A stretch of 64,000 nt of DNA from Pseudobutyrivibrio sp. YE44 (GTDB lineage Bacteria > Bacillota > Clostridia > Lachnospirales > Lachnospiraceae), in the NCBI RefSeq assembly GCF_900104335.1, contig NZ_FMXT01000003.1, positions 1 through 64,000 on the forward strand. The letters are read 5' to 3'. The translations under genes and the position numbers were made by a program. Positions 1 to 64,000 of the stretch are shown here, piece by piece (the stretch's first letter is position 1; each line of letters begins with the position of its first letter). The notes under the pieces were generated by a model. It was not told the DNA's origin, made no database searches, and saw only the letters and a program-made list of their open reading frames with translations.

Positions 1-1
1 T

Positions 2-75
2 GGCCTCATGGCTCAGTTGGTTAGAGCGCCGCCCTGTCACGGCGGAGGTCGAGGGTTCAAGTCCCTCTGGGGTCG
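2..75 (+). tRNA. tRNA-Asp (GTC)
   Basis: A cloverleaf folds with a 7-bp acceptor (2-8 with 68-74), a five-pair anticodon stem (29-33 with 41-45) and anticodon GTC at 36-38. The GGTTCAA T-loop motif is present. CCA is not encoded. First of five closely packed tRNA genes that probably share one transcript. Confidence 0.95.
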
Positions 76-96
76 TTTAAATTAAATTATCAGTTT

Positions 97-169
97 GGGA
101 TCTTAGCTCAGCTGGGAGAGCATCTGCCTTACAAGCAGAGGGTCACAGGTTCGAGCCCTGTAGGTCCCA
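97..169 (+). tRNA. tRNA-Val (TAC)
   Basis: The acceptor pairs 97-103 with 162-168. The anticodon stem TCTGC/GCAGA encloses the loop CTTACAA, giving anticodon TAC at 130-132. The GGTTCGAGCC T arm is intact. CCA is not encoded. Confidence 0.95.
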
Positions 170-200
170 TTTAATAGAATATAGTTATTGTTAATAATAT

Positions 201-282
201 GGGCGGTTTCCCGAGTGGCCAAAGGGGACAGACTGTAAATCTGCTGCAAATTGCTTCGGTGGTTCGAATCCACCACCGCCCA
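201..282 (+). tRNA. tRNA-Tyr (GTA)
   Basis: This is a type II tRNA of 82 nt with a long variable arm. The acceptor GGGCGGT pairs with ACCGCCC, the anticodon is GTA at 235-237, and the T arm contains GGTTCGAATCC. Tyr, Leu and Ser tRNAs have long variable arms, and the anticodon decides for Tyr. Confidence 0.95.
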
Positions 283-295
283 TCTTTTTTAATAT

Positions 296-369
296 CGCGG
301 GATGGAGCAGTCTGGAAGCTCGCCGGGCTCATAACCCGGAGGTCGGTGGTTCAAATCCATCTCCCGCAA
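296..369 (+). tRNA. initiator tRNA-fMet (CAT)
   Basis: The anticodon CAT is at 330-332. Two features mark it as the initiator rather than elongator Met: an unpaired C1/A72 at the end of the acceptor (C296 opposite A368), and three consecutive G:C pairs (GGG/CCC) next to the anticodon loop. The D arm also matches initiator tRNAs. Confidence 0.95.
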
Positions 370-375
370 CTACGT

Positions 376-448
<73 letters not shown>

Positions 449-462
449 CTATTTTTTTATCT

Positions 463-503
463 AAAACCCTTCAAAGTAGTTCTTTGAGGGGTTTTATTTT
501 TTT
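463..503 (+). terminator. rho-independent terminator of the tRNA cluster
   Basis: An inverted repeat of about 13 bp (463-476 with 482-495) with a short loop is followed by an ATTTTTTT tract. It closes the tRNA transcript. The stretch from here to the next start codon (504-786) is AT-rich; I see no further gene in it and no convincing promoter. Confidence 0.85.
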
Positions 504-786
504 CTCCTTTAGAGTTGAACAAGGCACTAAATATAATAATAAACAACAAATAGCTACTATCCTAAAGAGAAGTGTTAGTTTTTTGCCCTTATTTGGTAAA
601 AAAAGAGAGCGATAATTTGCATTTTATAGGAGATAATGCTAAAGTAAAGAAGATGGTTTTAAGAAACTATATAATATTTTAGAAATATCAAAAGAATATT
701 CAAATTATCTGATAATATTGCAGTAATAGTTGAAACGTGATACCATAGATTTGCACGCGCACATATGCGAGCAAAGGAGAGGTGTT

Positions 787-2211
787 ATGTTTATAGGTAG
801 AAAAAACGAATTAGAATTACTAAATGGTTTTTATGAGGGAAATAATGTTTCTGTTGCTGTAGTATCAGGTTCCATAGGGGTTGGTAAAACAACACTCCTT
901 CAGGAATTTATAAAAGATAAGAATGCCCTGTATTTTGAGGCCTATGAAACAACTGGAAAGCACCAGTTAGAAAGATTAGGCCAGCTTATGGATATAGAGG
1001 GATTAACTGCTACAGCATTCTGTGAAGAAATCACTAAGAGAGCAGCTGATGAAAAGCAGCTCATTGTCATTGATCAATATCCAAATTTTGTTAAGGCAGA
1101 TTCTGATTTTGATTATTTATTACATAGCTATGTGAAGAAACAGTGGAAGAATTTACCAGTTAAGATTATTCTTTGCTCTGATGCCTTTGTTCTTATTGAT
1201 AAATACGTTAAGGGCAAGAAAGCTATATGGAAAGCAGATATTAATCTAGATTTGGAAGTTAAGCCATTTGGATTCTATGATTCCTGTGAGTTTTTTGCTG
1301 ATGCAAGCCCTAGGGAAGCAGCATATCTTTATGGTATTACAGGCGGAATTCCTTACAACCTAGTTAGAGTTGCAAATCTATTGGGAGTACCAGGATTTGA
1401 GGAATATGGACTTTCAACAATCACAGAAGATAACAAACTTAAAGCTATCACAACAAAATTATTTTTAGATAAAAAAATGCAGCTTGGTCTTAATCCTGAA
1501 AAGGTTATGGCTACTGAGCTTAGAGAGCTAGCATATTATAACTATATGCTTGCAGCCCTAGCAAAGGGATTAAATCGTGTTAATCAGATTTCTGCTGAGG
1601 TTGAAAAGCCAAAGGATGTTGTTGTACCTTATCTTAATTCATTAATGTCAATTGGCATATGTACAAAGGATACAGCCATTACTGAGATAACTAATAGAAA
1701 GAAAACACGATACTCTATCGTAAGTACAAGTACATTATTTTGGTACAAGATGATTGTTCCAAACTACGATAGTTATGTTGCTGGTGATATAGAGGCACTT
1801 TGGGAGGCTGTAGAAAAATCCATGGATGAATATATGGAAACAGTATTCATCAAAATCTGTGGCGAGTACCTTGCAGACCAGAGCGATAAGAATCTCTTAC
1901 CATTCACAGTTGAGGAAATCGGTAACTGGTGGGTAAACGATGACGAAGCAGGAACAACAGATGGTTTCGATCTTGTTTCATTAGGGAAGTGTGAGGGCAA
2001 ATCTGCAACTATATTTGCTCAATGCTACTACAACCATGAACCTATAGAGGTTGCTCAGTTAAAGCTTCTTATTGAGAAGACAAAGCAGCTTCATAGACAG
2101 GGCGATGCATTCTATCTTGTGTTCTCAAACGCAGGATTCCATGAAAATGCTATTACCATTTCATCTGCTATTAAAAACATTATGCTTATTACGCTAGATG
2201 AGATGAGATAA
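787..2211 (+). CDS. AAA ATPase with C-terminal DUF234-type domain, nuclease site degenerate
   Basis: Predicted cytosolic P-loop ATPase of the COG1672/DUF234 type, 474 residues. Start chosen at the ATG after AAAGGAGAGG; an upstream in-frame ATG at 730 lacks such a site. Walker A is GSIGVGKTT (residues 28-36) and the Walker B-like strand is LIVIDQYP. The C-terminal third matches the DUF234 region (LPF..EIGNWW..., FDLVSLGK). Family members usually carry an EID...ECKW signature of a PD-(D/E)XK nuclease. Here the matching positions read GFD and AQCYY, so the E-x-K pair appears lost, leaving an ATPase with a dead nuclease fold. These genes are often of unknown function and sometimes associated with mobile DNA. 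It sits just after a tRNA cluster and 32 nt before transketolase. Confidence 0.8.
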   Translation: MFIGRKNELELLNGFYEGNNVSVAVVSGSIGVGKTTLLQEFIKDKNALYFEAYETTGKHQLERLGQLMDIEGLTATAFCEEITKRAADEKQLIVIDQYPNFVKADSDFDYLLHSYVKKQWKNLPVKIILCSDAFVLIDKYVKGKKAIWKADINLDLEVKPFGFYDSCEFFADASPREAAYLYGITGGIPYNLVRVANLLGVPGFEEYGLSTITEDNKLKAITTKLFLDKKMQLGLNPEKVMATELRELAYYNYMLAALAKGLNRVNQISAEVEKPKDVVVPYLNSLMSIGICTKDTAITEITNRKKTRYSIVSTSTLFWYKMIVPNYDSYVAGDIEALWEAVEKSMDEYMETVFIKICGEYLADQSDKNLLPFTVEEIGNWWVNDDEAGTTDGFDLVSLGKCEGKSATIFAQCYYNHEPIEVAQLKLLIEKTKQLHRQGDAFYLVFSNAGFHENAITISSAIKNIMLITLDEMR

Positions 2212-2243
2212 TAATGTGATTTACAAGTATTAGGAGGAGAAAA

Positions 2244-3068
2244 ATGACAAATCAAGAGCTTAAGAAAACAGCGATTGAAGTCCGCAAGGGCATCATTGAA
2301 GGTGTTCATGCTGCTAAGGCTGGACATCCAGGCGGATCATTATCAGCAACAGAGGTATTTACATACCTTTACTTTGAAGAGATGAATATTGATCCTAAGA
2401 ATCCAAAGAAGGCGGACAGAGATAGATTCGTGCTTTCTAAGGGACATACAGCACCAGGTCTTTATTCTACACTTGCACAGAGAGGCTTCTTCCCAGTTGA
2501 GGATTTAAAGGGTCTCCGTAGCATTGGTTCACACCTTCAGGGACATCCATGTGTACAGCATACACCAGGTATTGATGCTTCATCAGGTTCACTTGGACAG
2601 GGCATTTCTGTTGCAGTTGGTATGGCTCTTTCAGCTAAGCTTTCAAATGAAAGCTATAGAGTATATACACTTCTTGGAGATGGTGAGATTCAGGAAGGTC
2701 AGGTATGGGAAGCAGCTATGTTTGCTGCAGCTAAGAATCTTGATAATCTTTGCGTAATCGTAGATAACAATGGTCTTCAGATTGACGGACGTATCGAGGA
2801 CGTAAACAGCCCATATCCTATCCCAGACAAGTTTAGAGCATTCAATTTCCATGTTGTAGAAGTAGCAGATGGAAATGATTTTGAACAGCTCAGAGCTGCT
2901 TTTAAAGAGGCTAGAGAGACAAAGGGACAGCCTACAGCAATTGTTATGAAGACAGTAAAGGGCAAGGGTGTATCCTTCATGGAGAATCAGGTAGGATGGC
3001 ACGGAAAAGCTCCTAACGATGAGGAATATGCAATTGCTATGGAAGAATTGGGAAAGGCTGGTGAGTAA
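2244..3068 (+). CDS. transketolase, N-terminal (TPP-binding) subunit
   Basis: First half of a split transketolase, 274 residues, acting with the next gene in the non-oxidative pentose phosphate pathway to move two-carbon ketol units between sugar phosphates. It shows the pyrophosphate-side TPP motif GDGEIQEGQ...NN (residues 145-176), the HPGGSLS loop (28-34) and SKGHTAPGLY (65-74), typical of this half. A strong AGGAGGAG site precedes the ATG. Two nucleotides separate its stop from the partner gene, so the subunits are co-translated. Two-gene transketolases are usual in Clostridia and archaea. Confidence 0.95.
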   Translation: MTNQELKKTAIEVRKGIIEGVHAAKAGHPGGSLSATEVFTYLYFEEMNIDPKNPKKADRDRFVLSKGHTAPGLYSTLAQRGFFPVEDLKGLRSIGSHLQGHPCVQHTPGIDASSGSLGQGISVAVGMALSAKLSNESYRVYTLLGDGEIQEGQVWEAAMFAAAKNLDNLCVIVDNNGLQIDGRIEDVNSPYPIPDKFRAFNFHVVEVADGNDFEQLRAAFKEARETKGQPTAIVMKTVKGKGVSFMENQVGWHGKAPNDEEYAIAMEELGKAGE

Positions 3069-3070
3069 GA

Positions 3071-4009
3071 ATGGCAGACGTTAAGAAAATCGCAACTCGT
3101 GAGAGCTACGGTAACGCTCTCGTTGCTTTAGGTGAGAAATATGATAATGTTGTAGTTTTAGATGCAGACCTTGCAGAAGCTACAAAGACAGGTATCTTTA
3201 AGAAAGCTTTCCCAGAACGCCATATTGATTGTGGTATCGCAGAGTCAAACATGGTTGGTATCGCTGCTGGTATTGCTAGCACAGGAAAGGTTCCATTCTG
3301 CAGCTCATTTGCTATGTTTGCTGCAGGAAGAGCTTTTGAGCAGGTTCGTAACTCAGTAGGTTATCCACACCTTAATGTAAAGATTGGTGCTACACACGCA
3401 GGTATTTCAGTAGGTGAAGATGGTGCTTCACATCAGTGTAACGAGGATATCGCTCTTATGCGTACAATCCCAGGTATGACAATCATCAACCCTTCAGATG
3501 ATGTTGAGGCTAAGGCTGCTGTAGAGGCTGCTTACAAGATGGACGGCCCAGTTTATCTTAGATTTGGACGTCTTGCAGTACCTGTAATCAATGATAATCC
3601 AGATTACAAGTTTGAAATTGGTAAGGGTGTTGTTCTTAAGGAAGGCAAGGACCTCACAATCATCGCTACAGGTCTTGAGGTTAATGAGTCTCTTGAGGCT
3701 GCTAAGAAGCTTGCTGAAGATGGTATTGATGCAGAGGTAATCAACATCCACACAATCAAGCCTATCGATGCAGACCTTATTGTAAAGAGCGCATCAAAGA
3801 CAGGTAAGGTTATTACTGTTGAAGAGCATTCAGTTATCGGTGGTCTTGGTGGAGCAGTAGCAGAGGTTCTTTCAGAGAAGTGCCCAACAAAGATGCTTCG
3901 CATCGGCGTAAAGGATACTTTCGGAGAGTCAGGCCCAGCTGTAAAGCTTCTTGAGAAGTACGAGCTTGATGCTGCAGGAATCTACAAGCAGATTAAATCA
4001 TTTATCTAA
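3071..4009 (+). CDS. transketolase, C-terminal subunit
   Basis: Second half of the split transketolase (312 residues), holding the pyrimidine-binding and C-terminal domains. The IAESNM motif has the conserved Glu at residue 58, which activates TPP in this superfamily; EEHSVIGGLGG marks the C-terminal domain. It starts 2 nt after the partner's stop, with GGTGAGTAAG upstream acting as a weak ribosome binding site, suggesting coupling. A terminator follows. DXP synthase and pyruvate dehydrogenase beta share this fold, but the adjacent N-terminal subunit and lengths fit transketolase. Confidence 0.95.
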   Translation: MADVKKIATRESYGNALVALGEKYDNVVVLDADLAEATKTGIFKKAFPERHIDCGIAESNMVGIAAGIASTGKVPFCSSFAMFAAGRAFEQVRNSVGYPHLNVKIGATHAGISVGEDGASHQCNEDIALMRTIPGMTIINPSDDVEAKAAVEAAYKMDGPVYLRFGRLAVPVINDNPDYKFEIGKGVVLKEGKDLTIIATGLEVNESLEAAKKLAEDGIDAEVINIHTIKPIDADLIVKSASKTGKVITVEEHSVIGGLGGAVAEVLSEKCPTKMLRIGVKDTFGESGPAVKLLEKYELDAAGIYKQIKSFI

Positions 4010-4030
4010 TCGTATTCGTAAAGAAAAAGT

Positions 4031-4064
4031 AAGCCAACTCACATTACAGTGGGTTGGCTTTTTT
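4031..4064 (+). terminator. terminator after transketolase
   Basis: A 12-bp stem (4031-4042 with 4049-4060) with loop ATTACA is followed by a T tract. On the minus strand the stem is followed by ACTTTTTCTTT, so it may also end galM transcription from the other side. Confidence 0.9.
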
Positions 4065-4070
4065 GATGAA

Positions 4071-4153
4071 CTGGTAGGAAACAAGCTCTTAGATTTCTTT
4101 AGCGAATCGTGTTAGATGAGCGGAGAAATACTAAGGCTTGTTGCCGTGACCAG
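4071..4153 (-). repeat. structured intergenic element, copy A
   Basis: An 83-nt imperfect palindrome ending in CTGGT/ACCAG. On the minus strand it reads CAAGC-CTTAG-T-ATTTCT ... AGAAAT-CTAAG-A-GCTTG, a long stem with a single bulged A. The same layout occurs at 13815-13907 and 62433-62526. It lies 13 nt downstream of galM in galM's orientation and after the transketolase terminator. No T tract follows, so it is not a plain terminator. Function unknown. Confidence 0.75.
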
Positions 4154-4166
4154 TGGGTTATAAAAT

Positions 4167-5201
4167 TTATACAAACTTATATATTGTAGTTGAGTGTACT
4201 TTTTCACCAGCGTGTGCTATAGGCTGAGTGAAGCTTGGTACGTTTATTGCATTTGGGAAGAACTGTGACTCAAAGCATACACCGTAGCGCTTGTCATAAG
4301 GGAAATCACCTTTGCCGATGTGTGATGAATCAAGATAGTTGCCTGCATAGAGCTGCACGCCAGGTAAATCAGTGTAAACTTCCATCTTTCTTCCGCTCTC
4401 AGGATCTTCAAGTGTGCAAGATGGCTTGTCTAAAGTGTGATTGTTTAAGCAGTAATTGTGGTCGAAACCACCAGCCCAATTAAGCTGATCATAATCTGCC
4501 TCAGTGTCCTTGATAAGAGACTTTGGAGTAGTGAAATCCATTGGAGTTCCTTTAACTTCACGGCATTCACCATGTGGAATAGACTCTGAATCTGTGTGAG
4601 TATATCTATCAGCATCAATCCAAACAATATGATTCATAACTGAACCAGAGTCATGACCATTCAAATTAAAGTAGCTGTGATTAGTTGGGTTGAAGATTGT
4701 ATCAACATCTGAAACCCCGGAATATTCAAGCTTTATGGCATTGTCATCAGAAAGAGTATATGTGATTGTGATATCCATTTCTCCTGGGAATCCGCACTCC
4801 AAGTCTGCCTTATGACATGTAAATGTGATATGGCTATCATCTACAGATTCAACATCCCAGATACGCTTGTGCATAGGATTGAAACCAGAGTGAAGATTAT
4901 TCTTTCCATCATTAGCATCAAGCTTATATTCAACACCGTTAAGAGTGAACTTAGAATCACCGATACGATTGCCGTTAGGGCAGATGCAACATCCGAAACC
5001 AGGACTATTTACAAAGTAATCCTCAATTTTCTCATATCCTAAAACAACGTCTGAAAGGATACCATCCTTGTCTGGAACCCAAAGCTCCAGAAGGTTACAT
5101 CCATAATTCATGATTTTAGCCTGCATACCGTTTTTGTTTACGAGAGTGTAGGCGATAATGTCTTCGTTATTAGCAGTTACGCCAATTTTTTCTTTTTCCA
5201 C
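4167..5201 (-). CDS. galM: aldose 1-epimerase (galactose mutarotase)
   Basis: Interconverts alpha and beta anomers of aldohexoses such as galactose or glucose; cytosolic, 344 residues. Start chosen at a GTG preceded six bases upstream by GGGAGG; the open frame extends 38 codons further without a ribosome binding site. Family signatures seen are NPTNHSYFNLNGH (with the catalytic-type His), AGGFDHNYCL and, near the end, VCFESQFFPNAIN, whose Glu is the expected general base. It is a single gene convergent with transketolase, with its own promoter. Substrate preference cannot be read from the sequence. Confidence 0.93.
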   Translation of the reverse strand: MEKEKIGVTANNEDIIAYTLVNKNGMQAKIMNYGCNLLELWVPDKDGILSDVVLGYEKIEDYFVNSPGFGCCICPNGNRIGDSKFTLNGVEYKLDANDGKNNLHSGFNPMHKRIWDVESVDDSHITFTCHKADLECGFPGEMDITITYTLSDDNAIKLEYSGVSDVDTIFNPTNHSYFNLNGHDSGSVMNHIVWIDADRYTHTDSESIPHGECREVKGTPMDFTTPKSLIKDTEADYDQLNWAGGFDHNYCLNNHTLDKPSCTLEDPESGRKMEVYTDLPGVQLYAGNYLDSSHIGKGDFPYDKRYGVCFESQFFPNAINVPSFTQPIAHAGEKVHSTTIYKFV

Positions 5202-5272
5202 GATAAACCTCCCTAATAGATATAATAATACGCCCCAAAAATAAATAGTTTGGGACTTTAAACCTAAGAAAT

Positions 5273-5302
5273 ATAATACTTGTCTATACTTGTAAATACA
5301 AG
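5273..5302 (-). promoter_or_regulatory. galM promoter with overlapping palindrome
   Basis: On the minus strand TTGTAT (-35, 5296-5301) and TATTAT (-10, 5273-5278) are 17 bp apart. The -35 box sits inside the palindrome CTTGTAAATACAAG (5289-5302), and a further CTTGT lies at 5279-5283. This looks like a repressor site over the promoter; the regulator is unknown. Confidence 0.55.
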
Positions 5303-5466
5303 AAGTAGAGAACAATTACATAAATTTTCAAATCAAATACGTAAAGGATATGACATTTTTGAGCGGATTATGAATTATTAGAATAAAAAGTGGATAGTAA
5401 TAATGATTATGAAAATTATGGTTGTTACAAGATATGTATATAATTTGAAGATTGTGTGGAGAAAAA

Positions 5467-7737
5467 GTGGCTTGTATTGTAGAGAAAACCCCAAATGTTT
5501 ACAATGAAGTTATGAGTGGAACTGCGCAAACAATTAAGGCGCGAGATAAAAAACTCATGCGCCTGATAAGAATTCAAATATTGCTGCTACTCATTGTTAT
5601 TGCAGGCGTTTCTATTTATTATTTGAGTGGCTATGGAGCGAAGGTTTCCCAGTTAAAAACGGAAGCTTTTACTATAGTGCGGCGTTCTAGTCCTGAAACC
5701 TTTAGACAAATTGAGACAAGCGTTGTCTATGATGACCATGGAGATACTATATCTGTGCTTAAGGGTGAGAAGGATGTCTATTATGTTCCTTTTGAGGAAA
5801 TTCCTACATATGTTACCCAAGCGATTATTTCAATAGAAGATAAAAAGTTTTATCAGCACAATGGTGTTGATTATAAGGCCATAGCTAGAGCTATGTATGC
5901 GATGATTCGAAAGAAGGAAATCACCCAAGGTGGTAGTACCATTACACAGCAGCTAGCCAGAACCATCTTCCTTACAAACGAGAAAACCTGGCAGCGAAAG
6001 GTAGAGGAGATTTATATAGCTTCTGAGATGGAGAAAAAATATTCTAAGGACCAAATCTTAGAATTCTATTTAAATAATATATATTTTGCTAATGGATATT
6101 ACGGTATAAAGGCAGCAGCAAAAGGGTATTTTAGCAAAGATTTGGGAGAGTTGTCTTTATCACAGATATGTTTCCTGCTGGCAATCCCAAATAGTCCTAC
6201 ATATTATGACCCTGTTGCAAATCCGGAGAATACAATAAAAAGACGAAATCTAATCTTGAAGGCCATGTTGGATGACGGCGTAATCAGCAGTTCCACCTAT
6301 AAGAGTGCAATTGCTGAAGAGATAACTCTTACAAGAACAAGTGGAACTAAAAATAATTATGTAGAAACTTATATATACTACTGCGCTACCAGGGCCTTGA
6401 TGGAGGTTAACGGCTTCGAATTTCAAACAGATTTTACTACTGATAAAGGAAAAGCAGGTTACGAGAAGGCTTATGAGGAAGCCTATAATCAATGGAATCA
6501 AAGTTTATTTACATCAGGCTATAGAATTTACACAACTATAGATTTGGATTTGCAGAAGCAGCTACAGGAAGTGATAGATACAAATCTAGAGGAGTTTACA
6601 GATGTGAATGAGGAGGGAATCTATGCCCTTCAGGGAGCAGCTGTAACCATTGATAATAAAACAGGTAAGGTAGTTGCTATTGTAGGAGGTAGAAGCCAAG
6701 AGGTAACAGGATACACTTTAAATAGAGCCTTCCAAAGCTTCAGACAGCCTGGAAGCTCCATTAAACCTCTCATAGTTTATACTCCATCCTTGGAACGAGG
6801 ATACACACCAGAAACAGTAGTAATAGATGAAAAGCTGGAGGAAGGACCTGAAAATGCAGGTGGAGCCTACTCTGGGGAGATTACTTTACGGGAAGCAGTT
6901 GCAAAATCAAAGAACACTATAGCATGGCAACTGTATGAAGAACTAACACCAAAAACGGGAATGGAATACCTGAAGAAAATGGGATTTTCTCATATTGAAA
7001 AGGATGATTATGGAATGGCAGCTTGCCTTGGTGGGTTCACAATAGGCGTGAGTCCGCTTGAAATGGCAAAGGGATACGAAACTCTTTACAACGATGGTTA
7101 TATGAGAAATCCTACTTGCATTGAAAAAATAACTGATGCAAAGGGTGAGGTAATATACGAAAAAGAAGAAGAGGAAATTGAAGTTTATCAAGAAAATGCT
7201 GCACGAACGATGACAGATATGCTACAATCTGTATTGACTGACGGTACAGCTAAGGGTATAAACCTTGGTGAAATGCCGGCCTGTGGCAAAACAGGCACAA
7301 CAAATAGTAATAGAGACGGATGGTTTGTTGGATACACCAGCTACTACACCACCAGTGTGTGGGTTGGATATGATCTTCCAAAGCAGGTGCCAGGGCTTAC
7401 TGGCTCATCATATCCTGCAAAGATATGGCAGGAATACATGCTGAAAGCCCATGAAGGCCTTACTCCTGTTCCATTTAAAAAGCCGATAGAATATATTGGC
7501 ACAGAGGAGCAACAGGAGGAAGTTGAAGACCTTGAAGAGGGCGACGAGGAAGAGCTAGAGGACGAAGATTATGGGGTCTTCGACGAGGAAAACCCAGGTG
7601 AAGAAGTTGAGGAGGAACCACAGGAGGAGCAACCATCCTACAGAGTTATTACGCAAACCTTCGATGGAACCTCGGTTCCAGCGGGAGCAATACCTGATAA
7701 TGCAACAGATATTGAAATTACTACCACAACAGAATAG
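5467..7737 (+). CDS. class A penicillin-binding protein (glycosyltransferase/transpeptidase)
   Basis: Bifunctional peptidoglycan synthase, 756 residues from a GTG preceded by GGAGAAAAA (a TTG five codons upstream is the alternative). A single membrane segment spans about residues 34-55. The GT51 domain follows: SIEDKKFYQHNGVD with the catalytic Glu near 124, then QGGSTITQQLARTIFL and EFYLNNIYF. The transpeptidase domain has SSIK (catalytic Ser 430), SKN (481) and KTGT (608). After about residue 680 comes a very acidic Glu-rich tail ending in a short threonine-rich segment, presumably disordered outside the cell. The length fits PBP1a/PonA. A glucokinase gene follows 24 nt later and probably shares the transcript. 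Confidence 0.95.
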   Translation: MACIVEKTPNVYNEVMSGTAQTIKARDKKLMRLIRIQILLLLIVIAGVSIYYLSGYGAKVSQLKTEAFTIVRRSSPETFRQIETSVVYDDHGDTISVLKGEKDVYYVPFEEIPTYVTQAIISIEDKKFYQHNGVDYKAIARAMYAMIRKKEITQGGSTITQQLARTIFLTNEKTWQRKVEEIYIASEMEKKYSKDQILEFYLNNIYFANGYYGIKAAAKGYFSKDLGELSLSQICFLLAIPNSPTYYDPVANPENTIKRRNLILKAMLDDGVISSSTYKSAIAEEITLTRTSGTKNNYVETYIYYCATRALMEVNGFEFQTDFTTDKGKAGYEKAYEEAYNQWNQSLFTSGYRIYTTIDLDLQKQLQEVIDTNLEEFTDVNEEGIYALQGAAVTIDNKTGKVVAIVGGRSQEVTGYTLNRAFQSFRQPGSSIKPLIVYTPSLERGYTPETVVIDEKLEEGPENAGGAYSGEITLREAVAKSKNTIAWQLYEELTPKTGMEYLKKMGFSHIEKDDYGMAACLGGFTIGVSPLEMAKGYETLYNDGYMRNPTCIEKITDAKGEVIYEKEEEEIEVYQENAARTMTDMLQSVLTDGTAKGINLGEMPACGKTGTTNSNRDGWFVGYTSYYTTSVWVGYDLPKQVPGLTGSSYPAKIWQEYMLKAHEGLTPVPFKKPIEYIGTEEQQEEVEDLEEGDEEELEDEDYGVFDEENPGEEVEEEPQEEQPSYRVITQTFDGTSVPAGAIPDNATDIEITTTTE

Positions 7738-7761
7738 GAATGTGAAAGGGAGAGTTTTAAA

Positions 7762-8700
7762 ATGGCAAAGTATGGATTTGGCCTTGATTTAGGCGGAACA
7801 ACTTGCAAATGTGGTTTGTTTACCACAGAAGGAGAGCTTCTCGACAAGTGGGAAGTTCCAACAGATACTTCTAACGGAGGTGTTAATATTCTTAAGAATT
7901 TAGCACAGGCTGTTAGAGATAAAATGTCAGAGAAGAACATCGCTGATGAGGATATTTGGGGCGTTGGAATCGGTATTCCAGGACCAGTATCTGAGGATGG
8001 TGTTGTTAATCGTTGTGTAAACCTTGGATGGGGTGTATTCAACGTTGAAAAAGAATTTTCAGAGTGCCTTGGTGGTCTTAAGGTTAAGGCTGGTAACGAT
8101 GCAAACGTTGCAGCTCTTGGCGAGGCTTGGATGGGCGCAGCTAAAGAATATTCTAGCTCTGTAATGGTTACACTTGGTACTGGTGTTGGCGGCGGTGTTA
8201 TCATCAATGACGATATCATCAGCGGTTCAGCTGGTGCAGCAGGAGAGATTGGTCATATCAGAGTTAATTACACAGAGGAAATCTCTTGTGGATGTGGAAA
8301 TCAGGGATGTCTTGAGCAGTATTGCTCAGCTACTGGTATCGCTCGTCTTGCAAAGATTCGTCTTGCTCAGAACGAGGATGCAAGCTCACTTAGAACAGTA
8401 GAGACTCTTGATGCCAAGGCAGTATTTGACGAGGCTAAGAAGGGTGACGTTGTTGCTAAGGAAGTTGTTAAGAGAGCATGTGAGTACCTTGCACAGGGCT
8501 TACAGGTTATTTCATGCGTTGTAAACCCAGAGGCTTTCGTTATCGGCGGTGGTGTTTCTAAGGCAGGACAGTACCTTATCGATGAAGTAGAGTACAGATT
8601 TAATCAGATTGCCTTCCACGGCTGCAAGAACACAAAAATTACTCTTGCAACACTTGGAAATGATGCAGGAATCTATGGAGCTATGAAGCTCATTCTTTAA
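7762..8700 (+). CDS. glcK: ROK-family glucokinase
   Basis: ATP-dependent glucose kinase of the ROK family, 312 residues, cytosolic. The phosphate-binding GLDLGGTTCKCG motif lies near the N terminus and GTGVGGGVI in the second phosphate loop. The ROK zinc motif CGCGNQGC is at residues 176-183, followed by LEQYCS. No DNA-binding helix-turn-helix precedes the kinase domain, so this is a kinase rather than a NagC/XylR-type repressor. A GGGAGAG site precedes the ATG. N-acetylmannosamine or fructose kinases share the fold, but the length and motifs fit GlcK best. Confidence 0.88.
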   Translation: MAKYGFGLDLGGTTCKCGLFTTEGELLDKWEVPTDTSNGGVNILKNLAQAVRDKMSEKNIADEDIWGVGIGIPGPVSEDGVVNRCVNLGWGVFNVEKEFSECLGGLKVKAGNDANVAALGEAWMGAAKEYSSSVMVTLGTGVGGGVIINDDIISGSAGAAGEIGHIRVNYTEEISCGCGNQGCLEQYCSATGIARLAKIRLAQNEDASSLRTVETLDAKAVFDEAKKGDVVAKEVVKRACEYLAQGLQVISCVVNPEAFVIGGGVSKAGQYLIDEVEYRFNQIAFHGCKNTKITLATLGNDAGIYGAMKLIL

Positions 8701-8725
8701 TAGAAAACAGGAAGTTTGAACAATA

Positions 8726-8762
8726 AAAGAGCCAAGCTAGTTAATAGCTTGGCTCTTTATTT
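8726..8762. terminator. bidirectional terminator between glcK and the TetR gene
   Basis: A perfect 14-bp stem AAAGAGCCAAGCTA/TAGCTTGGCTCTTT with a short TTAA loop. It is flanked by an A-rich left side and CTTTAT on the right, so it can work for both convergent genes. Confidence 0.88.
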
Positions 8763-8791
8763 ACATATGTGGTTGAGCACAATTACATTGT

Positions 8792-9361
8792 TCAAGCTTT
8801 TTTAGATGCACTCAAAATACCAGAGTAGCCACTTTCTACAATCTTAGAAGCCTGCTCTGTAAGAATATCAAATGGAATCTCCTTGCCGCTCTTTAACCAG
8901 TCTCTATAAATAAAGGTAATAGAGATTGTATATGAACGTACGATTGATGGATAATCTGTGCGCTCAAAGAATCTTGAGAAGGATGGACTTCTAAGAACTC
9001 CTTCTGTAACAGATTCATAGAAGAATGAATAATGCTCATCACAAAGAAGCTTCTGCTGAACCTCGTTACAAGACTCTAGGTACAGGTAGAAATTCTTAAT
9101 ACATCCTGCTAAATCGAAATCCTCTGCATTTTTTCCGATGTGATCGAGGATATCAGAAACAATCTCCTCCTCAATCTCTGAAACAAAATCATCCAAAGAT
9201 GAAAAATGAAGATAAAATGTTTTTCTGTTAATACCTGCCCTTTCAGTAAGCTCAGTAATAGAAATCTCATTATAATTCTTCTCTAAAACGAGTTCGAAGA
9301 AAGCTCTTCTAATGGAATTGATAGTTCTCCTAACTCTTAAATCTTTACTTCTTTCTCTCAT
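8792..9361 (-). CDS. TetR/AcrR-family transcriptional regulator
   Basis: 189-residue regulator with an N-terminal helix-turn-helix (residues about 14-60: RRAFFELVLEKNYNEISITELTERAGINRKTFYLHFSSLDDF), the classic TetR pattern including the FYxHF end. The C-terminal two thirds, the ligand-binding part, resembles TetR_C proteins of Firmicutes but gives no ligand. AAAGGAGCACG precedes the ATG. It is divergent from a MarR-ABC exporter operon with about 285 bp between starts, so it may control that operon or itself. Confidence 0.88.
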   Translation of the reverse strand: MRERSKDLRVRRTINSIRRAFFELVLEKNYNEISITELTERAGINRKTFYLHFSSLDDFVSEIEEEIVSDILDHIGKNAEDFDLAGCIKNFYLYLESCNEVQQKLLCDEHYSFFYESVTEGVLRSPSFSRFFERTDYPSIVRSYTISITFIYRDWLKSGKEIPFDILTEQASKIVESGYSGILSASKKA

Positions 9362-9444
9362 AAGACGTGCTCCTTTTTAATTATTTTTTCCCCAAAAAAT
9401 ATTTATCTGAAGTCAACAATTGAGTTCTATCTAGTTCATTGTCT

Positions 9445-9453
9445 ACTATACCA
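9445..9453 (-). promoter_or_regulatory. extended -10 promoter for the TetR gene
   Basis: On the minus strand TGG-TATAGT forms an extended -10 element (TGN before a near-consensus hexamer). No good -35 box is seen at 17 bp, which fits the extended -10 class. It predicts a leader of roughly 80 nt. Confidence 0.45.
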
Positions 9454-9503
9454 CGGAAAAAAGCCCTAGTGGAATTTTTAATAGAAAATTTACATTTTTT
9501 TTG

Positions 9504-9532
9504 TTGCTTGGACACAATTTGGGGTGTATAAT
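9504..9532 (+). promoter_or_regulatory. promoter of the marR-ABC exporter operon
   Basis: TTGCTT (9504-9509) and a perfect TATAAT (9527-9532) are separated by 17 bp. The predicted start site, around 9539, lies immediately before the palindromes at 9541-9584. Confidence 0.7.
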
Positions 9533-9540
9533 GCGAATTA

Positions 9541-9584
9541 GTTCGAAGGCGAACTATTCGGAATCGGACAATCCGAGGTCGAAC
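9541..9584. promoter_or_regulatory. nested palindromes, probable operator of the MarR operon
   Basis: GTTCG-AAGG-CGAAC (9541-9554) is followed by a TCGGA/TCCGA repeat centred near 9570. GTTCGA at 9541-9546 and TCGAAC at 9579-9584 form an outer pair. The cluster covers about +2 to +45 of the predicted transcript, a place where a bound repressor would block elongation. MarR proteins normally bind such inverted repeats near their own promoter; the divergent TetR protein is the other candidate. Confidence 0.6.
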
Positions 9585-9646
9585 AAATCTATATAAATAG
9601 TCCCAAAAAGAGGGATTTTTCAAGAAAAATTAAGGAAAGGAGAGAA

Positions 9647-10129
9647 ATGGTGCAGAGAGAATTTGATGATAAAATACACTTAGGCTTTCTATTTGATTGT
9701 GCTTCTCGAGAAATAAGAAATGCCGTTAGTCGTGGTGTTATAGACACAAGTCAGGGTCAGTGCACCATGAAGCATGGTTGGCTATTAGGATATTTGGAAC
9801 GCCAGGAAGGTCCTATCTTCCAGAAGGATTTGGAAAAGGTCTTTCATTTCCCTAAGTCATCCTTGGCCGATATGATTCAATATCTGGAAAAGGCCGGATA
9901 TATTGAAAAGGTTTCTGTTGATAGCGATGCGAGAAAAAAGCAGATTGTTGTCACAGAAGAGGGGCGTAAATTTACGGCATTTGCTGAAGCTCAGATAATG
10001 GAAGTAGACGACTACATCACTCAAGGCATTCCACAGGAACAAATTGAGATGTTGTTGGACGTGCTAGAGAAGCTTAGAAAAAATGCAGCAGAATATAAAT
10101 CATATGTAAAGCTGCAGAAGGAGGAATAA
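9647..10129 (+). CDS. MarR-family transcriptional regulator
   Basis: 160-residue winged-helix regulator. The middle holds the MarR fold: LLGYLERQEGPIFQKDLEKVFHFPKSSLADMIQYLEKAGYIEKVSVDSDARKKQIVVTEEGR, with the recognition helix followed by the DxDxRxK wing. The N and C termini form dimerisation helices. The ATG follows AAGGAAAGGAGAG. It heads an operon with two ABC exporter halves, starting 3 nt before the first. Such MarR genes usually repress the exporter until a drug-like ligand binds; the ligand here is unknown. Confidence 0.92.
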   Translation: MVQREFDDKIHLGFLFDCASREIRNAVSRGVIDTSQGQCTMKHGWLLGYLERQEGPIFQKDLEKVFHFPKSSLADMIQYLEKAGYIEKVSVDSDARKKQIVVTEEGRKFTAFAEAQIMEVDDYITQGIPQEQIEMLLDVLEKLRKNAAEYKSYVKLQKEE

Positions 10130-10132
10130 AAT

Positions 10133-11896
10133 TTGGTTAAAAGAATTTTACAGGAAATTAAGGAATATAAGCTTTCAGCCATAATAACTCCTGTTTTTAT
10201 GATTCTTGAGGTTGCAATGGAAATGATTATTCCACTATTGATTGCTGACCTTGTAGATAAGGGTATAGAAGCTGGAAACATGAAAGAAATCTATCAGATT
10301 GGCGGACAGATGCTTATATGTGCATTCATTGGTCTTTTTGGTGGTATTATGGGTGCCGTTTACGGAAGTAAGGCATCTGCCGGCTTGGCAAAGAATCTTC
10401 GAAAGAAGATGTTTGAGAACATTCAGACCTTCTCTTTTGAAAACATTGATAAGTATTCTACCGCAGGTCTTGTAACACGTCTTACTACAGACGTTACAAA
10501 TGTACAGAATGCATTTATCATGATTCTTAGAATGGGCTTCAGAGCTCCAGTTACAGTAGCAGTTGCAATGATTCTTTCTTTCAAGATCAACGCAAAGCTT
10601 GCTTGTGTTTTCCTTGGTGCGATGTTTGTAATCCTTGGATTTATGGCATTTGTACTTACAAAGACACGTCCATTATTCGAAGCAATGCTCAAGAAATACG
10701 ATGATTTGAATGCGTCAGTGCAGGAGAATGTTACTGGTATCCGTGTTGTAAAGGCTTATGTTCGTGAAGCATACGAAAAAACAAAGTTTAAAAACGGAAG
10801 TAGTGCAATCTATAAGGCAGCCACAACAGCTGAAAAGATGATAGCCTTCACAATGCCTGTTAACACTATAGTTATTTACACCAGCATTATACTTATTAGC
10901 TGGTTTGGTGCAAAGTTTATCGTTATTGATCAGACTCTTACAACAGGTGAATTGGTATCCTTCTTCTCATACTGTATGAACATCCTTATGTCATTGATGT
11001 TCTTCGCTATGATTTTCATTATGGTTACCATGTCAGTTGCCAGTGCGCAGCGTATCTATGAGGTACTTGAAGAGAAGACAACAATCACAAATGGGCCTGA
11101 CCCAGTATATGAAGTTGCTGATGGTTCTATTGAATTCAAGGATGTTGTATTCGGCTATAATAAGACAGCAGATAGACCTGTACTTGACCATATCAATCTA
11201 AAGATAGAATCGGGAGAAACTATCGGTGTGCTTGGTGGAACTGGTTCAGCAAAGTCTACACTTGTTTCTATGATTTCTCGTCTTTACGATGTAGATGAGG
11301 GCGAGGTAGTTGTAGGAGGAATCAACGTAAAGGACTATGACGTTGAAACTATTAGAAATCAGGTATCTGTTGTGCTTCAGAACAACGTTCTTTTCTCAGG
11401 AACAATAGCTGAGAACCTTCGTTGGGGTGATAAAGAGGCTACTGATGAGGAAGTAAAGCATGCAGCCAAGCTTGCTTGCGCTGACGAATTTATAGAGAAG
11501 TTCCCAGATGGCTACAACACCTTTATTGAGCAGGGTGGAACAAACGTATCTGGTGGACAGCGTCAGAGACTATGTATCGCCAGAGCGCTTCTTAAGAAGC
11601 CAAAGATTCTTATCCTCGATGACTCTACATCTGCAGTAGATACAGCAACAGATGCTAATATCCGCCGCGCCTTTAGGGAAGAAATACCAAATACTACAAA
11701 GCTTATTATTGCACAGCGTATTTCTTCTGTGATGGATGCAGACAGAATCATCGTTATGGATGATGGTAGAGTGAATGATTTCGGAACACATGAGGAACTC
11801 ATGAACAGAAACGAAATTTATAAAGAGATTTTCGAGCAGCAGACAGGCGCCGGCAGCGGTGACTTCGATAAAGTTGAGAAAGGAGGCGAGGACTAA
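10133..11896 (+). CDS. heterodimeric ABC exporter, subunit with degenerate ATPase site
   Basis: Type IV ABC half-exporter, 587 residues: six membrane helices (about 1-300), then a nucleotide-binding domain. Start is a TTG nine bases after AAGGAGG; no better codon is in frame. Walker A is GGTGSAKST (368-376), where Ala replaces the last Gly of GxxGxGK. The signature is VSGGQ. Walker B is ILDD, with Asp 497 in place of the catalytic Glu. This non-catalytic partner pairs with the canonical half that follows, as in BmrC/BmrD and TM287/288. Probable function is drug or metabolite export under MarR control. Its stop overlaps the next ATG by one base (TAATG). Confidence 0.93.
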   Translation: MVKRILQEIKEYKLSAIITPVFMILEVAMEMIIPLLIADLVDKGIEAGNMKEIYQIGGQMLICAFIGLFGGIMGAVYGSKASAGLAKNLRKKMFENIQTFSFENIDKYSTAGLVTRLTTDVTNVQNAFIMILRMGFRAPVTVAVAMILSFKINAKLACVFLGAMFVILGFMAFVLTKTRPLFEAMLKKYDDLNASVQENVTGIRVVKAYVREAYEKTKFKNGSSAIYKAATTAEKMIAFTMPVNTIVIYTSIILISWFGAKFIVIDQTLTTGELVSFFSYCMNILMSLMFFAMIFIMVTMSVASAQRIYEVLEEKTTITNGPDPVYEVADGSIEFKDVVFGYNKTADRPVLDHINLKIESGETIGVLGGTGSAKSTLVSMISRLYDVDEGEVVVGGINVKDYDVETIRNQVSVVLQNNVLFSGTIAENLRWGDKEATDEEVKHAAKLACADEFIEKFPDGYNTFIEQGGTNVSGGQRQRLCIARALLKKPKILILDDSTSAVDTATDANIRRAFREEIPNTTKLIIAQRISSVMDADRIIVMDDGRVNDFGTHEELMNRNEIYKEIFEQQTGAGSGDFDKVEKGGED

Positions 11897-13806
11897 TGCC
11901 TAGAGGACCACAACCAGGACAGATGCAAAAGCTCACAGCAGAGCAAAAGGCCAAAAGGCGAGGAGTTCTTGGCCGACTAGTTAAATACATTGGAAGCAGA
12001 TATGCTATCCAGCTTTTAGTTGTTATTGTTTGTATATTCCTTGCAGTTATTTGTAATGCAAAGGGAACAGCTTTTATGCAGGAATTGATTGATTCCTACA
12101 TTATCCCTATGGTGGAAAGTGGAAGCAAGGATTTCGGACCACTTGCAGCGGCAATTGGCCAGCTGATAGTGTTCTATGCAATCGGTATAGTAGCAACCTT
12201 CCTTTACAACTGGATTATGATTTTCGTAGCTCAGGGAACCCTTAGGGATTTGAGAGACGAGATGTTTGAGCAGATGGAAAGCCTTCCAATTCGCTATTTT
12301 GATAGTCATGCTCACGGTGATATCATGTCAATTTACACTAACGATATTGATACACTTAGACAGATGATTTCACAGAGCTTCCCACAGATGTTCAACAGTG
12401 CAATCACTATTATTACAGTATTTGTTTACATGTGTATGCTTTCAGCGCCTCTTACAGGTGTGACAATCCTTATGGTTGCTATTATCGTGTTTGCCACAAA
12501 GGTTTTAGCTGGAACTTCAGGAAGATATTTCCGCAAGCAGCAGCAATCCCTTGGTGCCGTAAACGGAAATATTGAGGAAATCATGAAGGGCCAGAAGGTA
12601 GTAAAGGTATTCTGTCATGAAGAAGAGGTAATGGAAAAGTTCAATGAGCTTAACGAAGGCCTTTACGAGAATGCCTACAAAGCTAACCGCCTTGCAAACT
12701 GCCTTGGACCAATCAATGCACAGCTTGGTAATGTTAATTATGTAGTTTGTGCGGTAGTAGGTGGAACCCTTGCTATCAACGGATGGACAGGACTTACCCT
12801 TGGTGCTCTTGTTTCCTTCCTTCAGTTTACTCGATCATTTATTATGCCAATCATGCAGGTGTCACAGCAGTTCCAGTCAATCGTTCTTGCTATGGCTGGT
12901 GCCGAGCGTGTATTCGACCTTATTGATGAGGAGCCAGAAACAGACGAAGGCTATGTAATGCTTGTAAATGCAAAGGATGTGGATGGACAGCCAGTTGAGT
13001 GTGAGGAGCGTACAGGAAAGTGGGCTTGGAAGCACTATCACAAGGCTGAGGGCACAACTACCTACCAGTGGCTTACAGGTGATATTGTTTTCGATGACGT
13101 GGATTTTGCTTACAATCCTGATAAGACAGTACTTCACAATATCAAGCTTTTTGCTACACCTGGACAGAAGATCGCTTTCGTTGGTGCTACAGGTGCAGGA
13201 AAGACCACAATTACAAACCTTATAAATCGTTTCTATGATATCGCTGATGGAAAAATTCGCTACGACGGTATCAACATCAACAAGATTAAGAAGGCGGATT
13301 TGAGACGATCTCTTGGAATCGTTCTTCAGGACACACATCTTTTCACAGGAACAATCGCAGATAACATCCGCTATGGAAAGTTGGATGCCACTGATGAAGA
13401 GGTTATTGCAGCAGCAAAGCTTGCTAACGCAGATAGCTTTATCCATCGTTTGCCAAAGGGTTACGACACAGTAATCACTGGTGATGGTGGAAATCTTTCA
13501 CAGGGACAGAGACAGCTTCTTGCCATTGCAAGAGCAGCTATCGCAGATCCACCAGTGCTTATTCTAGATGAAGCTACATCTTCTATTGATACCAGAACTG
13601 AGAAGATTGTTCAGGATGGTATGGATAAGCTGATGCATGGACGTACAACCTTTGTTATCGCCCATAGACTTTCTACCATTAGAAACTCTGACTGTATCAT
13701 GGTTTTAGACCAGGGACGCATTATTGAGCGAGGCAGTCATGAGGAATTAATTGGTGAAGGTGGAAAGTACTATCAACTATATACTGGGAAAATACAAAAC
13801 GCCTAA
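11896..13806 (+). CDS. heterodimeric ABC exporter, catalytic subunit
   Basis: Partner half-exporter, 636 residues: N-terminal extension, six membrane helices, nucleotide-binding domain. Walker A is GATGAGKTT (430-438), the signature LSQGQ, and Walker B ILDE with the catalytic Glu 559, all canonical. Between membrane and nucleotide domains lies an extra segment of about 45 residues (VNAKDVDGQPVE...KWAWKHYHKAEGTTTYQWLTGD) that comparable clostridial half-exporters also carry. Start codon overlaps the upstream stop, so the two halves are made in equal amounts. Substrate not readable from sequence. Confidence 0.93.
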   Translation: MPRGPQPGQMQKLTAEQKAKRRGVLGRLVKYIGSRYAIQLLVVIVCIFLAVICNAKGTAFMQELIDSYIIPMVESGSKDFGPLAAAIGQLIVFYAIGIVATFLYNWIMIFVAQGTLRDLRDEMFEQMESLPIRYFDSHAHGDIMSIYTNDIDTLRQMISQSFPQMFNSAITIITVFVYMCMLSAPLTGVTILMVAIIVFATKVLAGTSGRYFRKQQQSLGAVNGNIEEIMKGQKVVKVFCHEEEVMEKFNELNEGLYENAYKANRLANCLGPINAQLGNVNYVVCAVVGGTLAINGWTGLTLGALVSFLQFTRSFIMPIMQVSQQFQSIVLAMAGAERVFDLIDEEPETDEGYVMLVNAKDVDGQPVECEERTGKWAWKHYHKAEGTTTYQWLTGDIVFDDVDFAYNPDKTVLHNIKLFATPGQKIAFVGATGAGKTTITNLINRFYDIADGKIRYDGININKIKKADLRRSLGIVLQDTHLFTGTIADNIRYGKLDATDEEVIAAAKLANADSFIHRLPKGYDTVITGDGGNLSQGQRQLLAIARAAIADPPVLILDEATSSIDTRTEKIVQDGMDKLMHGRTTFVIAHRLSTIRNSDCIMVLDQGRIIERGSHEELIGEGGKYYQLYTGKIQNA

Positions 13807-13814
13807 TGTACAAC

Positions 13815-13907
13815 GCTAGTCGGTTACGCCTACAAGCCTTAGGTCTCTCCGCTCAACGTGGAATGTTTCGCTTGAGAGATCTAAGAGCTTGATGGCTACC
13901 GCCTAGC
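13815..13907 (+). repeat. structured intergenic element, copy B
   Basis: 93-nt imperfect palindrome ending in GCTAG/CTAGC, 8 nt after the exporter operon. The stem CAAGC-CTTAG-G-TCTCTC pairs with GAGAGA-T-CTAAG-A-GCTTG. It shares CAAGCCTTAG and CTAAGAGCTTG with copy A, while the inner stem changes from ATTTCT/AGAAAT to TCTCTC/GAGAGA, keeping pairing. A GTTTTTA run follows, so this copy might help terminate transcription. Confidence 0.78.
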
Positions 13908-13927
13908 TGTTTTTATATTACGATTTA

Positions 13928-13936
13928 TGATATAAT
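13928..13936 (+). promoter_or_regulatory. extended -10 promoter for the antitoxin-Fic pair
   Basis: TGA-TATAAT is a perfect extended -10 element. No clear -35 is found. The predicted transcript starts near 13943, giving a leader of about 75 nt before the antitoxin start. Confidence 0.55.
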
Positions 13937-14019
13937 ATTTTCACAGTAATACGACGTACGGAAAATACGGGAGCGAGTTGAGGAAAATGGAATTTAGACC
14001 GATAAATAAGGAGAGACGA

Positions 14020-14184
14020 ATGTCTACAGACGAGAAAATCGCTAGCATCAAAGCTTCATTTGCGATGGAGGATATGATTCTCACTCCAGAGGAGATTGAA
14101 CGCGGTAGAATGATTATTGAAAAAAAAGTTGATGTTGAAGATGTAGTTCGCGAGATTACATCTAGGTATGTTTCAGTAGGATAA
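14020..14184 (+). CDS. VbhA-like antitoxin of a Fic toxin
   Basis: 54-residue protein starting at an ATG preceded by AAGGAGAG; an open frame continues upstream to 13978 without a comparable site. The N-terminal helix contains S13-F-A-M-E17-D, close to the inhibitory (S/T)xxxE(G/N) motif by which VbhA-type antitoxins insert a Glu into the ATP site of class I Fic proteins. The rest (LTPEEIERGRMIIEKKVDVEDVVREITSRYV) is helical and resembles the C-terminal part of such antitoxins. It sits 4 nt upstream of the Fic gene. The last motif residue is Asp rather than Gly or Asn. Confidence 0.78.
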   Translation: MSTDEKIASIKASFAMEDMILTPEEIERGRMIIEKKVDVEDVVREITSRYVSVG

Positions 14185-14188
14185 GCCT

Positions 14189-14800
14189 ATGATGGATGAG
14201 TATTATCGATATGAGTACGAGGATAACGGCCAGTACTGTTATCCACACACTCACATCCTGAAAAACAAACTAAACATCATGGATAAGGAAGAGCTATTCA
14301 AGGCTGAGCAGGAGCTTTCTTCTGCTAGATACTTTGAAATCAGCCAGCGCCCTATCCCAGGAGATTTTTCTTTAGACCATCTTTGCGCAATTCACCGGTA
14401 TTTGTTCCAGGATATTTATGAATGGGCCGGTAAGATTCGCACGGTGGACATTTCAAAAGGCACCATTTTCTGCCTCACTCAGTTTATAGAAATAGAATTT
14501 AAAAAGGTTCAGGATTGGATTATTGCCAATAATTATCTTGAGGACGTAAGCGACAAGGAAGAAATGGCCAAGAAGCTTGCTTATCTTATTGGTGAAATCA
14601 ATATGATTCATCCTTTTAGAGAAGGCAATGGTCGAGCCCAACGAGTCTTCATCGAATACATTTGTAAGAACAGTCATCACTTCGATATAGACTTCTCCAA
14701 GACCACCAAAAACGATATGATTCTAGCCAGCAAGGAAAGCTCAATTCTCAACTATGAGCCTTTCGAACAGCTGCTATATAAATGTCTAGTAGAGATATAA
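14189..14800 (+). CDS. fic: Fic-domain protein (probable AMP transferase toxin)
   Basis: 203-residue Fic enzyme, a single-domain class I type. The active-site motif HPFREGNGR is complete at residues 141-149, with the catalytic His 141 and acidic residue for Mg binding. The flap KGTIFCL lies about residues 89-95. Such proteins transfer AMP from ATP to a target hydroxyl group (DNA gyrase and topoisomerase IV for VbhT/FicT); the target here is not shown by the sequence. Two adjacent ATG codons are possible starts. Co-transcribed with the upstream antitoxin; a terminator stem begins at its stop codon. Confidence 0.9.
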   Translation: MMDEYYRYEYEDNGQYCYPHTHILKNKLNIMDKEELFKAEQELSSARYFEISQRPIPGDFSLDHLCAIHRYLFQDIYEWAGKIRTVDISKGTIFCLTQFIEIEFKKVQDWIIANNYLEDVSDKEEMAKKLAYLIGEINMIHPFREGNGRAQRVFIEYICKNSHHFDIDFSKTTKNDMILASKESSILNYEPFEQLLYKCLVEI

Positions 14801-14841
14801 GGATTATGTACCGTAAAAAAGTGCATAATCCTTATTCTTTT
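14799..14841 (+). terminator. terminator after fic
   Basis: Stem AAGGATTATGTAC/GTGCATAATCCTT (one G:T-type mismatch) with an A-rich loop, then TATTCTTTT. It begins inside the fic stop codon. Confidence 0.85.
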
Positions 14842-14876
14842 CACAATTATTTCATAGTTAATTCCCTACAGCGTTA

Positions 14877-14904
14877 TAAAATTGTTAATAATTAAAGCCG
14901 ATAA
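14877..14904 (+). promoter_or_regulatory. possible sigma-28 (SigD/FliA-type) promoter for the giant surface protein
   Basis: TAAA (14877-14880) and GCCGATAA (14897-14904) are 16 bp apart, close to the sigma-28 consensus TAAA-N15-GCCGATAA. The remainder of the 240-bp region before the gene shows no good sigma-A pair; a TATAAC at 14919-14924 lacks a -35. The predicted leader is about 130 nt. Confidence 0.45.
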
Positions 14905-15043
14905 AGAAATTGTAGTAGTATAACTGCGTCTCTCTTTGCGTCCTTTTTTATAGAAAAATGTGATCTAAAAGTAACGCAGAATACCTACAAATAATCAAGA
15001 AAGATACAGGAAAAGGGGTTTTACTGTAAAGGGGAATTGGCCT

Positions 15044-18000
15044 ATGAAAGAGAACATTAAGGCGATTAAAAGATTAGTGGCGTTTTTCCTATGTGTTTTC
15101 ATGGTTGGAAGCATGGTGGGAAATGATATTTTTGCTGTGGCCACTGAGGAAAACAATTGCAGCGAGTATGTGGATGAGCAAACCTATGCTGCCAACGTGC
15201 TGCAGCCGGTGGGAGAAGGAGATGGATACTGCGACAACTGCGGCCATGTAGAGCAGTCCCATGTGGAACAACCATCACCAGAACCAGCTGCTGAGCCTGC
15301 ACCAGAGCAGCCAGTTGTTGATGAAAACGGAAATCCTATACAGGAAGAAAATGTAGACACTCAGAATGATGGAGTGTCTGAAAGTAATGCCCAAAACCCT
15401 ACCCCTGAAAATGCCGAAAACCCTGAGAATATAAATAACCCTGAAAACCCTGATGATGAAACTGATGCCGAAAACAAAGAAGAGGAACCTAAGCTTGACG
15501 AAAACGGTAACCCTATAGTTGAAGAAGATAAGGATAAGACTGATGAGGATTGTGAGCACGATTGGAGCTACACATCTAATGGAGACGGAACTCATGTGAA
15601 GAAGTGCTCTAAGTGCGGTCAGGAGTCTACTGAGGGATGTACCCTCAATGAAGAAGGTAAGTGTGAGCTTTGCGGATATCAGAAGTCTGAGGAGACCGAA
15701 GAAGCAGAGTGTGAGCATGAGTGGGAATATGTTTCTAATGAAGATGGAACTCATACAAAGAGATGTACCAAGTGTGGTGAGGAGACAATAGAGAATTGCC
15801 AGCTTAACGAAGAGGGCAAGTGTGAGCTTTGTGGATATGAGGAGCCTGAAGAATGTGAGCACGAATGGGAATATGTCGACAATAAGGATGGCACCCATAC
15901 AAAGAAGTGCAGCAAATGTGGTGAAGAGATAATAGAAGCTCATGAATTTGGAGAAGATGGCCTCTGTGAGTGTTGTGGCGCGGCTGATATGACACTTGAG
16001 GAGCAGAGCTACTCTCAGACCTTTGGAGATACCACAGTAACTGTTTCTGGTATGATGCCAAGACATTCTAAGGTAACAATTTATCGAGCTGGAACAAAGA
16101 TTATTGAGAGAATTGTTAATGAAAGATTAGATGAAGGCGTATTTACTGCTTATGAAGCTTTCAATATCAATATATACGACGCTGGTGGAAAAAAGTATCA
16201 ACCAAACGAGAATGACGACACTCTAAAAGTAAGCTTCAGTGGTTTGGAAGAAATAGAAACAGCAGATGAAGAAGAGGTTACAGTATATCGAATCGAAGAT
16301 GATTATGAGATTACTGAAATAGAGACAGAAGTAAAGGGTGACGAGGTAGAGTTTGAGGCTGAGCACTTCTCTACATATGTTACTGGATCAACCTCAAGTC
16401 TTACATATGAAGAGTTTGATACATATCAGTCCTTTGCAGCTATTGCTACAGCAAGCAATGCAAAAGCATACACTAAGATTAATAAGGCAAAATTTGACAT
16501 CTATGCAGAGAAAAATGAGGAATACTCATTTGAGGCAAAGGTATATAGAAATCCTACATCTGCTGCTGTCCCAACATCAGGTACAGAGATTGCAACAGGT
16601 ACAGAAAGCTTTAAGGCTACCAAGACAGGTTACTACACCATCGATATTGATTTAGCAGAGAAGACAACAGGTAATGGATATATTTCTGCAGGTAGTACCT
16701 ACGCAATTGTAATAACCCATAATGATAATATTGTTAATCTTGCATATGGCACAAACAAAGGAGAATCTGTAGTTTGGGTTAAGGGTACTGGTTCGACTTG
16801 GACTAATTCTGGAATAGAAGGAGCCTTCTATCTTGATGATGACACTATGACCTTAACAGATACTCCTCCAGGGGACTACTCTGTTACAAACATAACCACA
16901 GATGATACAAGACTTGTAATAGGTTCTGATGGAAAGTACTATGTAGCAAAAATGGCATCTAGCGATGCAGCTATAGATCTTTCCGCAGTATTGTCTGATA
17001 CATCAGTAGAAAGAACAGTTACATGGACTAGCGGTGCAAGTGCGGTTGCAAGCGTAACTGCAAATGGTGCAATGAAAGCAAAGCTTAGAGCACTTTCATC
17101 AGGAGAAGCTACAATTTCAGCATCTATTAATGGTGGAACGCCGGCTACGATTACCATTGTTGTTTTGAATATTCAAATTGGTGGAGTAGATGCTATAGGG
17201 GACGTTATTAGCTACGATACTGACTATACAGGAAGTGAGATAAAGCCTACAGTCAATTTATATAAGGATTCAACCGGAACACCAGTAAGCACCGGTGTTG
17301 GACTTACCTGGAAAGATAATACTAAGGCAGGTAAAGCAACAGTAACGGTAACTTATAAGGCAGGAACAACCACACTTACTTATACCAGATACTTTACAAT
17401 CAATCCATTAAATATAGCTACAACCAGTACCACAGATAGTCAGAATGCCTTTAAGGCTGCTGAATTTACCATTTCTGGAGGTAGCATTTCAGCTGTAACC
17501 AACGTCAATAGTAATAATGCATTGGCGGTAACACCAGTTTATGGAACAGACTTTACGGCTGTTATTGATAGCTTAAATGGAATAACAAACACAGTTACAG
17601 TAACTGGTATTGGTAACTTTACTGGAGAGGTTACTGTGGATTACACACCTACAGACATATCTTCAGTAATCACAGCAGAGCTTAGTGGTGCATCGCGCTT
17701 AAAGAGCTGCTACTACACAGGTGCAGACTACACTTTGACAGCAGTTACGGATGCAGGTTGGAGTGAGGTAACCTTCTATAATTCAAATAGCGTTGCAGTA
17801 ACTAATGTAATAAAGAACAGTAATTCAACCTATGCAATTTATGATTATGTAGATGGGTATTCAGCAGCAGATTATGCAGCAAATGGTGCGACAGCAAGTC
17901 CAAAAAATGCTGGTAAGAAGGCAATAGTATTTACAATGAACGCTGGATCTGGATATACGGGAAGTGTTATGACATCCTTTAATATTCAGAAGGCTGATAT

Positions 18001-21000
18001 GGCTAACACCACAGTAGTATGGACTAATGGAACGGGAGAGTTCCCACACACAGGAAAGGTAGTGGAGCCAACAAAGGGCACAGACTATAAGGTATATTTG
18101 AATTATCAATCAGCAACTGATACAGGTGTTGAGGTTGATGTTACTGATTATGTTGAGACTTATCCAGTAGATCATATAAATACAACAGACACTCCATATG
18201 TAAAATTAACAGGTGCGGGTGTTAATTTTGATGCCACAACATTCCAAAAGAAATCATATACAATCGTTGCAAATTATGAGCTTGACTTAGTTGTTAGAAT
18301 TGGTGACAATGGTACAACCTATGACGGAACCTATCAGAATGGATATGCAACAGGATATTCTAGATACTTTGATGGAACTAAGACAAAACCTTCTCCATCT
18401 GGTATCCCTAGTTTGACTGTACGTTTGGATGGAGCACTTACTAATGGTACTGATTATACATATGAGGTATATGATAGCTATACTGATGCGGATAATCATA
18501 CTGAATTTAGCGAGAATGTTGGAACAAAGTATATAGTTATTACTCCTATAGGAAACTATGTTGGAAAGCCAGTGGTAACTGCCACATATGAAGTTGTGAA
18601 GCGTCCACTGTCTGATGCAGTCATTACAAAAACCTTTGGAGATGATGCCAAGATAAAGACCTTTACAGGAGCAAAACTTTTATGGTCTACGGCGGTATCA
18701 GGAGATACTTTAAAGACTGTAGAAACAATTACAGATGGTGTACCACAGACTTGGTCTACTTCTAGTTATACAGAAGCTTCTGAGCCAGATTTAACTATTA
18801 AATATGGCAGTACATATCTTGAAGAGGGTGTGGACTATACAATTAACTATGGTAGCAATTATATAAATGAGGGAAAAGTAAGTCCGGTTATAACAGGTGC
18901 TGGAAATTATACAGGTACGCTTAGTGGATCTGAGTATCAATACAAGATTAATCCACATACATTAACAGACAGTGATGTCGCAATTTATGGAACCCCTGAC
19001 CTTACTTATAGTGGATTTGCTAAATATCCTGACGTAAGTGTAAGCTTTGATTCATACTCAGAGATTTATAACTATAGTGACTCTAGTTCGGGAACCACAA
19101 ATTACACTGTAAGCTATGTAGATAATATTTCTCCTGGAACAGCTACTATAACCATTACAGGAAAGAATAACCTTACAGGTTCAGCCATTATAAACTTCAC
19201 AATTGGCACCAATACAAAGGCCTATAAGGAAATTTGGATTGCAGGAAAGTATCAGGCTGAATATTGGAAGGAAGATCCAATTGTAGTTGATGGTAATACA
19301 GTAGGATACACAAGATATTATAGGTGCCCTAATTTAGTAACCTATTATACAGGAAGTAAGTATAACGGTAGTGTTAAGGTACTTGGTAGTAATGGGGAAA
19401 CTTTGACTAAAAATACTGATTATAGCGCCTCATATAATAGCTATTCTACAGATGTAAATACAAGTACTGATTATTCATCAACATCACCATGCCTTAAGAT
19501 AACAGGACTTAATGACTACGCAAATAATAATGCGATAGTTTACTTTAACATCCAGCCTGTAGATATATCTTCAGATGATATTACTTGGTCTGCTACAGAG
19601 GATGATAATTTCCAGAAGGCATGGACAGGAAGTCCTGTTGAATTATCAAATATTGTAATTACAGTAAATGGAAATGAACTTAGTGGTCCTGATGTAGACC
19701 CAGATACAGGTGCAGAAATAGCTAACACTGGTGATTATACAATCACATATCCAACAGATATTACATCTGCAGGAGAGAAGACTATAACCGTAACTGGTCG
19801 CGGAAATTACACAGGTACAAGAACCATTACCTATACAGTAGGTAGTGATATTTCTAATGCGTATATTACAATTAACGCAGCATACCAGACAACAGGATCA
19901 GATGTGTTTGTGAATACAGCACTACTGAAGACCTTGATGGAAAATAATGGAACAGAAGCGACCTCCCTTGCAAATACAGTAAGATGGCGAGGTAGCTCTT
20001 CTGACTATGCGCCAAAGATTATCCTTTATACAGATTCTACAGCTGCTACAACATTAACGGCAGGTACAGATTATACAATTACTGATGTTCCAGAATTTGG
20101 TACAGGTAATTATGCTTCAAGAAGAGCTGGCGAAGAGACAAGTGCCAACTTCAACACTGTTCATGTAACAATTGCGGCTAAGGATGGAGCAAATAAATAT
20201 TATGGTACTGTAGAATTCTACTACGACATTTATCCAGCATTAATGGATAGTAGAGTTTCTTCTGATGGTAAAGAGGCACATCGTTATGAAGGTGAGTTAG
20301 ATACAGCAATTACCATTACTCCAAAACTTTCATTTAATGATGGTACCGCGATTAAGGCATATGAGCTTAATAGTGGAACAAAAAAGGACTATGAACCAGC
20401 AACCTATAAAATTGGACCAAATGTAACATCATCTTCAGTTACTACAACAATCACAGGTGTAGGAAACTTTACGGGTGAGAAGATATTAAATAACAAGGTT
20501 GTAAAAGGCTATGTAAAGATTAAGAGATCTAAGAATAGTGACGGTTCTGATACACCAGTATTGGTAGCCGACACAACAAATGAATCCTCTGTTACAACCT
20601 TCACATACAATCTTTCTGATGACACAAAGGATTACTATACTGCATATAAATATAATGGAAGTACACAGTATCCACTGATTTCTGTATATGCAACGGATGG
20701 TGTAACTAAGCTTACAGCAGGTACAGATTATAGTATTAGCATAGTGGATGAGAACGGCACAACCTTAACAGAAAAGGCTGGCAAGAAGGTTATTACTATA
20801 GCTATTTCTGAGGCTCATACCAATATCGAAAAGCAGACTATTACCATGACCTATATGGTTAATACAAATTCCATTGAGACATATTCTGCAACGCTTAGTG
20901 ATATTCCTTATGAGTCTGTAAAAAGAACAGCAGAAATAATTAAGGGAAAAGTAGAAGATAAAAATGATTCAACAACATTAACTTTAAAGGTTGGAGATAC

Positions 21001-24000
21001 CGAGCTTGAATATGGTACTGATTATGAAATAGTGACTGCAGATACGGATGGAAGTATTCTTACAGCTATTAAAGCGCAAACATCAACTTCGTCAGAGACT
21101 GCTATTCAGGGTGCAAATAATAAACCTGGTGTAGGCGGAACAAACTATATTTATTTACATGGTTTGAACGCATACAGCGGTTATCTTAAGGTGCCATTCA
21201 ATCATGTATTAAACCTTAGCAGCGTATATGCAAAGGTATATATTGAGAAAGCAAGTTATGAGTTGGGCGCTGATGGAATCCCTACTCAGGATATAACACC
21301 TGTTATTCTTTATAGACAGGTAGGAGAAAGCGGCGGAACTTATGGAGGAAATCTTAATGATATTACTCCAGTACTTGGTAACGTAACTGTCACAAGAGCA
21401 AGAGATAAGCTGCCTGGACCAGATCTTAATATCACAGTAACAGGAAAGGCTGATAGTGCATGTAAGGGTTCTGCAACCCAGTGTAAGTATGAAACAACAA
21501 CTGCAGGTGGAACAGCTACATCTGCTACAGTATACTTCCTTGCAGATCTTGGAACATATACAGGAATTACAATGAATAGTGGTACTGTATATGAATATAC
21601 TGGACAGGCTGTCACTGTATCCTTTGCGGGGTTAGAGGGTGCCACAAAGGCTGAGACAGCTGCTCAGCAGGGTGATTATGCTGTAATTTATACAACAGAT
21701 TACACAGCAACAGCAACCAGCACAGATGCAGTTGATGTTGGTACTTGGTATGCCGTAATTGTGCCTACAGACGAAAGCAAATACTTCATAACAGGAAAGA
21801 CATCAGGAAATAAATTTAGTTTCCAGATTAAGTACAATTTGGGATCTTCAAATACAAAGATAAAATATGATGCAGATGGTGTCGAAATTGATAGAATCCC
21901 ATATACAGGAAGTGATATTGCTGTTCCTGCAACAATTTATGCAGCATATGGCTTGAAGAAGGCTGATGGATCTAATGCTCAGATAATTATTTACGATCAC
22001 AAGTTGGCAACAAATTCATTAGTATCCATTACTCCTGAGACTGTTAAAAAGATGGGTGATTACCCAATCTTGGCAGAACCTAAAGATACAACTAAGGTAT
22101 ATGGAACGCTTAACGATACCTTTACTGTATCAGGTGTGGATATTGCAAATGCAACTGTTACTCTTGAGTACGACACACATATATTCACTGGTGATCCACT
22201 TGAGCCAACAGTTACTGTAAAGATTGATAATGATGTAACTCTAAAGAAGAATACAGACTACACTGTATCTTATTCAGGAAATGTAAATGTTGGAACAGCT
22301 AGTGTAACAATCAAGGGTATAAATGGATATTCTGGAGGAACACAGAAAACCTTTACCATTACGCCTGAAACTATTACTGCAGATATGATTACAGTGGCTG
22401 ACGCATATTATGCAGGCGCAGGTGTGGAAGTCAAGCCAGCAATCACTGTAAAGAATGGAACACATCCACTAACTGAGGGTGTTGATTACGCTATTGTTAA
22501 ATATGGTAATAATACATCTGTTGGAACTGGCTTTGTTCAGGTAACAGCAGGAACAGGCTCGAACTATGTAGTTCCTTCTGGAGATGTAATTAAAAACTTC
22601 CCTATCGGAAAGCTTGATTTAAGAAGTACAGATATTACTGTTAACCCATCAGAAACAGAGTGGACAGGAACTATCATTGATCCATACGACAAGATTACTG
22701 TAAAGATTGGCGATAAGGAGCTTATCTCTTATAAAGACAGTACAACAGCCTTTGACTATAAGATTACAGTCCTTAAGAATGGTGTAGAGTCACAGCTTAA
22801 GGATCAGGGCGCTTATAAGATTAGAATCGATGGTACTGATAGTGCAAACTGTGCTGAGTACATAGAAAAAGACTTCACAGTAACTGAACGTTCACTTCCA
22901 AATAACTATCATCACTACTATAGTGGTGCTGGAAATGCCTTCGTAGGTAGTTCATGGACATATGATTCAACTAACAAGAGATATGTAAGCCAGACTGACG
23001 GCGCAGTACCAGGAGATACTCTTACAATCTATGTATATGATGTAGAAAATGTGGGAGCTACTGATAATCCTACAAATGCACCTACTATCTCTATTGTAGA
23101 TGATGGCGCTGTAAAGAGTATTGATACTACAACAGGTGTTGTAACCTATGGTCATGAGCTTAGCAAGGACACTGATTATACAGTGGCAGTGGTTAACAAC
23201 ACTAAGGCTGGTTCAGCAGCTTGGTCTAAGACACTTAAGGATGATGATACCCATGCCCTACCAACAGCAGATTCTCCTGCAGTAACTATTACTGGTAAGG
23301 GAAATTACAAGGGTAGCATTACGCTGCCATACAATATTGGTAAGAATATAAATACATTGACTGGTCTTACTATTAGCTACAAGGTTGGAACAACCACCTA
23401 TGATCATTATGATAGTGCTTATGACCATCCAACAACTAACCAAGCAAGATGGCAGTACACCTATAATGGAGTGCAGCAGGTTCCTGACGTTACAGTAAAG
23501 AACAATGGAACAAATCTGAGAAAAGATAGAGACTATACAATCTCTTACACAGATGCAGCAGATGATGAGGATGAATCTATCACAGCAGGCTACAAGAATG
23601 TAGTTGTTACAGGTATAGGTAACTACTGTGGAACTATGTCTCAGATGTATGTAATAACAAGAAAGCAGATTACTGATACTGCCGAAATGTTTACAAACGA
23701 AAATCCAATGGCTACAGACAATGGAGTACTGAAATTTGAGGTAACCGGAAATGCTGTATCTAAATTCACCGCAGGTGAATCAGGAACAGCAAAGAAGTAC
23801 TTGGTAGACACTGGAATAATGAGCCAGACAGAGGCCGATAAGTTCGTTGGATACTATTATGCTGTATACAACGGTGAGAGCATTAAACCAAAGGTAACAG
23901 TAAAAGATACAACTCTTGGTCGAAATGGTACAACAAGTATGATAATCGATGAAGAGTCAGACCTTGATATCACCTATGACAATGAGAATACAGTTACCAC

Positions 24001-25813
24001 CTATAGTAAGGATTCAAGTGATGTAGTTACCTTGATGACCTATAGCACAATGATTGTTAAGTTCAAGGGTACAAGCGATAATGATATAGGTAACTACTAC
24101 ACAACATCCAGTGATTCAATCGCCTACAAGTTTGCTTATATCATCGTGCAGCACAATATTGAGACAGATTTCATTGTAAGCTTCAAGAATGGTGTAGATG
24201 GAAATAAGTATGAGTACGATGACGGTAAGGAAATCAGACCAGAGGTAGAAGTTACTAATGGAACTCGTACTTTGGTAGAAAACCAGGATTATCAAGTTGA
24301 TTACGAAAATAATATCAAGCCTGGTGTAGCTACTGTAATTGTTGAAGGTATTGGAAATTATCGAGGTTCAAAGACCTTAGAGTACTACATTTGGGGTAAC
24401 TTAAGTGACACAGATGTATACTACAAAGAAGGTAATGAGTATGTTCAGGGCATCCCTGAGCAGGATTACACCGGTACAAACATTACCTATGGTAGCCCAA
24501 GAATCTATCTGATTCTACGTAAGCAGAACGCTTTGGATGAAGATTATATTCTTAAGACTGATACAGATTACAAGCCAACAGGTTACTCATCAACAGATGG
24601 ATACATCACTGATGGTACTGTAGTTTACACTGGTCAGGGCTCTGGCTATTGGATGGGCGACAAGTCTATTAACTATGGTATTGAGTTTAATCCTGACAAG
24701 ATTGAAGCTACCAACTATAAGGAAAGCTATGCATACACTGGATATCCTATCGTTCCAGACTTTGGATTGAACTATCCAACAGCTACTATCACCGATATTA
24801 AATACTACCGAAACGGTGATATGACTAGTGAAACAGATGACTTCACATCACTTACCGGTGCTAGTGGAAAGATTACAGCTGTAATTCATTACAAGGTTGG
24901 TAAGGAGACAGGCGATACAGAAGCGGATTATAGAATTCTTCCAAGATCATTGTCTGATACTTATATGGGTGACGCAGATGATGACGGTGAAGGAATAAGT
25001 GTTATTCTTCAAAAGGAAACAACAAGATATACTGGACAAGCCGTTACACCTGCATTAAAAGTATTACTTATCTCTAAGAATTTGAAGACCGGTAAGACTC
25101 AAGAAATAACACTAACAAGGGACGACAATGGTGATGGCGATTATAGTGTTGAATATGGTAACTACGTATATGGCAATGCAGAAGTAGTATTAACAGGAAC
25201 TTCTGATGAGATTACCGGAACAACCACTGAGACATACACTATTAAGCTTCAGAGCGTTGCAAACCTTAGAGTTACAGAGAATACAGGAACAAGTCTCACT
25301 GTGAAGTGGGTAAGAGATTTGTATTCAGATGGAACAAGACTTATCCTTCGTAAGCTTGATTCCGATGGTAACGTGGTAAGCTACAGAACAGTTTCTGGAT
25401 TGACTGGCAACACATACACCTTCGACCAGCTTACAAGTAGCACAACCTATGAGATTGCTGCAATTGCATACGCTGGAGCAAACGAAGGAATAAAGGCTGA
25501 TGAGAAGACCATTAAGGCAACAACAGATATATCTACAACAGATATTGATGTTATTAGCAAGAAGGCTGGAAAGGCCACAATAACAATGGCTGCAAGTGAT
25601 ACAGTAGATATGTACTACATCTACTTCTCTGAGACAGAAGATGATGAAGGAAAGGTTCTTGCAATCATTCCAGCATCTACTGGTAAGTTCACTAAGTCAG
25701 GCCTTACATCAGGAAAGACCTACTATGTACACTTAGAGGGATATGTTGTCGAAGGCGACAACGAGCCTCGAAAGGTTAATGCTTCAAGTGTGAAGCCAGT
25801 AACTATTAAGTAA
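15044..25813 (+). CDS. giant secreted Ig-like repeat protein (3,589 residues)
   Basis: Very large exported protein. A signal peptide spans residues 1 to about 32 (KAIKRLVAFFLCVFMVGSMVGNDIFAVA). Then come a CDNCGH knuckle near 62, a Pro/Glu/Asn-rich linker, and three CxxC repeats (169-312). About 316-445 is a beta-rich domain (SYSQTFGDTTVTVSGMMPRHSKVTIY...AEHFSTYVTG). A BIG2-like segment lies near 640-710. From roughly 720 to 3,380 are around a dozen or more diverged Ig-like units with the pattern YTG...P.V.V...L..G.DYT..Y.NN...GTA.VTITG.GNYTG. Two FN3-like domains end the protein (from about 3405). No LPxTG-type signal or C-terminal membrane helix is seen, so it is secreted or held non-covalently. 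AAAGGGG precedes the ATG. Probable adhesin or matrix protein; ligand unknown. Confidence 0.9.
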   Translation: MKENIKAIKRLVAFFLCVFMVGSMVGNDIFAVATEENNCSEYVDEQTYAANVLQPVGEGDGYCDNCGHVEQSHVEQPSPEPAAEPAPEQPVVDENGNPIQEENVDTQNDGVSESNAQNPTPENAENPENINNPENPDDETDAENKEEEPKLDENGNPIVEEDKDKTDEDCEHDWSYTSNGDGTHVKKCSKCGQESTEGCTLNEEGKCELCGYQKSEETEEAECEHEWEYVSNEDGTHTKRCTKCGEETIENCQLNEEGKCELCGYEEPEECEHEWEYVDNKDGTHTKKCSKCGEEIIEAHEFGEDGLCECCGAADMTLEEQSYSQTFGDTTVTVSGMMPRHSKVTIYRAGTKIIERIVNERLDEGVFTAYEAFNINIYDAGGKKYQPNENDDTLKVSFSGLEEIETADEEEVTVYRIEDDYEITEIETEVKGDEVEFEAEHFSTYVTGSTSSLTYEEFDTYQSFAAIATASNAKAYTKINKAKFDIYAEKNEEYSFEAKVYRNPTSAAVPTSGTEIATGTESFKATKTGYYTIDIDLAEKTTGNGYISAGSTYAIVITHNDNIVNLAYGTNKGESVVWVKGTGSTWTNSGIEGAFYLDDDTMTLTDTPPGDYSVTNITTDDTRLVIGSDGKYYVAKMASSDAAIDLSAVLSDTSVERTVTWTSGASAVASVTANGAMKAKLRALSSGEATISASINGGTPATITIVVLNIQIGGVDAIGDVISYDTDYTGSEIKPTVNLYKDSTGTPVSTGVGLTWKDNTKAGKATVTVTYKAGTTTLTYTRYFTINPLNIATTSTTDSQNAFKAAEFTISGGSISAVTNVNSNNALAVTPVYGTDFTAVIDSLNGITNTVTVTGIGNFTGEVTVDYTPTDISSVITAELSGASRLKSCYYTGADYTLTAVTDAGWSEVTFYNSNSVAVTNVIKNSNSTYAIYDYVDGYSAADYAANGATASPKNAGKKAIVFTMNAGSGYTGSVMTSFNIQKADMANTTVVWTNGTGEFPHTGKVVEPTKGTDYKVYLNYQSATDTGVEVDVTDYVETYPVDHINTTDTPYVKLTGAGVNFDATTFQKKSYTIVANYELDLVVRIGDNGTTYDGTYQNGYATGYSRYFDGTKTKPSPSGIPSLTVRLDGALTNGTDYTYEVYDSYTDADNHTEFSENVGTKYIVITPIGNYVGKPVVTATYEVVKRPLSDAVITKTFGDDAKIKTFTGAKLLWSTAVSGDTLKTVETITDGVPQTWSTSSYTEASEPDLTIKYGSTYLEEGVDYTINYGSNYINEGKVSPVITGAGNYTGTLSGSEYQYKINPHTLTDSDVAIYGTPDLTYSGFAKYPDVSVSFDSYSEIYNYSDSSSGTTNYTVSYVDNISPGTATITITGKNNLTGSAIINFTIGTNTKAYKEIWIAGKYQAEYWKEDPIVVDGNTVGYTRYYRCPNLVTYYTGSKYNGSVKVLGSNGETLTKNTDYSASYNSYSTDVNTSTDYSSTSPCLKITGLNDYANNNAIVYFNIQPVDISSDDITWSATEDDNFQKAWTGSPVELSNIVITVNGNELSGPDVDPDTGAEIANTGDYTITYPTDITSAGEKTITVTGRGNYTGTRTITYTVGSDISNAYITINAAYQTTGSDVFVNTALLKTLMENNGTEATSLANTVRWRGSSSDYAPKIILYTDSTAATTLTAGTDYTITDVPEFGTGNYASRRAGEETSANFNTVHVTIAAKDGANKYYGTVEFYYDIYPALMDSRVSSDGKEAHRYEGELDTAITITPKLSFNDGTAIKAYELNSGTKKDYEPATYKIGPNVTSSSVTTTITGVGNFTGEKILNNKVVKGYVKIKRSKNSDGSDTPVLVADTTNESSVTTFTYNLSDDTKDYYTAYKYNGSTQYPLISVYATDGVTKLTAGTDYSISIVDENGTTLTEKAGKKVITIAISEAHTNIEKQTITMTYMVNTNSIETYSATLSDIPYESVKRTAEIIKGKVEDKNDSTTLTLKVGDTELEYGTDYEIVTADTDGSILTAIKAQTSTSSETAIQGANNKPGVGGTNYIYLHGLNAYSGYLKVPFNHVLNLSSVYAKVYIEKASYELGADGIPTQDITPVILYRQVGESGGTYGGNLNDITPVLGNVTVTRARDKLPGPDLNITVTGKADSACKGSATQCKYETTTAGGTATSATVYFLADLGTYTGITMNSGTVYEYTGQAVTVSFAGLEGATKAETAAQQGDYAVIYTTDYTATATSTDAVDVGTWYAVIVPTDESKYFITGKTSGNKFSFQIKYNLGSSNTKIKYDADGVEIDRIPYTGSDIAVPATIYAAYGLKKADGSNAQIIIYDHKLATNSLVSITPETVKKMGDYPILAEPKDTTKVYGTLNDTFTVSGVDIANATVTLEYDTHIFTGDPLEPTVTVKIDNDVTLKKNTDYTVSYSGNVNVGTASVTIKGINGYSGGTQKTFTITPETITADMITVADAYYAGAGVEVKPAITVKNGTHPLTEGVDYAIVKYGNNTSVGTGFVQVTAGTGSNYVVPSGDVIKNFPIGKLDLRSTDITVNPSETEWTGTIIDPYDKITVKIGDKELISYKDSTTAFDYKITVLKNGVESQLKDQGAYKIRIDGTDSANCAEYIEKDFTVTERSLPNNYHHYYSGAGNAFVGSSWTYDSTNKRYVSQTDGAVPGDTLTIYVYDVENVGATDNPTNAPTISIVDDGAVKSIDTTTGVVTYGHELSKDTDYTVAVVNNTKAGSAAWSKTLKDDDTHALPTADSPAVTITGKGNYKGSITLPYNIGKNINTLTGLTISYKVGTTTYDHYDSAYDHPTTNQARWQYTYNGVQQVPDVTVKNNGTNLRKDRDYTISYTDAADDEDESITAGYKNVVVTGIGNYCGTMSQMYVITRKQITDTAEMFTNENPMATDNGVLKFEVTGNAVSKFTAGESGTAKKYLVDTGIMSQTEADKFVGYYYAVYNGESIKPKVTVKDTTLGRNGTTSMIIDEESDLDITYDNENTVTTYSKDSSDVVTLMTYSTMIVKFKGTSDNDIGNYYTTSSDSIAYKFAYIIVQHNIETDFIVSFKNGVDGNKYEYDDGKEIRPEVEVTNGTRTLVENQDYQVDYENNIKPGVATVIVEGIGNYRGSKTLEYYIWGNLSDTDVYYKEGNEYVQGIPEQDYTGTNITYGSPRIYLILRKQNALDEDYILKTDTDYKPTGYSSTDGYITDGTVVYTGQGSGYWMGDKSINYGIEFNPDKIEATNYKESYAYTGYPIVPDFGLNYPTATITDIKYYRNGDMTSETDDFTSLTGASGKITAVIHYKVGKETGDTEADYRILPRSLSDTYMGDADDDGEGISVILQKETTRYTGQAVTPALKVLLISKNLKTGKTQEITLTRDDNGDGDYSVEYGNYVYGNAEVVLTGTSDEITGTTTETYTIKLQSVANLRVTENTGTSLTVKWVRDLYSDGTRLILRKLDSDGNVVSYRTVSGLTGNTYTFDQLTSSTTYEIAAIAYAGANEGIKADEKTIKATTDISTTDIDVISKKAGKATITMAASDTVDMYYIYFSETEDDEGKVLAIIPASTGKFTKSGLTSGKTYYVHLEGYVVEGDNEPRKVNASSVKPVTIK
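15551..15979 (+). repeat. three tandem CxxC repeats within the giant protein
   Basis: Three units beginning at 15551, 15710 and 15854, each of about 44-50 codons, with the pattern C-E-H-x-W-x-Y-x-x-N-x-D-G-T-H-x-K-x-C-x-K-C-G-x-E ... G-x-C-x-x-C-G. Five to six Cys and two His per unit are placed like metal ligands or disulfides. The third unit has lost the Cys in the middle linker (IIEAHEF). Confidence 0.85.
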
Positions 25814-25825
25814 GCTAAATTTAAT

Positions 25826-25863
25826 AAAAGGAGGCTAGAGGATTAGCTCTGGCCTCCTTTTGT
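25826..25863 (+). terminator. terminator after the giant surface protein
   Basis: A 15-bp stem AAAAGGAGGCTAGAG/CTCTGGCCTCCTTTT with one mismatch and a GATTAG loop, ending in TTTTGTTG. It separates the giant gene from the sortase gene. Confidence 0.88.
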
Positions 25864-25923
25864 TGCGTCTGAAATAATGAAAATTCTGCGAAATAACAGG
25901 GATTATGGTGTAATTCTTTAATA

Positions 25924-25940
25924 ATGAGTGTTAGACTCAT
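25924..25940. promoter_or_regulatory. palindrome upstream of the sortase gene
   Basis: ATGAGT-GTTAG-ACTCAT is a perfect 6-5-6 inverted repeat 33 bp before the sortase start codon. It could be an operator or a leader hairpin. No clear sigma-A promoter could be placed around it. Confidence 0.4.
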
Positions 25941-25973
25941 AGTATCAATAACTGTATTGTGTATGGGGGACGC

Positions 25974-27152
25974 ATGTCAGAAAAAAAGAGGTTTATCATA
26001 GGCGGGTTCGAATTCGAGACCCACTATGAGTACAGGGCAGCACTTGAGGATGTAAAGAAAATAGAGTGCATCAATGAGGAGCTTGATATCCAAGACCCTG
26101 AGGTTGCTTTGCGCCTTTATAATGACATTCGCGACGGAATTATTGTGTTTAATAGCCCTATAGGAGAGCAGTATGTAAACCATGTGGCAGACATCGTAGC
26201 AAACAAGTCTGCAGGTATGCTTGACGATAGGGAAATCATAGAGGAAGCTGCAGGAAAGGCCAAGAGTTCTAGGAGACTGGGCCTTCTTTTTGTGTCTATT
26301 GCAGCAGTGCTTGTAGTGGTGTTTGCAGGTGTGGAGATTAAGGACATAGTTCAAACCCGCAAAATAGCGAAGCAAATAGAGAGTGTCCAGAACGATAAAG
26401 TCACTAATAATTCACAAAATAACGTTAATATTAATAATGAAATTGACGATATAGGTTCTGTAGAGGATTCAAATGGGGGTGAAAGTGTATCTAATTCAGC
26501 CTCTGCAAACCAAATCCAGGACGACCTGATCCAAAGTCCTTGGGATATGCATTACAACGCAGACTATAGGGAAATTCTCCCTGAGCTCAGCGAACTATAC
26601 TCGCAAAATACCGATTTGGTAGGAGTTTTGACAATTGTAGATACAGATATCAACTATCCGGTAGTTCAGACTCCTAACGACCCTGAGTACTATCTGAGAA
26701 GGGATTTCAACGGAAATGACAGCACAGCTGGCACACTTTTCGTGGATTATCGTTGCGACATAGTAAATCCAACCACCAATACCATAATTTACGGACACAA
26801 TATGCGTTCGGGAACTATGTTTGGTGGCCTAAAGAGATATCTTAATTACGATTATTATCAGTCACACAAGACTATTATTTTCAAAACTCTATATGAGGAG
26901 CAGGAGTACGAAGTTGTTGGTGTGGGCCTTTCAAAGGTAGGCTATGACGATGATGACACCTACAAATACTACAATTTCATTGATGCCGTTACAGGTGCCG
27001 AGCTCCAGGAGTTTTTGAATAATATACAGGCATTATCAGCATTTGATGAGACCATCGATATTTCTAGCACAGATAAAATATTGACTCTCAGCACGTGTAA
27101 TACTTATATGGAAGACGGCAGAATGTTCATCGTAGCGAAGAGGGTCAGATAA
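25974..27152 (+). CDS. srtB: class B sortase
   Basis: Membrane-anchored transpeptidase that cleaves a sorting motif and joins the protein to the cell wall. 392 residues; ATG chosen after GGGGGA (an in-frame GTG lies 15 bp upstream). Unusually long cytosolic part (1 to about 102), then a membrane helix (LGLLFVSIAAVLVVVFAGVEI), an Asn/Ser-rich linker, and the catalytic domain from about 195. Catalytic residues: His 275 in YGHNM, Cys 375 in TLSTC, and Arg 383 in DGRMFIV. The extra helix-rich insert before the Cys strand and YP-VQTPND-YYLRRDF fit class B. A likely substrate is encoded next. Confidence 0.93.
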   Translation: MSEKKRFIIGGFEFETHYEYRAALEDVKKIECINEELDIQDPEVALRLYNDIRDGIIVFNSPIGEQYVNHVADIVANKSAGMLDDREIIEEAAGKAKSSRRLGLLFVSIAAVLVVVFAGVEIKDIVQTRKIAKQIESVQNDKVTNNSQNNVNINNEIDDIGSVEDSNGGESVSNSASANQIQDDLIQSPWDMHYNADYREILPELSELYSQNTDLVGVLTIVDTDINYPVVQTPNDPEYYLRRDFNGNDSTAGTLFVDYRCDIVNPTTNTIIYGHNMRSGTMFGGLKRYLNYDYYQSHKTIIFKTLYEEQEYEVVGVGLSKVGYDDDDTYKYYNFIDAVTGAELQEFLNNIQALSAFDETIDISSTDKILTLSTCNTYMEDGRMFIVAKRVR

Positions 27153-27205
27153 GATATTTTATAGACACTTTTATTTCTCAACTAGTTATTTTGGGGTGGG
27201 ATGCT

Positions 27206-29419
27206 ATGGTGAAAAAAGGATTTTTAAAAAAGACAGGATGTATTCTAATTAGCGCATCTATTATTCTGGCAGGCTGGACTTTTGCTGGCAGTTCTGTTTC
27301 TGAGGCCGAATTGGGAGATGAACCTATCATTGATGAGGTTCTAACAGACGAAAACAATTCGGGTAATCAAGATATACCAACAGCAGATACAAATGAAGAT
27401 GGAGAAGCTGTGGAGGTTCCTGATGAGGAGACTCCTGCAGCCGGAGATACTAGTGGCGAAAATGGTGCTCCAGCGACTGATCCTGAGAATGGAGACGGAA
27501 CTACAACTGGTTCTGCAGAAACTGGCAATCAAGGCGAAAAGACTCCTGAGCAGATTGCTGAGGAAGAACGCTTAGCAGAGGAAGCAAGACTTGCAGAAGA
27601 GGAAAGACTTGCAGAGGAGCAGAGACTTAGAGAAGAAGAGTTATTATCACAGAAGAGTTTGAAGAAGACTATGCTTAGATCTTCAAACTTATTACTAGGT
27701 GCATCAACAGACGATGATGACGGAACAGAGCCTGTTTATAGTGACGATGGAACTATCCTTGAAAAAGTTCCTGCAGGTGTTGAAAATCCTTTAATTATTC
27801 AAGATGGAACTACAGTAATAGCAGAAAATGCATTTAGTGGAAGTAACGTATCAGTAATTCAATTTGTTGATTCTAGCGATATTGTAACTATTCATAGTCA
27901 GGGCTCTTGGCCTAATTTATTCTTGCATGTATATTGCCCAAATAACGACTATACAGACTCTACAGCTGTAGATAATTTCTTCACACCACTAGTAAAGTCA
28001 AATAAGGCTATTTTGGAATGGAGAGCAGGCTATTCTCCTGATGATACCTATACAGTATCCATCACAGAAAAATGTGGCAGTACAATCTTAGGAACAATAA
28101 CCTATACTGATAAGGAGGAGAATGATGTAATTACTCCTAGATCTTACACAGGTTATTCATGCTCAGATTCATATACCGTAACAGATGATGATGATCAGAG
28201 CTATACCTTTGAGTACGTGGAAGGTGCAGTTACAACCTGTACAGTTACAATAACAGAGGTTTATGGAGGTAATTCGGCTACAGTCATCTATCCAAATCAG
28301 ACAGAAGGAACTATTATTTCTCCAACATACCATCCAGGTTATGTATGTAATGACACATATACAGTAACATCAGCAGCCACACAGACTCACACCTTTACAT
28401 ATACAGAATCATCAGCTAGTCAGACATATTCTGTTACAATCAATGAAGTGTATGGAGCTTCTACATATACAGAGACAGTAGAGCGACATGAGGGTGAGGT
28501 CATTACCCCAACAGAAAGACCTGGATATGTATGTAATGGAACATACACTGTAACAACTGAAGCAAACCAGTCCCATACCTTTATTTATGCAGCAGATTCT
28601 TCTGAAACTGGACTTTCAGTTATAATTACAGAGAATTATGGAAATACTTCAGAGACAATAAAGTACACAGGTAAGGCTGTAGGTGACGTAATTACTCCAA
28701 CAGCTCATGCTGGTTATACTTGCTCAGATAAATATACAGTTACATCATCAACCAACCAGTCACACACCTTCAACTACACCAAGAGTTCATCCGGTGGCGG
28801 TGGCTCCGGTGGAGGCGGAAGCTCTGACAGTGGCGGATCTTCAGGTGGTTCATCTGGTGGAGGCGGCGCACCAGCTCCAAAGCCAAACACAAACCCACCA
28901 GCATCTGGCTATGTAAGCACAGTTGCTCAGACCACACAGAGTTATGTGGTTACTGATGGTGCAAACCAGCAGGTTAAGCAGAATGCAGGTCCTGTTAGAA
29001 TCGTATGTAACGGACCAGTTGAGAAGCTTGCATATATTTTATTAGATGGAAATCAGGTTTCTCCAAGCAATTACACCATTCAGTCTGGTTCTACAATCCT
29101 TCATTTTACAAAGGAATTTGTGAACACTATGTCTGTTGGTGACCATGCTGTTCAGTTCCAGTATAGCGATGGATATGCTATGACTGGTCTTAAGGTGTTG
29201 AGTCCAACAGCAAAGACCACAACAACTGTTACCTATAAGGTTGCAGCAGACGGTTCTATCTCTGTAGGTCATACAAAGGATACAACACCAAAGACAGCAG
29301 ATGGCTTTGACCCTAGATACTTGTTATGTATGGCAATCTTCCTTATGGGAGCAGGTGCTATAATGATGAGTAAGCAGAGAAAGCTTGAAGCAATTCTTGC
29401 GGACTGCTATGAAGAATAG
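27206..29419 (+). CDS. cell-wall surface protein with four repeats and sortase-type C terminus
   Basis: 737-residue exported protein. A signal peptide (about 1-32) is followed by an acidic Asp/Glu/Thr linker and a Glu/Leu/Arg coiled-coil segment of EERLAEEA repeats (about 113-150). A single BspA-like leucine-rich unit follows (DGTTVIAENAFSGSNVSVIQF). Four units of about 65 residues (about 280-530) share a Y-TVTI-E-YG...GYxC-D-YTVT...Q-HTF-Y pattern, reminiscent of MucBP-type repeats. A Gly/Ser hinge follows. The C terminus has PKTAD (695-699), a hydrophobic helix (YLLCMAIFLMGAGAIMM) and KQRK, the layout of a sorting signal with Ala where Gly is usual. The ATG follows GGGGTGGG. Presumed sortase B substrate. 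Confidence 0.85.
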   Translation: MVKKGFLKKTGCILISASIILAGWTFAGSSVSEAELGDEPIIDEVLTDENNSGNQDIPTADTNEDGEAVEVPDEETPAAGDTSGENGAPATDPENGDGTTTGSAETGNQGEKTPEQIAEEERLAEEARLAEEERLAEEQRLREEELLSQKSLKKTMLRSSNLLLGASTDDDDGTEPVYSDDGTILEKVPAGVENPLIIQDGTTVIAENAFSGSNVSVIQFVDSSDIVTIHSQGSWPNLFLHVYCPNNDYTDSTAVDNFFTPLVKSNKAILEWRAGYSPDDTYTVSITEKCGSTILGTITYTDKEENDVITPRSYTGYSCSDSYTVTDDDDQSYTFEYVEGAVTTCTVTITEVYGGNSATVIYPNQTEGTIISPTYHPGYVCNDTYTVTSAATQTHTFTYTESSASQTYSVTINEVYGASTYTETVERHEGEVITPTERPGYVCNGTYTVTTEANQSHTFIYAADSSETGLSVIITENYGNTSETIKYTGKAVGDVITPTAHAGYTCSDKYTVTSSTNQSHTFNYTKSSSGGGGSGGGGSSDSGGSSGGSSGGGGAPAPKPNTNPPASGYVSTVAQTTQSYVVTDGANQQVKQNAGPVRIVCNGPVEKLAYILLDGNQVSPSNYTIQSGSTILHFTKEFVNTMSVGDHAVQFQYSDGYAMTGLKVLSPTAKTTTTVTYKVAADGSISVGHTKDTTPKTADGFDPRYLLCMAIFLMGAGAIMMSKQRKLEAILADCYEE

Positions 29420-29444
29420 CTATAATAGGATAAAACATGAAACT

Positions 29445-29472
29445 ATGGTCAAGGCGTTAATGCCTTGACCAT
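29445..29472 (+). other. hairpin between the surface protein and the YhhN gene
   Basis: A perfect 11-bp stem ATGGTCAAGGC/GCCTTGACCAT with a six-base loop. No T tract follows, and a ribosome binding site begins 7 nt later. It may be a processing or attenuation hairpin rather than a terminator. Confidence 0.6.
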
Positions 29473-29488
29473 TGATGTTGGAGGGGAA

Positions 29489-30139
29489 ATGATGGTTATT
29501 GAAACGTTAATTTATGTGGCACTTGTAATTGCATTATTTTTCGTATGCGACAATAGCTTATCAAGGCGGTTCTATGTCCCTGTTAAGGTGGTGTGTTCCG
29601 CTTCTTTTTTAGTGGTTCTATGGATTAACCAGATGTTTTCAGAAAAGCTATGGTTGATGTTCTGGGCTCTTCTAGCTTGCTTTATTGGTGATATTTTCAT
29701 GGCCATATACAACACTTCTCTAAACAAGCAGGTTATAGCGCTTGGTATCATTGCCTTTATGATTGGCCATGTGGGTCTTTTGAATTACATGTGCCGTGTT
29801 ACAGATAAAACCAATGTATTGGTTTATATTGTTCCAGTGTGTGCGTGTCTTTTAGTGGTAGGCCTTAGAAAGTGGTTACACCTTCATATGGGAAGTTTGT
29901 TCGTGCCTTGTATTATCTACAGCTACTTCGTCAGCACTATGGCTATTAAGGCGGTAGAATGTGGCCTCAATGGTATGCCTCTTTGTGGTATTGCCGGCGT
30001 GCTTTTCCTGTTCAGTGATATCACTATTATGATTAGATCCTTCTATCATTTTAAGAACAAAAAAAATAAGCGCGTAGCACATTACCTTGAACTGGGAACA
30101 TACTACGCAGCTATATTATTGTTTATATTCAGTTTGTAA
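29489..30139 (+). CDS. YhhN/TMEM86-family membrane protein
   Basis: Small polytopic membrane protein of about 216 residues, seven to eight hydrophobic segments. It resembles the YhhN family, whose studied animal member TMEM86B is a lysoplasmalogenase. Seen motifs are ALLACFIGDIFMAIYN and FLFSDITIMIRSFYHF, with the conserved intramembrane Asp residues. The ribosome binding site GGAGGGG lies close to two adjacent ATGs (29489 and 29492); the second has the better spacing. Clostridial members of plasmalogen-containing groups often carry this gene, but its bacterial role is unproven. Its stop codon abuts that of the convergent next gene. Confidence 0.75.
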   Translation: MMVIETLIYVALVIALFFVCDNSLSRRFYVPVKVVCSASFLVVLWINQMFSEKLWLMFWALLACFIGDIFMAIYNTSLNKQVIALGIIAFMIGHVGLLNYMCRVTDKTNVLVYIVPVCACLLVVGLRKWLHLHMGSLFVPCIIYSYFVSTMAIKAVECGLNGMPLCGIAGVLFLFSDITIMIRSFYHFKNKKNKRVAHYLELGTYYAAILLFIFSL

Positions 30140-32692
30140 TTACTGTAGATAGCTTACAAATACATTACCAAAGGATGCAAAATAGTCGGTGGCTTCGGTC
30201 ATCGACATTTTTTTGTTTTCACTGGTTTCAGGATTGAAGTAAATAATTGAGGTGTTGTCGTATCCTACGATAAGCACCGCTGTATCTTCTCCTGTGTAAG
30301 CGTAAACCGGATTGCCAAGGCTCACATAATAAAGCACTTCGTTTAAGGTGGCACCGGTCAAATCAAGGATGGTGTAATCCTTTAAAGTCTTTGTAAGGAT
30401 TGAGATAGGTGTCTCGCCAGCATCCATAAGGGTGTGAACCTGAATGCTTTCACCTTCGTGTACAAGCATTGCTGAAAGGGCTTTTGCTGCCATGGAAGCC
30501 TCTGAATCTGATGAACCTACCGCAAGGCCGGTTATGGCATTCTGATAATTCTTTTTATCGCGCTTCCAAATATATTTAGGGTCGTTATCAAGGACAATAC
30601 CCATATTTGTATCTGCTTCAGTAATGGCAGCCAGCAGGTTGTCTGTGGCCAATGTAACCTTGTTTCCTACGTAGACAAAGTACTGTGTAGCACTTGTTGA
30701 GGTGGAAACAGAAATGCTTCTGGCTTTATCTGCAAGTACAAGCTCTGCGGTTTCGTACTTGATTTTACCTAGCTTTTCATCCTCGGCCAGTGGAGTCATG
30801 TTAAGGACAACCACCTGCTGTTTTATATCGTCAGTGTCTGTTGTGATTGGAACTGCTTTGTTCTGTTCACCAGCGCTGTTTTTGATGGTATCTTCTTCAG
30901 CTGGAAGAATGTTTCCATCTGCATCTATCTGAATTCGGTCAAGATAGATGGTGTAGGATTCATGATGTACGTCAGTGATGTAGTATCCGCTCTTCTGATA
31001 AGTTTTCAGCTGATGCTCTGCACCAGAGGAAATCTCAGAGATGGTAAGAGAACTTAAAGGATAAACCTTTCCTCCAGCACCATCTGTGGTGATATCCTTT
31101 TGATGAAGTGTACCGTAAATTAAGTCATCATCAATAAAGGTCATAGGCTTCAACAATTGGTTGTCTGCAGCTGAAATATCGAAGGAGTTGCCAGTCTCTA
31201 AATCCATAATGTGGATGGTATCTGACACAGTGGCGCTCTCCATCCAAGCAAGGTATCTTCGTGAACCAGAAACCGCGTATTGGGCATCATCAAGTCCTGT
31301 TAAAAGTTCTTTTGTGGTCAAATCGTTCAAGTTCATATATAGAAGTGTTCCGTTGACCATAATGTAGAATTCGTTGTCTGCTGTCTCATACAAGAGATCC
31401 GAGAAGTTGGCATTCAAAATCTGGAAGGAACTTGTTGAGGTGATAAATACCTGCTCTGTTGAGATGCCGCTGATAGCATCAAAATGGTAAAGGTTGATAC
31501 CACATTCGCCCTCGTGAGAGCCGGAATTCATATATCCATATACAACAAAGTCCATAGTTCCTGATTCGTCGATGTTCAAAATCAGAATCTTGTGCTGATT
31601 GTAGGTGGAACGTGTATCTGTTGGATCATCCACAAAACTAAAAATCTGCTTTACCTGGCGGTCAGTCTGGTTGTATTCATAAAGGCTGCCGTTATGAACA
31701 AAGGATACGATTGTACCAGTTTCGTTTGAAAGATACTGAACATCTTCGTTGGTAATGCCGATATTTACAGTGTTAGAGCTTATATCAATGGAATTCTCAT
31801 CCAAAAGCTGTTCCATTGTGCGGTCGTAGGCCAACAAATATATTCTATCTGCTGTGTAACGAATTCTGAAATCCTCAGAGCAGGTATAGTACTCTGACTT
31901 TCCATCGTTATCGAGACTAAGCAGATAGTCTAAGGTAAGACTGATATAGTTTGTGCTTATATCTGTAAGTGAAATATTGGTATTGCCGATTTGTGTGCCT
32001 TTAAAGCTACCGTAGGAAACCTGTGAAAGGTTTGAATTTATATTTACATGACTAAGGTCATTATTGTCCATGGAAGCGTTAGGCTCTATATAGGTGGCCA
32101 AATCTGAGGCATCCTCTGAAAGAGCTGTATTATGGAAATAAAGGGCAAAATCAAGGATTTCCTCTTCGTTGCAGCCCTCAGGCTGAAGGATTCTTGTGTA
32201 ATAATATATTTCCTTGTCTGAGCTGGTAACCTTTATAACAAGCAGATATTCTTCGTTCTTTTCAATCAGGTTTTCTGCTTGGAAGTTGGCAGTTATAAGT
32301 CCATCCTTTTTTTTGAAGTCCAAATCATTCTTTGAAATATTACGCTGAGTATCAAGTGAGCGTATTTCATAAGAAAGTTTGCTAATTTTATTATCCTTGG
32401 CATCTATAGATAAGGAAACATTACGTTTACTATCCAGTGGAATGAGGGCATCGCGCATGTATGCCGGATCCATCTCATTCACATAACCATGAAGCTCAGT
32501 AGCACCGTTATTTAGATAATTAATGGTAACTACAGGGAGGGTTGGTGATGATAGGTTAGATATCTCAACTTTCTCGGAAATATTTGTGACAATTTCAAAA
32601 AAGATAACTGATACTATAAAAGCAGTCAGTAAAATGATAGCGCGCTTGATGATTTCAGTGGGAATTCCCTTTTTATAAAATTGTAATTTCAT
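30140..32692 (-). CDS. large membrane-anchored extracytoplasmic protein with degenerate C39-like domain
   Basis: 850 residues. One membrane helix near the N terminus (about 16-36, IIKRAIILLTAFIVSVIFFEI), the rest predicted outside. The middle (about 230-680) is rich in beta strands with recurring short aromatic and Asp/Asn turns, resembling a propeller-like sensor. The C terminus (about 740-850) looks like a C39-type papain-like peptidase: LNEVLYYVSLGNPVYAYTGEDTAVLIVGYDNTSIIYFNPET. Where the active family has Cys before the first helix and His before V-x-x-GYD, this protein has Ala/Met and Thr, so it is probably inactive. No close family name can be given. It is divergent from the LTA-synthase gene, suggesting an envelope role. 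Confidence 0.7.
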   Translation of the reverse strand: MKLQFYKKGIPTEIIKRAIILLTAFIVSVIFFEIVTNISEKVEISNLSSPTLPVVTINYLNNGATELHGYVNEMDPAYMRDALIPLDSKRNVSLSIDAKDNKISKLSYEIRSLDTQRNISKNDLDFKKKDGLITANFQAENLIEKNEEYLLVIKVTSSDKEIYYYTRILQPEGCNEEEILDFALYFHNTALSEDASDLATYIEPNASMDNNDLSHVNINSNLSQVSYGSFKGTQIGNTNISLTDISTNYISLTLDYLLSLDNDGKSEYYTCSEDFRIRYTADRIYLLAYDRTMEQLLDENSIDISSNTVNIGITNEDVQYLSNETGTIVSFVHNGSLYEYNQTDRQVKQIFSFVDDPTDTRSTYNQHKILILNIDESGTMDFVVYGYMNSGSHEGECGINLYHFDAISGISTEQVFITSTSSFQILNANFSDLLYETADNEFYIMVNGTLLYMNLNDLTTKELLTGLDDAQYAVSGSRRYLAWMESATVSDTIHIMDLETGNSFDISAADNQLLKPMTFIDDDLIYGTLHQKDITTDGAGGKVYPLSSLTISEISSGAEHQLKTYQKSGYYITDVHHESYTIYLDRIQIDADGNILPAEEDTIKNSAGEQNKAVPITTDTDDIKQQVVVLNMTPLAEDEKLGKIKYETAELVLADKARSISVSTSTSATQYFVYVGNKVTLATDNLLAAITEADTNMGIVLDNDPKYIWKRDKKNYQNAITGLAVGSSDSEASMAAKALSAMLVHEGESIQVHTLMDAGETPISILTKTLKDYTILDLTGATLNEVLYYVSLGNPVYAYTGEDTAVLIVGYDNTSIIYFNPETSENKKMSMTEATDYFASFGNVFVSYLQ

Positions 32693-32707
32693 TAAAGACT
32701 CGCTTTC

Positions 32708-32736
32708 TTGCTTAATAAAAAATAAAGTGTTATAAT
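32708..32736 (+). promoter_or_regulatory. promoter of the LTA-synthase-like gene
   Basis: TTGCTT (32708-32713) and TATAAT (32731-32736) with a 17-bp spacer. The start site would be near 32743, giving a leader of about 65 nt. Confidence 0.75.
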
Positions 32737-32748
32737 CCGTGGGATTAT
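32732..32748. promoter_or_regulatory. 17-bp palindrome over the -10 box
   Basis: ATAATCC-GTG-GGATTAT is a perfect 7-3-7 inverted repeat covering most of the -10 hexamer and the expected start site of the LTA-synthase promoter. Its position between divergent envelope genes suggests a repressor operator. The regulator is unknown. Confidence 0.55.
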
Positions 32749-32808
32749 TGTATCACTATTTTTTCATACTGTCTAAGATAGATGGAGTTATAGCATATCG
32801 GAGGTAAA

Positions 32809-34986
32809 ATGAAAAAAGTATTCAGTAGAATCAAATCCGGCCTATCATGGCTTGGTAATAATATAAAGAAGCCTTTTAGTAAGCTTGCAAATTCAAAGGC
32901 TGTTCAGGGATATATTAATAGTAAGTTCCGAAGGAAGTGGTTGGAGCTTTGGGATAAAAGCACATTTTGGATGCAGATTCCTCTGGCACTGCTTATTATA
33001 TTTGTTATGGAGTGGCTCTCTAGACATTCCTTTGGTGCAGCATGCGGCTTCGTAATACATCACACTGGTCCATATTTGTTTAATGCATATTGTGTGTTTG
33101 TAGCACTTTCCATTGTATTCCTTAGCAGAAGACGTGGATGGTGGCGCGTATTCGTCACAATGTTCTTTATAATCCTTGGTATTATAAACAGTGTCATTTT
33201 GTTGAATCGTGTATCACCATTTGGATATACAGACCTTTACATGATTAGTGACCTGCTTACTATGCAGGATTCAAACTACTTCTCAGCCCAGCAGGCAATG
33301 CTTGCAATAGCAGCCTTGATTATTTATATCATCATCATGGTGATATACGCCAAGAAGGGGCCAAAGAAGCAGGACCCAAAGCCATTCTGGATGAGATTAG
33401 TGCTTGTGGCTGGTTTGTTTGTTTCCTTATATCCATCTACAATCCTTCTTAGAAATTCCGGAATCATGACTTCATATTTCGGAAATCTTGCACAAGGATA
33501 CTTGGATTACGGTTATTTATACGGTTTTTCAACCTCAGTTTTAGATAGAGGTATGAGTCGTCCATTTGGTTATTCTGAAGCAAAGATAGACACAATCCTT
33601 GAGAATGATGGTGCTTATGTTCAGACCTTACAGACAGCAGATGGAAAAAGACCTAACATCGTAGTTATCCTTTTGGAATCCTTCTACGATGTTTCAGAGT
33701 GTGAATTCCTTGAGACTAGTGAAGACCCAATTCCATTTATCCATTCATTGGAAAAGAACTACTCTACAGGCCACTGTATCGTGCCTGTTGTAGGTGCCGG
33801 AACTTGTAACTCAGAGTTTGAGGTTCTTACAGGACTTAGCTGTAACTTCTTTGGACCAGGTGAGTATCCACAGAAGACAATCCTCAAGCAGGTGGACGTA
33901 GAAAGCTACGCAGACGTTTTAAATCAGATTGGATATACCAGTCATGTTGTTCACAACAATGGTGGTAATTTCTACTCTAGAAAGAATGCATTCTCTCAGA
34001 TGGGATTTGATACCTTCACATCAAAGGAAATGCTTGATATCACTGAATATACACCTCTTGGTAACTGGCCTACAGATGACATCCTCTTAGACGCTACAAT
34101 GGATGCCATGGACAGCACAGAGGGCAGCGACTTTGTTTATACAATCACTGTTGAGGGTCACGGTTCTTATCCAGAATATGTGGTAGAGGAAGACCCTGAA
34201 ATCAAGGTTAAGGCCAACGGAAAGACTGAAGGCCAGAACAACGCTTGGGAATACTATGTAAATAGAATTCACAACGTTGACGACTTCATTAAGCAGTACA
34301 TTCAGGCTTTCGATGAGCGTGGTGAAGATACAATCGTCATCATGTTTGGCGATCACCTTCCTACAATGGGTCTTACAGCTGACGAGGTTGCCACAGGTGA
34401 CTTATACAAGACTAAATACTTCACTTGGAACAACTTTGATATGCCTAAGGAAGATATGGATTTAGCTTCATATCAGCTTGTATCTGAATACCTTAACAGA
34501 CTTGGTATTCACAACGGAAACATCAACGGATACCACCAGACAGCTATGGCTGCTGGAAAAGAGCGCGGTACAAGCGAATACATGAACGACTTACGTATGC
34601 TTCAGTACGACATTATGTACGGCAATCGCTACACCTACAAGGACGGAACAGCCTACAAGCCATCCGAAATCGAAATGGGTGTAAATGACGTAACAATCGA
34701 TAAAGCATACTTCTTCAATGGAAAGCTTCACATATACGGCGACCAATTCTCTAAATGGTCCAAGGTATACATTGGAGACGAGCAAATATCTACCAAATAC
34801 GAGTCAGGCCAAGTACTTACAGTAAAAGCCTCAGACGTCCACAACGGCGACAAAATCAAAGTCTGTCAAGTAGGTAGCTCAAACACAATCTTCCGTGAAT
34901 CCAACGAGTACATCGTATACGATCCAAACTACGTTGAAGAGGAAGAAGAAAACGAAATCGAAGACGCTACAGAAGACGGCGAATAA
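32809..34986 (+). CDS. LTA-synthase family membrane sulfatase-fold protein
   Basis: 725 residues: cytosolic N terminus, about five membrane helices (about 55-220), then an extracellular alkaline-phosphatase/sulfatase domain. Seen residues: PNIVVILLESFYD with the metal-binding Glu, GAGTCNSEFEVLTG with the nucleophile Thr 332, VEGHGSYP and MFGDHLPTMG with metal-binding Asp/His. These match the polyglycerol phosphate synthases (LtaS) and related phosphoglycerol transferases. A further C-terminal domain of about 100 residues and a Glu-rich tail are extra compared with LtaS. Expected to add glycerol phosphate from phosphatidylglycerol to an envelope polymer. The last codons form part of a long inverted repeat. 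Confidence 0.9.
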   Translation: MKKVFSRIKSGLSWLGNNIKKPFSKLANSKAVQGYINSKFRRKWLELWDKSTFWMQIPLALLIIFVMEWLSRHSFGAACGFVIHHTGPYLFNAYCVFVALSIVFLSRRRGWWRVFVTMFFIILGIINSVILLNRVSPFGYTDLYMISDLLTMQDSNYFSAQQAMLAIAALIIYIIIMVIYAKKGPKKQDPKPFWMRLVLVAGLFVSLYPSTILLRNSGIMTSYFGNLAQGYLDYGYLYGFSTSVLDRGMSRPFGYSEAKIDTILENDGAYVQTLQTADGKRPNIVVILLESFYDVSECEFLETSEDPIPFIHSLEKNYSTGHCIVPVVGAGTCNSEFEVLTGLSCNFFGPGEYPQKTILKQVDVESYADVLNQIGYTSHVVHNNGGNFYSRKNAFSQMGFDTFTSKEMLDITEYTPLGNWPTDDILLDATMDAMDSTEGSDFVYTITVEGHGSYPEYVVEEDPEIKVKANGKTEGQNNAWEYYVNRIHNVDDFIKQYIQAFDERGEDTIVIMFGDHLPTMGLTADEVATGDLYKTKYFTWNNFDMPKEDMDLASYQLVSEYLNRLGIHNGNINGYHQTAMAAGKERGTSEYMNDLRMLQYDIMYGNRYTYKDGTAYKPSEIEMGVNDVTIDKAYFFNGKLHIYGDQFSKWSKVYIGDEQISTKYESGQVLTVKASDVHNGDKIKVCQVGSSNTIFRESNEYIVYDPNYVEEEEENEIEDATEDGE

Positions 34987-34998
34987 AATCAAACCACA

Positions 34999-35031
34999 GC
35001 GGCCCTAAGAAAATTCTTGGGGCCCTTTTTC
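34999..35031 (+). terminator. terminator of the LTA-synthase gene (left arm)
   Basis: Stem GGCCCTAAG/CTTGGGGCC around an A/T loop, followed by CTTTTTCT. It lies 12 nt after the stop codon. Confidence 0.8.
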
Positions 35032-35540
35032 TACCTCTTTTCCCCTAGATATTTTCTTGCACCCCTGCCTACTGATATATCCAGGCCCCACCTGCCCTGG
35101 CCCCCTCCACCTACTACCTAGCTGTCGCATGATTGACAATGAATTTTGTATTTTCTTAATGCTACAAACGAGCTTTTAGTAGGTGTCTGTTCACTGGTGT
35201 TGCACTTTGAAGCTATTGTATGTATAGCTCAGACACTTATAGGTTATAATAATGCTTCCCCTCAGGATAAAGCGCACTTCAAATTCCAGCAACTGATAGT
35301 TATATATCCTGAGGGGAAGCATTACTGAAAGTAGTGTGTGTCTGAGCAATACATACTGTAGTGCACAAAGTGCAATGAATTGAACAGACACCTACAATAA
35401 AAAAAGCGCAGTGTAGCATTTAGAAAATACAAATTCTTTGGCTTTGCGGCGGCTAGGTAGTAGGTGGAGTGGGCCAGGGCAGGTGGGGCCGAGCATGAAA
35501 AGAGGCAGGGGTGCCAAGATAGATTCAGATAGAAAAGAGG

Positions 35541-35577
35541 TAGAAAAAGGGCCCTGCACTAATAAGTGAGGGCCGCT
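35541..35577 (-). terminator. terminator of the PRPP synthetase gene (right arm)
   Basis: On the minus strand GGCCCTCAC...GTGCAGGGCC folds into a stem followed by CTTTTTCTA. It is the counterpart of the left-arm terminator with a different upper stem and loop, so pairing is kept while sequence differs. Confidence 0.8.
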
Positions 35578-35588
35578 GTGATTTTGAT

Positions 35589-36767
35589 TTAGTATTCGCC
35601 GTTTTTGTAGCGAGTGATGAGCTTTTCGATACGTCCGTATGGGTTGAGGAGCTCTGAGATTGAGCACTCGTGATTGAGAGTATCGATGATGTAAGCAATG
35701 TATTTTGACATATCGCACTTGATGAAGTATGGCTTGTTGAGAACTTCGTCTGTGAGGTATGTAAGGTTTGTTGTAACGACTTTGTAGATGATGCCTTCTT
35801 CAACGGCCTTGTCGAATTTCTCCATACCGTTTGTGAAAAGTCCGAAGGTTGCAACTACGAAGATACGGTTTGCGTTACGCTTCTTAAGCTCTGTAGCAAC
35901 GTCAATCATTGACTCGCCTGAAGAAATCATATCATCTACGATGATAACGTCTTTGCCAGCAACGTCGTTGCCTAAGAACTCGTGAGCTACGATAGGATTA
36001 CGTCCGTCTACGATGCGGCTGTAATCACGGCGCTTGTAGAACATACCTACATTTACGCCAAGAACTGATGCCATATATACGGCACGTTTTGTACCACCTT
36101 CATCTGGAGAGATGATCATAAGATGGTCGTTATCAAGCTTTAAGTCCTTGCAGTTCTTAAGGATGCCCTTAAGGAACTGGTATGTAGGAGATACAGTCTC
36201 AAAGCTATGAAGTGGAATCGCATTTTGAACACGTGGATCGTGAGCATCGAAGGTGATGATATTATCAACGCCCATGCTAACAAGCTCTTGGAGTGCCATA
36301 GCACAATCAAGGGATTCGCGAGCGCTTCTACGGTGCTGACGTCCTTCATAAAGGAATGGGATGATAACAGTGATGCGCTTAGCCTTGCCCATTGCAGCAG
36401 CAATGATACGCTTAAGATCACAGAAGATATCATCTGGGCTCATGTGATTCTCATGACCACAAACAGTGTAAGTAAGACTGTAATTTGTTACATCAACGAG
36501 GATGTAAAGATCAAGACCACGAACTGACTGCTTGATGAGGCCCTTGCCTTCACCAGAACCGAAACGTGGGCACTCAGCATCAACAATGTAAGAATCACTA
36601 CGGTAACCCGCTAAGGTAATGATAGACTGGTCGCTTTTGCGTTCCTGTCTCCACTGAAGAAGGTAGTCATTAACTCGCTCCGCGATGGCTGTACAGCTCT
36701 TGTGTGGAATTAATCCAAGCTCAGCCATAGGTGGTGTGTTTTCCAACACGATTTCATTATTTGGCAT
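35589..36767 (-). CDS. prs: ribose-phosphate pyrophosphokinase (PRPP synthetase), long form
   Basis: Makes PRPP from ribose 5-phosphate and ATP for nucleotide, histidine and tryptophan synthesis. 392 residues against about 315 in the usual class I enzyme. Seen are CPRFGSGEGKG...SVRGLDLYI (the RF-x-DGE-type loop), the helix and loop around PFLYEGRQHRRSARE, the catalytic Asp/His pair in TFDAHDPRVQ, and the PRPP loop VIIVDDMISSGES. Extra residues sit at the N terminus and between domains. Such long forms occur in Lachnospiraceae, sometimes beside a classical prs elsewhere. It is the last gene of a replication-linked operon, 22 nt after dnaC. Confidence 0.88.
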   Translation of the reverse strand: MPNNEIVLENTPPMAELGLIPHKSCTAIAERVNDYLLQWRQERKSDQSIITLAGYRSDSYIVDAECPRFGSGEGKGLIKQSVRGLDLYILVDVTNYSLTYTVCGHENHMSPDDIFCDLKRIIAAAMGKAKRITVIIPFLYEGRQHRRSARESLDCAMALQELVSMGVDNIITFDAHDPRVQNAIPLHSFETVSPTYQFLKGILKNCKDLKLDNDHLMIISPDEGGTKRAVYMASVLGVNVGMFYKRRDYSRIVDGRNPIVAHEFLGNDVAGKDVIIVDDMISSGESMIDVATELKKRNANRIFVVATFGLFTNGMEKFDKAVEEGIIYKVVTTNLTYLTDEVLNKPYFIKCDMSKYIAYIIDTLNHECSISELLNPYGRIEKLITRYKNGEY

Positions 36768-36789
36768 TGTTTGCTCCTTGAAAAGATAT

Positions 36790-37782
36790 TTATTTATTTA
36801 ACATTACTTGCTTAATACGAATATCATCTCCAATGAGCCTAATGGCATCATAGTAAGAAAATACTCGCGAAGTAATTCGTTCACTGTAGGTGTCTCTCAT
36901 TTCTTCGAGAGATAAATTTGTGGAAATAACAGTTGATTTGTTTCTAAGTAATCTTTCATTTAAGCACTGAAATAGCTTTGTAATAGTGAAATTATTTGGA
37001 AACTCAGTGCCAAGGTCATCAATGATTAATAAATCACAGTCAAATATAGAATCATGAAGATCTGCCATGTCGGCATTCTTCTTAAAAGTCTGTTCTTCGA
37101 AAACTTTGAAAAGCTCTGACGCTGTGAAGTAAATAACAGATATGCCTTCATCTAAAAGAGCTTTTGCGATGCAGTTGGAAAGAAAGGTCTTACCACAGCC
37201 TGTCTGTCCAAGCAACAATAAATTACCACCTTTTTCCTTAAAATTCTGCACAAAGTTTTGTGCTCTTTCTAGGGCTATTTGTGCAGTAGCCCGAGCGCTA
37301 AGGCCTGATGAACCCTCATAATAGTCATTGTCATAGACACTGAGGTCAAAGTTGTCAAAGTTCTCCTTAGAAAGGATGTTGCTGATATTAGACTGCTTGT
37401 AAATGATATTGATAGCAGCCTGCTTGAAACAATGGCAACGTTTGCCATTGATGTAGCCAGTATCTTTGCAATCTGGACAGTCGTAAGGAGGCTCAAGGTA
37501 ATCTGCTGGGAAACCGTGAGATTCCATAAGCTTTACACGACGGTCTTTAAGTTCGTTTAATTTGCGACGAGATGCAGCTGTAGCTGCTGAAATATCCTCA
37601 CCGCTAAAAATAGATGCGATTGATGAAACGGAAACCTTAGATACCTCTTCGTCGAGGCCAGAAAGGTCAGGAATGGCAGAGTAAAGCTCATCAGTACGGA
37701 ATGCAACGATTTGGTTGTTACGAGCCTGTTTATGATTATATTGGCGCATAAGCGCATCGTATTGTTCGTTGGATAATGCCAT
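36790..37782 (-). CDS. dnaC: DnaC/DnaI-like helicase loader ATPase
   Basis: 330 residues. N-terminal helical part, then a zinc knuckle CPDCKDTGYINGKRCHCF (about 107-124), then the AAA+ ATPase with Walker A LLLLGQTGCGKT (about 190-201), Walker B LLIIDDLGTE and an arginine-containing SERITSRVF region. This order (zinc motif then AAA+) is that of DnaC/DnaI loaders, which place the replicative helicase DnaB/DnaC on DNA. IstB-type transposition helpers share the ATPase but lack the zinc knuckle. The upstream neighbour encodes a DnaD-like partner, consistent with a primosome operon. Confidence 0.9.
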   Translation of the reverse strand: MALSNEQYDALMRQYNHKQARNNQIVAFRTDELYSAIPDLSGLDEEVSKVSVSSIASIFSGEDISAATAASRRKLNELKDRRVKLMESHGFPADYLEPPYDCPDCKDTGYINGKRCHCFKQAAINIIYKQSNISNILSKENFDNFDLSVYDNDYYEGSSGLSARATAQIALERAQNFVQNFKEKGGNLLLLGQTGCGKTFLSNCIAKALLDEGISVIYFTASELFKVFEEQTFKKNADMADLHDSIFDCDLLIIDDLGTEFPNNFTITKLFQCLNERLLRNKSTVISTNLSLEEMRDTYSERITSRVFSYYDAIRLIGDDIRIKQVMLNK

Positions 37783-37799
37783 GTGGATTCCCCCTTTTG

Positions 37800-37852
37800 A
37801 GCACCAATCAGCTTAGGCTGTTAGCTTCGCTCTAATGGGAAGCTCTGGTGCT
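37800..37852 (-). ncRNA. three-way-junction RNA element between dnaD and dnaC
   Basis: On the minus strand: outer stem AGCACCA/TGGTGCT, then hairpin AGCTTC...GAAGCT, linker AA, hairpin CAGC-CTAA-GCTG, linker AT. The whole 53-nt unit closes as a three-way junction and overlaps the dnaD stop codon. No T tract follows, so it is not a terminator. A similar arrangement lies in the murC leader. Function inferred only as structural or processing. Confidence 0.6.
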
Positions 37853-39008
37853 AATTTCCTAATATCTTTTTTTCTAGTTCATCAAAATTGTAATCTCTTT
37901 GTGAGAAATTGTGGAACTTGCTGTTTGCTTTTGTGCGAGCAGCAGTGTTTGCGTTTGCTGTTGTGGTGCGAGCACGGTTTGCAGAAGAAATCTTTGCTAC
38001 TGAAGCAGCTGTGTGCTTCTGATCGAGCTGTGCGATATCTTCCATAGATGTAACAGCCGCCTTGTGCCAGCTTTCAATAATAGAATCTGCGTATTTGAAG
38101 CTTGGCTTGTTGGTCTGTAAAATGGTGCGCTTGCATGCTTCACAAACTATATCAAGAGCCATACCGTAGGCAACAGTCCATTTTTCGATGTAATCAAGCT
38201 CTGATTGAACTAAGTCTCGCCCGCTGATACCAAAGGCCTTCATAACAGAATATACTGTGTTGTTACGAGCGCTAGAGGCATTTACGGCAGCCTCAACAGA
38301 GGTGATACCCTCCTCAGCCCAGTTGATAGCAACAGTATTCATGTAGTGGAAGCTCTTGTGTCCATTGTCGATGCAAGAACCAATAAGGTATTCAATGAGA
38401 TCCATAGGCATGTGTAAATCGTTGTGCCAGAAGTAGATCTTGTTAGCCTCTGTTCTTGAAAGTGGACGACCAAGGTAGCTTTCAGTGGAGAACTTGAGAT
38501 CATTCACCTCATCATCTGAGAAGAAGCTGGTGAGTTGATCTGAAGTGTAATCCTGGTCTGTATTTGGTATAGCGTTGATATTATTAACAGCAGGTGCACC
38601 GGCCATTGTGGCAACAGGAGCAGCAGCTGCATAGCTTGCGGAATTAACAGCATTGTGTAGTGATGTGATGTTGGAAATGACAGGACTCTCGGTCTTGTCA
38701 AATCCATTTTCATTCACATCTACTAAGTAGATTCCAGAAAGCTCTTTATCTGGGGAATACTCAAGGCGAAGCAAGCCTACTTTCTCCCAATAAGTAAAGG
38801 CACGCATTACGTCTTTTTCTGTGTGGTCTAAGCAGTCCGCCAACTGTGAGATGGAAAATTCATATCCATCTTTATTTAGACAACGCAATAGATAAAGGTA
38901 AACCTTAACATATTCTCCGTTGGCATCTTTCATGAAATCGTCTATGAAAGTATTTGAAACACAAGTAAAGCCTGTGTTCGAGCTAGTATGCAACATGATG
39001 TCAGCCAT
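37851..39008 (-). CDS. DnaD-domain replication initiation protein
   Basis: 385 residues. The N-terminal winged-helix region (about 20-105: YLYLLRCLNKDGYEFSISQLADCLDHTEKDVMRAFTYWEKVGLLRLEY) is the DnaD N-terminal type. Two consecutive DnaD-like helical domains follow, about 165-245 and 250-325, the second ending with YADSIIESWHK, matching the YxxxIxxxW motif. The C-terminal tail is Ala/Thr/Asn-rich. DnaD/DnaB proteins remodel origin DNA and recruit the helicase loader. The start codon lies 33 nt from a predicted extended -10 promoter, and a DnaA-box cluster lies further upstream. Confidence 0.88.
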   Translation of the reverse strand: MADIMLHTSSNTGFTCVSNTFIDDFMKDANGEYVKVYLYLLRCLNKDGYEFSISQLADCLDHTEKDVMRAFTYWEKVGLLRLEYSPDKELSGIYLVDVNENGFDKTESPVISNITSLHNAVNSASYAAAAPVATMAGAPAVNNINAIPNTDQDYTSDQLTSFFSDDEVNDLKFSTESYLGRPLSRTEANKIYFWHNDLHMPMDLIEYLIGSCIDNGHKSFHYMNTVAINWAEEGITSVEAAVNASSARNNTVYSVMKAFGISGRDLVQSELDYIEKWTVAYGMALDIVCEACKRTILQTNKPSFKYADSIIESWHKAAVTSMEDIAQLDQKHTAASVAKISSANRARTTTANANTAARTKANSKFHNFSQRDYNFDELEKKILGN

Positions 39009-39040
39009 ATATTATTCATCTCCCTCTTAACCTGAGGCAA

Positions 39041-39049
39041 ATTATAGCA
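39041..39049 (-). promoter_or_regulatory. extended -10 promoter of the dnaD-dnaC-prs operon
   Basis: On the minus strand TGC-TATAAT, a perfect extended -10 element, about 33 nt before the dnaD start. No good -35 box is visible at 17 bp. DnaA boxes lie 60-180 bp upstream. Confidence 0.6.
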
Positions 39050-39106
39050 AAGTCAAAATGAAAAGAAAAGGGTAGAAGGCCCGTAAAACCTTGTAAATAA
39101 AGGGTT

Positions 39107-39221
39107 TGTGGAGTTTGTGGATAATGTGGAAAAGTAGTCCAATAATAGCAAAAAAGGGGTAAAAAAATCCACATTTTCTATCTGGAAAACTCCAGGTAAA
39201 AAATGTGGATAATGTGGATAA
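39107..39221. promoter_or_regulatory. DnaA-box cluster
   Basis: TGTGGATAA, the exact reverse complement of the DnaA box TTATCCACA, occurs at 39116-39124, 39204-39212 and 39213-39221. Near matches are TGTGGAGTT (39107), TGTGGAAAA (39125) and, on the other strand, AAATCCACA (39165-39173). An A-rich stretch lies between. The last box abuts the murC stop codon. It lies upstream of the dnaD-dnaC operon, so it suits DnaA control of that operon, or a secondary DnaA-binding site. dnaA and dnaN are not in this window. Confidence 0.75.
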
Positions 39222-40601
39222 CTATTTGTTAAGTAGGTTTTCGCCTACTAAATACACATCTCCGGCGCCCATAGTTATCAACAAGTCATTGTTCAAAAGA
39301 TTTTTTTCTAAAAATTTTTCACAAGCTTCAAAAGTGCCTAAATTGTGGACTTCTGTTCCAAGCTTTTCAATTCTATCTGCAATGTCCTTTGAGCTGACTC
39401 CATAAATGTCTGGCTCGCGGGCTGGATAAATATCTGCAAGAACAACTACATCTGCAGCGCTAAGGGCCTGAGCAAACTCATCAAGGAAAGCAAGAGTTCT
39501 GGTGTAGGTGTGAGACTGGAAGCAAACAACTACGCGATTGTGTGGGTAGTTTGCGGCAGCACCAAGGCTGGCTTTAATCTCTGTTGGATGATGAGCGTAA
39601 TCATCAATAACAGTGGCACCTTTAAACATACCCTTGTATTCGAAACGACGATGAGCTCCGCCAAATTTAGCAAGCCCAGCTTTGATACAGCTGTAGTCGA
39701 TACCCATCTCAAGGCAAAGAGCAATAGCAGCTAAAGCGTTGCTTATGTTGTGGTCGCCAGGAACATTTAAGGTAACTGTCTCAAGGGCTTTACCTTCAAA
39801 TACTGGTGTGAAGCTTGCGTAGCCCTTTTCATTATATGAAATGTCTGTAGGAACCATGTCAGCATCACCCTTTAAAGAGTAAGTGATTACCTTACATTTA
39901 AGATCCTGAGTGAAGTACTTAACGTCATCTATTTCGTTATTGATAATAAGAAGACCGTCATCAGAAGTGTTCTCTGCAAACTTCTTAAAGGATGCGCGAA
40001 CGTTTTCAAGATTTTTGAAGAAATCAAGATGGTCTGCCTCAACGTTCAAAATAATATTGTATTTTGGGAAAAATGAATGATAGCTGTTTGTGTACTCACA
40101 AGCTTCTGTAATAAATACATCGCTATCACCAACATGTACATTGCTGTGTATAGCATCTAAGATACCGCCTACAGAAATAGTTGGGTCGTCAGCTGTCTCT
40201 AAGAGAATCTGGCTAATCATAGAAGTGGTAGTGGTTTTACCATGAGTACCAGAAACTGTAATAGAGCGAGCGTAGTTTTCCATGATTTCACCAAGAAGCT
40301 CGGCACGGGTAAGCATTGGCTTACCGCTAGCCTTTGCAGCAGCGAATTCTGGATTATCCTCTCTGATGGCAGCTGTGTAAACGATAAGGTCGATGTTGTC
40401 TGTAATGTTTTCAGCAGCCTGTGGATAATTGATGGTTGCTCCCTGAGCCTGTAAGTGTTTGGTTAAGTCTGACTCAGCTCTGTCTGAACCAGAGATTGTA
40501 AATCCAGCTCCAAGGAGGATTTCTGCGAGACCGCTCATGCTGATGCCGCCGATTCCTATGAAATGAACATGGATTTTGTCGTTAAAATCTATTTTATACA
40601 T
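39222..40601 (-). CDS. murC: UDP-N-acetylmuramate--L-alanine ligase
   Basis: Adds L-Ala to UDP-MurNAc in the first amino-acid step of peptidoglycan precursor synthesis; cytosolic, 459 residues. Start chosen at the ATG preceded by AAAGGA at 7 nt, giving the N terminus MYKIDFNDKIHVHFIGIGGISMSGLAEIL. Seen are the UDP-binding GIGGISMSGLAEI, the ATP loop SGTHGKTTTTSM, the NVEADHLDFF and DDYAHHPTEIKA motifs and the C-terminal GAGDVYLVGE. MurC is separated from MurD/E/F by the HIHFIGIGGxSMSGLA start and AHHPTEI. It has a structured leader and is divergent from glgC. Confidence 0.96.
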   Translation of the reverse strand: MYKIDFNDKIHVHFIGIGGISMSGLAEILLGAGFTISGSDRAESDLTKHLQAQGATINYPQAAENITDNIDLIVYTAAIREDNPEFAAAKASGKPMLTRAELLGEIMENYARSITVSGTHGKTTTTSMISQILLETADDPTISVGGILDAIHSNVHVGDSDVFITEACEYTNSYHSFFPKYNIILNVEADHLDFFKNLENVRASFKKFAENTSDDGLLIINNEIDDVKYFTQDLKCKVITYSLKGDADMVPTDISYNEKGYASFTPVFEGKALETVTLNVPGDHNISNALAAIALCLEMGIDYSCIKAGLAKFGGAHRRFEYKGMFKGATVIDDYAHHPTEIKASLGAAANYPHNRVVVCFQSHTYTRTLAFLDEFAQALSAADVVVLADIYPAREPDIYGVSSKDIADRIEKLGTEVHNLGTFEACEKFLEKNLLNNDLLITMGAGDVYLVGENLLNK

Positions 40602-40622
40602 ATGTATGTCCTTTCTTATATA

Positions 40623-40673
40623 CCTCATCCGTCCTTGGAGGACACCTTCCTTTCAAAAAGGATGGTTATGAGG
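40623..40673 (-). ncRNA. three-way-junction element in the murC leader
   Basis: On the minus strand: outer stem CCTCAT/ATGAGG, linker AA, hairpin CCATCCTTT...AAAGGAAGG (one mismatch), linker T, hairpin GTCCT-CCA-AGGAC, linker GG. The 51-nt unit ends 21 nt before the start codon. Its layout parallels the element between dnaD and dnaC. It does not match any riboswitch consensus I know. The remaining divergent region up to the glgC promoter holds only a possible murC promoter around TTGACC/TTGAAA at 40710-40725. Confidence 0.55.
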
Positions 40674-40809
40674 ACACATCATCCCCTAAGATATACCCAA
40701 TTCATCTGACTTTCAAGGGTCAAGTTGGAAAATAATGGTGCATAATTTAGTGAAATCCACAATGAATTGTCAAAAAATTAACGAGAATATGGTAAAAATG
40801 AGAATAATA

Positions 40810-40838
40810 TTGCGTGAAAATAAGTACTTTGTTATACT
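40810..40838 (+). promoter_or_regulatory. promoter of the glgC operon
   Basis: TTGCGT (40810-40815) and TATACT (40833-40838) with a 17-bp spacer. The start site falls at about 40845, just before an RNA hairpin. Confidence 0.7.
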
Positions 40839-40847
40839 AAATGCATA

Positions 40848-40880
40848 AGATTGTCAATTTCATTATATATTGGACAATCT
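40848..40880 (+). other. 5' leader hairpin of glgC
   Basis: AGATTGTC (40848-40855) pairs with GACAATCT (40873-40880), extended by AAT/ATT with one bulge. It would form at the very 5' end of the transcript, where it may protect the mRNA or regulate it. A T run follows weakly (GTTTTAAG), so early termination is possible but not convincing. Confidence 0.5.
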
Positions 40881-40944
40881 GTTTTAAGGGGAGTGTCTAG
40901 AGTTATTGGGGCACATTCCTTGATTGACACCACGAGAAAGGCAG

Positions 40945-42228
40945 ATGATAGGGATGATTAGAAAAGAAATGATCGCAATGCTTCTGGCTGGTGGACAAGG
41001 AAGCAGACTCGGCGTACTAACGTCTGATGTAGCAAAACCAGCCGTCTCTTTCGGAGGAAAATATCGTATTATCGACTTTCCTCTATCAAATTGTATCAAT
41101 TCAGGAATTGATACCGTTGGCGTACTTACTCAGTACCAGCCGCTAGTTTTAAATTCACACATTGGAATTGGTATTCCTTGGGATTTAGACAGAAATAACG
41201 GCGGCGTCACAGTTCTTCCTCCATATGAGAAGAGTGACACATCTGAGTGGTATTCTGGTACCGCTAACGCAATTTTCCAAAATCTTAAGTACATGGAAAA
41301 CTATAATCCGGAGTATGTGCTTATCCTTTCAGGTGACCACATCTACAAGATGGATTATGAGGCCATGTTAGATTTTCATAAGGCAAAGGGTGCAGATGTT
41401 ACAATTGCAGTAATTCCTGTACCAATCGAAGAGGCATCGCGATTCGGCGTTGTTATTGCTGATGAGGAGAAGAGAATCAGCGAGTTTGAGGAGAAGCCAC
41501 CACAGCCACGAAGCAACTTAGCTTCAATGGGTATTTATATTTTCAGTTGGAAGGCCCTCAAGGAATCACTTTTAGCTCTTAAGGATCAGAGTAATTGTGA
41601 TTTTGGTAAGCATGTGTTGCCATATCTTCATGAGAAGGGCTCACCAATGTATGCTTACGAGTTTAATAGCTATTGGAAGGATGTTGGAACACTTGGCTCA
41701 TATTGGGAAGCCAATATGGAGCTTATAGATTTAATCCCAGAATTCAATCTATATGAAGAGTTCTGGAAGATTTATACTAATCAGAACATCATCGAGCCAC
41801 AGTTTGTTGCAAGTACAGCAGTAGTTGAGAAGGCAATCGTAGGTGCGGGAGCACAAATCTACGGTGAAGTATATAATTCAGTTTTAGGCGCAGGTGTAGT
41901 GATTGAAGAAGGCGCGGTAATCCGTGATTCCATCATTATGGAAGGCGCAACAATCGGTAAGAATTGCATAATCGATAAATCGATCATTGCTGAGAATACA
42001 GTCGTTGGCGACAATGCCAAGATTGGACAAGGCGAGGAAGCAGAAAGCAAGCTTAACGCAAGTATCTATTCATTTGGACTTGCGGTTATCGGCGAGAATT
42101 CTACTATCCCAGCAAATGTTACAATTGGAAAGAATACAGCTATCAAAGGCGAGACTAGCGATGCAGATTATCCTGACGGACAGCTGGCTAGTGGCGGCTA
42201 TATTATCAAGGCAGGTGATCGAGTATGA
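40945..42228 (+). CDS. glgC: glucose-1-phosphate adenylyltransferase
   Basis: Makes ADP-glucose for glycogen synthesis; about 427 residues. Start is uncertain: ATG at 40945 sits close to GAAAGG, and ATG at 40954 gives the family-typical [19 protein letters not shown]. Seen are the nucleotidyltransferase loop [38 protein letters not shown] (metal-binding Asp), FEEKP and YWKDVGT. A C-terminal left-handed beta-helix follows. It overlaps glgD by four bases (ATGA), so GlgC and GlgD are made together, as in the GlgCD enzymes of Bacillus. Confidence 0.94.
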
Positions 42229-43358
42229 AAGCATTAGGTATTATTTTAGCAGGTGGAAACAGCAGCAGAATGCAGCAGCTTACAGATAAGAGAGCTATTG
42301 CTGCTATGCCAATCGGAGGCAGCTACAGATGTATTGATTTTGTTCTTTCAAACATGACAAACTCACACATCCAGACAGTTGCAGTACTTTCGCAGTACAA
42401 TGCACGTTCATTGAACGAGCATCTTAATTCATCAAAATGGTGGAACTTCGGTAGAAAGCAGGGAGGTCTCTTCCTCTTCACACCAACAGTTACCACAAAC
42501 AATAGCTGGTGGTACAGAGGTACTGCTGATGCCATTTGGCAGAACATTGATTTCTTAAAGAAGAGACATGAGCCATATGTAATCATTGCCAGCGGTGATG
42601 GGGTATACAAGCTTGACTTTAACAAGGTTCTTGACTACCATATCGCTAAGCAGGCAGACATTACCGTGGTTTGCGCTAAGCTTCCTGAGGGAGATGACAT
42701 CAATAGATACGGTGTTGTTTCTATGGACAGGGACGGTAGAATCACTGAGTTTGAAGAGAAGCCAATGGTTGCTACTTCAGATTTAGTATCAGCTGGTGTA
42801 TATGTCATCAGAAGAAGAGCTCTCATCGATTTATTGGAGGAGTGCAATCGAGAGGGTAGATACAACTTTGTTACAGACATTCTCATAAGATACAAGAGCA
42901 TGAAGAGAATATACGGATACAGAATGGAAGGCTATTGGGCTAACATTGCTGACGTAGACAGCTACTTCCATGCAAACATGGATTTCTTACGCAAGGATGT
43001 TAGAGATAACTTCTTCCACACAGAGCCAGGGGTGTTCTCAAAGACACATGACCTTCCACCTGCAAAGTTCAATTCAGGTTCAAAGGTCACAAACTCACTC
43101 ATTGCGGGAGGATGTATCATCAACAGTACTGTTGAGAATTCTGTACTTTTCAAGAAAGCGTTTGTTGGAAACAATTCTGTGGTTAAGAACTGCGTAATCT
43201 TGAATGGAGCGTACATAGGAGACAACGTGCATGTGGAGAATTGCATTGTCGAAAGCCATGAGACGTTGCTCAGCGGATCAACATATATCGGGGAAAATGG
43301 AATCCGCATAGTTACCGGTAACAAGAACAGATACGATATGCCAGTTGGGGAGGTATAA
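42225..43358 (+). CDS. glgD: GlgD, regulatory subunit of glucose-1-phosphate adenylyltransferase
   Basis: 377-residue relative of GlgC. The N-terminal loop reads [11 protein letters not shown] where GlgC has GGQGSRLG, and the site after it is [21 protein letters not shown], so key substrate-contacting residues differ. The [10 protein letters not shown] and FEEKPM motifs are retained and a beta-helix tail follows. In Geobacillus GlgD has little activity alone but raises GlgC activity. Start codon overlaps the glgC stop; spoVG begins 4 nt after its stop, with the SD inside the glgD end. Confidence 0.92.
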
Positions 43359-43362
43359 CACA

Positions 43363-43623
43363 ATGCAAATTACAGACATCAGAATTCGTAAGATCGAAAA
43401 AGAAGGCAAGATGAAAGCTGTTGTTTCAGTCACAATTGATGAGGAGTTTGTAATTCACGACATTAAGATTATTGAAGGAGATAAGGGACTCTTTATCGCT
43501 ATGCCATCAAGACGTGGTTCTGAAGGTGGCTACAAGGACATTGCTCATCCTATTCGCTCTACAACAAGAGAGCAGATGCAGACAATGATTCTTAATAAGT
43601 ATAAAGAAGAGTTCCCAGAGTAA
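43363..43623 (+). CDS. spoVG: SpoVG-family regulatory protein
   Basis: 86-residue protein, [51 protein letters not shown], the full SpoVG signature. SpoVG proteins are small nucleic-acid-binding regulators affecting sporulation, septation, capsule or virulence genes; they occur in many non-sporulating Firmicutes. ATG chosen nine bases after GGGGAGG; the frame is open further upstream into glgD. It lies between glgD and pth, the latter being a frequent neighbour of spoVG. Confidence 0.95.
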
Positions 43624-43629
43624 GATTTT

Positions 43630-44199
43630 ATGTATTTGATTGTAGGTCTAGGTAATCCCGAGAGAAAATATGATGGGACCAGACACAATGTAGGATTTGA
43701 GGCTATTGATGCTATTTCAAAGAAGTTTGGAATAGAGGTGAATCACAAGGAACATAAGGGCGTGGTTGGAAAAGGAATAATTAACGGCCACAAGGTGATT
43801 TTAGCAAAGCCAATGACCTACATGAACCTTAGTGGAGAATGCATCCAACCTTTAGCGGATTACTATGATGTTGATCCAACAACAGAATTAGTGGTCATAT
43901 CTGATGATGTATCCCTTTCCACAGGAAATATCCGTGTGAGAAAGAAAGGGAGCGCTGGCGGACATAATGGCTTGAAAAACATTATTGCCCTTCTTGGATC
44001 CAATGAATTTCCACGAATCAGAGTGGGAGTAGGAGAGTGTGAGAACGGTGATATGGTAGCCCATGTGTTAGGTCGTTACGATGCTGAAGACAGAGAACGG
44101 GTGGACGCTTCCATGGAAAAGGTTATAGGTGCGGTAGAGTTGTTCTTAGAGGACGATTTAGATGCTGCAATGAACAAATACAATATAAAAGAGAAATAG
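43630..44199 (+). CDS. pth: peptidyl-tRNA hydrolase
   Basis: Releases tRNA from peptidyl-tRNA dropped by ribosomes; 189 residues, usual length. Seen are VGLGNPERKYDGTRHNVGFEAID with the catalytic His 20-21 region, KPMTYMNLSG, ISDDVSLSTGNIRVRKKGSAGGHNGLKNI and the C-terminal FPRIRVGVGE. It starts 6 nt after spoVG, with GAGTAAGATTTT as a weak ribosome binding site, and ends in a terminator. Confidence 0.96.
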   Translation: MYLIVGLGNPERKYDGTRHNVGFEAIDAISKKFGIEVNHKEHKGVVGKGIINGHKVILAKPMTYMNLSGECIQPLADYYDVDPTTELVVISDDVSLSTGNIRVRKKGSAGGHNGLKNIIALLGSNEFPRIRVGVGECENGDMVAHVLGRYDAEDRERVDASMEKVIGAVELFLEDDLDAAMNKYNIKEK

Positions 44200-44210
44200 A
44201 GTAGAACTTA

Positions 44211-44240
44211 TGGGCACACGTTAAAGTGTGCCCGTTTTTA
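44211..44240 (+). terminator. terminator after pth
   Basis: GGGCACAC/GTGTGCCC stem with a GTTAAA loop, then GTTTTTA. It ends the glgC-glgD-spoVG-pth transcript. Confidence 0.88.
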
Positions 44241-44251
44241 TAACATAGTTA

Positions 44252-44280
44252 TTTACAATAACGGTTAAAAATTTTATACT
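44252..44280 (+). promoter_or_regulatory. promoter of the BTAD regulator/pilus-like operon
   Basis: TTTACA (44252-44257) and TATACT (44275-44280) with a 17-bp spacer, the best sigma-A promoter in this stretch. No terminator was found from here to the end of mfd, so one transcript could cover about 11.7 kb. Confidence 0.72.
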
Positions 44281-44335
44281 TTAAATCGTAACAAGTAGTT
44301 AGTTATTCAATAAATTGACGAAAAAGGGACGTGTA

Positions 44336-45583
44336 ATGGTAAATCAAACAATTATTATCAAAGCAAGAATGTTGGGTACTGTTGAAATCTCATATGAGGG
44401 CAAGCCATTCACTATTGAGAGAAACAACACAACAAAGGTTAATCAGCTTTTCCAGATGCTTCTGTACTATCCAAACGGGCTGGCTAGAGAGCAGGTTATG
44501 TACAATCTGTTCCACAATGAGGATATTGCAGATGAGTCTAACAGTTTGAGAGCGCTTGTTTTCAGACTTAGAAAAGCTCTTCCAAAGGTTGGACTACCTG
44601 ATGAAGACTACGTTCATGTTAAGCGTGGTACTTACAAAATCAGTCCAAATGTGACAGTTGATTGCGACGCAATCGAGTTTGAAAGCTTGGCGAAGCAAGC
44701 TTTGGGTGCAGAAGACATTAAGGAGCAGCAGAAGCTTTTAGAGCAGGCCTGTGAAATCTACGGAGGTGATTTCCTTCCTGGATTAAGCGGAATCGAGTGG
44801 GTGGTTTCCGTACAGGTTAAGCTTAAGAAACTTTATGACAGATGCGTAAAGCAACTACTAGAGCTTTACGTGCTTCAAGAAAAATTCGATAAACTTTACA
44901 AGGTTAGTCACAAAGCTGACACTCTTTACCCTTATGATAATTGGCAGACATATGAGATGCAGGCTCTTATTGAGCTTGGCAAGGCAAAGGAAGCTTTGAA
45001 GCTTTACGAGGATACTGAAGCTCTTATGTTCCAGGAGCTAGGTGTTTCTGTTTCATCTAGTATGACTGAGCAGCTTGATAAGCTTGGAGAGCAGGTTAAG
45101 AACAATACAGATGTTATCAGCGAGGTTAAGAAGAATCTTGATACATCAAAGGAAGATATTGAAGGTGCCTTCTATTGTACTTATCCAATCTTCGTAGAAA
45201 GCTACAGATACATTAAGAGGGTTATTCGTCGTTCAGGCCAGTCTGCATGGCTTATGCTTTGCACCATCACAGATGGTAAGGGCTTTGCTTTAAACGATTC
45301 TGATAGATTAAATACTCTTTCAGATGAGCTTTCAGAGGCAATTAGAACCTCAGCCCGTGGCGGAGATATGTACGCAAGATACAGCAACAACCAGTTTGTT
45401 GTACTTCTCCTTGATATTACTCAGGAGGATTGCGTATTAGTTCAGGCAAGAATTAACGAGAACTTAAGCAAGGAATCAAGAAAGCGCTATATCAAGTATC
45501 ACCTTGCGCCAGTAAATCTTGCTAGTGCTGGAACAGATAATGACACAGATGAGCTTCAGGATATCGTAAGAGGTGATGACTAA
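44336..45583 (+). CDS. SARP-like regulator: winged helix, BTAD and degenerate GGDEF-like domain
   Basis: 415-residue predicted regulator. An OmpR/SARP-type winged helix (about 8-100: LLYYPNGLAREQVMYNLFHNED...NSLRALVFRLRKALPK) is followed by a helical BTAD domain (about 115-250). The C-terminal part (about 270-395: GAFYCTYPIFVESYRYIKR...GDMYARYSNNQFVVLLLDIT) has the pattern of a GGDEF fold, with SNNQF in place of the GGDEF signature, so no cyclase activity is expected. ATG chosen after AAAGGG; the frame extends 21 bp upstream. It heads the operon with secretion-like genes, so it may regulate it. TAATG overlap couples it to the next gene. Confidence 0.82.
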   Translation: MVNQTIIIKARMLGTVEISYEGKPFTIERNNTTKVNQLFQMLLYYPNGLAREQVMYNLFHNEDIADESNSLRALVFRLRKALPKVGLPDEDYVHVKRGTYKISPNVTVDCDAIEFESLAKQALGAEDIKEQQKLLEQACEIYGGDFLPGLSGIEWVVSVQVKLKKLYDRCVKQLLELYVLQEKFDKLYKVSHKADTLYPYDNWQTYEMQALIELGKAKEALKLYEDTEALMFQELGVSVSSSMTEQLDKLGEQVKNNTDVISEVKKNLDTSKEDIEGAFYCTYPIFVESYRYIKRVIRRSGQSAWLMLCTITDGKGFALNDSDRLNTLSDELSEAIRTSARGGDMYARYSNNQFVVLLLDITQEDCVLVQARINENLSKESRKRYIKYHLAPVNLASAGTDNDTDELQDIVRGDD

Positions 45584-46005
45584 TGCCAGTTTCAAACAGA
45601 ATGAATAGAACTCCTAATTGCGTGGGAGTTTGCATTGATGAGACTAAGGATGGCTTCAAAGGTAGAGTTTACAATTGCTATAGCAAGGAGCCACAGGTGT
45701 TTAATGACGTTACTCAGTTGTTTTATATAGTTGATAACGTTATGGATGCCTTGAATTTCCCTGCCTTAAAGACAAAGTACAGAGACTTCAAAAAGACTGA
45801 AAGTGCTTTTGTCCCAGAGGAAATTGATATTGATAACAAGGTCCTTGATGCTGAGAATCTGATTCCAGCAGATGAAGAAAAGGGCTACGTTATCATGGTT
45901 ACAGGTCGCGATAATGCTACCTGGCAGGGAGTAATTTACAATAAAGAGAAAGATGTTGAAGAGAACTTCAACAGTGGGGTAGAGCTTATTCGATTGCTGA
46001 AATAA
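45583..46005 (+). CDS. uncharacterised 140-residue protein coupled to the BTAD regulator
   Basis: I do not recognise a named family. Predicted soluble, no signal peptide or membrane helix. Two beta-rich parts are seen: an N-terminal NCVGVCIDETKDGFKGRVYNCYSKEPQVFNDVTQLFYIVDNVMDAL and a C-terminal GYVIMVTGRDNATWQGVIYNKEKDVEENFNSGVELIRLL, which look like two copies of the same idea (G-x-V/I-YN followed by a helix ending in a hydrophobic run). The ATG overlaps the stop of the regulator gene, so its amount is tied to the regulator and it may act with it. Confidence 0.75.
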   Translation: MPVSNRMNRTPNCVGVCIDETKDGFKGRVYNCYSKEPQVFNDVTQLFYIVDNVMDALNFPALKTKYRDFKKTESAFVPEEIDIDNKVLDAENLIPADEEKGYVIMVTGRDNATWQGVIYNKEKDVEENFNSGVELIRLLK

Positions 46006-46027
46006 TAAGAGCAAGTGGAGGAAGCAA

Positions 46028-46999
46028 GTGGAGAGATTCAAATATTTGCTTTCACTGATTGTTCTGAGTATAAGCCTAGTGGCATGTGGAACCTTGGAGG
46101 GCGCAAGCCCTTCTTCTCCTACATCCAGTGATTCTTCTGCAACTTCTTCTGGGGGAACCCAGGCGAAGGGATCACAGGGGGCAAGGGATAGCACCATAAG
46201 GGTGCTGGAGCCAGTAGCCGGCGGTATTGATGTCTATGGAAACTCTGATGCGTCCATAGATGCCAGCAACGCTACGGATGGCTACGTTATGGTGAAATAT
46301 ACAGGTTCTGCAGCCAAGGTTAGAATGCTAATAGAGACACCCGCAGGGAATACATACAATTACCTTATGGCTTTGGATGGAAACTATGATGTTTATCCAT
46401 TGTCGGAAGGCAGCGGCACTTACAAAATCGGTGTCTATGAGAACCTACACGACGACCAGTATGCAGCAGCATTTACTCAGTCAGTGAATGTAACCCTGAA
46501 AGATGAATACAGTATGTTCCTTTATCCTAACGCATATGTGGATTTTAATGCATCCTCAAATGCGGTTAAAAAGGGGCAGGAGCTGGCAGCCAGCGCCAAT
46601 AGTGATTTGGAGGTGGTACAGAATGTTTACCACTATATCACAAAGAATGTGACCTATGACTATGACAAGGCGGCTACGGTGCAATCAGGATATATTCCAA
46701 AGGTGGATGATACTTTGGCCACCGGAACAGGAATATGCTTTGACTATGCATCCCTTATGGGAGCCATGCTAAGGTCCCAAGGGATTCCTACCAGACTTGA
46801 AATAGGATACGCAGGAACGGAGTATCATGCATGGATATCTGTGTACATCAAAGATCAGGGCTGGGTTGACAAGGTAATACAGTTTGACGGTAGCACATGG
46901 ACATTGATGGATCCGACCCTTGGATCCTATGCTAGCAGCAGCACAGTTAAGAAATATCTAGAAGACGACAGTTACTATCAATTAAAGTTTAAATACTAA
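46028..46999 (+). CDS. transglutaminase-like lipoprotein
   Basis: 323 residues, start GTG after GGAGG. A lipoprotein signal ends in LVAC at residue 20, predicting attachment to the outer face of the membrane. A Ser/Thr/Gly linker and a beta-rich domain (about 55-165) follow. The C-terminal transglutaminase core has GTGICFDYASLMGAMLRSQGIPTRLEIGY (catalytic Cys), EYHAWISVYI (His) and LMDPT (Asp), a complete Cys-His-Asp triad. Bacterial members of this fold may be peptidases or crosslinkers. It lies between the regulator genes and the pilus-like genes, suggesting an extracellular processing or crosslinking role. Confidence 0.88.
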   Translation: MERFKYLLSLIVLSISLVACGTLEGASPSSPTSSDSSATSSGGTQAKGSQGARDSTIRVLEPVAGGIDVYGNSDASIDASNATDGYVMVKYTGSAAKVRMLIETPAGNTYNYLMALDGNYDVYPLSEGSGTYKIGVYENLHDDQYAAAFTQSVNVTLKDEYSMFLYPNAYVDFNASSNAVKKGQELAASANSDLEVVQNVYHYITKNVTYDYDKAATVQSGYIPKVDDTLATGTGICFDYASLMGAMLRSQGIPTRLEIGYAGTEYHAWISVYIKDQGWVDKVIQFDGSTWTLMDPTLGSYASSSTVKKYLEDDSYYQLKFKY

Positions 47000-47013
47000 T
47001 TAGGGTGGGGACT

Positions 47014-48066
47014 ATGAGTGAGAAATCTAGAAAGAAATTAACTTCCGAGGAGCTATATGCATTCTCTGATGAAATGGGAATGATGATTTCCAGCGGTGTT
47101 TCAGCAATACAAGGCATTACCATGATGATTGATGAATCTGAAGGAGGCGAAGAAAAAGAGCTTCTTACAGAGATGGAAAAGGTAGTGGGAGAGACAGGTT
47201 CTCTTTCAAAAGCTATCGATGATTCTGGTGTATTTCCAGATTATTTCGTGGAAATGGCTAAGATGGGTGAGCAGACAGGTAAGATGGATGCAGTTCTTAC
47301 AAATCTTGCAGCTCATTATTCAAGAGAAATGGCAATTAGTAGTGCTATCAGAAGCGCGGTTACATACCCTCTTATGATGGTTGCTATGATGCTTGTTATT
47401 ATAATCGTATTAGTTACAGAAATTATGCCTGTTTTCGACAGGGTCTTTAGGCAGCTGGGCGGCACAATGGATGGTCTTTCAGCAGGCTTTCTTACAGTGG
47501 GTAAATTCATGAAGGCTAACGGAGTGATTTTACTGGTTATTCTTTTTGCACTGGTTTTATATCTCATTTTCTTAAACAAAAGTACATGGGGCAAGAATCA
47601 TAGAAATGCGGTTCTTTACAAGAGTCGTAGATTTAAGTCCATTCATTCGAAGATAGCAACAAGCCGATTCGCATCTGCTATGGCTATGACACTTTCAAGT
47701 GGTATGGATGTTATGCAGGCCTTGGACGTAAGTGGACGTATTGTTGAAGCTCCTGATTTTGAGGCAAAGGTTGAAAAGTGTAAGGATTCCTTTGCTGAGA
47801 CAATGGATGTTGGTAAAGCTTTCTCTCTTTCAGGAATATTCGGAGGTCTATACGGCAGGATGGCTATTTTAGGCGCGAAAACCGGTAATATGGAGAATGT
47901 GCTAGAGAAGGTGGCAACCACCTATCAGGAGGAGGCAGATGAGGAAATTAACGACCTTATCGCCGTTGTAGAGCCAACACTTGTAATTATCCTTTCAGTT
48001 ATTGTTGGTATCATTCTTTTATCAGTTATGTTGCCATTGTTAAATATTATGTCGGGGATGATTTAG
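47014..48066 (+). CDS. GspF/PilC-like inner-membrane platform protein
   Basis: 350 residues with two T2SSF domains. First unit about 8-135: YAFSDEMGMMISSGVSAIQGITMM...FVEMAKMGEQTGKMDAVL, then a membrane pair (YPLMMVAMMLVIIIVLVTEIMPVF and VILLVILFALVLYLIF). Second unit about 210-320: SRFASAMAMTLSSGMDVMQALDVS...MAILGAKTGNMENVLEKVA, then a C-terminal helix (PTLVIILSVIVGIILLSVMLPLLNIM). This is the platform of type IV pilus and type II secretion machines. ATG chosen after AGGGTGGGG. It is the first of the machine genes here. Confidence 0.92.
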   Translation: MSEKSRKKLTSEELYAFSDEMGMMISSGVSAIQGITMMIDESEGGEEKELLTEMEKVVGETGSLSKAIDDSGVFPDYFVEMAKMGEQTGKMDAVLTNLAAHYSREMAISSAIRSAVTYPLMMVAMMLVIIIVLVTEIMPVFDRVFRQLGGTMDGLSAGFLTVGKFMKANGVILLVILFALVLYLIFLNKSTWGKNHRNAVLYKSRRFKSIHSKIATSRFASAMAMTLSSGMDVMQALDVSGRIVEAPDFEAKVEKCKDSFAETMDVGKAFSLSGIFGGLYGRMAILGAKTGNMENVLEKVATTYQEEADEEINDLIAVVEPTLVIILSVIVGIILLSVMLPLLNIMSGMI

Positions 48067-48067
48067 T

Positions 48068-48418
48068 ATGTCTAAAACAAGATTTGGAAGCCTAGATGGC
48101 ATTCATCAAATCAAAAAAAAGAATGTGGCCAGCACTACCATCATTTCAGCAGGCCTATTTCTAATCATATTTGTGTTGTTCCTGTTTGCGGTATCAAAGG
48201 CTACACAGGGTTCAGTTTCTGAACAGAGCAAGAATCTGAAGGATGCCATAGATAGGGCTATTATTCAATGTTATGTCACCGAGGGAAGATATCCGGAAAG
48301 CTTTGAATATCTACAGAAGAACTACGGAATTATCTATGATGACGAGCTATTTAGAGTCGATTATGTAATTTTTGGTACAAATATGAAGCCGGATGTGACT
48401 ATTATCAGGTTGCAGTAG
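48068..48418 (+). CDS. small bitopic protein of the pilus-like cluster
   Basis: 116 residues, starting 1 nt after the GspF-like stop. A short cytosolic N terminus (GIHQIKKK) leads into one membrane helix (about 23-43) and an outside domain of about 70 residues: AIDRAIIQCYVTEGRYPESFEYLQKNYGIIYDDELFRVDYVIFGTNMKPDVTII. Shape and place resemble a pseudopilin, but no type IV prepilin cleavage motif (G-F-x-x-x-E) is present. The Y-P-x-S-x-x-Y-L motif resembles the folded part of minor pilins. Name uncertain. Confidence 0.8.
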   Translation: MSKTRFGSLDGIHQIKKKNVASTTIISAGLFLIIFVLFLFAVSKATQGSVSEQSKNLKDAIDRAIIQCYVTEGRYPESFEYLQKNYGIIYDDELFRVDYVIFGTNMKPDVTIIRLQ

Positions 48419-48429
48419 GGGATTTGAGT

Positions 48430-48912
48430 ATGAGCAAGGGGAAGGTTAGAAAACATAATATCGATGTCATGTTTCTAATGATATTGTTCTTGATATTCAC
48501 ATTTTCAGCTGTGAGTGTTCTTTTGATGGCTGTAAATTCCTACAAATCGGTGGTATATGCAAACGAAGAGAATGCAAACGCAAGAACCGCCATTGCTTAT
48601 ATCCGCGAAAAAGTAAGACAAAATGATAAAGCTGGAGCTGTCCAGGTGGATACCTTTGATGGAGTGGATGCCATAAAGCTTGCTTCTGAGGATGGAATTG
48701 TTGTCTATATTTATTGCTATGATGGGTATCTGATGGAGATGGAGACCAAGGAAGGGGCAGAAGTAACGGCTGATTTTGGTAATAAAATCATGGAAGTAAA
48801 GGATATGGCTATTAGTGGAAGTGAAAATCAACTAATCCACGTTACGGTTACAGATACCTCGGAAAAGACTAGTGATGTTAGTATTGCAGTGAAATCGGGA
48901 GGCGTCAGATGA
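48430..48912 (+). CDS. DUF4860-like bitopic protein
   Basis: 160 residues, ATG after TAGGGGA. One membrane helix (about 17-37, FLMILFLIFTFSAVSVLLMAVNSY) then an extracytoplasmic beta-rich domain: NARTAIAYIREKVRQND...GVDAIKLASEDGIVVYIYCYDGYLMEMETKEG. This resembles DUF4860 proteins found in such clusters of Clostridia and the fold of minor pseudopilins (GspJ/PilW-like). No canonical prepilin cleavage motif. The last four bases overlap the next start (ATGA). Confidence 0.78.
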   Translation: MSKGKVRKHNIDVMFLMILFLIFTFSAVSVLLMAVNSYKSVVYANEENANARTAIAYIREKVRQNDKAGAVQVDTFDGVDAIKLASEDGIVVYIYCYDGYLMEMETKEGAEVTADFGNKIMEVKDMAISGSENQLIHVTVTDTSEKTSDVSIAVKSGGVR

Positions 48913-49289
48913 AGAATAGGAATAATGGTTCTAGAATATTCATGACTGAGCTGATGTTTTCCATCCTGTTTTTTATTATCGTATCAGCCATTTGTGTACA
49001 GTGTTTTGCCACTGCATATGCAAAGAGTAAGGATGCAAAGGAGCTGACACAGGCGGTTAACATCGCTACAAACGCAGCTGAAGAGTACCTTGGAAGCGAT
49101 AGCTTTGGGGATTTTACAGATTATTATGATGACAACTGGAAGCCAGTGGATGATAAGGGAAGTTATAAGGCTACAGGGGTAATTACAGAGGCGAATGTGT
49201 CTGGCGGATGTCAGTCCTTGCAAGTGGTAGTGTCCAATGCGGAGGATGAGGAAATCTATTCCTTAAAGGTGGAAAAGGCTGTGAAATAG
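48909..49289 (+). CDS. type IV pilin-like bitopic protein
   Basis: 126 residues, start overlapping the previous stop. The N-terminal hydrophobic helix is IFMTELMFSILFFIIVSAICVQCFATAY. It has a Glu five residues into the helix, as in type IV pilins, but Arg rather than Gly at the expected cleavage point, so processing by a standard prepilin peptidase is doubtful. The rest (TQAVNIATNAAEEYLGSDSFGDFTDYYDDNW...) resembles the amphipathic helix and variable domain of minor pilins (PilV/GspI-like). Confidence 0.78.
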   Translation: MKNRNNGSRIFMTELMFSILFFIIVSAICVQCFATAYAKSKDAKELTQAVNIATNAAEEYLGSDSFGDFTDYYDDNWKPVDDKGSYKATGVITEANVSGGCQSLQVVVSNAEDEEIYSLKVEKAVK

Positions 49290-49318
49290 GAATCCTTTAG
49301 TGGATAAGGGAAAGGATT

Positions 49319-49690
49319 ATGGAAGAAAGAAAAAGGGAAACCCGTTCAATTGTAAATATTGGTACTTCGCTGATGGTAGTGATTCTGATAGGAATGGCCT
49401 TTGCTGTCATTGCAGCACTAACAATATCTTCAAGTCAGAACAACTACAACTTAAGCAAGAAGCTGGCTGATCATACTGCAGAGTATTACGATGCATCTAA
49501 TCAGGCCTATGAATCTATTGCAGAGAATAAGTGGAAAAATCAGGAATTATCAATAGATATAAATGACAATCAGGTTTTGCAGGTTAAGGTGGCAAATGGT
49601 GAGATTCAAAGCTGGCAGGTACAGAATGTCAGCGACTGGGAGGCAGACAGCACTCAGCCTGTAATTACCCTTGATGATATGGGATTTTAA
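49319..49690 (+). CDS. small bitopic pilin-like protein
   Basis: 123 residues. Short charged N terminus (MEERKRETRS), one membrane helix (about 15-37, NIGTSLMVVILIGMAFAVIAALTI), then SSSQNNYNLSKKLADHTAEYYDASNQAYESI, the kind of amphipathic helix seen after the membrane part of pilins, and a small C-terminal domain. No prepilin cleavage site. AAGGG lies 8 nt before the ATG. Gene order suggests a further pseudopilin-like component of the same machine. Confidence 0.78.
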   Translation: MEERKRETRSIVNIGTSLMVVILIGMAFAVIAALTISSSQNNYNLSKKLADHTAEYYDASNQAYESIAENKWKNQELSIDINDNQVLQVKVANGEIQSWQVQNVSDWEADSTQPVITLDDMGF

Positions 49691-49730
49691 ATAATACTGG
49701 AATAAAATACTTGCTTAAAAAGGAGGAAAT

Positions 49731-50837
49731 ATGGCCGTAGATATCGTAAGCTATTTAACAGATGCAGTTAAAAAGTATCGAGCATCAGATGTGTTTATTA
49801 TCACTGGTCGTGAAGTTTCTTTTAGAGTAAACGATTTGGTTATGACCAGGTCTGAGCTTGAGGCTGGTTGTGCCGTTAAATCTGAGCCAGACGATGGCCC
49901 AGTAATGCCAGCAACAGCCCAAGAATTGGTAAGGCAGATATATGAGCTTGCAAAAAGAGATATTGAGCCTTATGAAAAGAATGGTGATGATGATTTCTCC
50001 TTTGCGATTAAAGATGTATCTCGATTCAGAGTAAATGCCTTCAAGCAAAGAGGTACTTTTGCAGCAGTTGTAAGAGTTATTACCTTCTCATTGCCGGATT
50101 ACAAGCAGTTAAAGATTCCAGAGTCTGTTATTAATCTTGCAGGAGAATCAAAGGGCCTTGTGCTGGTTACAGGACCTGCTGGTAGTGGTAAGTCCACCAC
50201 TTTATCCTGCATAGTTGATAGAATTAATAAGAATTACAATAAACATATTATTACCTTGGAGGACCCTGTGGAGTATCTTCACAGACATAGTAAATCCATT
50301 GTTTCTCAGCGTGAGATTCATCTGGATACGGAAAACTATGTAACGGCTCTTCGTGCATCCCTACGACAAAGTCCTGATGTTATCCTTTTAGGAGAAATGC
50401 GTGATGCAGAAACAATTTCCGTTGCCATGACAGCAGCAGAAACAGGACATTTAATTCTTTCTACCTTGCATACCATTGGTGCGGCCAACACTATCGATAG
50501 AATTATTGATGTGTTCCCATCGGAGCAGCAGCATCAGATAGCCCTTCAGCTTTCTATGGTAATTAAGGCTGTTGTATCCCAGCAGCTGGTTCCTGCCTTT
50601 GATGGTAGATTGGTTCCTGCTTTTGAAGTTATGACCGTTACACCAGCCATTAGAAACATGATTAGAGAGAACAAAGTGCCTCAAATTGAGGGTGTAATTT
50701 ATTCAAGTGACACAGATGAAATGATTTCTATGGATTCAAGTCTTTACAAGTTGGTAAAGGATGGTACAATCACTAAGGAGACTGCGTTAGAATTTGCCGT
50801 TAACGCAGAAATGTTAGGAAGAAGATTAGGAGTGTAA
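49731..50837 (+). CDS. PilT-like secretion/retraction ATPase
   Basis: 368-residue hexameric ATPase of the PilT/GspE superfamily. N-terminal PAS-like domain, then Walker A GPAGSGKST (148-156), the Asp box TLEDPVEYLH, Walker B SPDVILLGEMRDAET, the His box ETGHLILSTLHT and AIRNMIREN, the PilT C-terminal signature. The N-terminal insert of about 30 residues (SELEAGCAVKSEPDDGPVMP) is unusual. An assembly ATPase (PilB/GspE) with its zinc motif is not in the window, so this enzyme may be the only motor or work with one elsewhere. GGAGG precedes the ATG. Confidence 0.92.
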   Translation: MAVDIVSYLTDAVKKYRASDVFIITGREVSFRVNDLVMTRSELEAGCAVKSEPDDGPVMPATAQELVRQIYELAKRDIEPYEKNGDDDFSFAIKDVSRFRVNAFKQRGTFAAVVRVITFSLPDYKQLKIPESVINLAGESKGLVLVTGPAGSGKSTTLSCIVDRINKNYNKHIITLEDPVEYLHRHSKSIVSQREIHLDTENYVTALRASLRQSPDVILLGEMRDAETISVAMTAAETGHLILSTLHTIGAANTIDRIIDVFPSEQQHQIALQLSMVIKAVVSQQLVPAFDGRLVPAFEVMTVTPAIRNMIRENKVPQIEGVIYSSDTDEMISMDSSLYKLVKDGTITKETALEFAVNAEMLGRRLGV

Positions 50838-50844
50838 TTGAAAA

Positions 50845-52494
50845 ATGGAACATTTTAAACCAATGCTGTTCACTTGCATGAAAAGCTACAGCAAGGAGCA
50901 GTTCGTAAAAGATGTAGTTTCTGGAATTATAGTGGCAATCATAGCATTGCCACTTTCTATTGCCTTGGCTTTGGCTTCAGGCGTAGGTCCTGAACCAGGT
51001 CTGTACACTGCAATTGTGGCTGGATTTTTGATTTCCTTCTTTGGAGGAAGCACTGTACAGATTGCTGGACCAACAGCAGCCTTTGCTACAATCGTAGCTG
51101 GTATTATCGCAACTGATGGTATGGATGGTCTTATCATCGCTACTATTATGGCTGGTATCATCCTTATCCTTCTTGGTGTGTTTAAGGCCGGTGCACTTAT
51201 TAAGTTCATCCCTTACACAATCACTACAGGATTTACAGCAGGTATCGCTGTTACAATTCTTATTGGTCAGTTCAAGGATTTCTTTGGTATGGATTTTCAC
51301 GGAGAAAAGCCAATCGAGACTATGGACAAGCTTAAGCTTTTCTTTATAAATCTTGATACGATCAACTGGCAGGCAGTTTTAGTGGGCGTTGTTTGTCTGG
51401 CAGTGCTTATTATCTGGCCAAAGTTCTTCTCTAAGATTCCAGCTTCAATCATTGCCGTATTTGTCGCTATCGGAATGGTTCAGTTGCTTCACTTAGATGT
51501 AAACACAATCGGAAAGCTTTATCCTGATTTAAAGAGCGGTTTACCAAGCATTTCCATCCCTCATTTTTCACTTGGGTTAATAAAGAAAGAGATGCCAAAT
51601 GCATTCACAATCGCAATTTTAGCAGCCATCGAGTCACTTCTTTCAGCGGTTGTTGCTGATGGTATGGTAAACAGCAAGCATAGAAGTAATCAGGAGCTTA
51701 TTGGACAGGGTATCGGAAATATCGGTTCAGTTCTTTTTGGTGGTATCCCTGCTACAGGCGCTATTGCTCGTACAGCTGCAAACATTAAGAACGGTGGACG
51801 TACACCTATCGCTGGTATGGTTCACTCAGTAACATTGCTTATTATCCTTGTTGTGCTTATGCCTTATGCAAAGTTCATTCCAATGCCATGTATCGCTGCA
51901 ATCCTTTTCCAGGTTGCTTACAATATGTGTCAGTGGAGACCATTTGTTAGACTTGTAAAGTATGCACCAAAATCAGATATTATCGTTCTTGTACTTACTT
52001 TCGTTCTTACAGTTGTATTCGACCTTGTTGTAGCTATTGAGTGGGGTATGATTGTTGCTTGTGTCCTCTTCATTAAGAGAATGAGCGAGGAGACTCATGT
52101 TAGTGGTTGGACATACCAGAGTGATGAAGAAGAGTTCGTAGATGATCTTCGTCCTGTAAAGAAGGAAATCCGAGTATTTGAGATTACAGGACCTCTTTTC
52201 TTTGGTGTATCTGATATGCTTGCAGAGAGTATTAATGTAAAGGATTACACAAAGGTACTTGTAATGAGAATGCGTTCAGTACCTGCAATCGATGTTACTG
52301 CTCTTCGTGCACTTCGTGATTTGGTTCAGCGTGCAGAGAAGAAGGGGGTAACAGTTGTGTTCTCTCATGTTAATGAGCAGCCTCGTCGTATGATGGAAAA
52401 GGCAGATTTTATTAAGCTTGTTGGGGAAGAAAACTTCCAACCTAACATTGATGCCGCATTAGATAGAGCGGAAGAAATCCTTTGGTTAAAGTAA
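50845..52494 (+). CDS. SulP-family anion transporter with STAS domain
   Basis: 549 residues: about 12-14 membrane segments (about 20-430) and a cytosolic STAS domain (about 440-545: EIRVFEITGPLFFGVSDML...VLVMRMRSVPAIDVTALRAL). Seen are the family N terminus FVKDVVSGIIVAIIALPLSIALALASGVGPEPGLYTAIVAGFLISFFGGSTVQIAGPTAAF and AIESLLSAVVADGM. Family members carry sulfate, bicarbonate or dicarboxylates; the substrate is not clear. It starts 7 nt after the PilT-like gene, so it is likely co-transcribed although functionally unrelated. Confidence 0.93.
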   Translation: MEHFKPMLFTCMKSYSKEQFVKDVVSGIIVAIIALPLSIALALASGVGPEPGLYTAIVAGFLISFFGGSTVQIAGPTAAFATIVAGIIATDGMDGLIIATIMAGIILILLGVFKAGALIKFIPYTITTGFTAGIAVTILIGQFKDFFGMDFHGEKPIETMDKLKLFFINLDTINWQAVLVGVVCLAVLIIWPKFFSKIPASIIAVFVAIGMVQLLHLDVNTIGKLYPDLKSGLPSISIPHFSLGLIKKEMPNAFTIAILAAIESLLSAVVADGMVNSKHRSNQELIGQGIGNIGSVLFGGIPATGAIARTAANIKNGGRTPIAGMVHSVTLLIILVVLMPYAKFIPMPCIAAILFQVAYNMCQWRPFVRLVKYAPKSDIIVLVLTFVLTVVFDLVVAIEWGMIVACVLFIKRMSEETHVSGWTYQSDEEEFVDDLRPVKKEIRVFEITGPLFFGVSDMLAESINVKDYTKVLVMRMRSVPAIDVTALRALRDLVQRAEKKGVTVVFSHVNEQPRRMMEKADFIKLVGEENFQPNIDAALDRAEEILWLK

Positions 52495-52526
52495 TTTACT
52501 AGTTTATTAAATGCAGGATTAATTAT

Positions 52527-55500
52527 ATGAAATCTTTTTTAGAACCATTTAAATCCCTTACAGCAGTAGAGTCTCTTCGAGAGGCTCTGCGCAAGCATGG
52601 GAAGATATATGATATTACAGGGTGCGCTGATAAGGCGCACCTTATTTATGGTATAGGACATGACGTTAAGTATAAGCTTATAGTCACTAGCGATGAGCTT
52701 AAGGCTAGAGAATTATACGAGGAATATCGTTTCTTCGATAATGATGTGGTGTATTTTCCAGCTAAGGATTTTCTGTTTTATCAGTCTGATATCCGTGGAA
52801 ATGCCCTTACAAGAGAGCGTATGTGGGCTATAGAGGCTGTAATAAGCAACAGCTCGTGTACAGTTATCACCACTATTGATGCCCTTATGAATAAGCTTCC
52901 AGACGTGTCGTATTTTGAGGAAGGTGTTGTAGCTATATCAGATACGGATACTGTGGAGCTTGAGGCATTACGTCGTAAGCTTGTGGCTATGGGCTATGAG
53001 TATGTAGGAACCTGTGAGCATCCTGGAGAGTTTGCGGTTCGAGGTGGAATTATCGATGTGTATCCACTAACCTCAGATTTACCTGTTCGAATTGAACTAT
53101 GGGGGGATGAGGTGGATAGCATTCGCTCTTATGATCCTACAAATCAGAAGTCAATCGAAAACATAAATGCTGTTTTAATTTTCCCTGCAGTAGAGCTAAT
53201 ATTAAGCGCTGAGCAGGTGGAGGCAGGTCTGGCGAAAATTGAAAAAGAGCGAGATGAGCGTTATGAAGCATATCGAAAAGATATGAAAACTGAAGAGGCT
53301 TATCATCTAAAAACATATGCAGACAGAGTAGTGGAGGAAACCAGGGAGTGGGGATTAAGCCAGGAGCTGGAGACTAATCTTACATACTTCTGTGATAAGC
53401 TGGGTTCCTTTATAGATTTTATGCCTAAGGGTACCTATGTGTTTGTGGATGAGGTTCAGAAGGTAATTAATAAGGCAGAGGTAACAGCCACAGAGTTTGC
53501 TGATGCTATGACACGCCGTGTGGAAGCCGGATATATGCTTAAGGGGCAAATGGATATGTTGTACGGTGTAGAGGAGATATTTGCCCGTATTGAGAAGTAT
53601 CCTACCACCCTTATGTCGGTACTTGATGCTAAGAATAAGCTGTTAAAATCAGAAGATCACTTTAGTATTGCTGTTCAGGGAGTAAACGCCTATAACGGTA
53701 GCTTTGAGCTTCTCACAAAAGAGCTTCTACAGTATAAAAAAAGAAAGTACAAGGTTCTTTTGGTTACAAGCTCTTCTACGAAGGGTCAGCGTTTGGCCGA
53801 GGATCTGTTGGATGAAGGATTGAACGCTTATTTCACGCAGGATTTGAGTCATGAGATAAATCCTGGTGAAACTATGATATGCACAGGAAATATTAAAAGA
53901 GGGTTTGATTACCCTGATTCAGCCTTTGTAATGCTGTCTGACGGGGATATCTTTGGTCATGTCAGGAAGAAGAAAAAGCGTGTTAAAAAGTATGAAGGTG
54001 AGTCAATTTCTTCATTTTCAGATTTACATGTGGGGGATTATGTTGTTCATGAAAATTACGGTTTGGGAGTCTATAAAGGCACCGAACAGATGGAACTTGA
54101 TAGAGTCATTCGAGATTACATAAAAATCGAGTACGCCAAGGGAAGTAATCTTTATGTACTCACCAGTCAACTAGACCAGATACAAAAGTATTCTGGTCCT
54201 GATGGAAAGAAGCCTAAGCTTAATTCTTTAGGTGCAGGTACCCAGGAATGGAACAGAACCAAGCAAAAGGTACAGTCAGCCGTTGGTATTGTGGCCAAGG
54301 AATTGGTGGATTTGTACGCATTACGACAGAATACAGATGGTTTTGTATATGGTGCTGATACTGTATGGCAGAAAGAATTTGAAGAAAGCTTCCCATATGA
54401 GGAGACAGAAGGACAGCTTACTGCTATAGAGGCTGTTAAGGCAGATATGGAGTCTAAGAAGATAATGGACCGTCTTATCTGTGGAGATGTAGGCTTTGGT
54501 AAGACCGAGGTTGCTATGCGTGCGGCCTTTAAGGCAGTTCAGGAGGGCAAGCAGGTGGCTTATTTGGTTCCTACTACCATTCTTGCACAACAGCACTACA
54601 ATAACTTTGTTCAGCGTATGGGCGGTTATCCCGTAAATATAGGCCTTCTCTGTAGATTTAGAAGTGCAGCTGAGCAAAAGAAAACCATCGAAAACCTTAA
54701 AAAGGGGATGGTGGATATTGTTATTGGTACACATCGTTTGCTCTCTAAAGACGTAGAATTTAAGGATTTAGGGCTTCTAATTATAGATGAAGAGCAACGC
54801 TTTGGCGTAAACCATAAAGAACGTATTAAGCAGATGAAAAAGACAGTGGATGTGTTGTCTCTATCTGCTACTCCTATCCCTCGAACTCTTCATATGTCAT
54901 TGGTTGGAATTCGAGATATGAGCGTTTTGGATGAGGCTCCAATGGAGAGAACTCCTATTCAAACTTTTGTATTTGAATACAACGAGGAGATGGTTAGAGA
55001 GGCAATTGTGCGCGAAATGGCACGAGATGGTCAGGTTTATTACGTATTCAATCGTGTGCGTGGCATACAGGATATGGCGGCAGAAATCGAGAGGTTGGTT
55101 CCAGAGTCAACTGTCGGCTATATTCATGGCCAAATGACAGAGGCCAAAGTAGAAGATGTGATGATGCAGTTCATAAATCATGAAATCGATGTGTTGGTGG
55201 CTACCACAATCATCGAAATTGGTCTTGATATATCAAATGTAAACACTATTATCATCCATGATTCAGATAATATGGGTCTGTCCCAGCTTTATCAGCTAAG
55301 GGGACGTGTTGGCCGAAGCAACAGAACAGCTTATGCCTTCTTAATGTATAAGAGAGATAAGATGCTTAAAGAGGTTGCAGAGAAGAGACTGGCGGCTATT
55401 AAGGAGTTTACGGACCTTGGTTCAGGCTTCAAGATTGCCATGCGAGACCTGGAGATTCGTGGTGCTGGAAACCTACTTGGTGTTGAACAACACGGAAATA

Positions 55501-56051
55501 TGACAGCAGTAGGTTACGATCTTTATTGTAAGATGCTTAACGAAGCCGTAAAGAAGGAAAAGGGCGAGGTTAAGGAAGACAGCTTTAATACCCAGGTTGA
55601 TATTAATATCGAGGCTTATCTTCCAGATACCTATGTTTCCAATGAGGAGCAGCGAATCGATATTTACAAGCGAATTGCAGCTATTTCCTCTGAAGAAGAT
55701 AGGGATGATATGCTGGATGAGCTTGTGGATCGTTTTGGAGAGCCAAAGAGGTGCGTACAGAATCTTATTTGGGTGGCGATGTTGCGTGTAAAGGCTCACG
55801 ATGCCTATGTTTCTTCTATTGAGCAGAAGGGAGATATTATCCGCATTGTAATGTACGAAAAGGCAAAGATAGATATTGGACAGATTCCTGCATTGTTGGA
55901 GAGAAACAATCCGCATATTACCTTTGCGGCAGATCCTAAGAATCCAGCTTTCGTATTTAATACAAGGGCAAACACTAGAATTAAGCCAAATGAAGTTTAC
56001 GATTATCTGCAGGATTTCTTATTAGACCTAAAGACTTTGAAGGATGATTGA
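52527..56051 (+). CDS. mfd: transcription-repair coupling factor
   Basis: Removes RNA polymerase stalled at DNA damage and recruits the UvrABC nuclease. 1,174 residues, full length. The UvrB-like N-terminal half (FPAKDFLFYQSDI, EFAVRGGIIDVYP) is followed by the polymerase-interaction domain (LHVGDYVVHENYGLGVYKG) and the RecG-like translocase with Walker A GDVGFGKTE (653-661), DEEQ box (754), SATPIPRTLHMS, and TTIIEIGLDISNVNTIIIHDS. The TRCF C-terminal domain is present. No clear ribosome binding site precedes the ATG. A strong promoter overlaps its stop codon. No terminator separates it from the genes upstream. Confidence 0.97.
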   Translation: MKSFLEPFKSLTAVESLREALRKHGKIYDITGCADKAHLIYGIGHDVKYKLIVTSDELKARELYEEYRFFDNDVVYFPAKDFLFYQSDIRGNALTRERMWAIEAVISNSSCTVITTIDALMNKLPDVSYFEEGVVAISDTDTVELEALRRKLVAMGYEYVGTCEHPGEFAVRGGIIDVYPLTSDLPVRIELWGDEVDSIRSYDPTNQKSIENINAVLIFPAVELILSAEQVEAGLAKIEKERDERYEAYRKDMKTEEAYHLKTYADRVVEETREWGLSQELETNLTYFCDKLGSFIDFMPKGTYVFVDEVQKVINKAEVTATEFADAMTRRVEAGYMLKGQMDMLYGVEEIFARIEKYPTTLMSVLDAKNKLLKSEDHFSIAVQGVNAYNGSFELLTKELLQYKKRKYKVLLVTSSSTKGQRLAEDLLDEGLNAYFTQDLSHEINPGETMICTGNIKRGFDYPDSAFVMLSDGDIFGHVRKKKKRVKKYEGESISSFSDLHVGDYVVHENYGLGVYKGTEQMELDRVIRDYIKIEYAKGSNLYVLTSQLDQIQKYSGPDGKKPKLNSLGAGTQEWNRTKQKVQSAVGIVAKELVDLYALRQNTDGFVYGADTVWQKEFEESFPYEETEGQLTAIEAVKADMESKKIMDRLICGDVGFGKTEVAMRAAFKAVQEGKQVAYLVPTTILAQQHYNNFVQRMGGYPVNIGLLCRFRSAAEQKKTIENLKKGMVDIVIGTHRLLSKDVEFKDLGLLIIDEEQRFGVNHKERIKQMKKTVDVLSLSATPIPRTLHMSLVGIRDMSVLDEAPMERTPIQTFVFEYNEEMVREAIVREMARDGQVYYVFNRVRGIQDMAAEIERLVPESTVGYIHGQMTEAKVEDVMMQFINHEIDVLVATTIIEIGLDISNVNTIIIHDSDNMGLSQLYQLRGRVGRSNRTAYAFLMYKRDKMLKEVAEKRLAAIKEFTDLGSGFKIAMRDLEIRGAGNLLGVEQHGNMTAVGYDLYCKMLNEAVKKEKGEVKEDSFNTQVDINIEAYLPDTYVSNEEQRIDIYKRIAAISSEEDRDDMLDELVDRFGEPKRCVQNLIWVAMLRVKAHDAYVSSIEQKGDIIRIVMYEKAKIDIGQIPALLERNNPHITFAADPKNPAFVFNTRANTRIKPNEVYDYLQDFLLDLKTLKDD

Positions 56052-56076
56052 ATTAACCCTTATAATTAATTATAAT
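56048..56076 (+). promoter_or_regulatory. promoter of the prsA-ABC-murA operon
   Basis: TTGAAT (56048-56053), sharing bases with the mfd stop codon, and TATAAT (56071-56076) with a 17-bp spacer. A perfect 16-bp AT palindrome (56060-56075) overlaps the -10 box. Confidence 0.7.
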
Positions 56077-56136
56077 TAAAAGGCTTGAGAAAATAATTGG
56101 GGAGGCGGTTACATTAGCCCCAAGGAGGAAGTAATA

Positions 56137-57342
56137 ATGAATAATACTAGATTAAAGTCAGCAGGAATTGCAGCACTTTCAGCTGCTGTTCTTTTCACAG
56201 GATGTGGAAAGCTTGACTCAGATGCAACACTTGTAACAATTAAGAATGGAGACGCTACTGATACCATTAGTCTTGGGTATGCTAATTTCGCTGCTAGATA
56301 TCAGCAGTCAATGTATGACCAGTTTCTTTTAGGTTACTATGGCGAGGATATGTGGAGCCAGGATATGTCAGGAAAGGGCTCAACACTTGAAGAGGAAACA
56401 AAAGACGGAGTTCTTACAGAGCTTGAAGAGCAGTACTTAGCAAAGTGTCATACAAGAGATTATAAGATTAAGCTTTCAGAGGACCAGGAAAAGGCAATCG
56501 ATGAAGCTGCAAAGAAGTTTATGTCTGATAACTCTAAGGAAACCATTGAAGCAATGGGCGCTACAGAGGAATATGTAAAGCAGTATCTTGAGAGCAGAAC
56601 TTACTATACATATGTAAGTAATGCTGCTAAGGAGCAGTTAGGCGCTGACATTACAGAAGATGATTGCTGGATGCGTACCTTCACATACGCGGTGTTTGAA
56701 ACAACTGGAAAGAAGGACGAAGAAGGCAACGTTACTGAGTATACAGAGGATGAGATTGCAAATCTTAAGAAGGATGCTGAGGAATTAGCAGCAGCTAAGG
56801 ATTTCACAGCACAGGCTGAAAAGCTTGGTGTTACAACAACTCCTTATTCATATCTTAAGGGTGAGACAGAGGATTCTACAGTGGATATGAGCATTATCAC
56901 TGCAGCTGAGGCCCTTAAGGAAGGGGAGGTTTCAGCTGTTATCGAAGTTGATGGTGTAGGTTACTACGTACTTAAGCTTGATAAGGATCATGACGAGGAT
57001 GCTTCTACAAACAAGAAGGAAAGCCTTGAGTCAGAAGCCTTTACAAAGCTTATGGATAAGTGGAAAGAGTCAATCACATGGAAGGTTGACGAAGAGCTCT
57101 GGAAAGAAGTTAAGTTTGATACTCTTTTCAAAGCTGTAGAGAAGGAAGAAACTGAAGAGCCAGCTGAAGAGACTACAACAGAAGAGACAACCGAGAAAAA
57201 AACTGAAGAGACAACTTCAGAAGAGTCTACAGAAGCAGAGTCTGAGGAAAAGACTGAAGATAAAACAGAAGAAAAAACTGAGGAGAGCACTGAGGATTCT
57301 GAGCAGACAGAGGATGCAAGTGAAGAATCAGATGCAAATTAA
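56137..57342 (+). CDS. PrsA-like foldase lipoprotein (SurA/PPIase type)
   Basis: 401 residues. Lipoprotein signal with FTGC, lipidated Cys about residue 23. The body follows the PrsA/SurA plan: an N-terminal helical chaperone part (about 45-180) and a region (about 195-295) where a parvulin domain would lie: WMRTFTYAVFETTGKKDEE...FTAQAEKLGVTTTPYSYLKG...MSIITAAEALKEGEVSAVIEVDGVGYYVLKLDK, the last part being the typical parvulin end. The final 65 residues are an extremely Glu/Thr/Ser-rich tail. It probably helps exported proteins fold outside the membrane. GGAGG precedes the ATG. Confidence 0.85.
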   Translation: MNNTRLKSAGIAALSAAVLFTGCGKLDSDATLVTIKNGDATDTISLGYANFAARYQQSMYDQFLLGYYGEDMWSQDMSGKGSTLEEETKDGVLTELEEQYLAKCHTRDYKIKLSEDQEKAIDEAAKKFMSDNSKETIEAMGATEEYVKQYLESRTYYTYVSNAAKEQLGADITEDDCWMRTFTYAVFETTGKKDEEGNVTEYTEDEIANLKKDAEELAAAKDFTAQAEKLGVTTTPYSYLKGETEDSTVDMSIITAAEALKEGEVSAVIEVDGVGYYVLKLDKDHDEDASTNKKESLESEAFTKLMDKWKESITWKVDEELWKEVKFDTLFKAVEKEETEEPAEETTTEETTEKKTEETTSEESTEAESEEKTEDKTEEKTEESTEDSEQTEDASEESDAN

Positions 57343-57345
57343 AAA

Positions 57346-59097
57346 ATGAATTTTATTATTTCCTATGTAAAGAAATATAAATTCAGAGCAATATTAGCCC
57401 CACTTTTCAAAATGTTAGAGGCCATATTTGAGTTATTGGTTCCCCTTGTGATGGCAGCCATCATCAACAAGGGAATCGGAAACTCAGATACCCACTACAT
57501 CCTTGAGATGAGTGGGGTTTTATTGTTTCTGGCTGTAGTTGGACTGGTATTTTCAATAACAGCCCAATACTTTAGCGCCTACGTGGCTGTGCATTCGGCT
57601 GCCGAGATTCGAAGAGATTTGTTTGAAAAGATATTAGGACTGTCTCAAGGTACTAAAGATAGGATTGGTGAAGAGGTGTTAACTACTCGTATCACCAACG
57701 ATATAAATCAGATTCAAAATGCCATAAATATGGTTTTAAGACTGTTTTTGCGCTCGCCATTTATTGTGGCAGGTGCGACAATCATGGCGTTTATCGTGGA
57801 TGTTAAATCCACACTTACTTTTTTGATTGTTGTCGGGCTTTTATCGTTGATTGTGTATTTCATAATGAAATATACACTTCCAAGATACAAAGCTATTGCT
57901 GCTAAGCTTGAAAAAGTTCTTCACGCAACCTCAGAAAATTTGGCTGGTGCCAGAGTTCTTAGGGCCTTCTGTCAAACTGATGAGGAAAAGGCTGGCTTCC
58001 AAGAAAAAACTGCTACTCTGGCTAACATGCAAATTGCTACAGGTAAAATCTCTGCACTTCTGAATCCAGTAACCTATGTTGTGGTAAATATCGGTATTGT
58101 AGGTTTAATCTATGTGGCTATGGGCCGTGTAGATTCGGGTGTTTTAAAGCAGGGTGATGTGGTTGCTCTTGTTAATTATATGGGGCAAATCCTTATTGAA
58201 TTGATTAAGCTTGCAAACCTTATTGTGCTTTTGATGAAAGCGTTTCCTTCTGCTGACCGTGTTCAGGAGATAATGGAAATGAAATCTGATGAGCGTTGCC
58301 AAGAAAAATACGGAGATGGTGAGCTGATTATCGGTGGATCGAAGCCTCTTGGTTCTCTTTCTCTTAAACATGTTTCCTTTAGCTATAATGGGAGCGCTGA
58401 TATGGATCTTGAAGATATTAATCTTGAGATTCCTGCTGGTTCTACTCTTGGTATTATCGGTGGAACTGGCTCTGGAAAGAGCACCTTACTTAAGCTTTTG
58501 AATCATACTTACGAAGCAACATCTGGTGTTGTTGAGTTGAACGGACAGGATGTTCGTAAGATTGATGATAGCACTTTGGCTTGGGACTTTGGAATTGTAC
58601 CTCAGAAGGCAGTTTTGCTTTCAGGAACAATCAGAAGTAACCTTACAATGAAGGAAACAGAAGCATCTGATGATGAAATTATATCAGCACTTAATATCTC
58701 GCAATCGTTGGAATTTGTTTCAACGAAAGAAGGGCAGATTGATGCTACTGTAGTTGCAAAAGGAGCCAACTTCTCAGGTGGACAGCGCCAGAGATTGACC
58801 ATTGCGAGAGCTTTAGTGGGAAGGCCTAAGATATTGATTTTAGACGATTCTGCCAGTGCACTGGACCTTGGAACAGAGGCAAAATTAAAGAAGGCTTTAA
58901 CTCAGTTGAGCTGGAAACCAACTATAATTATCGTTTCACAGCGTGCATCCTCTGTAAAAGGGCTAGATCAGATATTAGTATTGGATGACGGCAAATGTGT
59001 AGGACTTGGAACCCATGAACAGCTTATAGAAAGCTGTGAGACCTACCAGGAGATATATTATTGTCAATATCCTAGAGAGGAGGCAAGCGGTGAATAA
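57346..59097 (+). CDS. second heterodimeric ABC exporter, degenerate-site subunit
   Basis: 583-residue half-exporter with six membrane helices and a nucleotide-binding domain. Walker A is canonical, GGTGSGKST (372-380), the signature FSGGQ, and Walker B ILDD with Asp 501 replacing the catalytic Glu. It pairs with the next gene, whose start overlaps its end. It begins 3 nt after the PrsA-like gene and I see no good ribosome binding site, so it probably depends on translation of prsA. It resembles the exporter at 10133-13806 in design but not closely in sequence. Substrate unknown. Confidence 0.93.
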   Translation: MNFIISYVKKYKFRAILAPLFKMLEAIFELLVPLVMAAIINKGIGNSDTHYILEMSGVLLFLAVVGLVFSITAQYFSAYVAVHSAAEIRRDLFEKILGLSQGTKDRIGEEVLTTRITNDINQIQNAINMVLRLFLRSPFIVAGATIMAFIVDVKSTLTFLIVVGLLSLIVYFIMKYTLPRYKAIAAKLEKVLHATSENLAGARVLRAFCQTDEEKAGFQEKTATLANMQIATGKISALLNPVTYVVVNIGIVGLIYVAMGRVDSGVLKQGDVVALVNYMGQILIELIKLANLIVLLMKAFPSADRVQEIMEMKSDERCQEKYGDGELIIGGSKPLGSLSLKHVSFSYNGSADMDLEDINLEIPAGSTLGIIGGTGSGKSTLLKLLNHTYEATSGVVELNGQDVRKIDDSTLAWDFGIVPQKAVLLSGTIRSNLTMKETEASDDEIISALNISQSLEFVSTKEGQIDATVVAKGANFSGGQRQRLTIARALVGRPKILILDDSASALDLGTEAKLKKALTQLSWKPTIIIVSQRASSVKGLDQILVLDDGKCVGLGTHEQLIESCETYQEIYYCQYPREEASGE

Positions 59098-60826
59098 TAA
59101 GTCTCAATCTAAGATATTAAATCGTATTTTAATGGAATTGCGTGTTTATAGCTTTAATATTATCATTTCTATTTTATGTGCAATGACCACTGTATATTTG
59201 ACTTTACGTATACCAATTCTTACAGGACGAGCTGTGGATTGTATAGTTAAAGCAGGGGAAATAGATTATGATTCCTTAATATCTGTATTAAAGGAAATGA
59301 CCGTTATTGTTTCGTTAACCTTTGTTTCTCAGTGGGTTATGAGTAGAATAAATAACCGTATAACCTACAATATTACAAAGAATCTTAGGGATAGAGCCTT
59401 TGGAAGGCTTCAAAATATGAAGCTTGCAGAGATTGATAGCCATCCTCATGGTGATTATGTCAGCCGAATTGTTTCAGATGCTGACACCTTTGCAGATGGC
59501 CTTTTAATGGGCTTTACTCAGCTTTTTACAGGTGTTCTCACAATCCTTGGAACCATATATTTTATGGTGATGATTTCTTGGAAGATAGCGTTGATTGTCA
59601 TCATTGCCACACCATTATCGTTGTTGTTAGCAAAGTTTATTTCCAGCAGAACCTACTCGTTCTTTGGAAAGCAGGCAAAACTTCGTGGTGCAGAAACTTC
59701 TTATATAGAAGAAATCATCCTCAATAAGAATATTGTTCGCAATATGAATTATGAAGGTCATGCTCTTGATAAGTTTGAAGAAATGAATGATGAGCTTACA
59801 GATGCAGCAATGAAGGCTACCTTTTATTCTTCTATTGTAAATCCAAGCACCAGATTAATTAATAATCTGATATATGCTTCGGTAGGTGTTTTTGGTGGAT
59901 TGATGGCAATCTCCGGAGGCATCACTGTAGGTGGTCTTACCAGCTTTTTGTCATATGCAAGCACCTATGGAAAGCCATTTAATGAAATCTCTGGTGTTGT
60001 TACTGAATTCCAGAATGCCATAGCTTGTGCAGGTCGTCTTTTTGAGATGATTGATGCAGAGGTTGAGGTTAACGAGGGGCAGGAGAGTATAGATGGCGCA
60101 AGAGGAGCTATTGAATTTAAAGATGTAAGTTTCTCCTATGATAAGAGCAAAAAGCTTATAGAACACCTGAATCTAAAGGTTGAGCCAGGACAGAGAGTTG
60201 CAATTGTTGGTCCTACAGGAGCAGGCAAAAGTACAATCATTAATCTCCTAATGAGATTTTATGATATTGATGGTGGTCAGATTCTTATAGATGGCAAAAA
60301 TATAAAAGACATTGAGCTTGATAATCTGAGAAGCAACTTTGGAATGGTGCTTCAAGAAACCTGGCTGAAGAATGCTACTGTTAAGGAGAATCTTAAGATG
60401 GCTAGTCCGAATGCTACAGACGATGAAATTGTAGCAGCGGCAAAGGCAACACATGCTCACAGCTTTATAAAGCGCATGCCTTATGGCTATGACACTGTTA
60501 TCTCCGGAGATAATGGATCCTTGTCACAGGGACAAATGCAGCTACTTTGTATCACCAGGGTAATGCTAAATATCCCACCAATGCTTATTTTGGACGAGGC
60601 AACCTCATCAATTGATACACGAACTGAACAGAAAATTCAGTCAGCTTTCAATAAAATGATGAAAGGTAGAACTACTTTCGTTGTAGCTCACAGACTTTCC
60701 ACTATCCGCGAGGCGGACGTGATTTTATTCGTCAAAGATGGACAGATTGTGGAGCAGGGTAATCACTCAGAATTGTTGCATAAAGACGGATATTATGCTA
60801 AATTATATCGGAGTCAAATCGAATAG
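59090..60826 (+). CDS. second heterodimeric ABC exporter, catalytic subunit
   Basis: 578 residues from a GTG preceded by GAGAGGAGG; the frame is open 54 bp upstream into the partner gene, but that start has no such site. Six membrane helices, then Walker A GPTGAGKST (374-382), signature LSQGQ and Walker B ILDE with the catalytic Glu 503. The coding overlap with the partner is 8 bp, consistent with coupled synthesis. No extra domain is present, unlike the 636-residue subunit of the first exporter. Confidence 0.93.
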   Translation: MNNKSQSKILNRILMELRVYSFNIIISILCAMTTVYLTLRIPILTGRAVDCIVKAGEIDYDSLISVLKEMTVIVSLTFVSQWVMSRINNRITYNITKNLRDRAFGRLQNMKLAEIDSHPHGDYVSRIVSDADTFADGLLMGFTQLFTGVLTILGTIYFMVMISWKIALIVIIATPLSLLLAKFISSRTYSFFGKQAKLRGAETSYIEEIILNKNIVRNMNYEGHALDKFEEMNDELTDAAMKATFYSSIVNPSTRLINNLIYASVGVFGGLMAISGGITVGGLTSFLSYASTYGKPFNEISGVVTEFQNAIACAGRLFEMIDAEVEVNEGQESIDGARGAIEFKDVSFSYDKSKKLIEHLNLKVEPGQRVAIVGPTGAGKSTIINLLMRFYDIDGGQILIDGKNIKDIELDNLRSNFGMVLQETWLKNATVKENLKMASPNATDDEIVAAAKATHAHSFIKRMPYGYDTVISGDNGSLSQGQMQLLCITRVMLNIPPMLILDEATSSIDTRTEQKIQSAFNKMMKGRTTFVVAHRLSTIREADVILFVKDGQIVEQGNHSELLHKDGYYAKLYRSQIE

Positions 60827-60880
60827 GGATAACTATGCCCTTTTTTAGATTTTAGAGAGAATTAGATTGTAGGAGACAAT

Positions 60881-62176
60881 ATGGAGCAGTATGTGATTAA
60901 GGGCGGCACTGCGCTTTCTGGAGAGGTAGAAATCAGTGGTGCCAAGAACGCAGCTCTCGGAATTTTGGCTGGCGCTATTATGGCCAACGAGACTGTAACA
61001 ATTGAAAATCTGCCAAATGTAAAAGATATAAATGTACTTATCGGAGCAATTGAAGACATTGGCGCTTCAGTTAACCGTGTAGATGAGCACACAGTTGAAA
61101 TTAATGGTTCAAGCATATCTAGACTTTCAGTAGATTATGAATACATTAAAAAGATTCGTGCTTCTTATTATTTAATGGGAGCACTTCTTGGAAAATATAA
61201 GAGCGCAGAGGTTGCACTTCCAGGTGGATGCCTTATTGGTTCAAGACCAATCGACTTACATGTTAAGGGTCTTAAGGCTCTTGGCGCTAATGTAGATGTA
61301 TCTTATGGTCTTTGGTCAGCTAGAGCAGACAGACTCGCAGGTAGCCATATTTATCTTGATAAGGTATCAGTAGGTGCCACTATCAATATTATGCTTGCAG
61401 CTGTTCTTGCAGAGGGCAAGACTACCATTGAAAATGCAGCCAAGGAGCCACACGTAGTTGATGTTGCTTCTTTCCTTAACAGTATGGGAGCTAATATCCG
61501 TGGTGCAGGTACTGATGTGATTCGTATCGTCGGTGTTCCAGCGCTTCACGGCACAACTTACGCAGTTATTCCAGATCAGATTGAGGCTGGTACATATATG
61601 TGCGCAGCTGCAGCTACTCACGGTGATGTTCTTGTTAAGAACGTTATCCCTAAGCATTTGGAGGCTACATCTGCAAAGCTTATTGAAGCGGGTTGTCTCA
61701 TAGAGGAATATGATGATGCAGTTCGTGTAGTTGCAAAGGGTCGTAAGCTTACAAAGACACATGTTACTACCTTACCATACCCTGGATTCCCTACAGATAT
61801 GCAGCCTGAAATTACTGCAGTTCTTGGAATCGCTGATGGTACAAGTACAGTTACAGAGTCTATCTTTGAGAATCGTTTCAAATATGTTGATGAGCTTGCT
61901 CGCATGGGCGCAAACATTAAGGTTGAAAGCACAGTTGCAATCGTAACAGGTGTTGAAAGATATACTGGAGCTCAGGTTTGTGCACCAGATCTTCGTGCAG
62001 GTGCTGCTCTTATTATCGCAGGCCTTGCTGCAGATGGATTTACAGTTATTGATGATATTAAGTATATCCAGCGTGGTTATGAGGATATCATCGGAAAGCT
62101 TTCAAAGCTTGGTGCTGATATTGCAGAAGTTGATTCTGAGCACGATTTACAAAAGTTCAAGCTCAAGGTTTCTTAG
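60881..62176 (+). CDS. murA: UDP-N-acetylglucosamine 1-carboxyvinyltransferase
   Basis: First committed step of peptidoglycan synthesis, adding enolpyruvate from PEP to UDP-GlcNAc; cytosolic, 431 residues. Seen are GGTALSGEVEISGAKNAAL, LPGGCLIGSRPIDLH with the active-site Cys 117 (the residue alkylated by fosfomycin), PGFPTDMQPEI and DLRAGAALIIAGLAA. The Cys is kept, so fosfomycin sensitivity would be expected from this enzyme alone. GGAGACAAT precedes the ATG. 54 nt after the exporter operon with no clear terminator between. Firmicutes often have two murA genes; which one this is cannot be said. Confidence 0.96.
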   Translation: MEQYVIKGGTALSGEVEISGAKNAALGILAGAIMANETVTIENLPNVKDINVLIGAIEDIGASVNRVDEHTVEINGSSISRLSVDYEYIKKIRASYYLMGALLGKYKSAEVALPGGCLIGSRPIDLHVKGLKALGANVDVSYGLWSARADRLAGSHIYLDKVSVGATINIMLAAVLAEGKTTIENAAKEPHVVDVASFLNSMGANIRGAGTDVIRIVGVPALHGTTYAVIPDQIEAGTYMCAAAATHGDVLVKNVIPKHLEATSAKLIEAGCLIEEYDDAVRVVAKGRKLTKTHVTTLPYPGFPTDMQPEITAVLGIADGTSTVTESIFENRFKYVDELARMGANIKVESTVAIVTGVERYTGAQVCAPDLRAGAALIIAGLAADGFTVIDDIKYIQRGYEDIIGKLSKLGADIAEVDSEHDLQKFKLKVS

Positions 62177-62203
62177 TTTTTACGACTTAGTAAGGTGGAA
62201 TAA

Positions 62204-62425
62204 ATGGATATTACTGAAAAGATTGAAGTAGATGACTGCCCAATTTGTGGCGGTGCAGGTCTTATTGAAGAGGAAGACCATGGTTTTTATGTAGCATGTC
62301 TCGATTGTGGCAGCTACACAGGTACAGTTAGTTACAAGACTGAAGATGGAAAGCAGGAAGCAGCTGAGAAAGCTGCAATGCTTTGGAATACCGGCAAAGT
62401 AATAAACTCCGCTCCAGGTGAATAA
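62204..62425 (+). CDS. small zinc-ribbon protein, Lar-like
   Basis: 73 residues. CPICGGAGLIEEEDHGFYVACLDCGSYTGTVSYKTEDGKQEAAEKAAMLWNTGK shows two CxxC pairs (12-15 and 32-35) and ends with the A..xWN pattern of restriction-alleviation (Lar) proteins and related phage zinc ribbons. In Lar the protein modulates type I restriction; whether this one does is open, and no restriction genes are in the window. AAGGTGG precedes the ATG. 27 nt after murA, followed by a structured element and a terminator. Confidence 0.75.
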   Translation: MDITEKIEVDDCPICGGAGLIEEEDHGFYVACLDCGSYTGTVSYKTEDGKQEAAEKAAMLWNTGKVINSAPGE

Positions 62426-62432
62426 ATACTCC

Positions 62433-62526
62433 GCTTCTAGTTACGCTCTCAAGCCTGAATATTACTCCGGAGAGCTGAAGAAAGCTCTCATTGAGTAACA
62501 CTCAGAGCTAGATAGCTACTAGAAGC
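62433..62526 (+). repeat. structured intergenic element, copy C
   Basis: 94-nt palindrome ending in GCTTCTAG/CTAGAAGC. It shares AGTTACGC, CAAGCCT and AGAGCT.GAT.GCTA with copy B. Inside, AGC-CTGA pairs with TCAG-A-GCT, again with one bulged A, then ATTACTC with GAGTAA, and the tip is a hairpin GAGAGCT/AGCTCTC. It lies 7 nt after the Lar-like gene and 10 nt before a separate terminator, so termination is not its main role here. Confidence 0.75.
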
Positions 62527-62536
62527 TCAATTATTT

Positions 62537-62567
62537 AAACTCCCTTGAATAAGGGGGTTTATTTTTT
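62537..62567 (+). terminator. terminator of the prsA-murA operon
   Basis: AAACTCCCTT/AAGGGGGTTT stem (one G:T pair) with a GAAT loop, followed by ATTTTTT. Confidence 0.88.
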
Positions 62568-62652
62568 GCCTTAACGAATAATACGAAAATAAGGGGATAG
62601 AGTGAAATTTTTGTGAAATATCTGCTATTTAACATTAAATTCACAGAAATCT

Positions 62653-62661
62653 TGGTATACT
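62653..62661 (+). promoter_or_regulatory. extended -10 promoter of the chemoreceptor gene
   Basis: TGG-TATACT forms an extended -10. No sigma-28 motif, often used for chemoreceptor genes, is seen here. The region from the operon terminator to this point (62568-62652) is AT-rich and shows nothing else. Confidence 0.5.
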
Positions 62662-62684
62662 ACAGATATTAAGATAGGATTAAA

Positions 62685-62717
62685 GCCGTTTTGTAACGGC
62701 CATTTAGTTTCTAAATG
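62685..62717 (+). other. two leader hairpins before the chemoreceptor start
   Basis: GCCGTT-TTGT-AACGGC (62685-62700) and, directly next to it, CATTTAG-TTT-CTAAATG (62701-62717). The second abuts the ribosome binding site GGAGGG (62717-62722), six bases before the ATG, so folding could affect translation. Confidence 0.55.
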
Positions 62718-62728
62718 GAGGGTCAAGT

Positions 62729-64000
62729 ATGCCAGATAGAGAAGAACAAATGGATATCAAAAGCAGGCAAATGCTTGAAAGAAACCGATTGGCAAGATAT
62801 TGCGGAACAATAACATGTATAGCCTTATTGTTTTGCACAATAAGATCCCTTGCCTTAGATGGTATGAATGCCTTGGAAATTGCCAGGTTAATTGTTGCCA
62901 TTGTCGATTTGATTATCTTCCAGGTAATGTACAAGGTATGTGGCTCAGAGTACAAGTATAAGTATGTAGTAACACTTTCTATGGTGGTACTCTTCGTAAT
63001 AAATATTTATTTTCCTGCAGATAAGAATATGTATATCTTTATGTATACAATCATTCTTATTGTTATGATTTATGGAGAGGCAAACACTGTAAAGATTGGA
63101 TGCTTTGTGGCTAACTTCTGCTTGGTGACATCGGGAATTATAGAACTAAAAAGTAAAAACATTACTGGTCGTGAGCTGGTTACAGAGCTTGTTTTTTCTT
63201 TGATTGCGTGCACAATCTCAGTTGTTGTATGTAAGCAGCAAAGAAGGCAGACTACAGAGACTCTTGAAACCATTAAAGAAAGTGCAGATGAAATGAAAGA
63301 AACCTCAGCTACTATTGTTAGTCTGGCTGAGCAGTTGAATCAGAAGTTCGTAGAAGCAAACGAAGTATCTACAAAGCTTAACGAATCTATGCAGGATGCA
63401 AACAATTCTGTACAAGAAATCGTGGAAGGTGTAAAGAATACAGCAGAAGCTATTGAAAACCAAACTAATAAGACAGCTGTTATTCAGGAAAGCATTCAGA
63501 CAGTTGGTGGTGAGGCAGGCAATATTGATGATGTTTCAATAAGTGTAGAAGAATCTGTTAACGAAGGTGTTGATCTTATTAATCAGCTAAAGAGTCAGGC
63601 AGAAAAAGTTGCTAACATCAACATTGAAACAAGTTCAACCACACAGGCCCTTAATGATAGTATCCAGGATATCCAGGGAATAACAGAAACAATCCTTGGT
63701 ATTTCAAGTCAGACAAATCTGCTAGCGCTTAATGCTTCAATCGAGGCAGCTAGAGCTGGTGAGGCCGGAAAGGGCTTTGCAGTTGTTGCTGATGAGATTA
63801 GAGCTCTTTCAGAAAGCACAAGAGAGGCAACAGAAGAGATTTCAAAGATTATTGAAAGACTTATAAGCGATGCGCGTTCCGCATCTTCGGCAATGTCAAA
63901 ATCTGCTGAGTATGCAACAAAGCAGAATGAGTTAATCGAGGAGACAGGAACAAAGCTTGATGCAATCAAGGAAGGCACTGATGAATTAAGAGGCGGTGTT
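62729..64000 (+). CDS. methyl-accepting chemotaxis-type protein (3' end outside window)
   Basis: The frame is open from the ATG to the window end (424 codons seen). The N-terminal part has about six hydrophobic segments (about 25-175) and no large extracellular sensor domain, then a HAMP-less coiled coil from about 180. The signalling tip [34 protein letters not shown] is near residues 330-363. The tip matches the chemoreceptor hairpin that binds CheA and CheW. A multi-helix membrane sensor instead of a periplasmic one suggests a signal in or at the membrane. No che or flagellar genes are in the window. Confidence 0.9.

Follow-up and report, generated by a model that had tools for sequence, protein, structure and literature searches.

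Small structured repeats that are interspersed through the genome in many copies are known as the BOX, RUP and SPRITE elements of Streptococcus pneumoniae; their mobiliser is uncertain, and SPRITEs resemble terminators (PMC3049150). The repeat family of Pseudobutyrivibrio presented here likewise has many dispersed, structured, intergenic copies, a narrow taxonomic range and variable sites. Further likenesses are the restriction to a handful of related species plus one isolated, distantly related set, the enrichment in convergent gaps and a likely influence on the shape of co-transcribed RNA. Compared by description, not by sequence, it differs in that about half of its copies lie between two genes opposing the element, that copies nest inside hairpins, and that compensation extends along the entire stem.

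GTAG/CGTC REPs and REPINs share with the new family imperfect extragenic palindromes with bulges, a GTAG beside the palindrome, sub-families with complementary stem changes, and inverted dimers (PMC3733652, PMC3116915 and PMC8266576). REPs are, according to the same sources, 20–40 bp long with a terminal GTAG or CGTC, whereas the present element measures about 85–100 nt and its GTAG is internal, so that neither the length nor the terminal tag of a GTAG REP or REPIN was found; a genome-resident RAYT (PF01797) was missing from several copy-rich genomes. In the accessible text of PMC3733652 the strings 'firmicutes', 'clostrid' and 'butyrivibrio' occur 0 times. MITEs such as Correia/NEMIS and ERIC (PMC10969869) are also short, non-coding and dispersed, with inverted termini and the potential to form RNA hairpins, but the termini of the present element differ between copies and there are no family-wide terminal inverted repeats. 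Among the titles listed in literature searches, which covered papers outside subscription, none dealt with a Pseudobutyrivibrio repeat of this type.

IS200/IS605 ends and integron attC sites are single-stranded DNA hairpin substrates with extrahelical bases, and attC sites have R''/R' core sites (RYYYAAC..GTTRRRY), occur in arrays and are used by an integrase. The element resembles both in its imperfect hairpin, invariant bulge and strand asymmetry, but differs in having no arrays, no consistent Y1 enzyme and no attC core motif that was recognised by eye.

How small structured repeats can spread when the genome has no transposase of its own for them has yet to be settled for elements of the BOX and REP type. 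We consider it probable that the present family consists of non-autonomous, probably selfish, mobile hairpin repeats of Pseudobutyrivibrio, a genus of rumen bacteria; these repeats are REP/REPIN/BOX/RUP-like in kind and form a separate family. It is previously unlisted in Rfam and in searchable papers; the kind is known, and the insertion traces are unusual.

Three copies in the analysed window

The window, i.e. the whole stretch of 64,000 nt that was analysed, contains three copies (Table 1). Their bit scores are not independent, as all three were among the 18 sequences that trained the covariance model. They are present where the earlier note had placed them and fold as it described, with an outer stem, a CAAGCC..GAGCTTG core that has a bulged A, and three inner stems that differ in sequence yet pair. 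For copies 1, 2 and 3, folding against dinucleotide shuffles gave z values of -7.60, -6.64 and -6.81, and 0 of 200 shuffles were as good.

Table 1. Element copies and neighbouring features in the window.
Feature	Position	Strand	Remarks
tRNA cluster	2–448	+	five genes
Transketolase, C-terminal part	3071–4009	+	convergent with the aldose 1-epimerase gene
Element copy 1	4065–4160	-	covariance model, 96.2 bits
Aldose 1-epimerase	4167–5315	-	
ABC transporter gene	11896–13806	+	
Element copy 2	13813–13908	+	covariance model, 95.7 bits
Single ORF of 3589 codons	15044–25813	+	
Element copy 3	62430–62528	+	covariance model, 72.0 bits
Separate intrinsic-terminator-like hairpin	62536–62561	+	8 nt past copy 3; 11 pairs, then TTTTTT

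Copy 1 sits between two convergent genes. On the minus strand beside it, AAGCCAAC..GTTGGCTT followed by T's was terminator-like by eye. Copy 2 starts 6 nt past the stop of the ABC transporter gene, and CTAGCTGTTTTTATATT comes next; no terminator was called at this copy by a simple terminator scan, because the scan allows loops of 3–8 nt only. An orthologous copy in genome G003 has both inner and outer stems compensated. Copy 3 begins a few nt past the stop of a short putative ORF on the plus strand, read from the sequence, which ends at about position 62426.

At the gathering threshold, Rfam matched five tRNAs alone in the whole window, and at E up to 10 the surroundings of copy 2 gave a single miRNA match (E 8.2), in line with the earlier note, which had put forward no named family for this pattern.

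Copies in the genome and in related genomes

A 20-base core pattern with 13 fixed bases matched the genome 17 times and its reversed control 0 times, so the matches are not due to chance. The pattern missed copy 2, which was joined to the 17 sequences for a covariance model of 18 copies; their consensus has 30 pairs, and in 15 of these a double change occurs at least once. In the own genome (3.24 Mb) the model gave 106 matches, of which 101 copies were retained: four matches that echoed a palindrome on the opposite strand were dropped, as was a weak one of 63 nt (E 0.11). The count of 101 is a floor, because scoring covered 150 of the 1423 first-look candidates, and three more copies came to light later.

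Of 41 genomes, 23 matched the model: the own genome plus 22 of the 24 further members of the genus. The 16 genomes of other families gave 0 matches. Both genus genomes without copies (G007 and G020) are incomplete. Copy numbers in the other genomes of the genus ranged from 0 to at least 101, and a fuller search of G003 gave 139. A pattern scan of named GTDB contigs returned 55 stretches, of which 53 bear the title Pseudobutyrivibrio and the other 2 that of Butyrivibrio fibrisolvens 16/4. Among 392 sampled genomes of the order, 11 matched: nine of the genus (own included) and two of g96, a genus in another family, in which bulges, stems and internal loops follow the same order and the stem sequences differ. 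For the inner domain, another model was made on the complementary strand with 42 copies from the genus and four from g96; it matched 12 of the 392, i.e. the same nine and three g96 genomes (8, 4 and 3 matches), one of which (G250) had contributed nothing to the model. Carriage by phage, virus or plasmid was also considered and was dropped, as the exact pattern had no match in viral contigs and blastn with one copy found none in plasmids and phages.

Covariation and strand asymmetry

In 104 distinct rows, 94.9% of cells were paired (73.6% in shuffles), double-change cells numbered 605 (151 in shuffles) and the covariation score was 0.528 (0.141 in shuffles), figures that are biased upwards in that the alignment was fitted to the structure of the model and the copies are related. 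On any of five covariation measures, 0 of 500 shuffles reached the real value, and sliding the partner columns by 1–3 lowered pairing to 26–51%. The outer stem paired in 97.4% of cells with a sequence that differs from copy to copy, and the bulged A was kept in 102 of the 104 rows genome-wide.

The earlier note had called for a genome search and for covariation statistics; it withstood the first with about a hundred copies and the second against both the shuffle and the column-slide controls. Its argument for selection on the folded form is supported by the covariation in the wider sense of selection or copying that preserves the fold.

Non-Watson-Crick cells on the strand on which the element was first read (the reader's strand) were A.C in 93 cases, G.T in 12 and other in 63 among the 104 own rows, and 50, 9 and 47, respectively, in 108 rows from other genomes. 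Per pair (n = 30), A.C exceeded G.T in 18 and the reverse held in 3 for the own rows, with 15 and 4 for other genomes. Since an A.C mispair corresponds to G.T on the opposite strand, wobble seems to be tolerated on the complementary strand, and the folding form looks to be the complement of the reader's strand. The excess looks like a property of the element and not of local transcription, because it is present whatever the neighbouring genes do (A.C:G.T of 52:6 between two opposing genes, 20:1 between convergent genes and 13:3 between two genes running with the element). It is partly inherited in subfamilies, and biased mutation could account for some of it; DNA hairpins, too, tolerate G.T. 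By eye, the inner loop of the complementary strand (AAGC-GA..GA-GCGG) could pair as tandem sheared G.A, in a k-turn-like manner.

In four copies of the own genome (C23:161728, C23:264209, C14:82473 and C15:82618) the tip was swapped for other sequence, TCATCGTTTTCACTATACTCTC and relatives, as if tips were exchangeable.

Turnover between species and traces of insertion

Four loci were compared in relatives by eye. At the locus of copy 1, with 21 other genomes resolved and seven loci that did not resolve, a full copy lay at or beside the spot in 3 of 21 (G017 at the same place; G021 and G411 beside the same gene, together with an opposite one); G009 had an opposite copy, G010 and G002 had half copies, and 15 had none visible. 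At the locus of copy 2, one of 13 resolved genomes (G003) had a copy and at least 8 showed a plain hairpin and T run instead, and at that of copy 3 a copy was found in 0 of 8. At locus C16:103209 of the own genome, 24 others were resolved and three did not resolve; full copies were present in 3 of 24 (G003, G015 and G012), and G017 had half a copy. A wider set of 121 comparisons between own copies and loci in relatives included, among those listed, copies that were shared, had diverged or were missing. One of the possibilities raised earlier, a small mobile palindromic repeat, gains support from the copy number, the spread in the genus and these locus differences between species.

Two more palindromic repeat families, of the GCGCGAGCA..TGCGGGAGC and GGGGGAAGG..CCCTCATC types, fill the same gaps in other species (loci L184, L185, L193, L321, L322 and L191, L194, L196, L201, L336, L337, L341, L343), and at L192 and L200 tandem arrays of half elements (CCGCYRGTTACGGC..) lie beside full copies.

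Nesting of one copy within another was seen several times; the simple rule used to flag it, which misses some cases and over-calls others, marked 9 of 101. Complementarity of the flanks outside the element scored at least 20 in 42 of 101 copies, with 8.6 expected from cross-paired flanks of different copies, and in 37 of 92 (8.1 expected) when the flagged copies were removed. Either elements enter existing hairpins or insertion creates one.

At C16:103209 the flanks of G012 and G019 are 96.7 and 95.7% identical over 300 nt, and 45 nt lie between the anchors in G019 and 148 nt in G012. The extra 103 nt in G012 consist of the element together with 21 nt that repeat the left flank in inverted form, and the outer arms there agree in 30 of 31 positions. 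No direct target duplication was seen by eye in this one pair. We infer an insertion in G012 from these features, including the direction of change. The inverted arm could instead be older than the insertion, because the related G008 and G409, which are without the element, have a long hairpin at this spot; loss in G019 could be another explanation.

At C16:304605, the right arm in the own genome mirrors the conserved coding end of the left-hand gene, with a score of 37 to which the coding part contributes 20. In the 18 relatives scored, the value was 14–34 and that of the coding part alone 9–16; three of them had strong inverted repeats (30, 34 and 34) with a coding part of 14–15. This locus also allows the reverse history, i.e. 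loss or an older hairpin. At least some outer-stem compensation may stem from flank DNA copied into an inverted repeat, as in the G012/G019 pair, and not from stepwise selection, and perfectly compensated stems need not imply selection on RNA, because flank copying yields them at once.

Lone arms of at least 17 bits on the reader's strand comprised 3 own and 4 other 5' arms, and 3 own and 0 other 3' arms. When these were read, the three 3' arms and one 5' arm looked coding and one 5' arm was a full copy with another tip, which left 5:0; among the remaining five is one that continues into a different repeat family and is perhaps interrupted. The bias is only suggestive as a sign of polarity. 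Scans for stray arms with a loose pattern and with a low-threshold weight matrix were too noisy.

In the reading that we favour, mobile hairpin repeats, an enzyme or a replication process would handle the complementary single strand (RNA or ssDNA), and new copies would land mainly in short intergenic gaps and existing hairpins (terminators and their own kin). Adjacent DNA would sometimes be copied inverted on the far side, giving a new, locus-specific and perfectly paired outer stem.

A bacterial SINE-like retroposon is a rather unlikely further reading. A short structured RNA from the complement of the reader's strand would be reverse-transcribed into intergenic targets from its 3' end, and the new hairpin strand would fold back and copy the target flank, so that each copy would gain a new and perfectly paired outer stem; with such a start, stray arms would keep the 3' end. 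This RNA-templated reading is a hypothesis that agrees with the asymmetry between the strands and with the inverted copies of flank; the mobiliser search covered Y1_Tnp. Template switching of a replication fork could leave the same traces. If either were true, the hairpin of the element itself would prime inverted duplication of its target. The copy-rich genomes without Y1, the excess of hairpins within hairpins and the inverted flank copy give a concrete hypothesis of a self-priming hairpin, which is testable in a culturable genus.

Placement among genes

Relative to the reader's strand, and with genes called by a simple ORF rule that may be wrong in single cases, 55 of 101 copies had both neighbouring genes against them, 21 lay between convergent genes, 20 had both genes with them, 4 were in divergent gaps, which are thus rare relative to convergent ones, and 1 was at a contig end. 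The gene on the 5' side had the direction of the element in 41 copies and the opposite direction in 60. A position just downstream of a gene and in its orientation, as claimed earlier, therefore holds for 3 of 3 copies in the window but fails as a family rule, and a gene-oriented 3' UTR element was rejected as the general case on the same count. The related suggestion of a pure 3' UTR stabiliser is unlikely, because the 55 copies lie between two genes opposing the reader's strand, often just before a motif like a ribosome-binding site.

It is improbable that the family is a host cis-regulatory RNA (a leader, riboswitch-like or protein-binding hairpin) spread over the operons that it regulates. 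Such an RNA would suit the invariant internal loops and bulged A, the asymmetry of wobble on the strand which, in 55 of 101 copies, is the sense strand of both flanking genes, the related architecture in g96 and the pair compensated in place at the locus of copy 2. A ribosome-binding-like motif was also present within 20 nt in 35 of the 60 copies with an opposed 5' neighbour and in 3 of the 41 others (counts taken without a shuffle control). However, the content of the loci varies between species, copies are nested or form inverted pairs, and the same A.C excess is seen in the 20 copies with the other orientation and in the 21 convergent ones, where a leader would make no sense. The functions of flanking genes were looked at for five genes of the window.

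That the repeat owes its abundance mainly to a role in intrinsic termination or in stabilising 3' ends seems more improbable still. A run of at least five T's came next in 14 of 41 copies after a co-directional gene (no shuffle control), and the gap of copy 2 holds a simple terminator in other species. The same run followed only 3 of the 60 copies with an opposed 5' neighbour, copy 3 is followed by a separate terminator of its own, and the explanation accounts for some placements but not for the spread.

Under the favoured reading of mobile hairpin repeats, the best interpretation of the sequence is that copies may be locally usable as terminators or leader hairpins. An inserted element would be co-transcribed and, with a T tract after it, could replace the terminator of the gene, as seems to be the case for copy 2; between two genes it would form an untranslated hairpin just upstream of the ribosome-binding site.

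Mobiliser and orientation of copies

The presence of the element does not track Y1 (IS200/RAYT-type) transposases. Y1_Tnp (PF01797), the only enzyme family searched, was found in 10 of 29 genus genomes, and no mobiliser was found by this search. That the copies are GTAG-type REPs moved by a RAYT (a Y1/IS200-type transposase) is very unlikely. In favour of it, the complementary strand carries GTAG (77 of 101) or GTAA (22 of 101; neither in 2) next to the inner palindrome, neighbouring copies that form inverted pairs do so in a single sense (9 pairs tail-to-tail on the reader's strand and 0 in the reverse arrangement, with 2 further pairs in tandem), and copies are extragenic with few in divergent gaps. 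Against it, the tag is internal, within the outer stem, a REP has only about half the length of the element, the own genome has PF01797 as three fragments at contig ends only, and PF01797 is absent from the copy-rich G012 (71 copies), G013 (91) and G022 (43). A resident PF01797 enzyme as mobiliser is largely refuted by this absence.

The strand of the copies in G012 changes in broad blocks and the GC skew in G003 (16 samples) flips several times, giving no clear replication-strand bias. On contig C16 of the own genome, copies switch from mostly minus to mostly plus near position 405,000, which may follow gene direction or replication.
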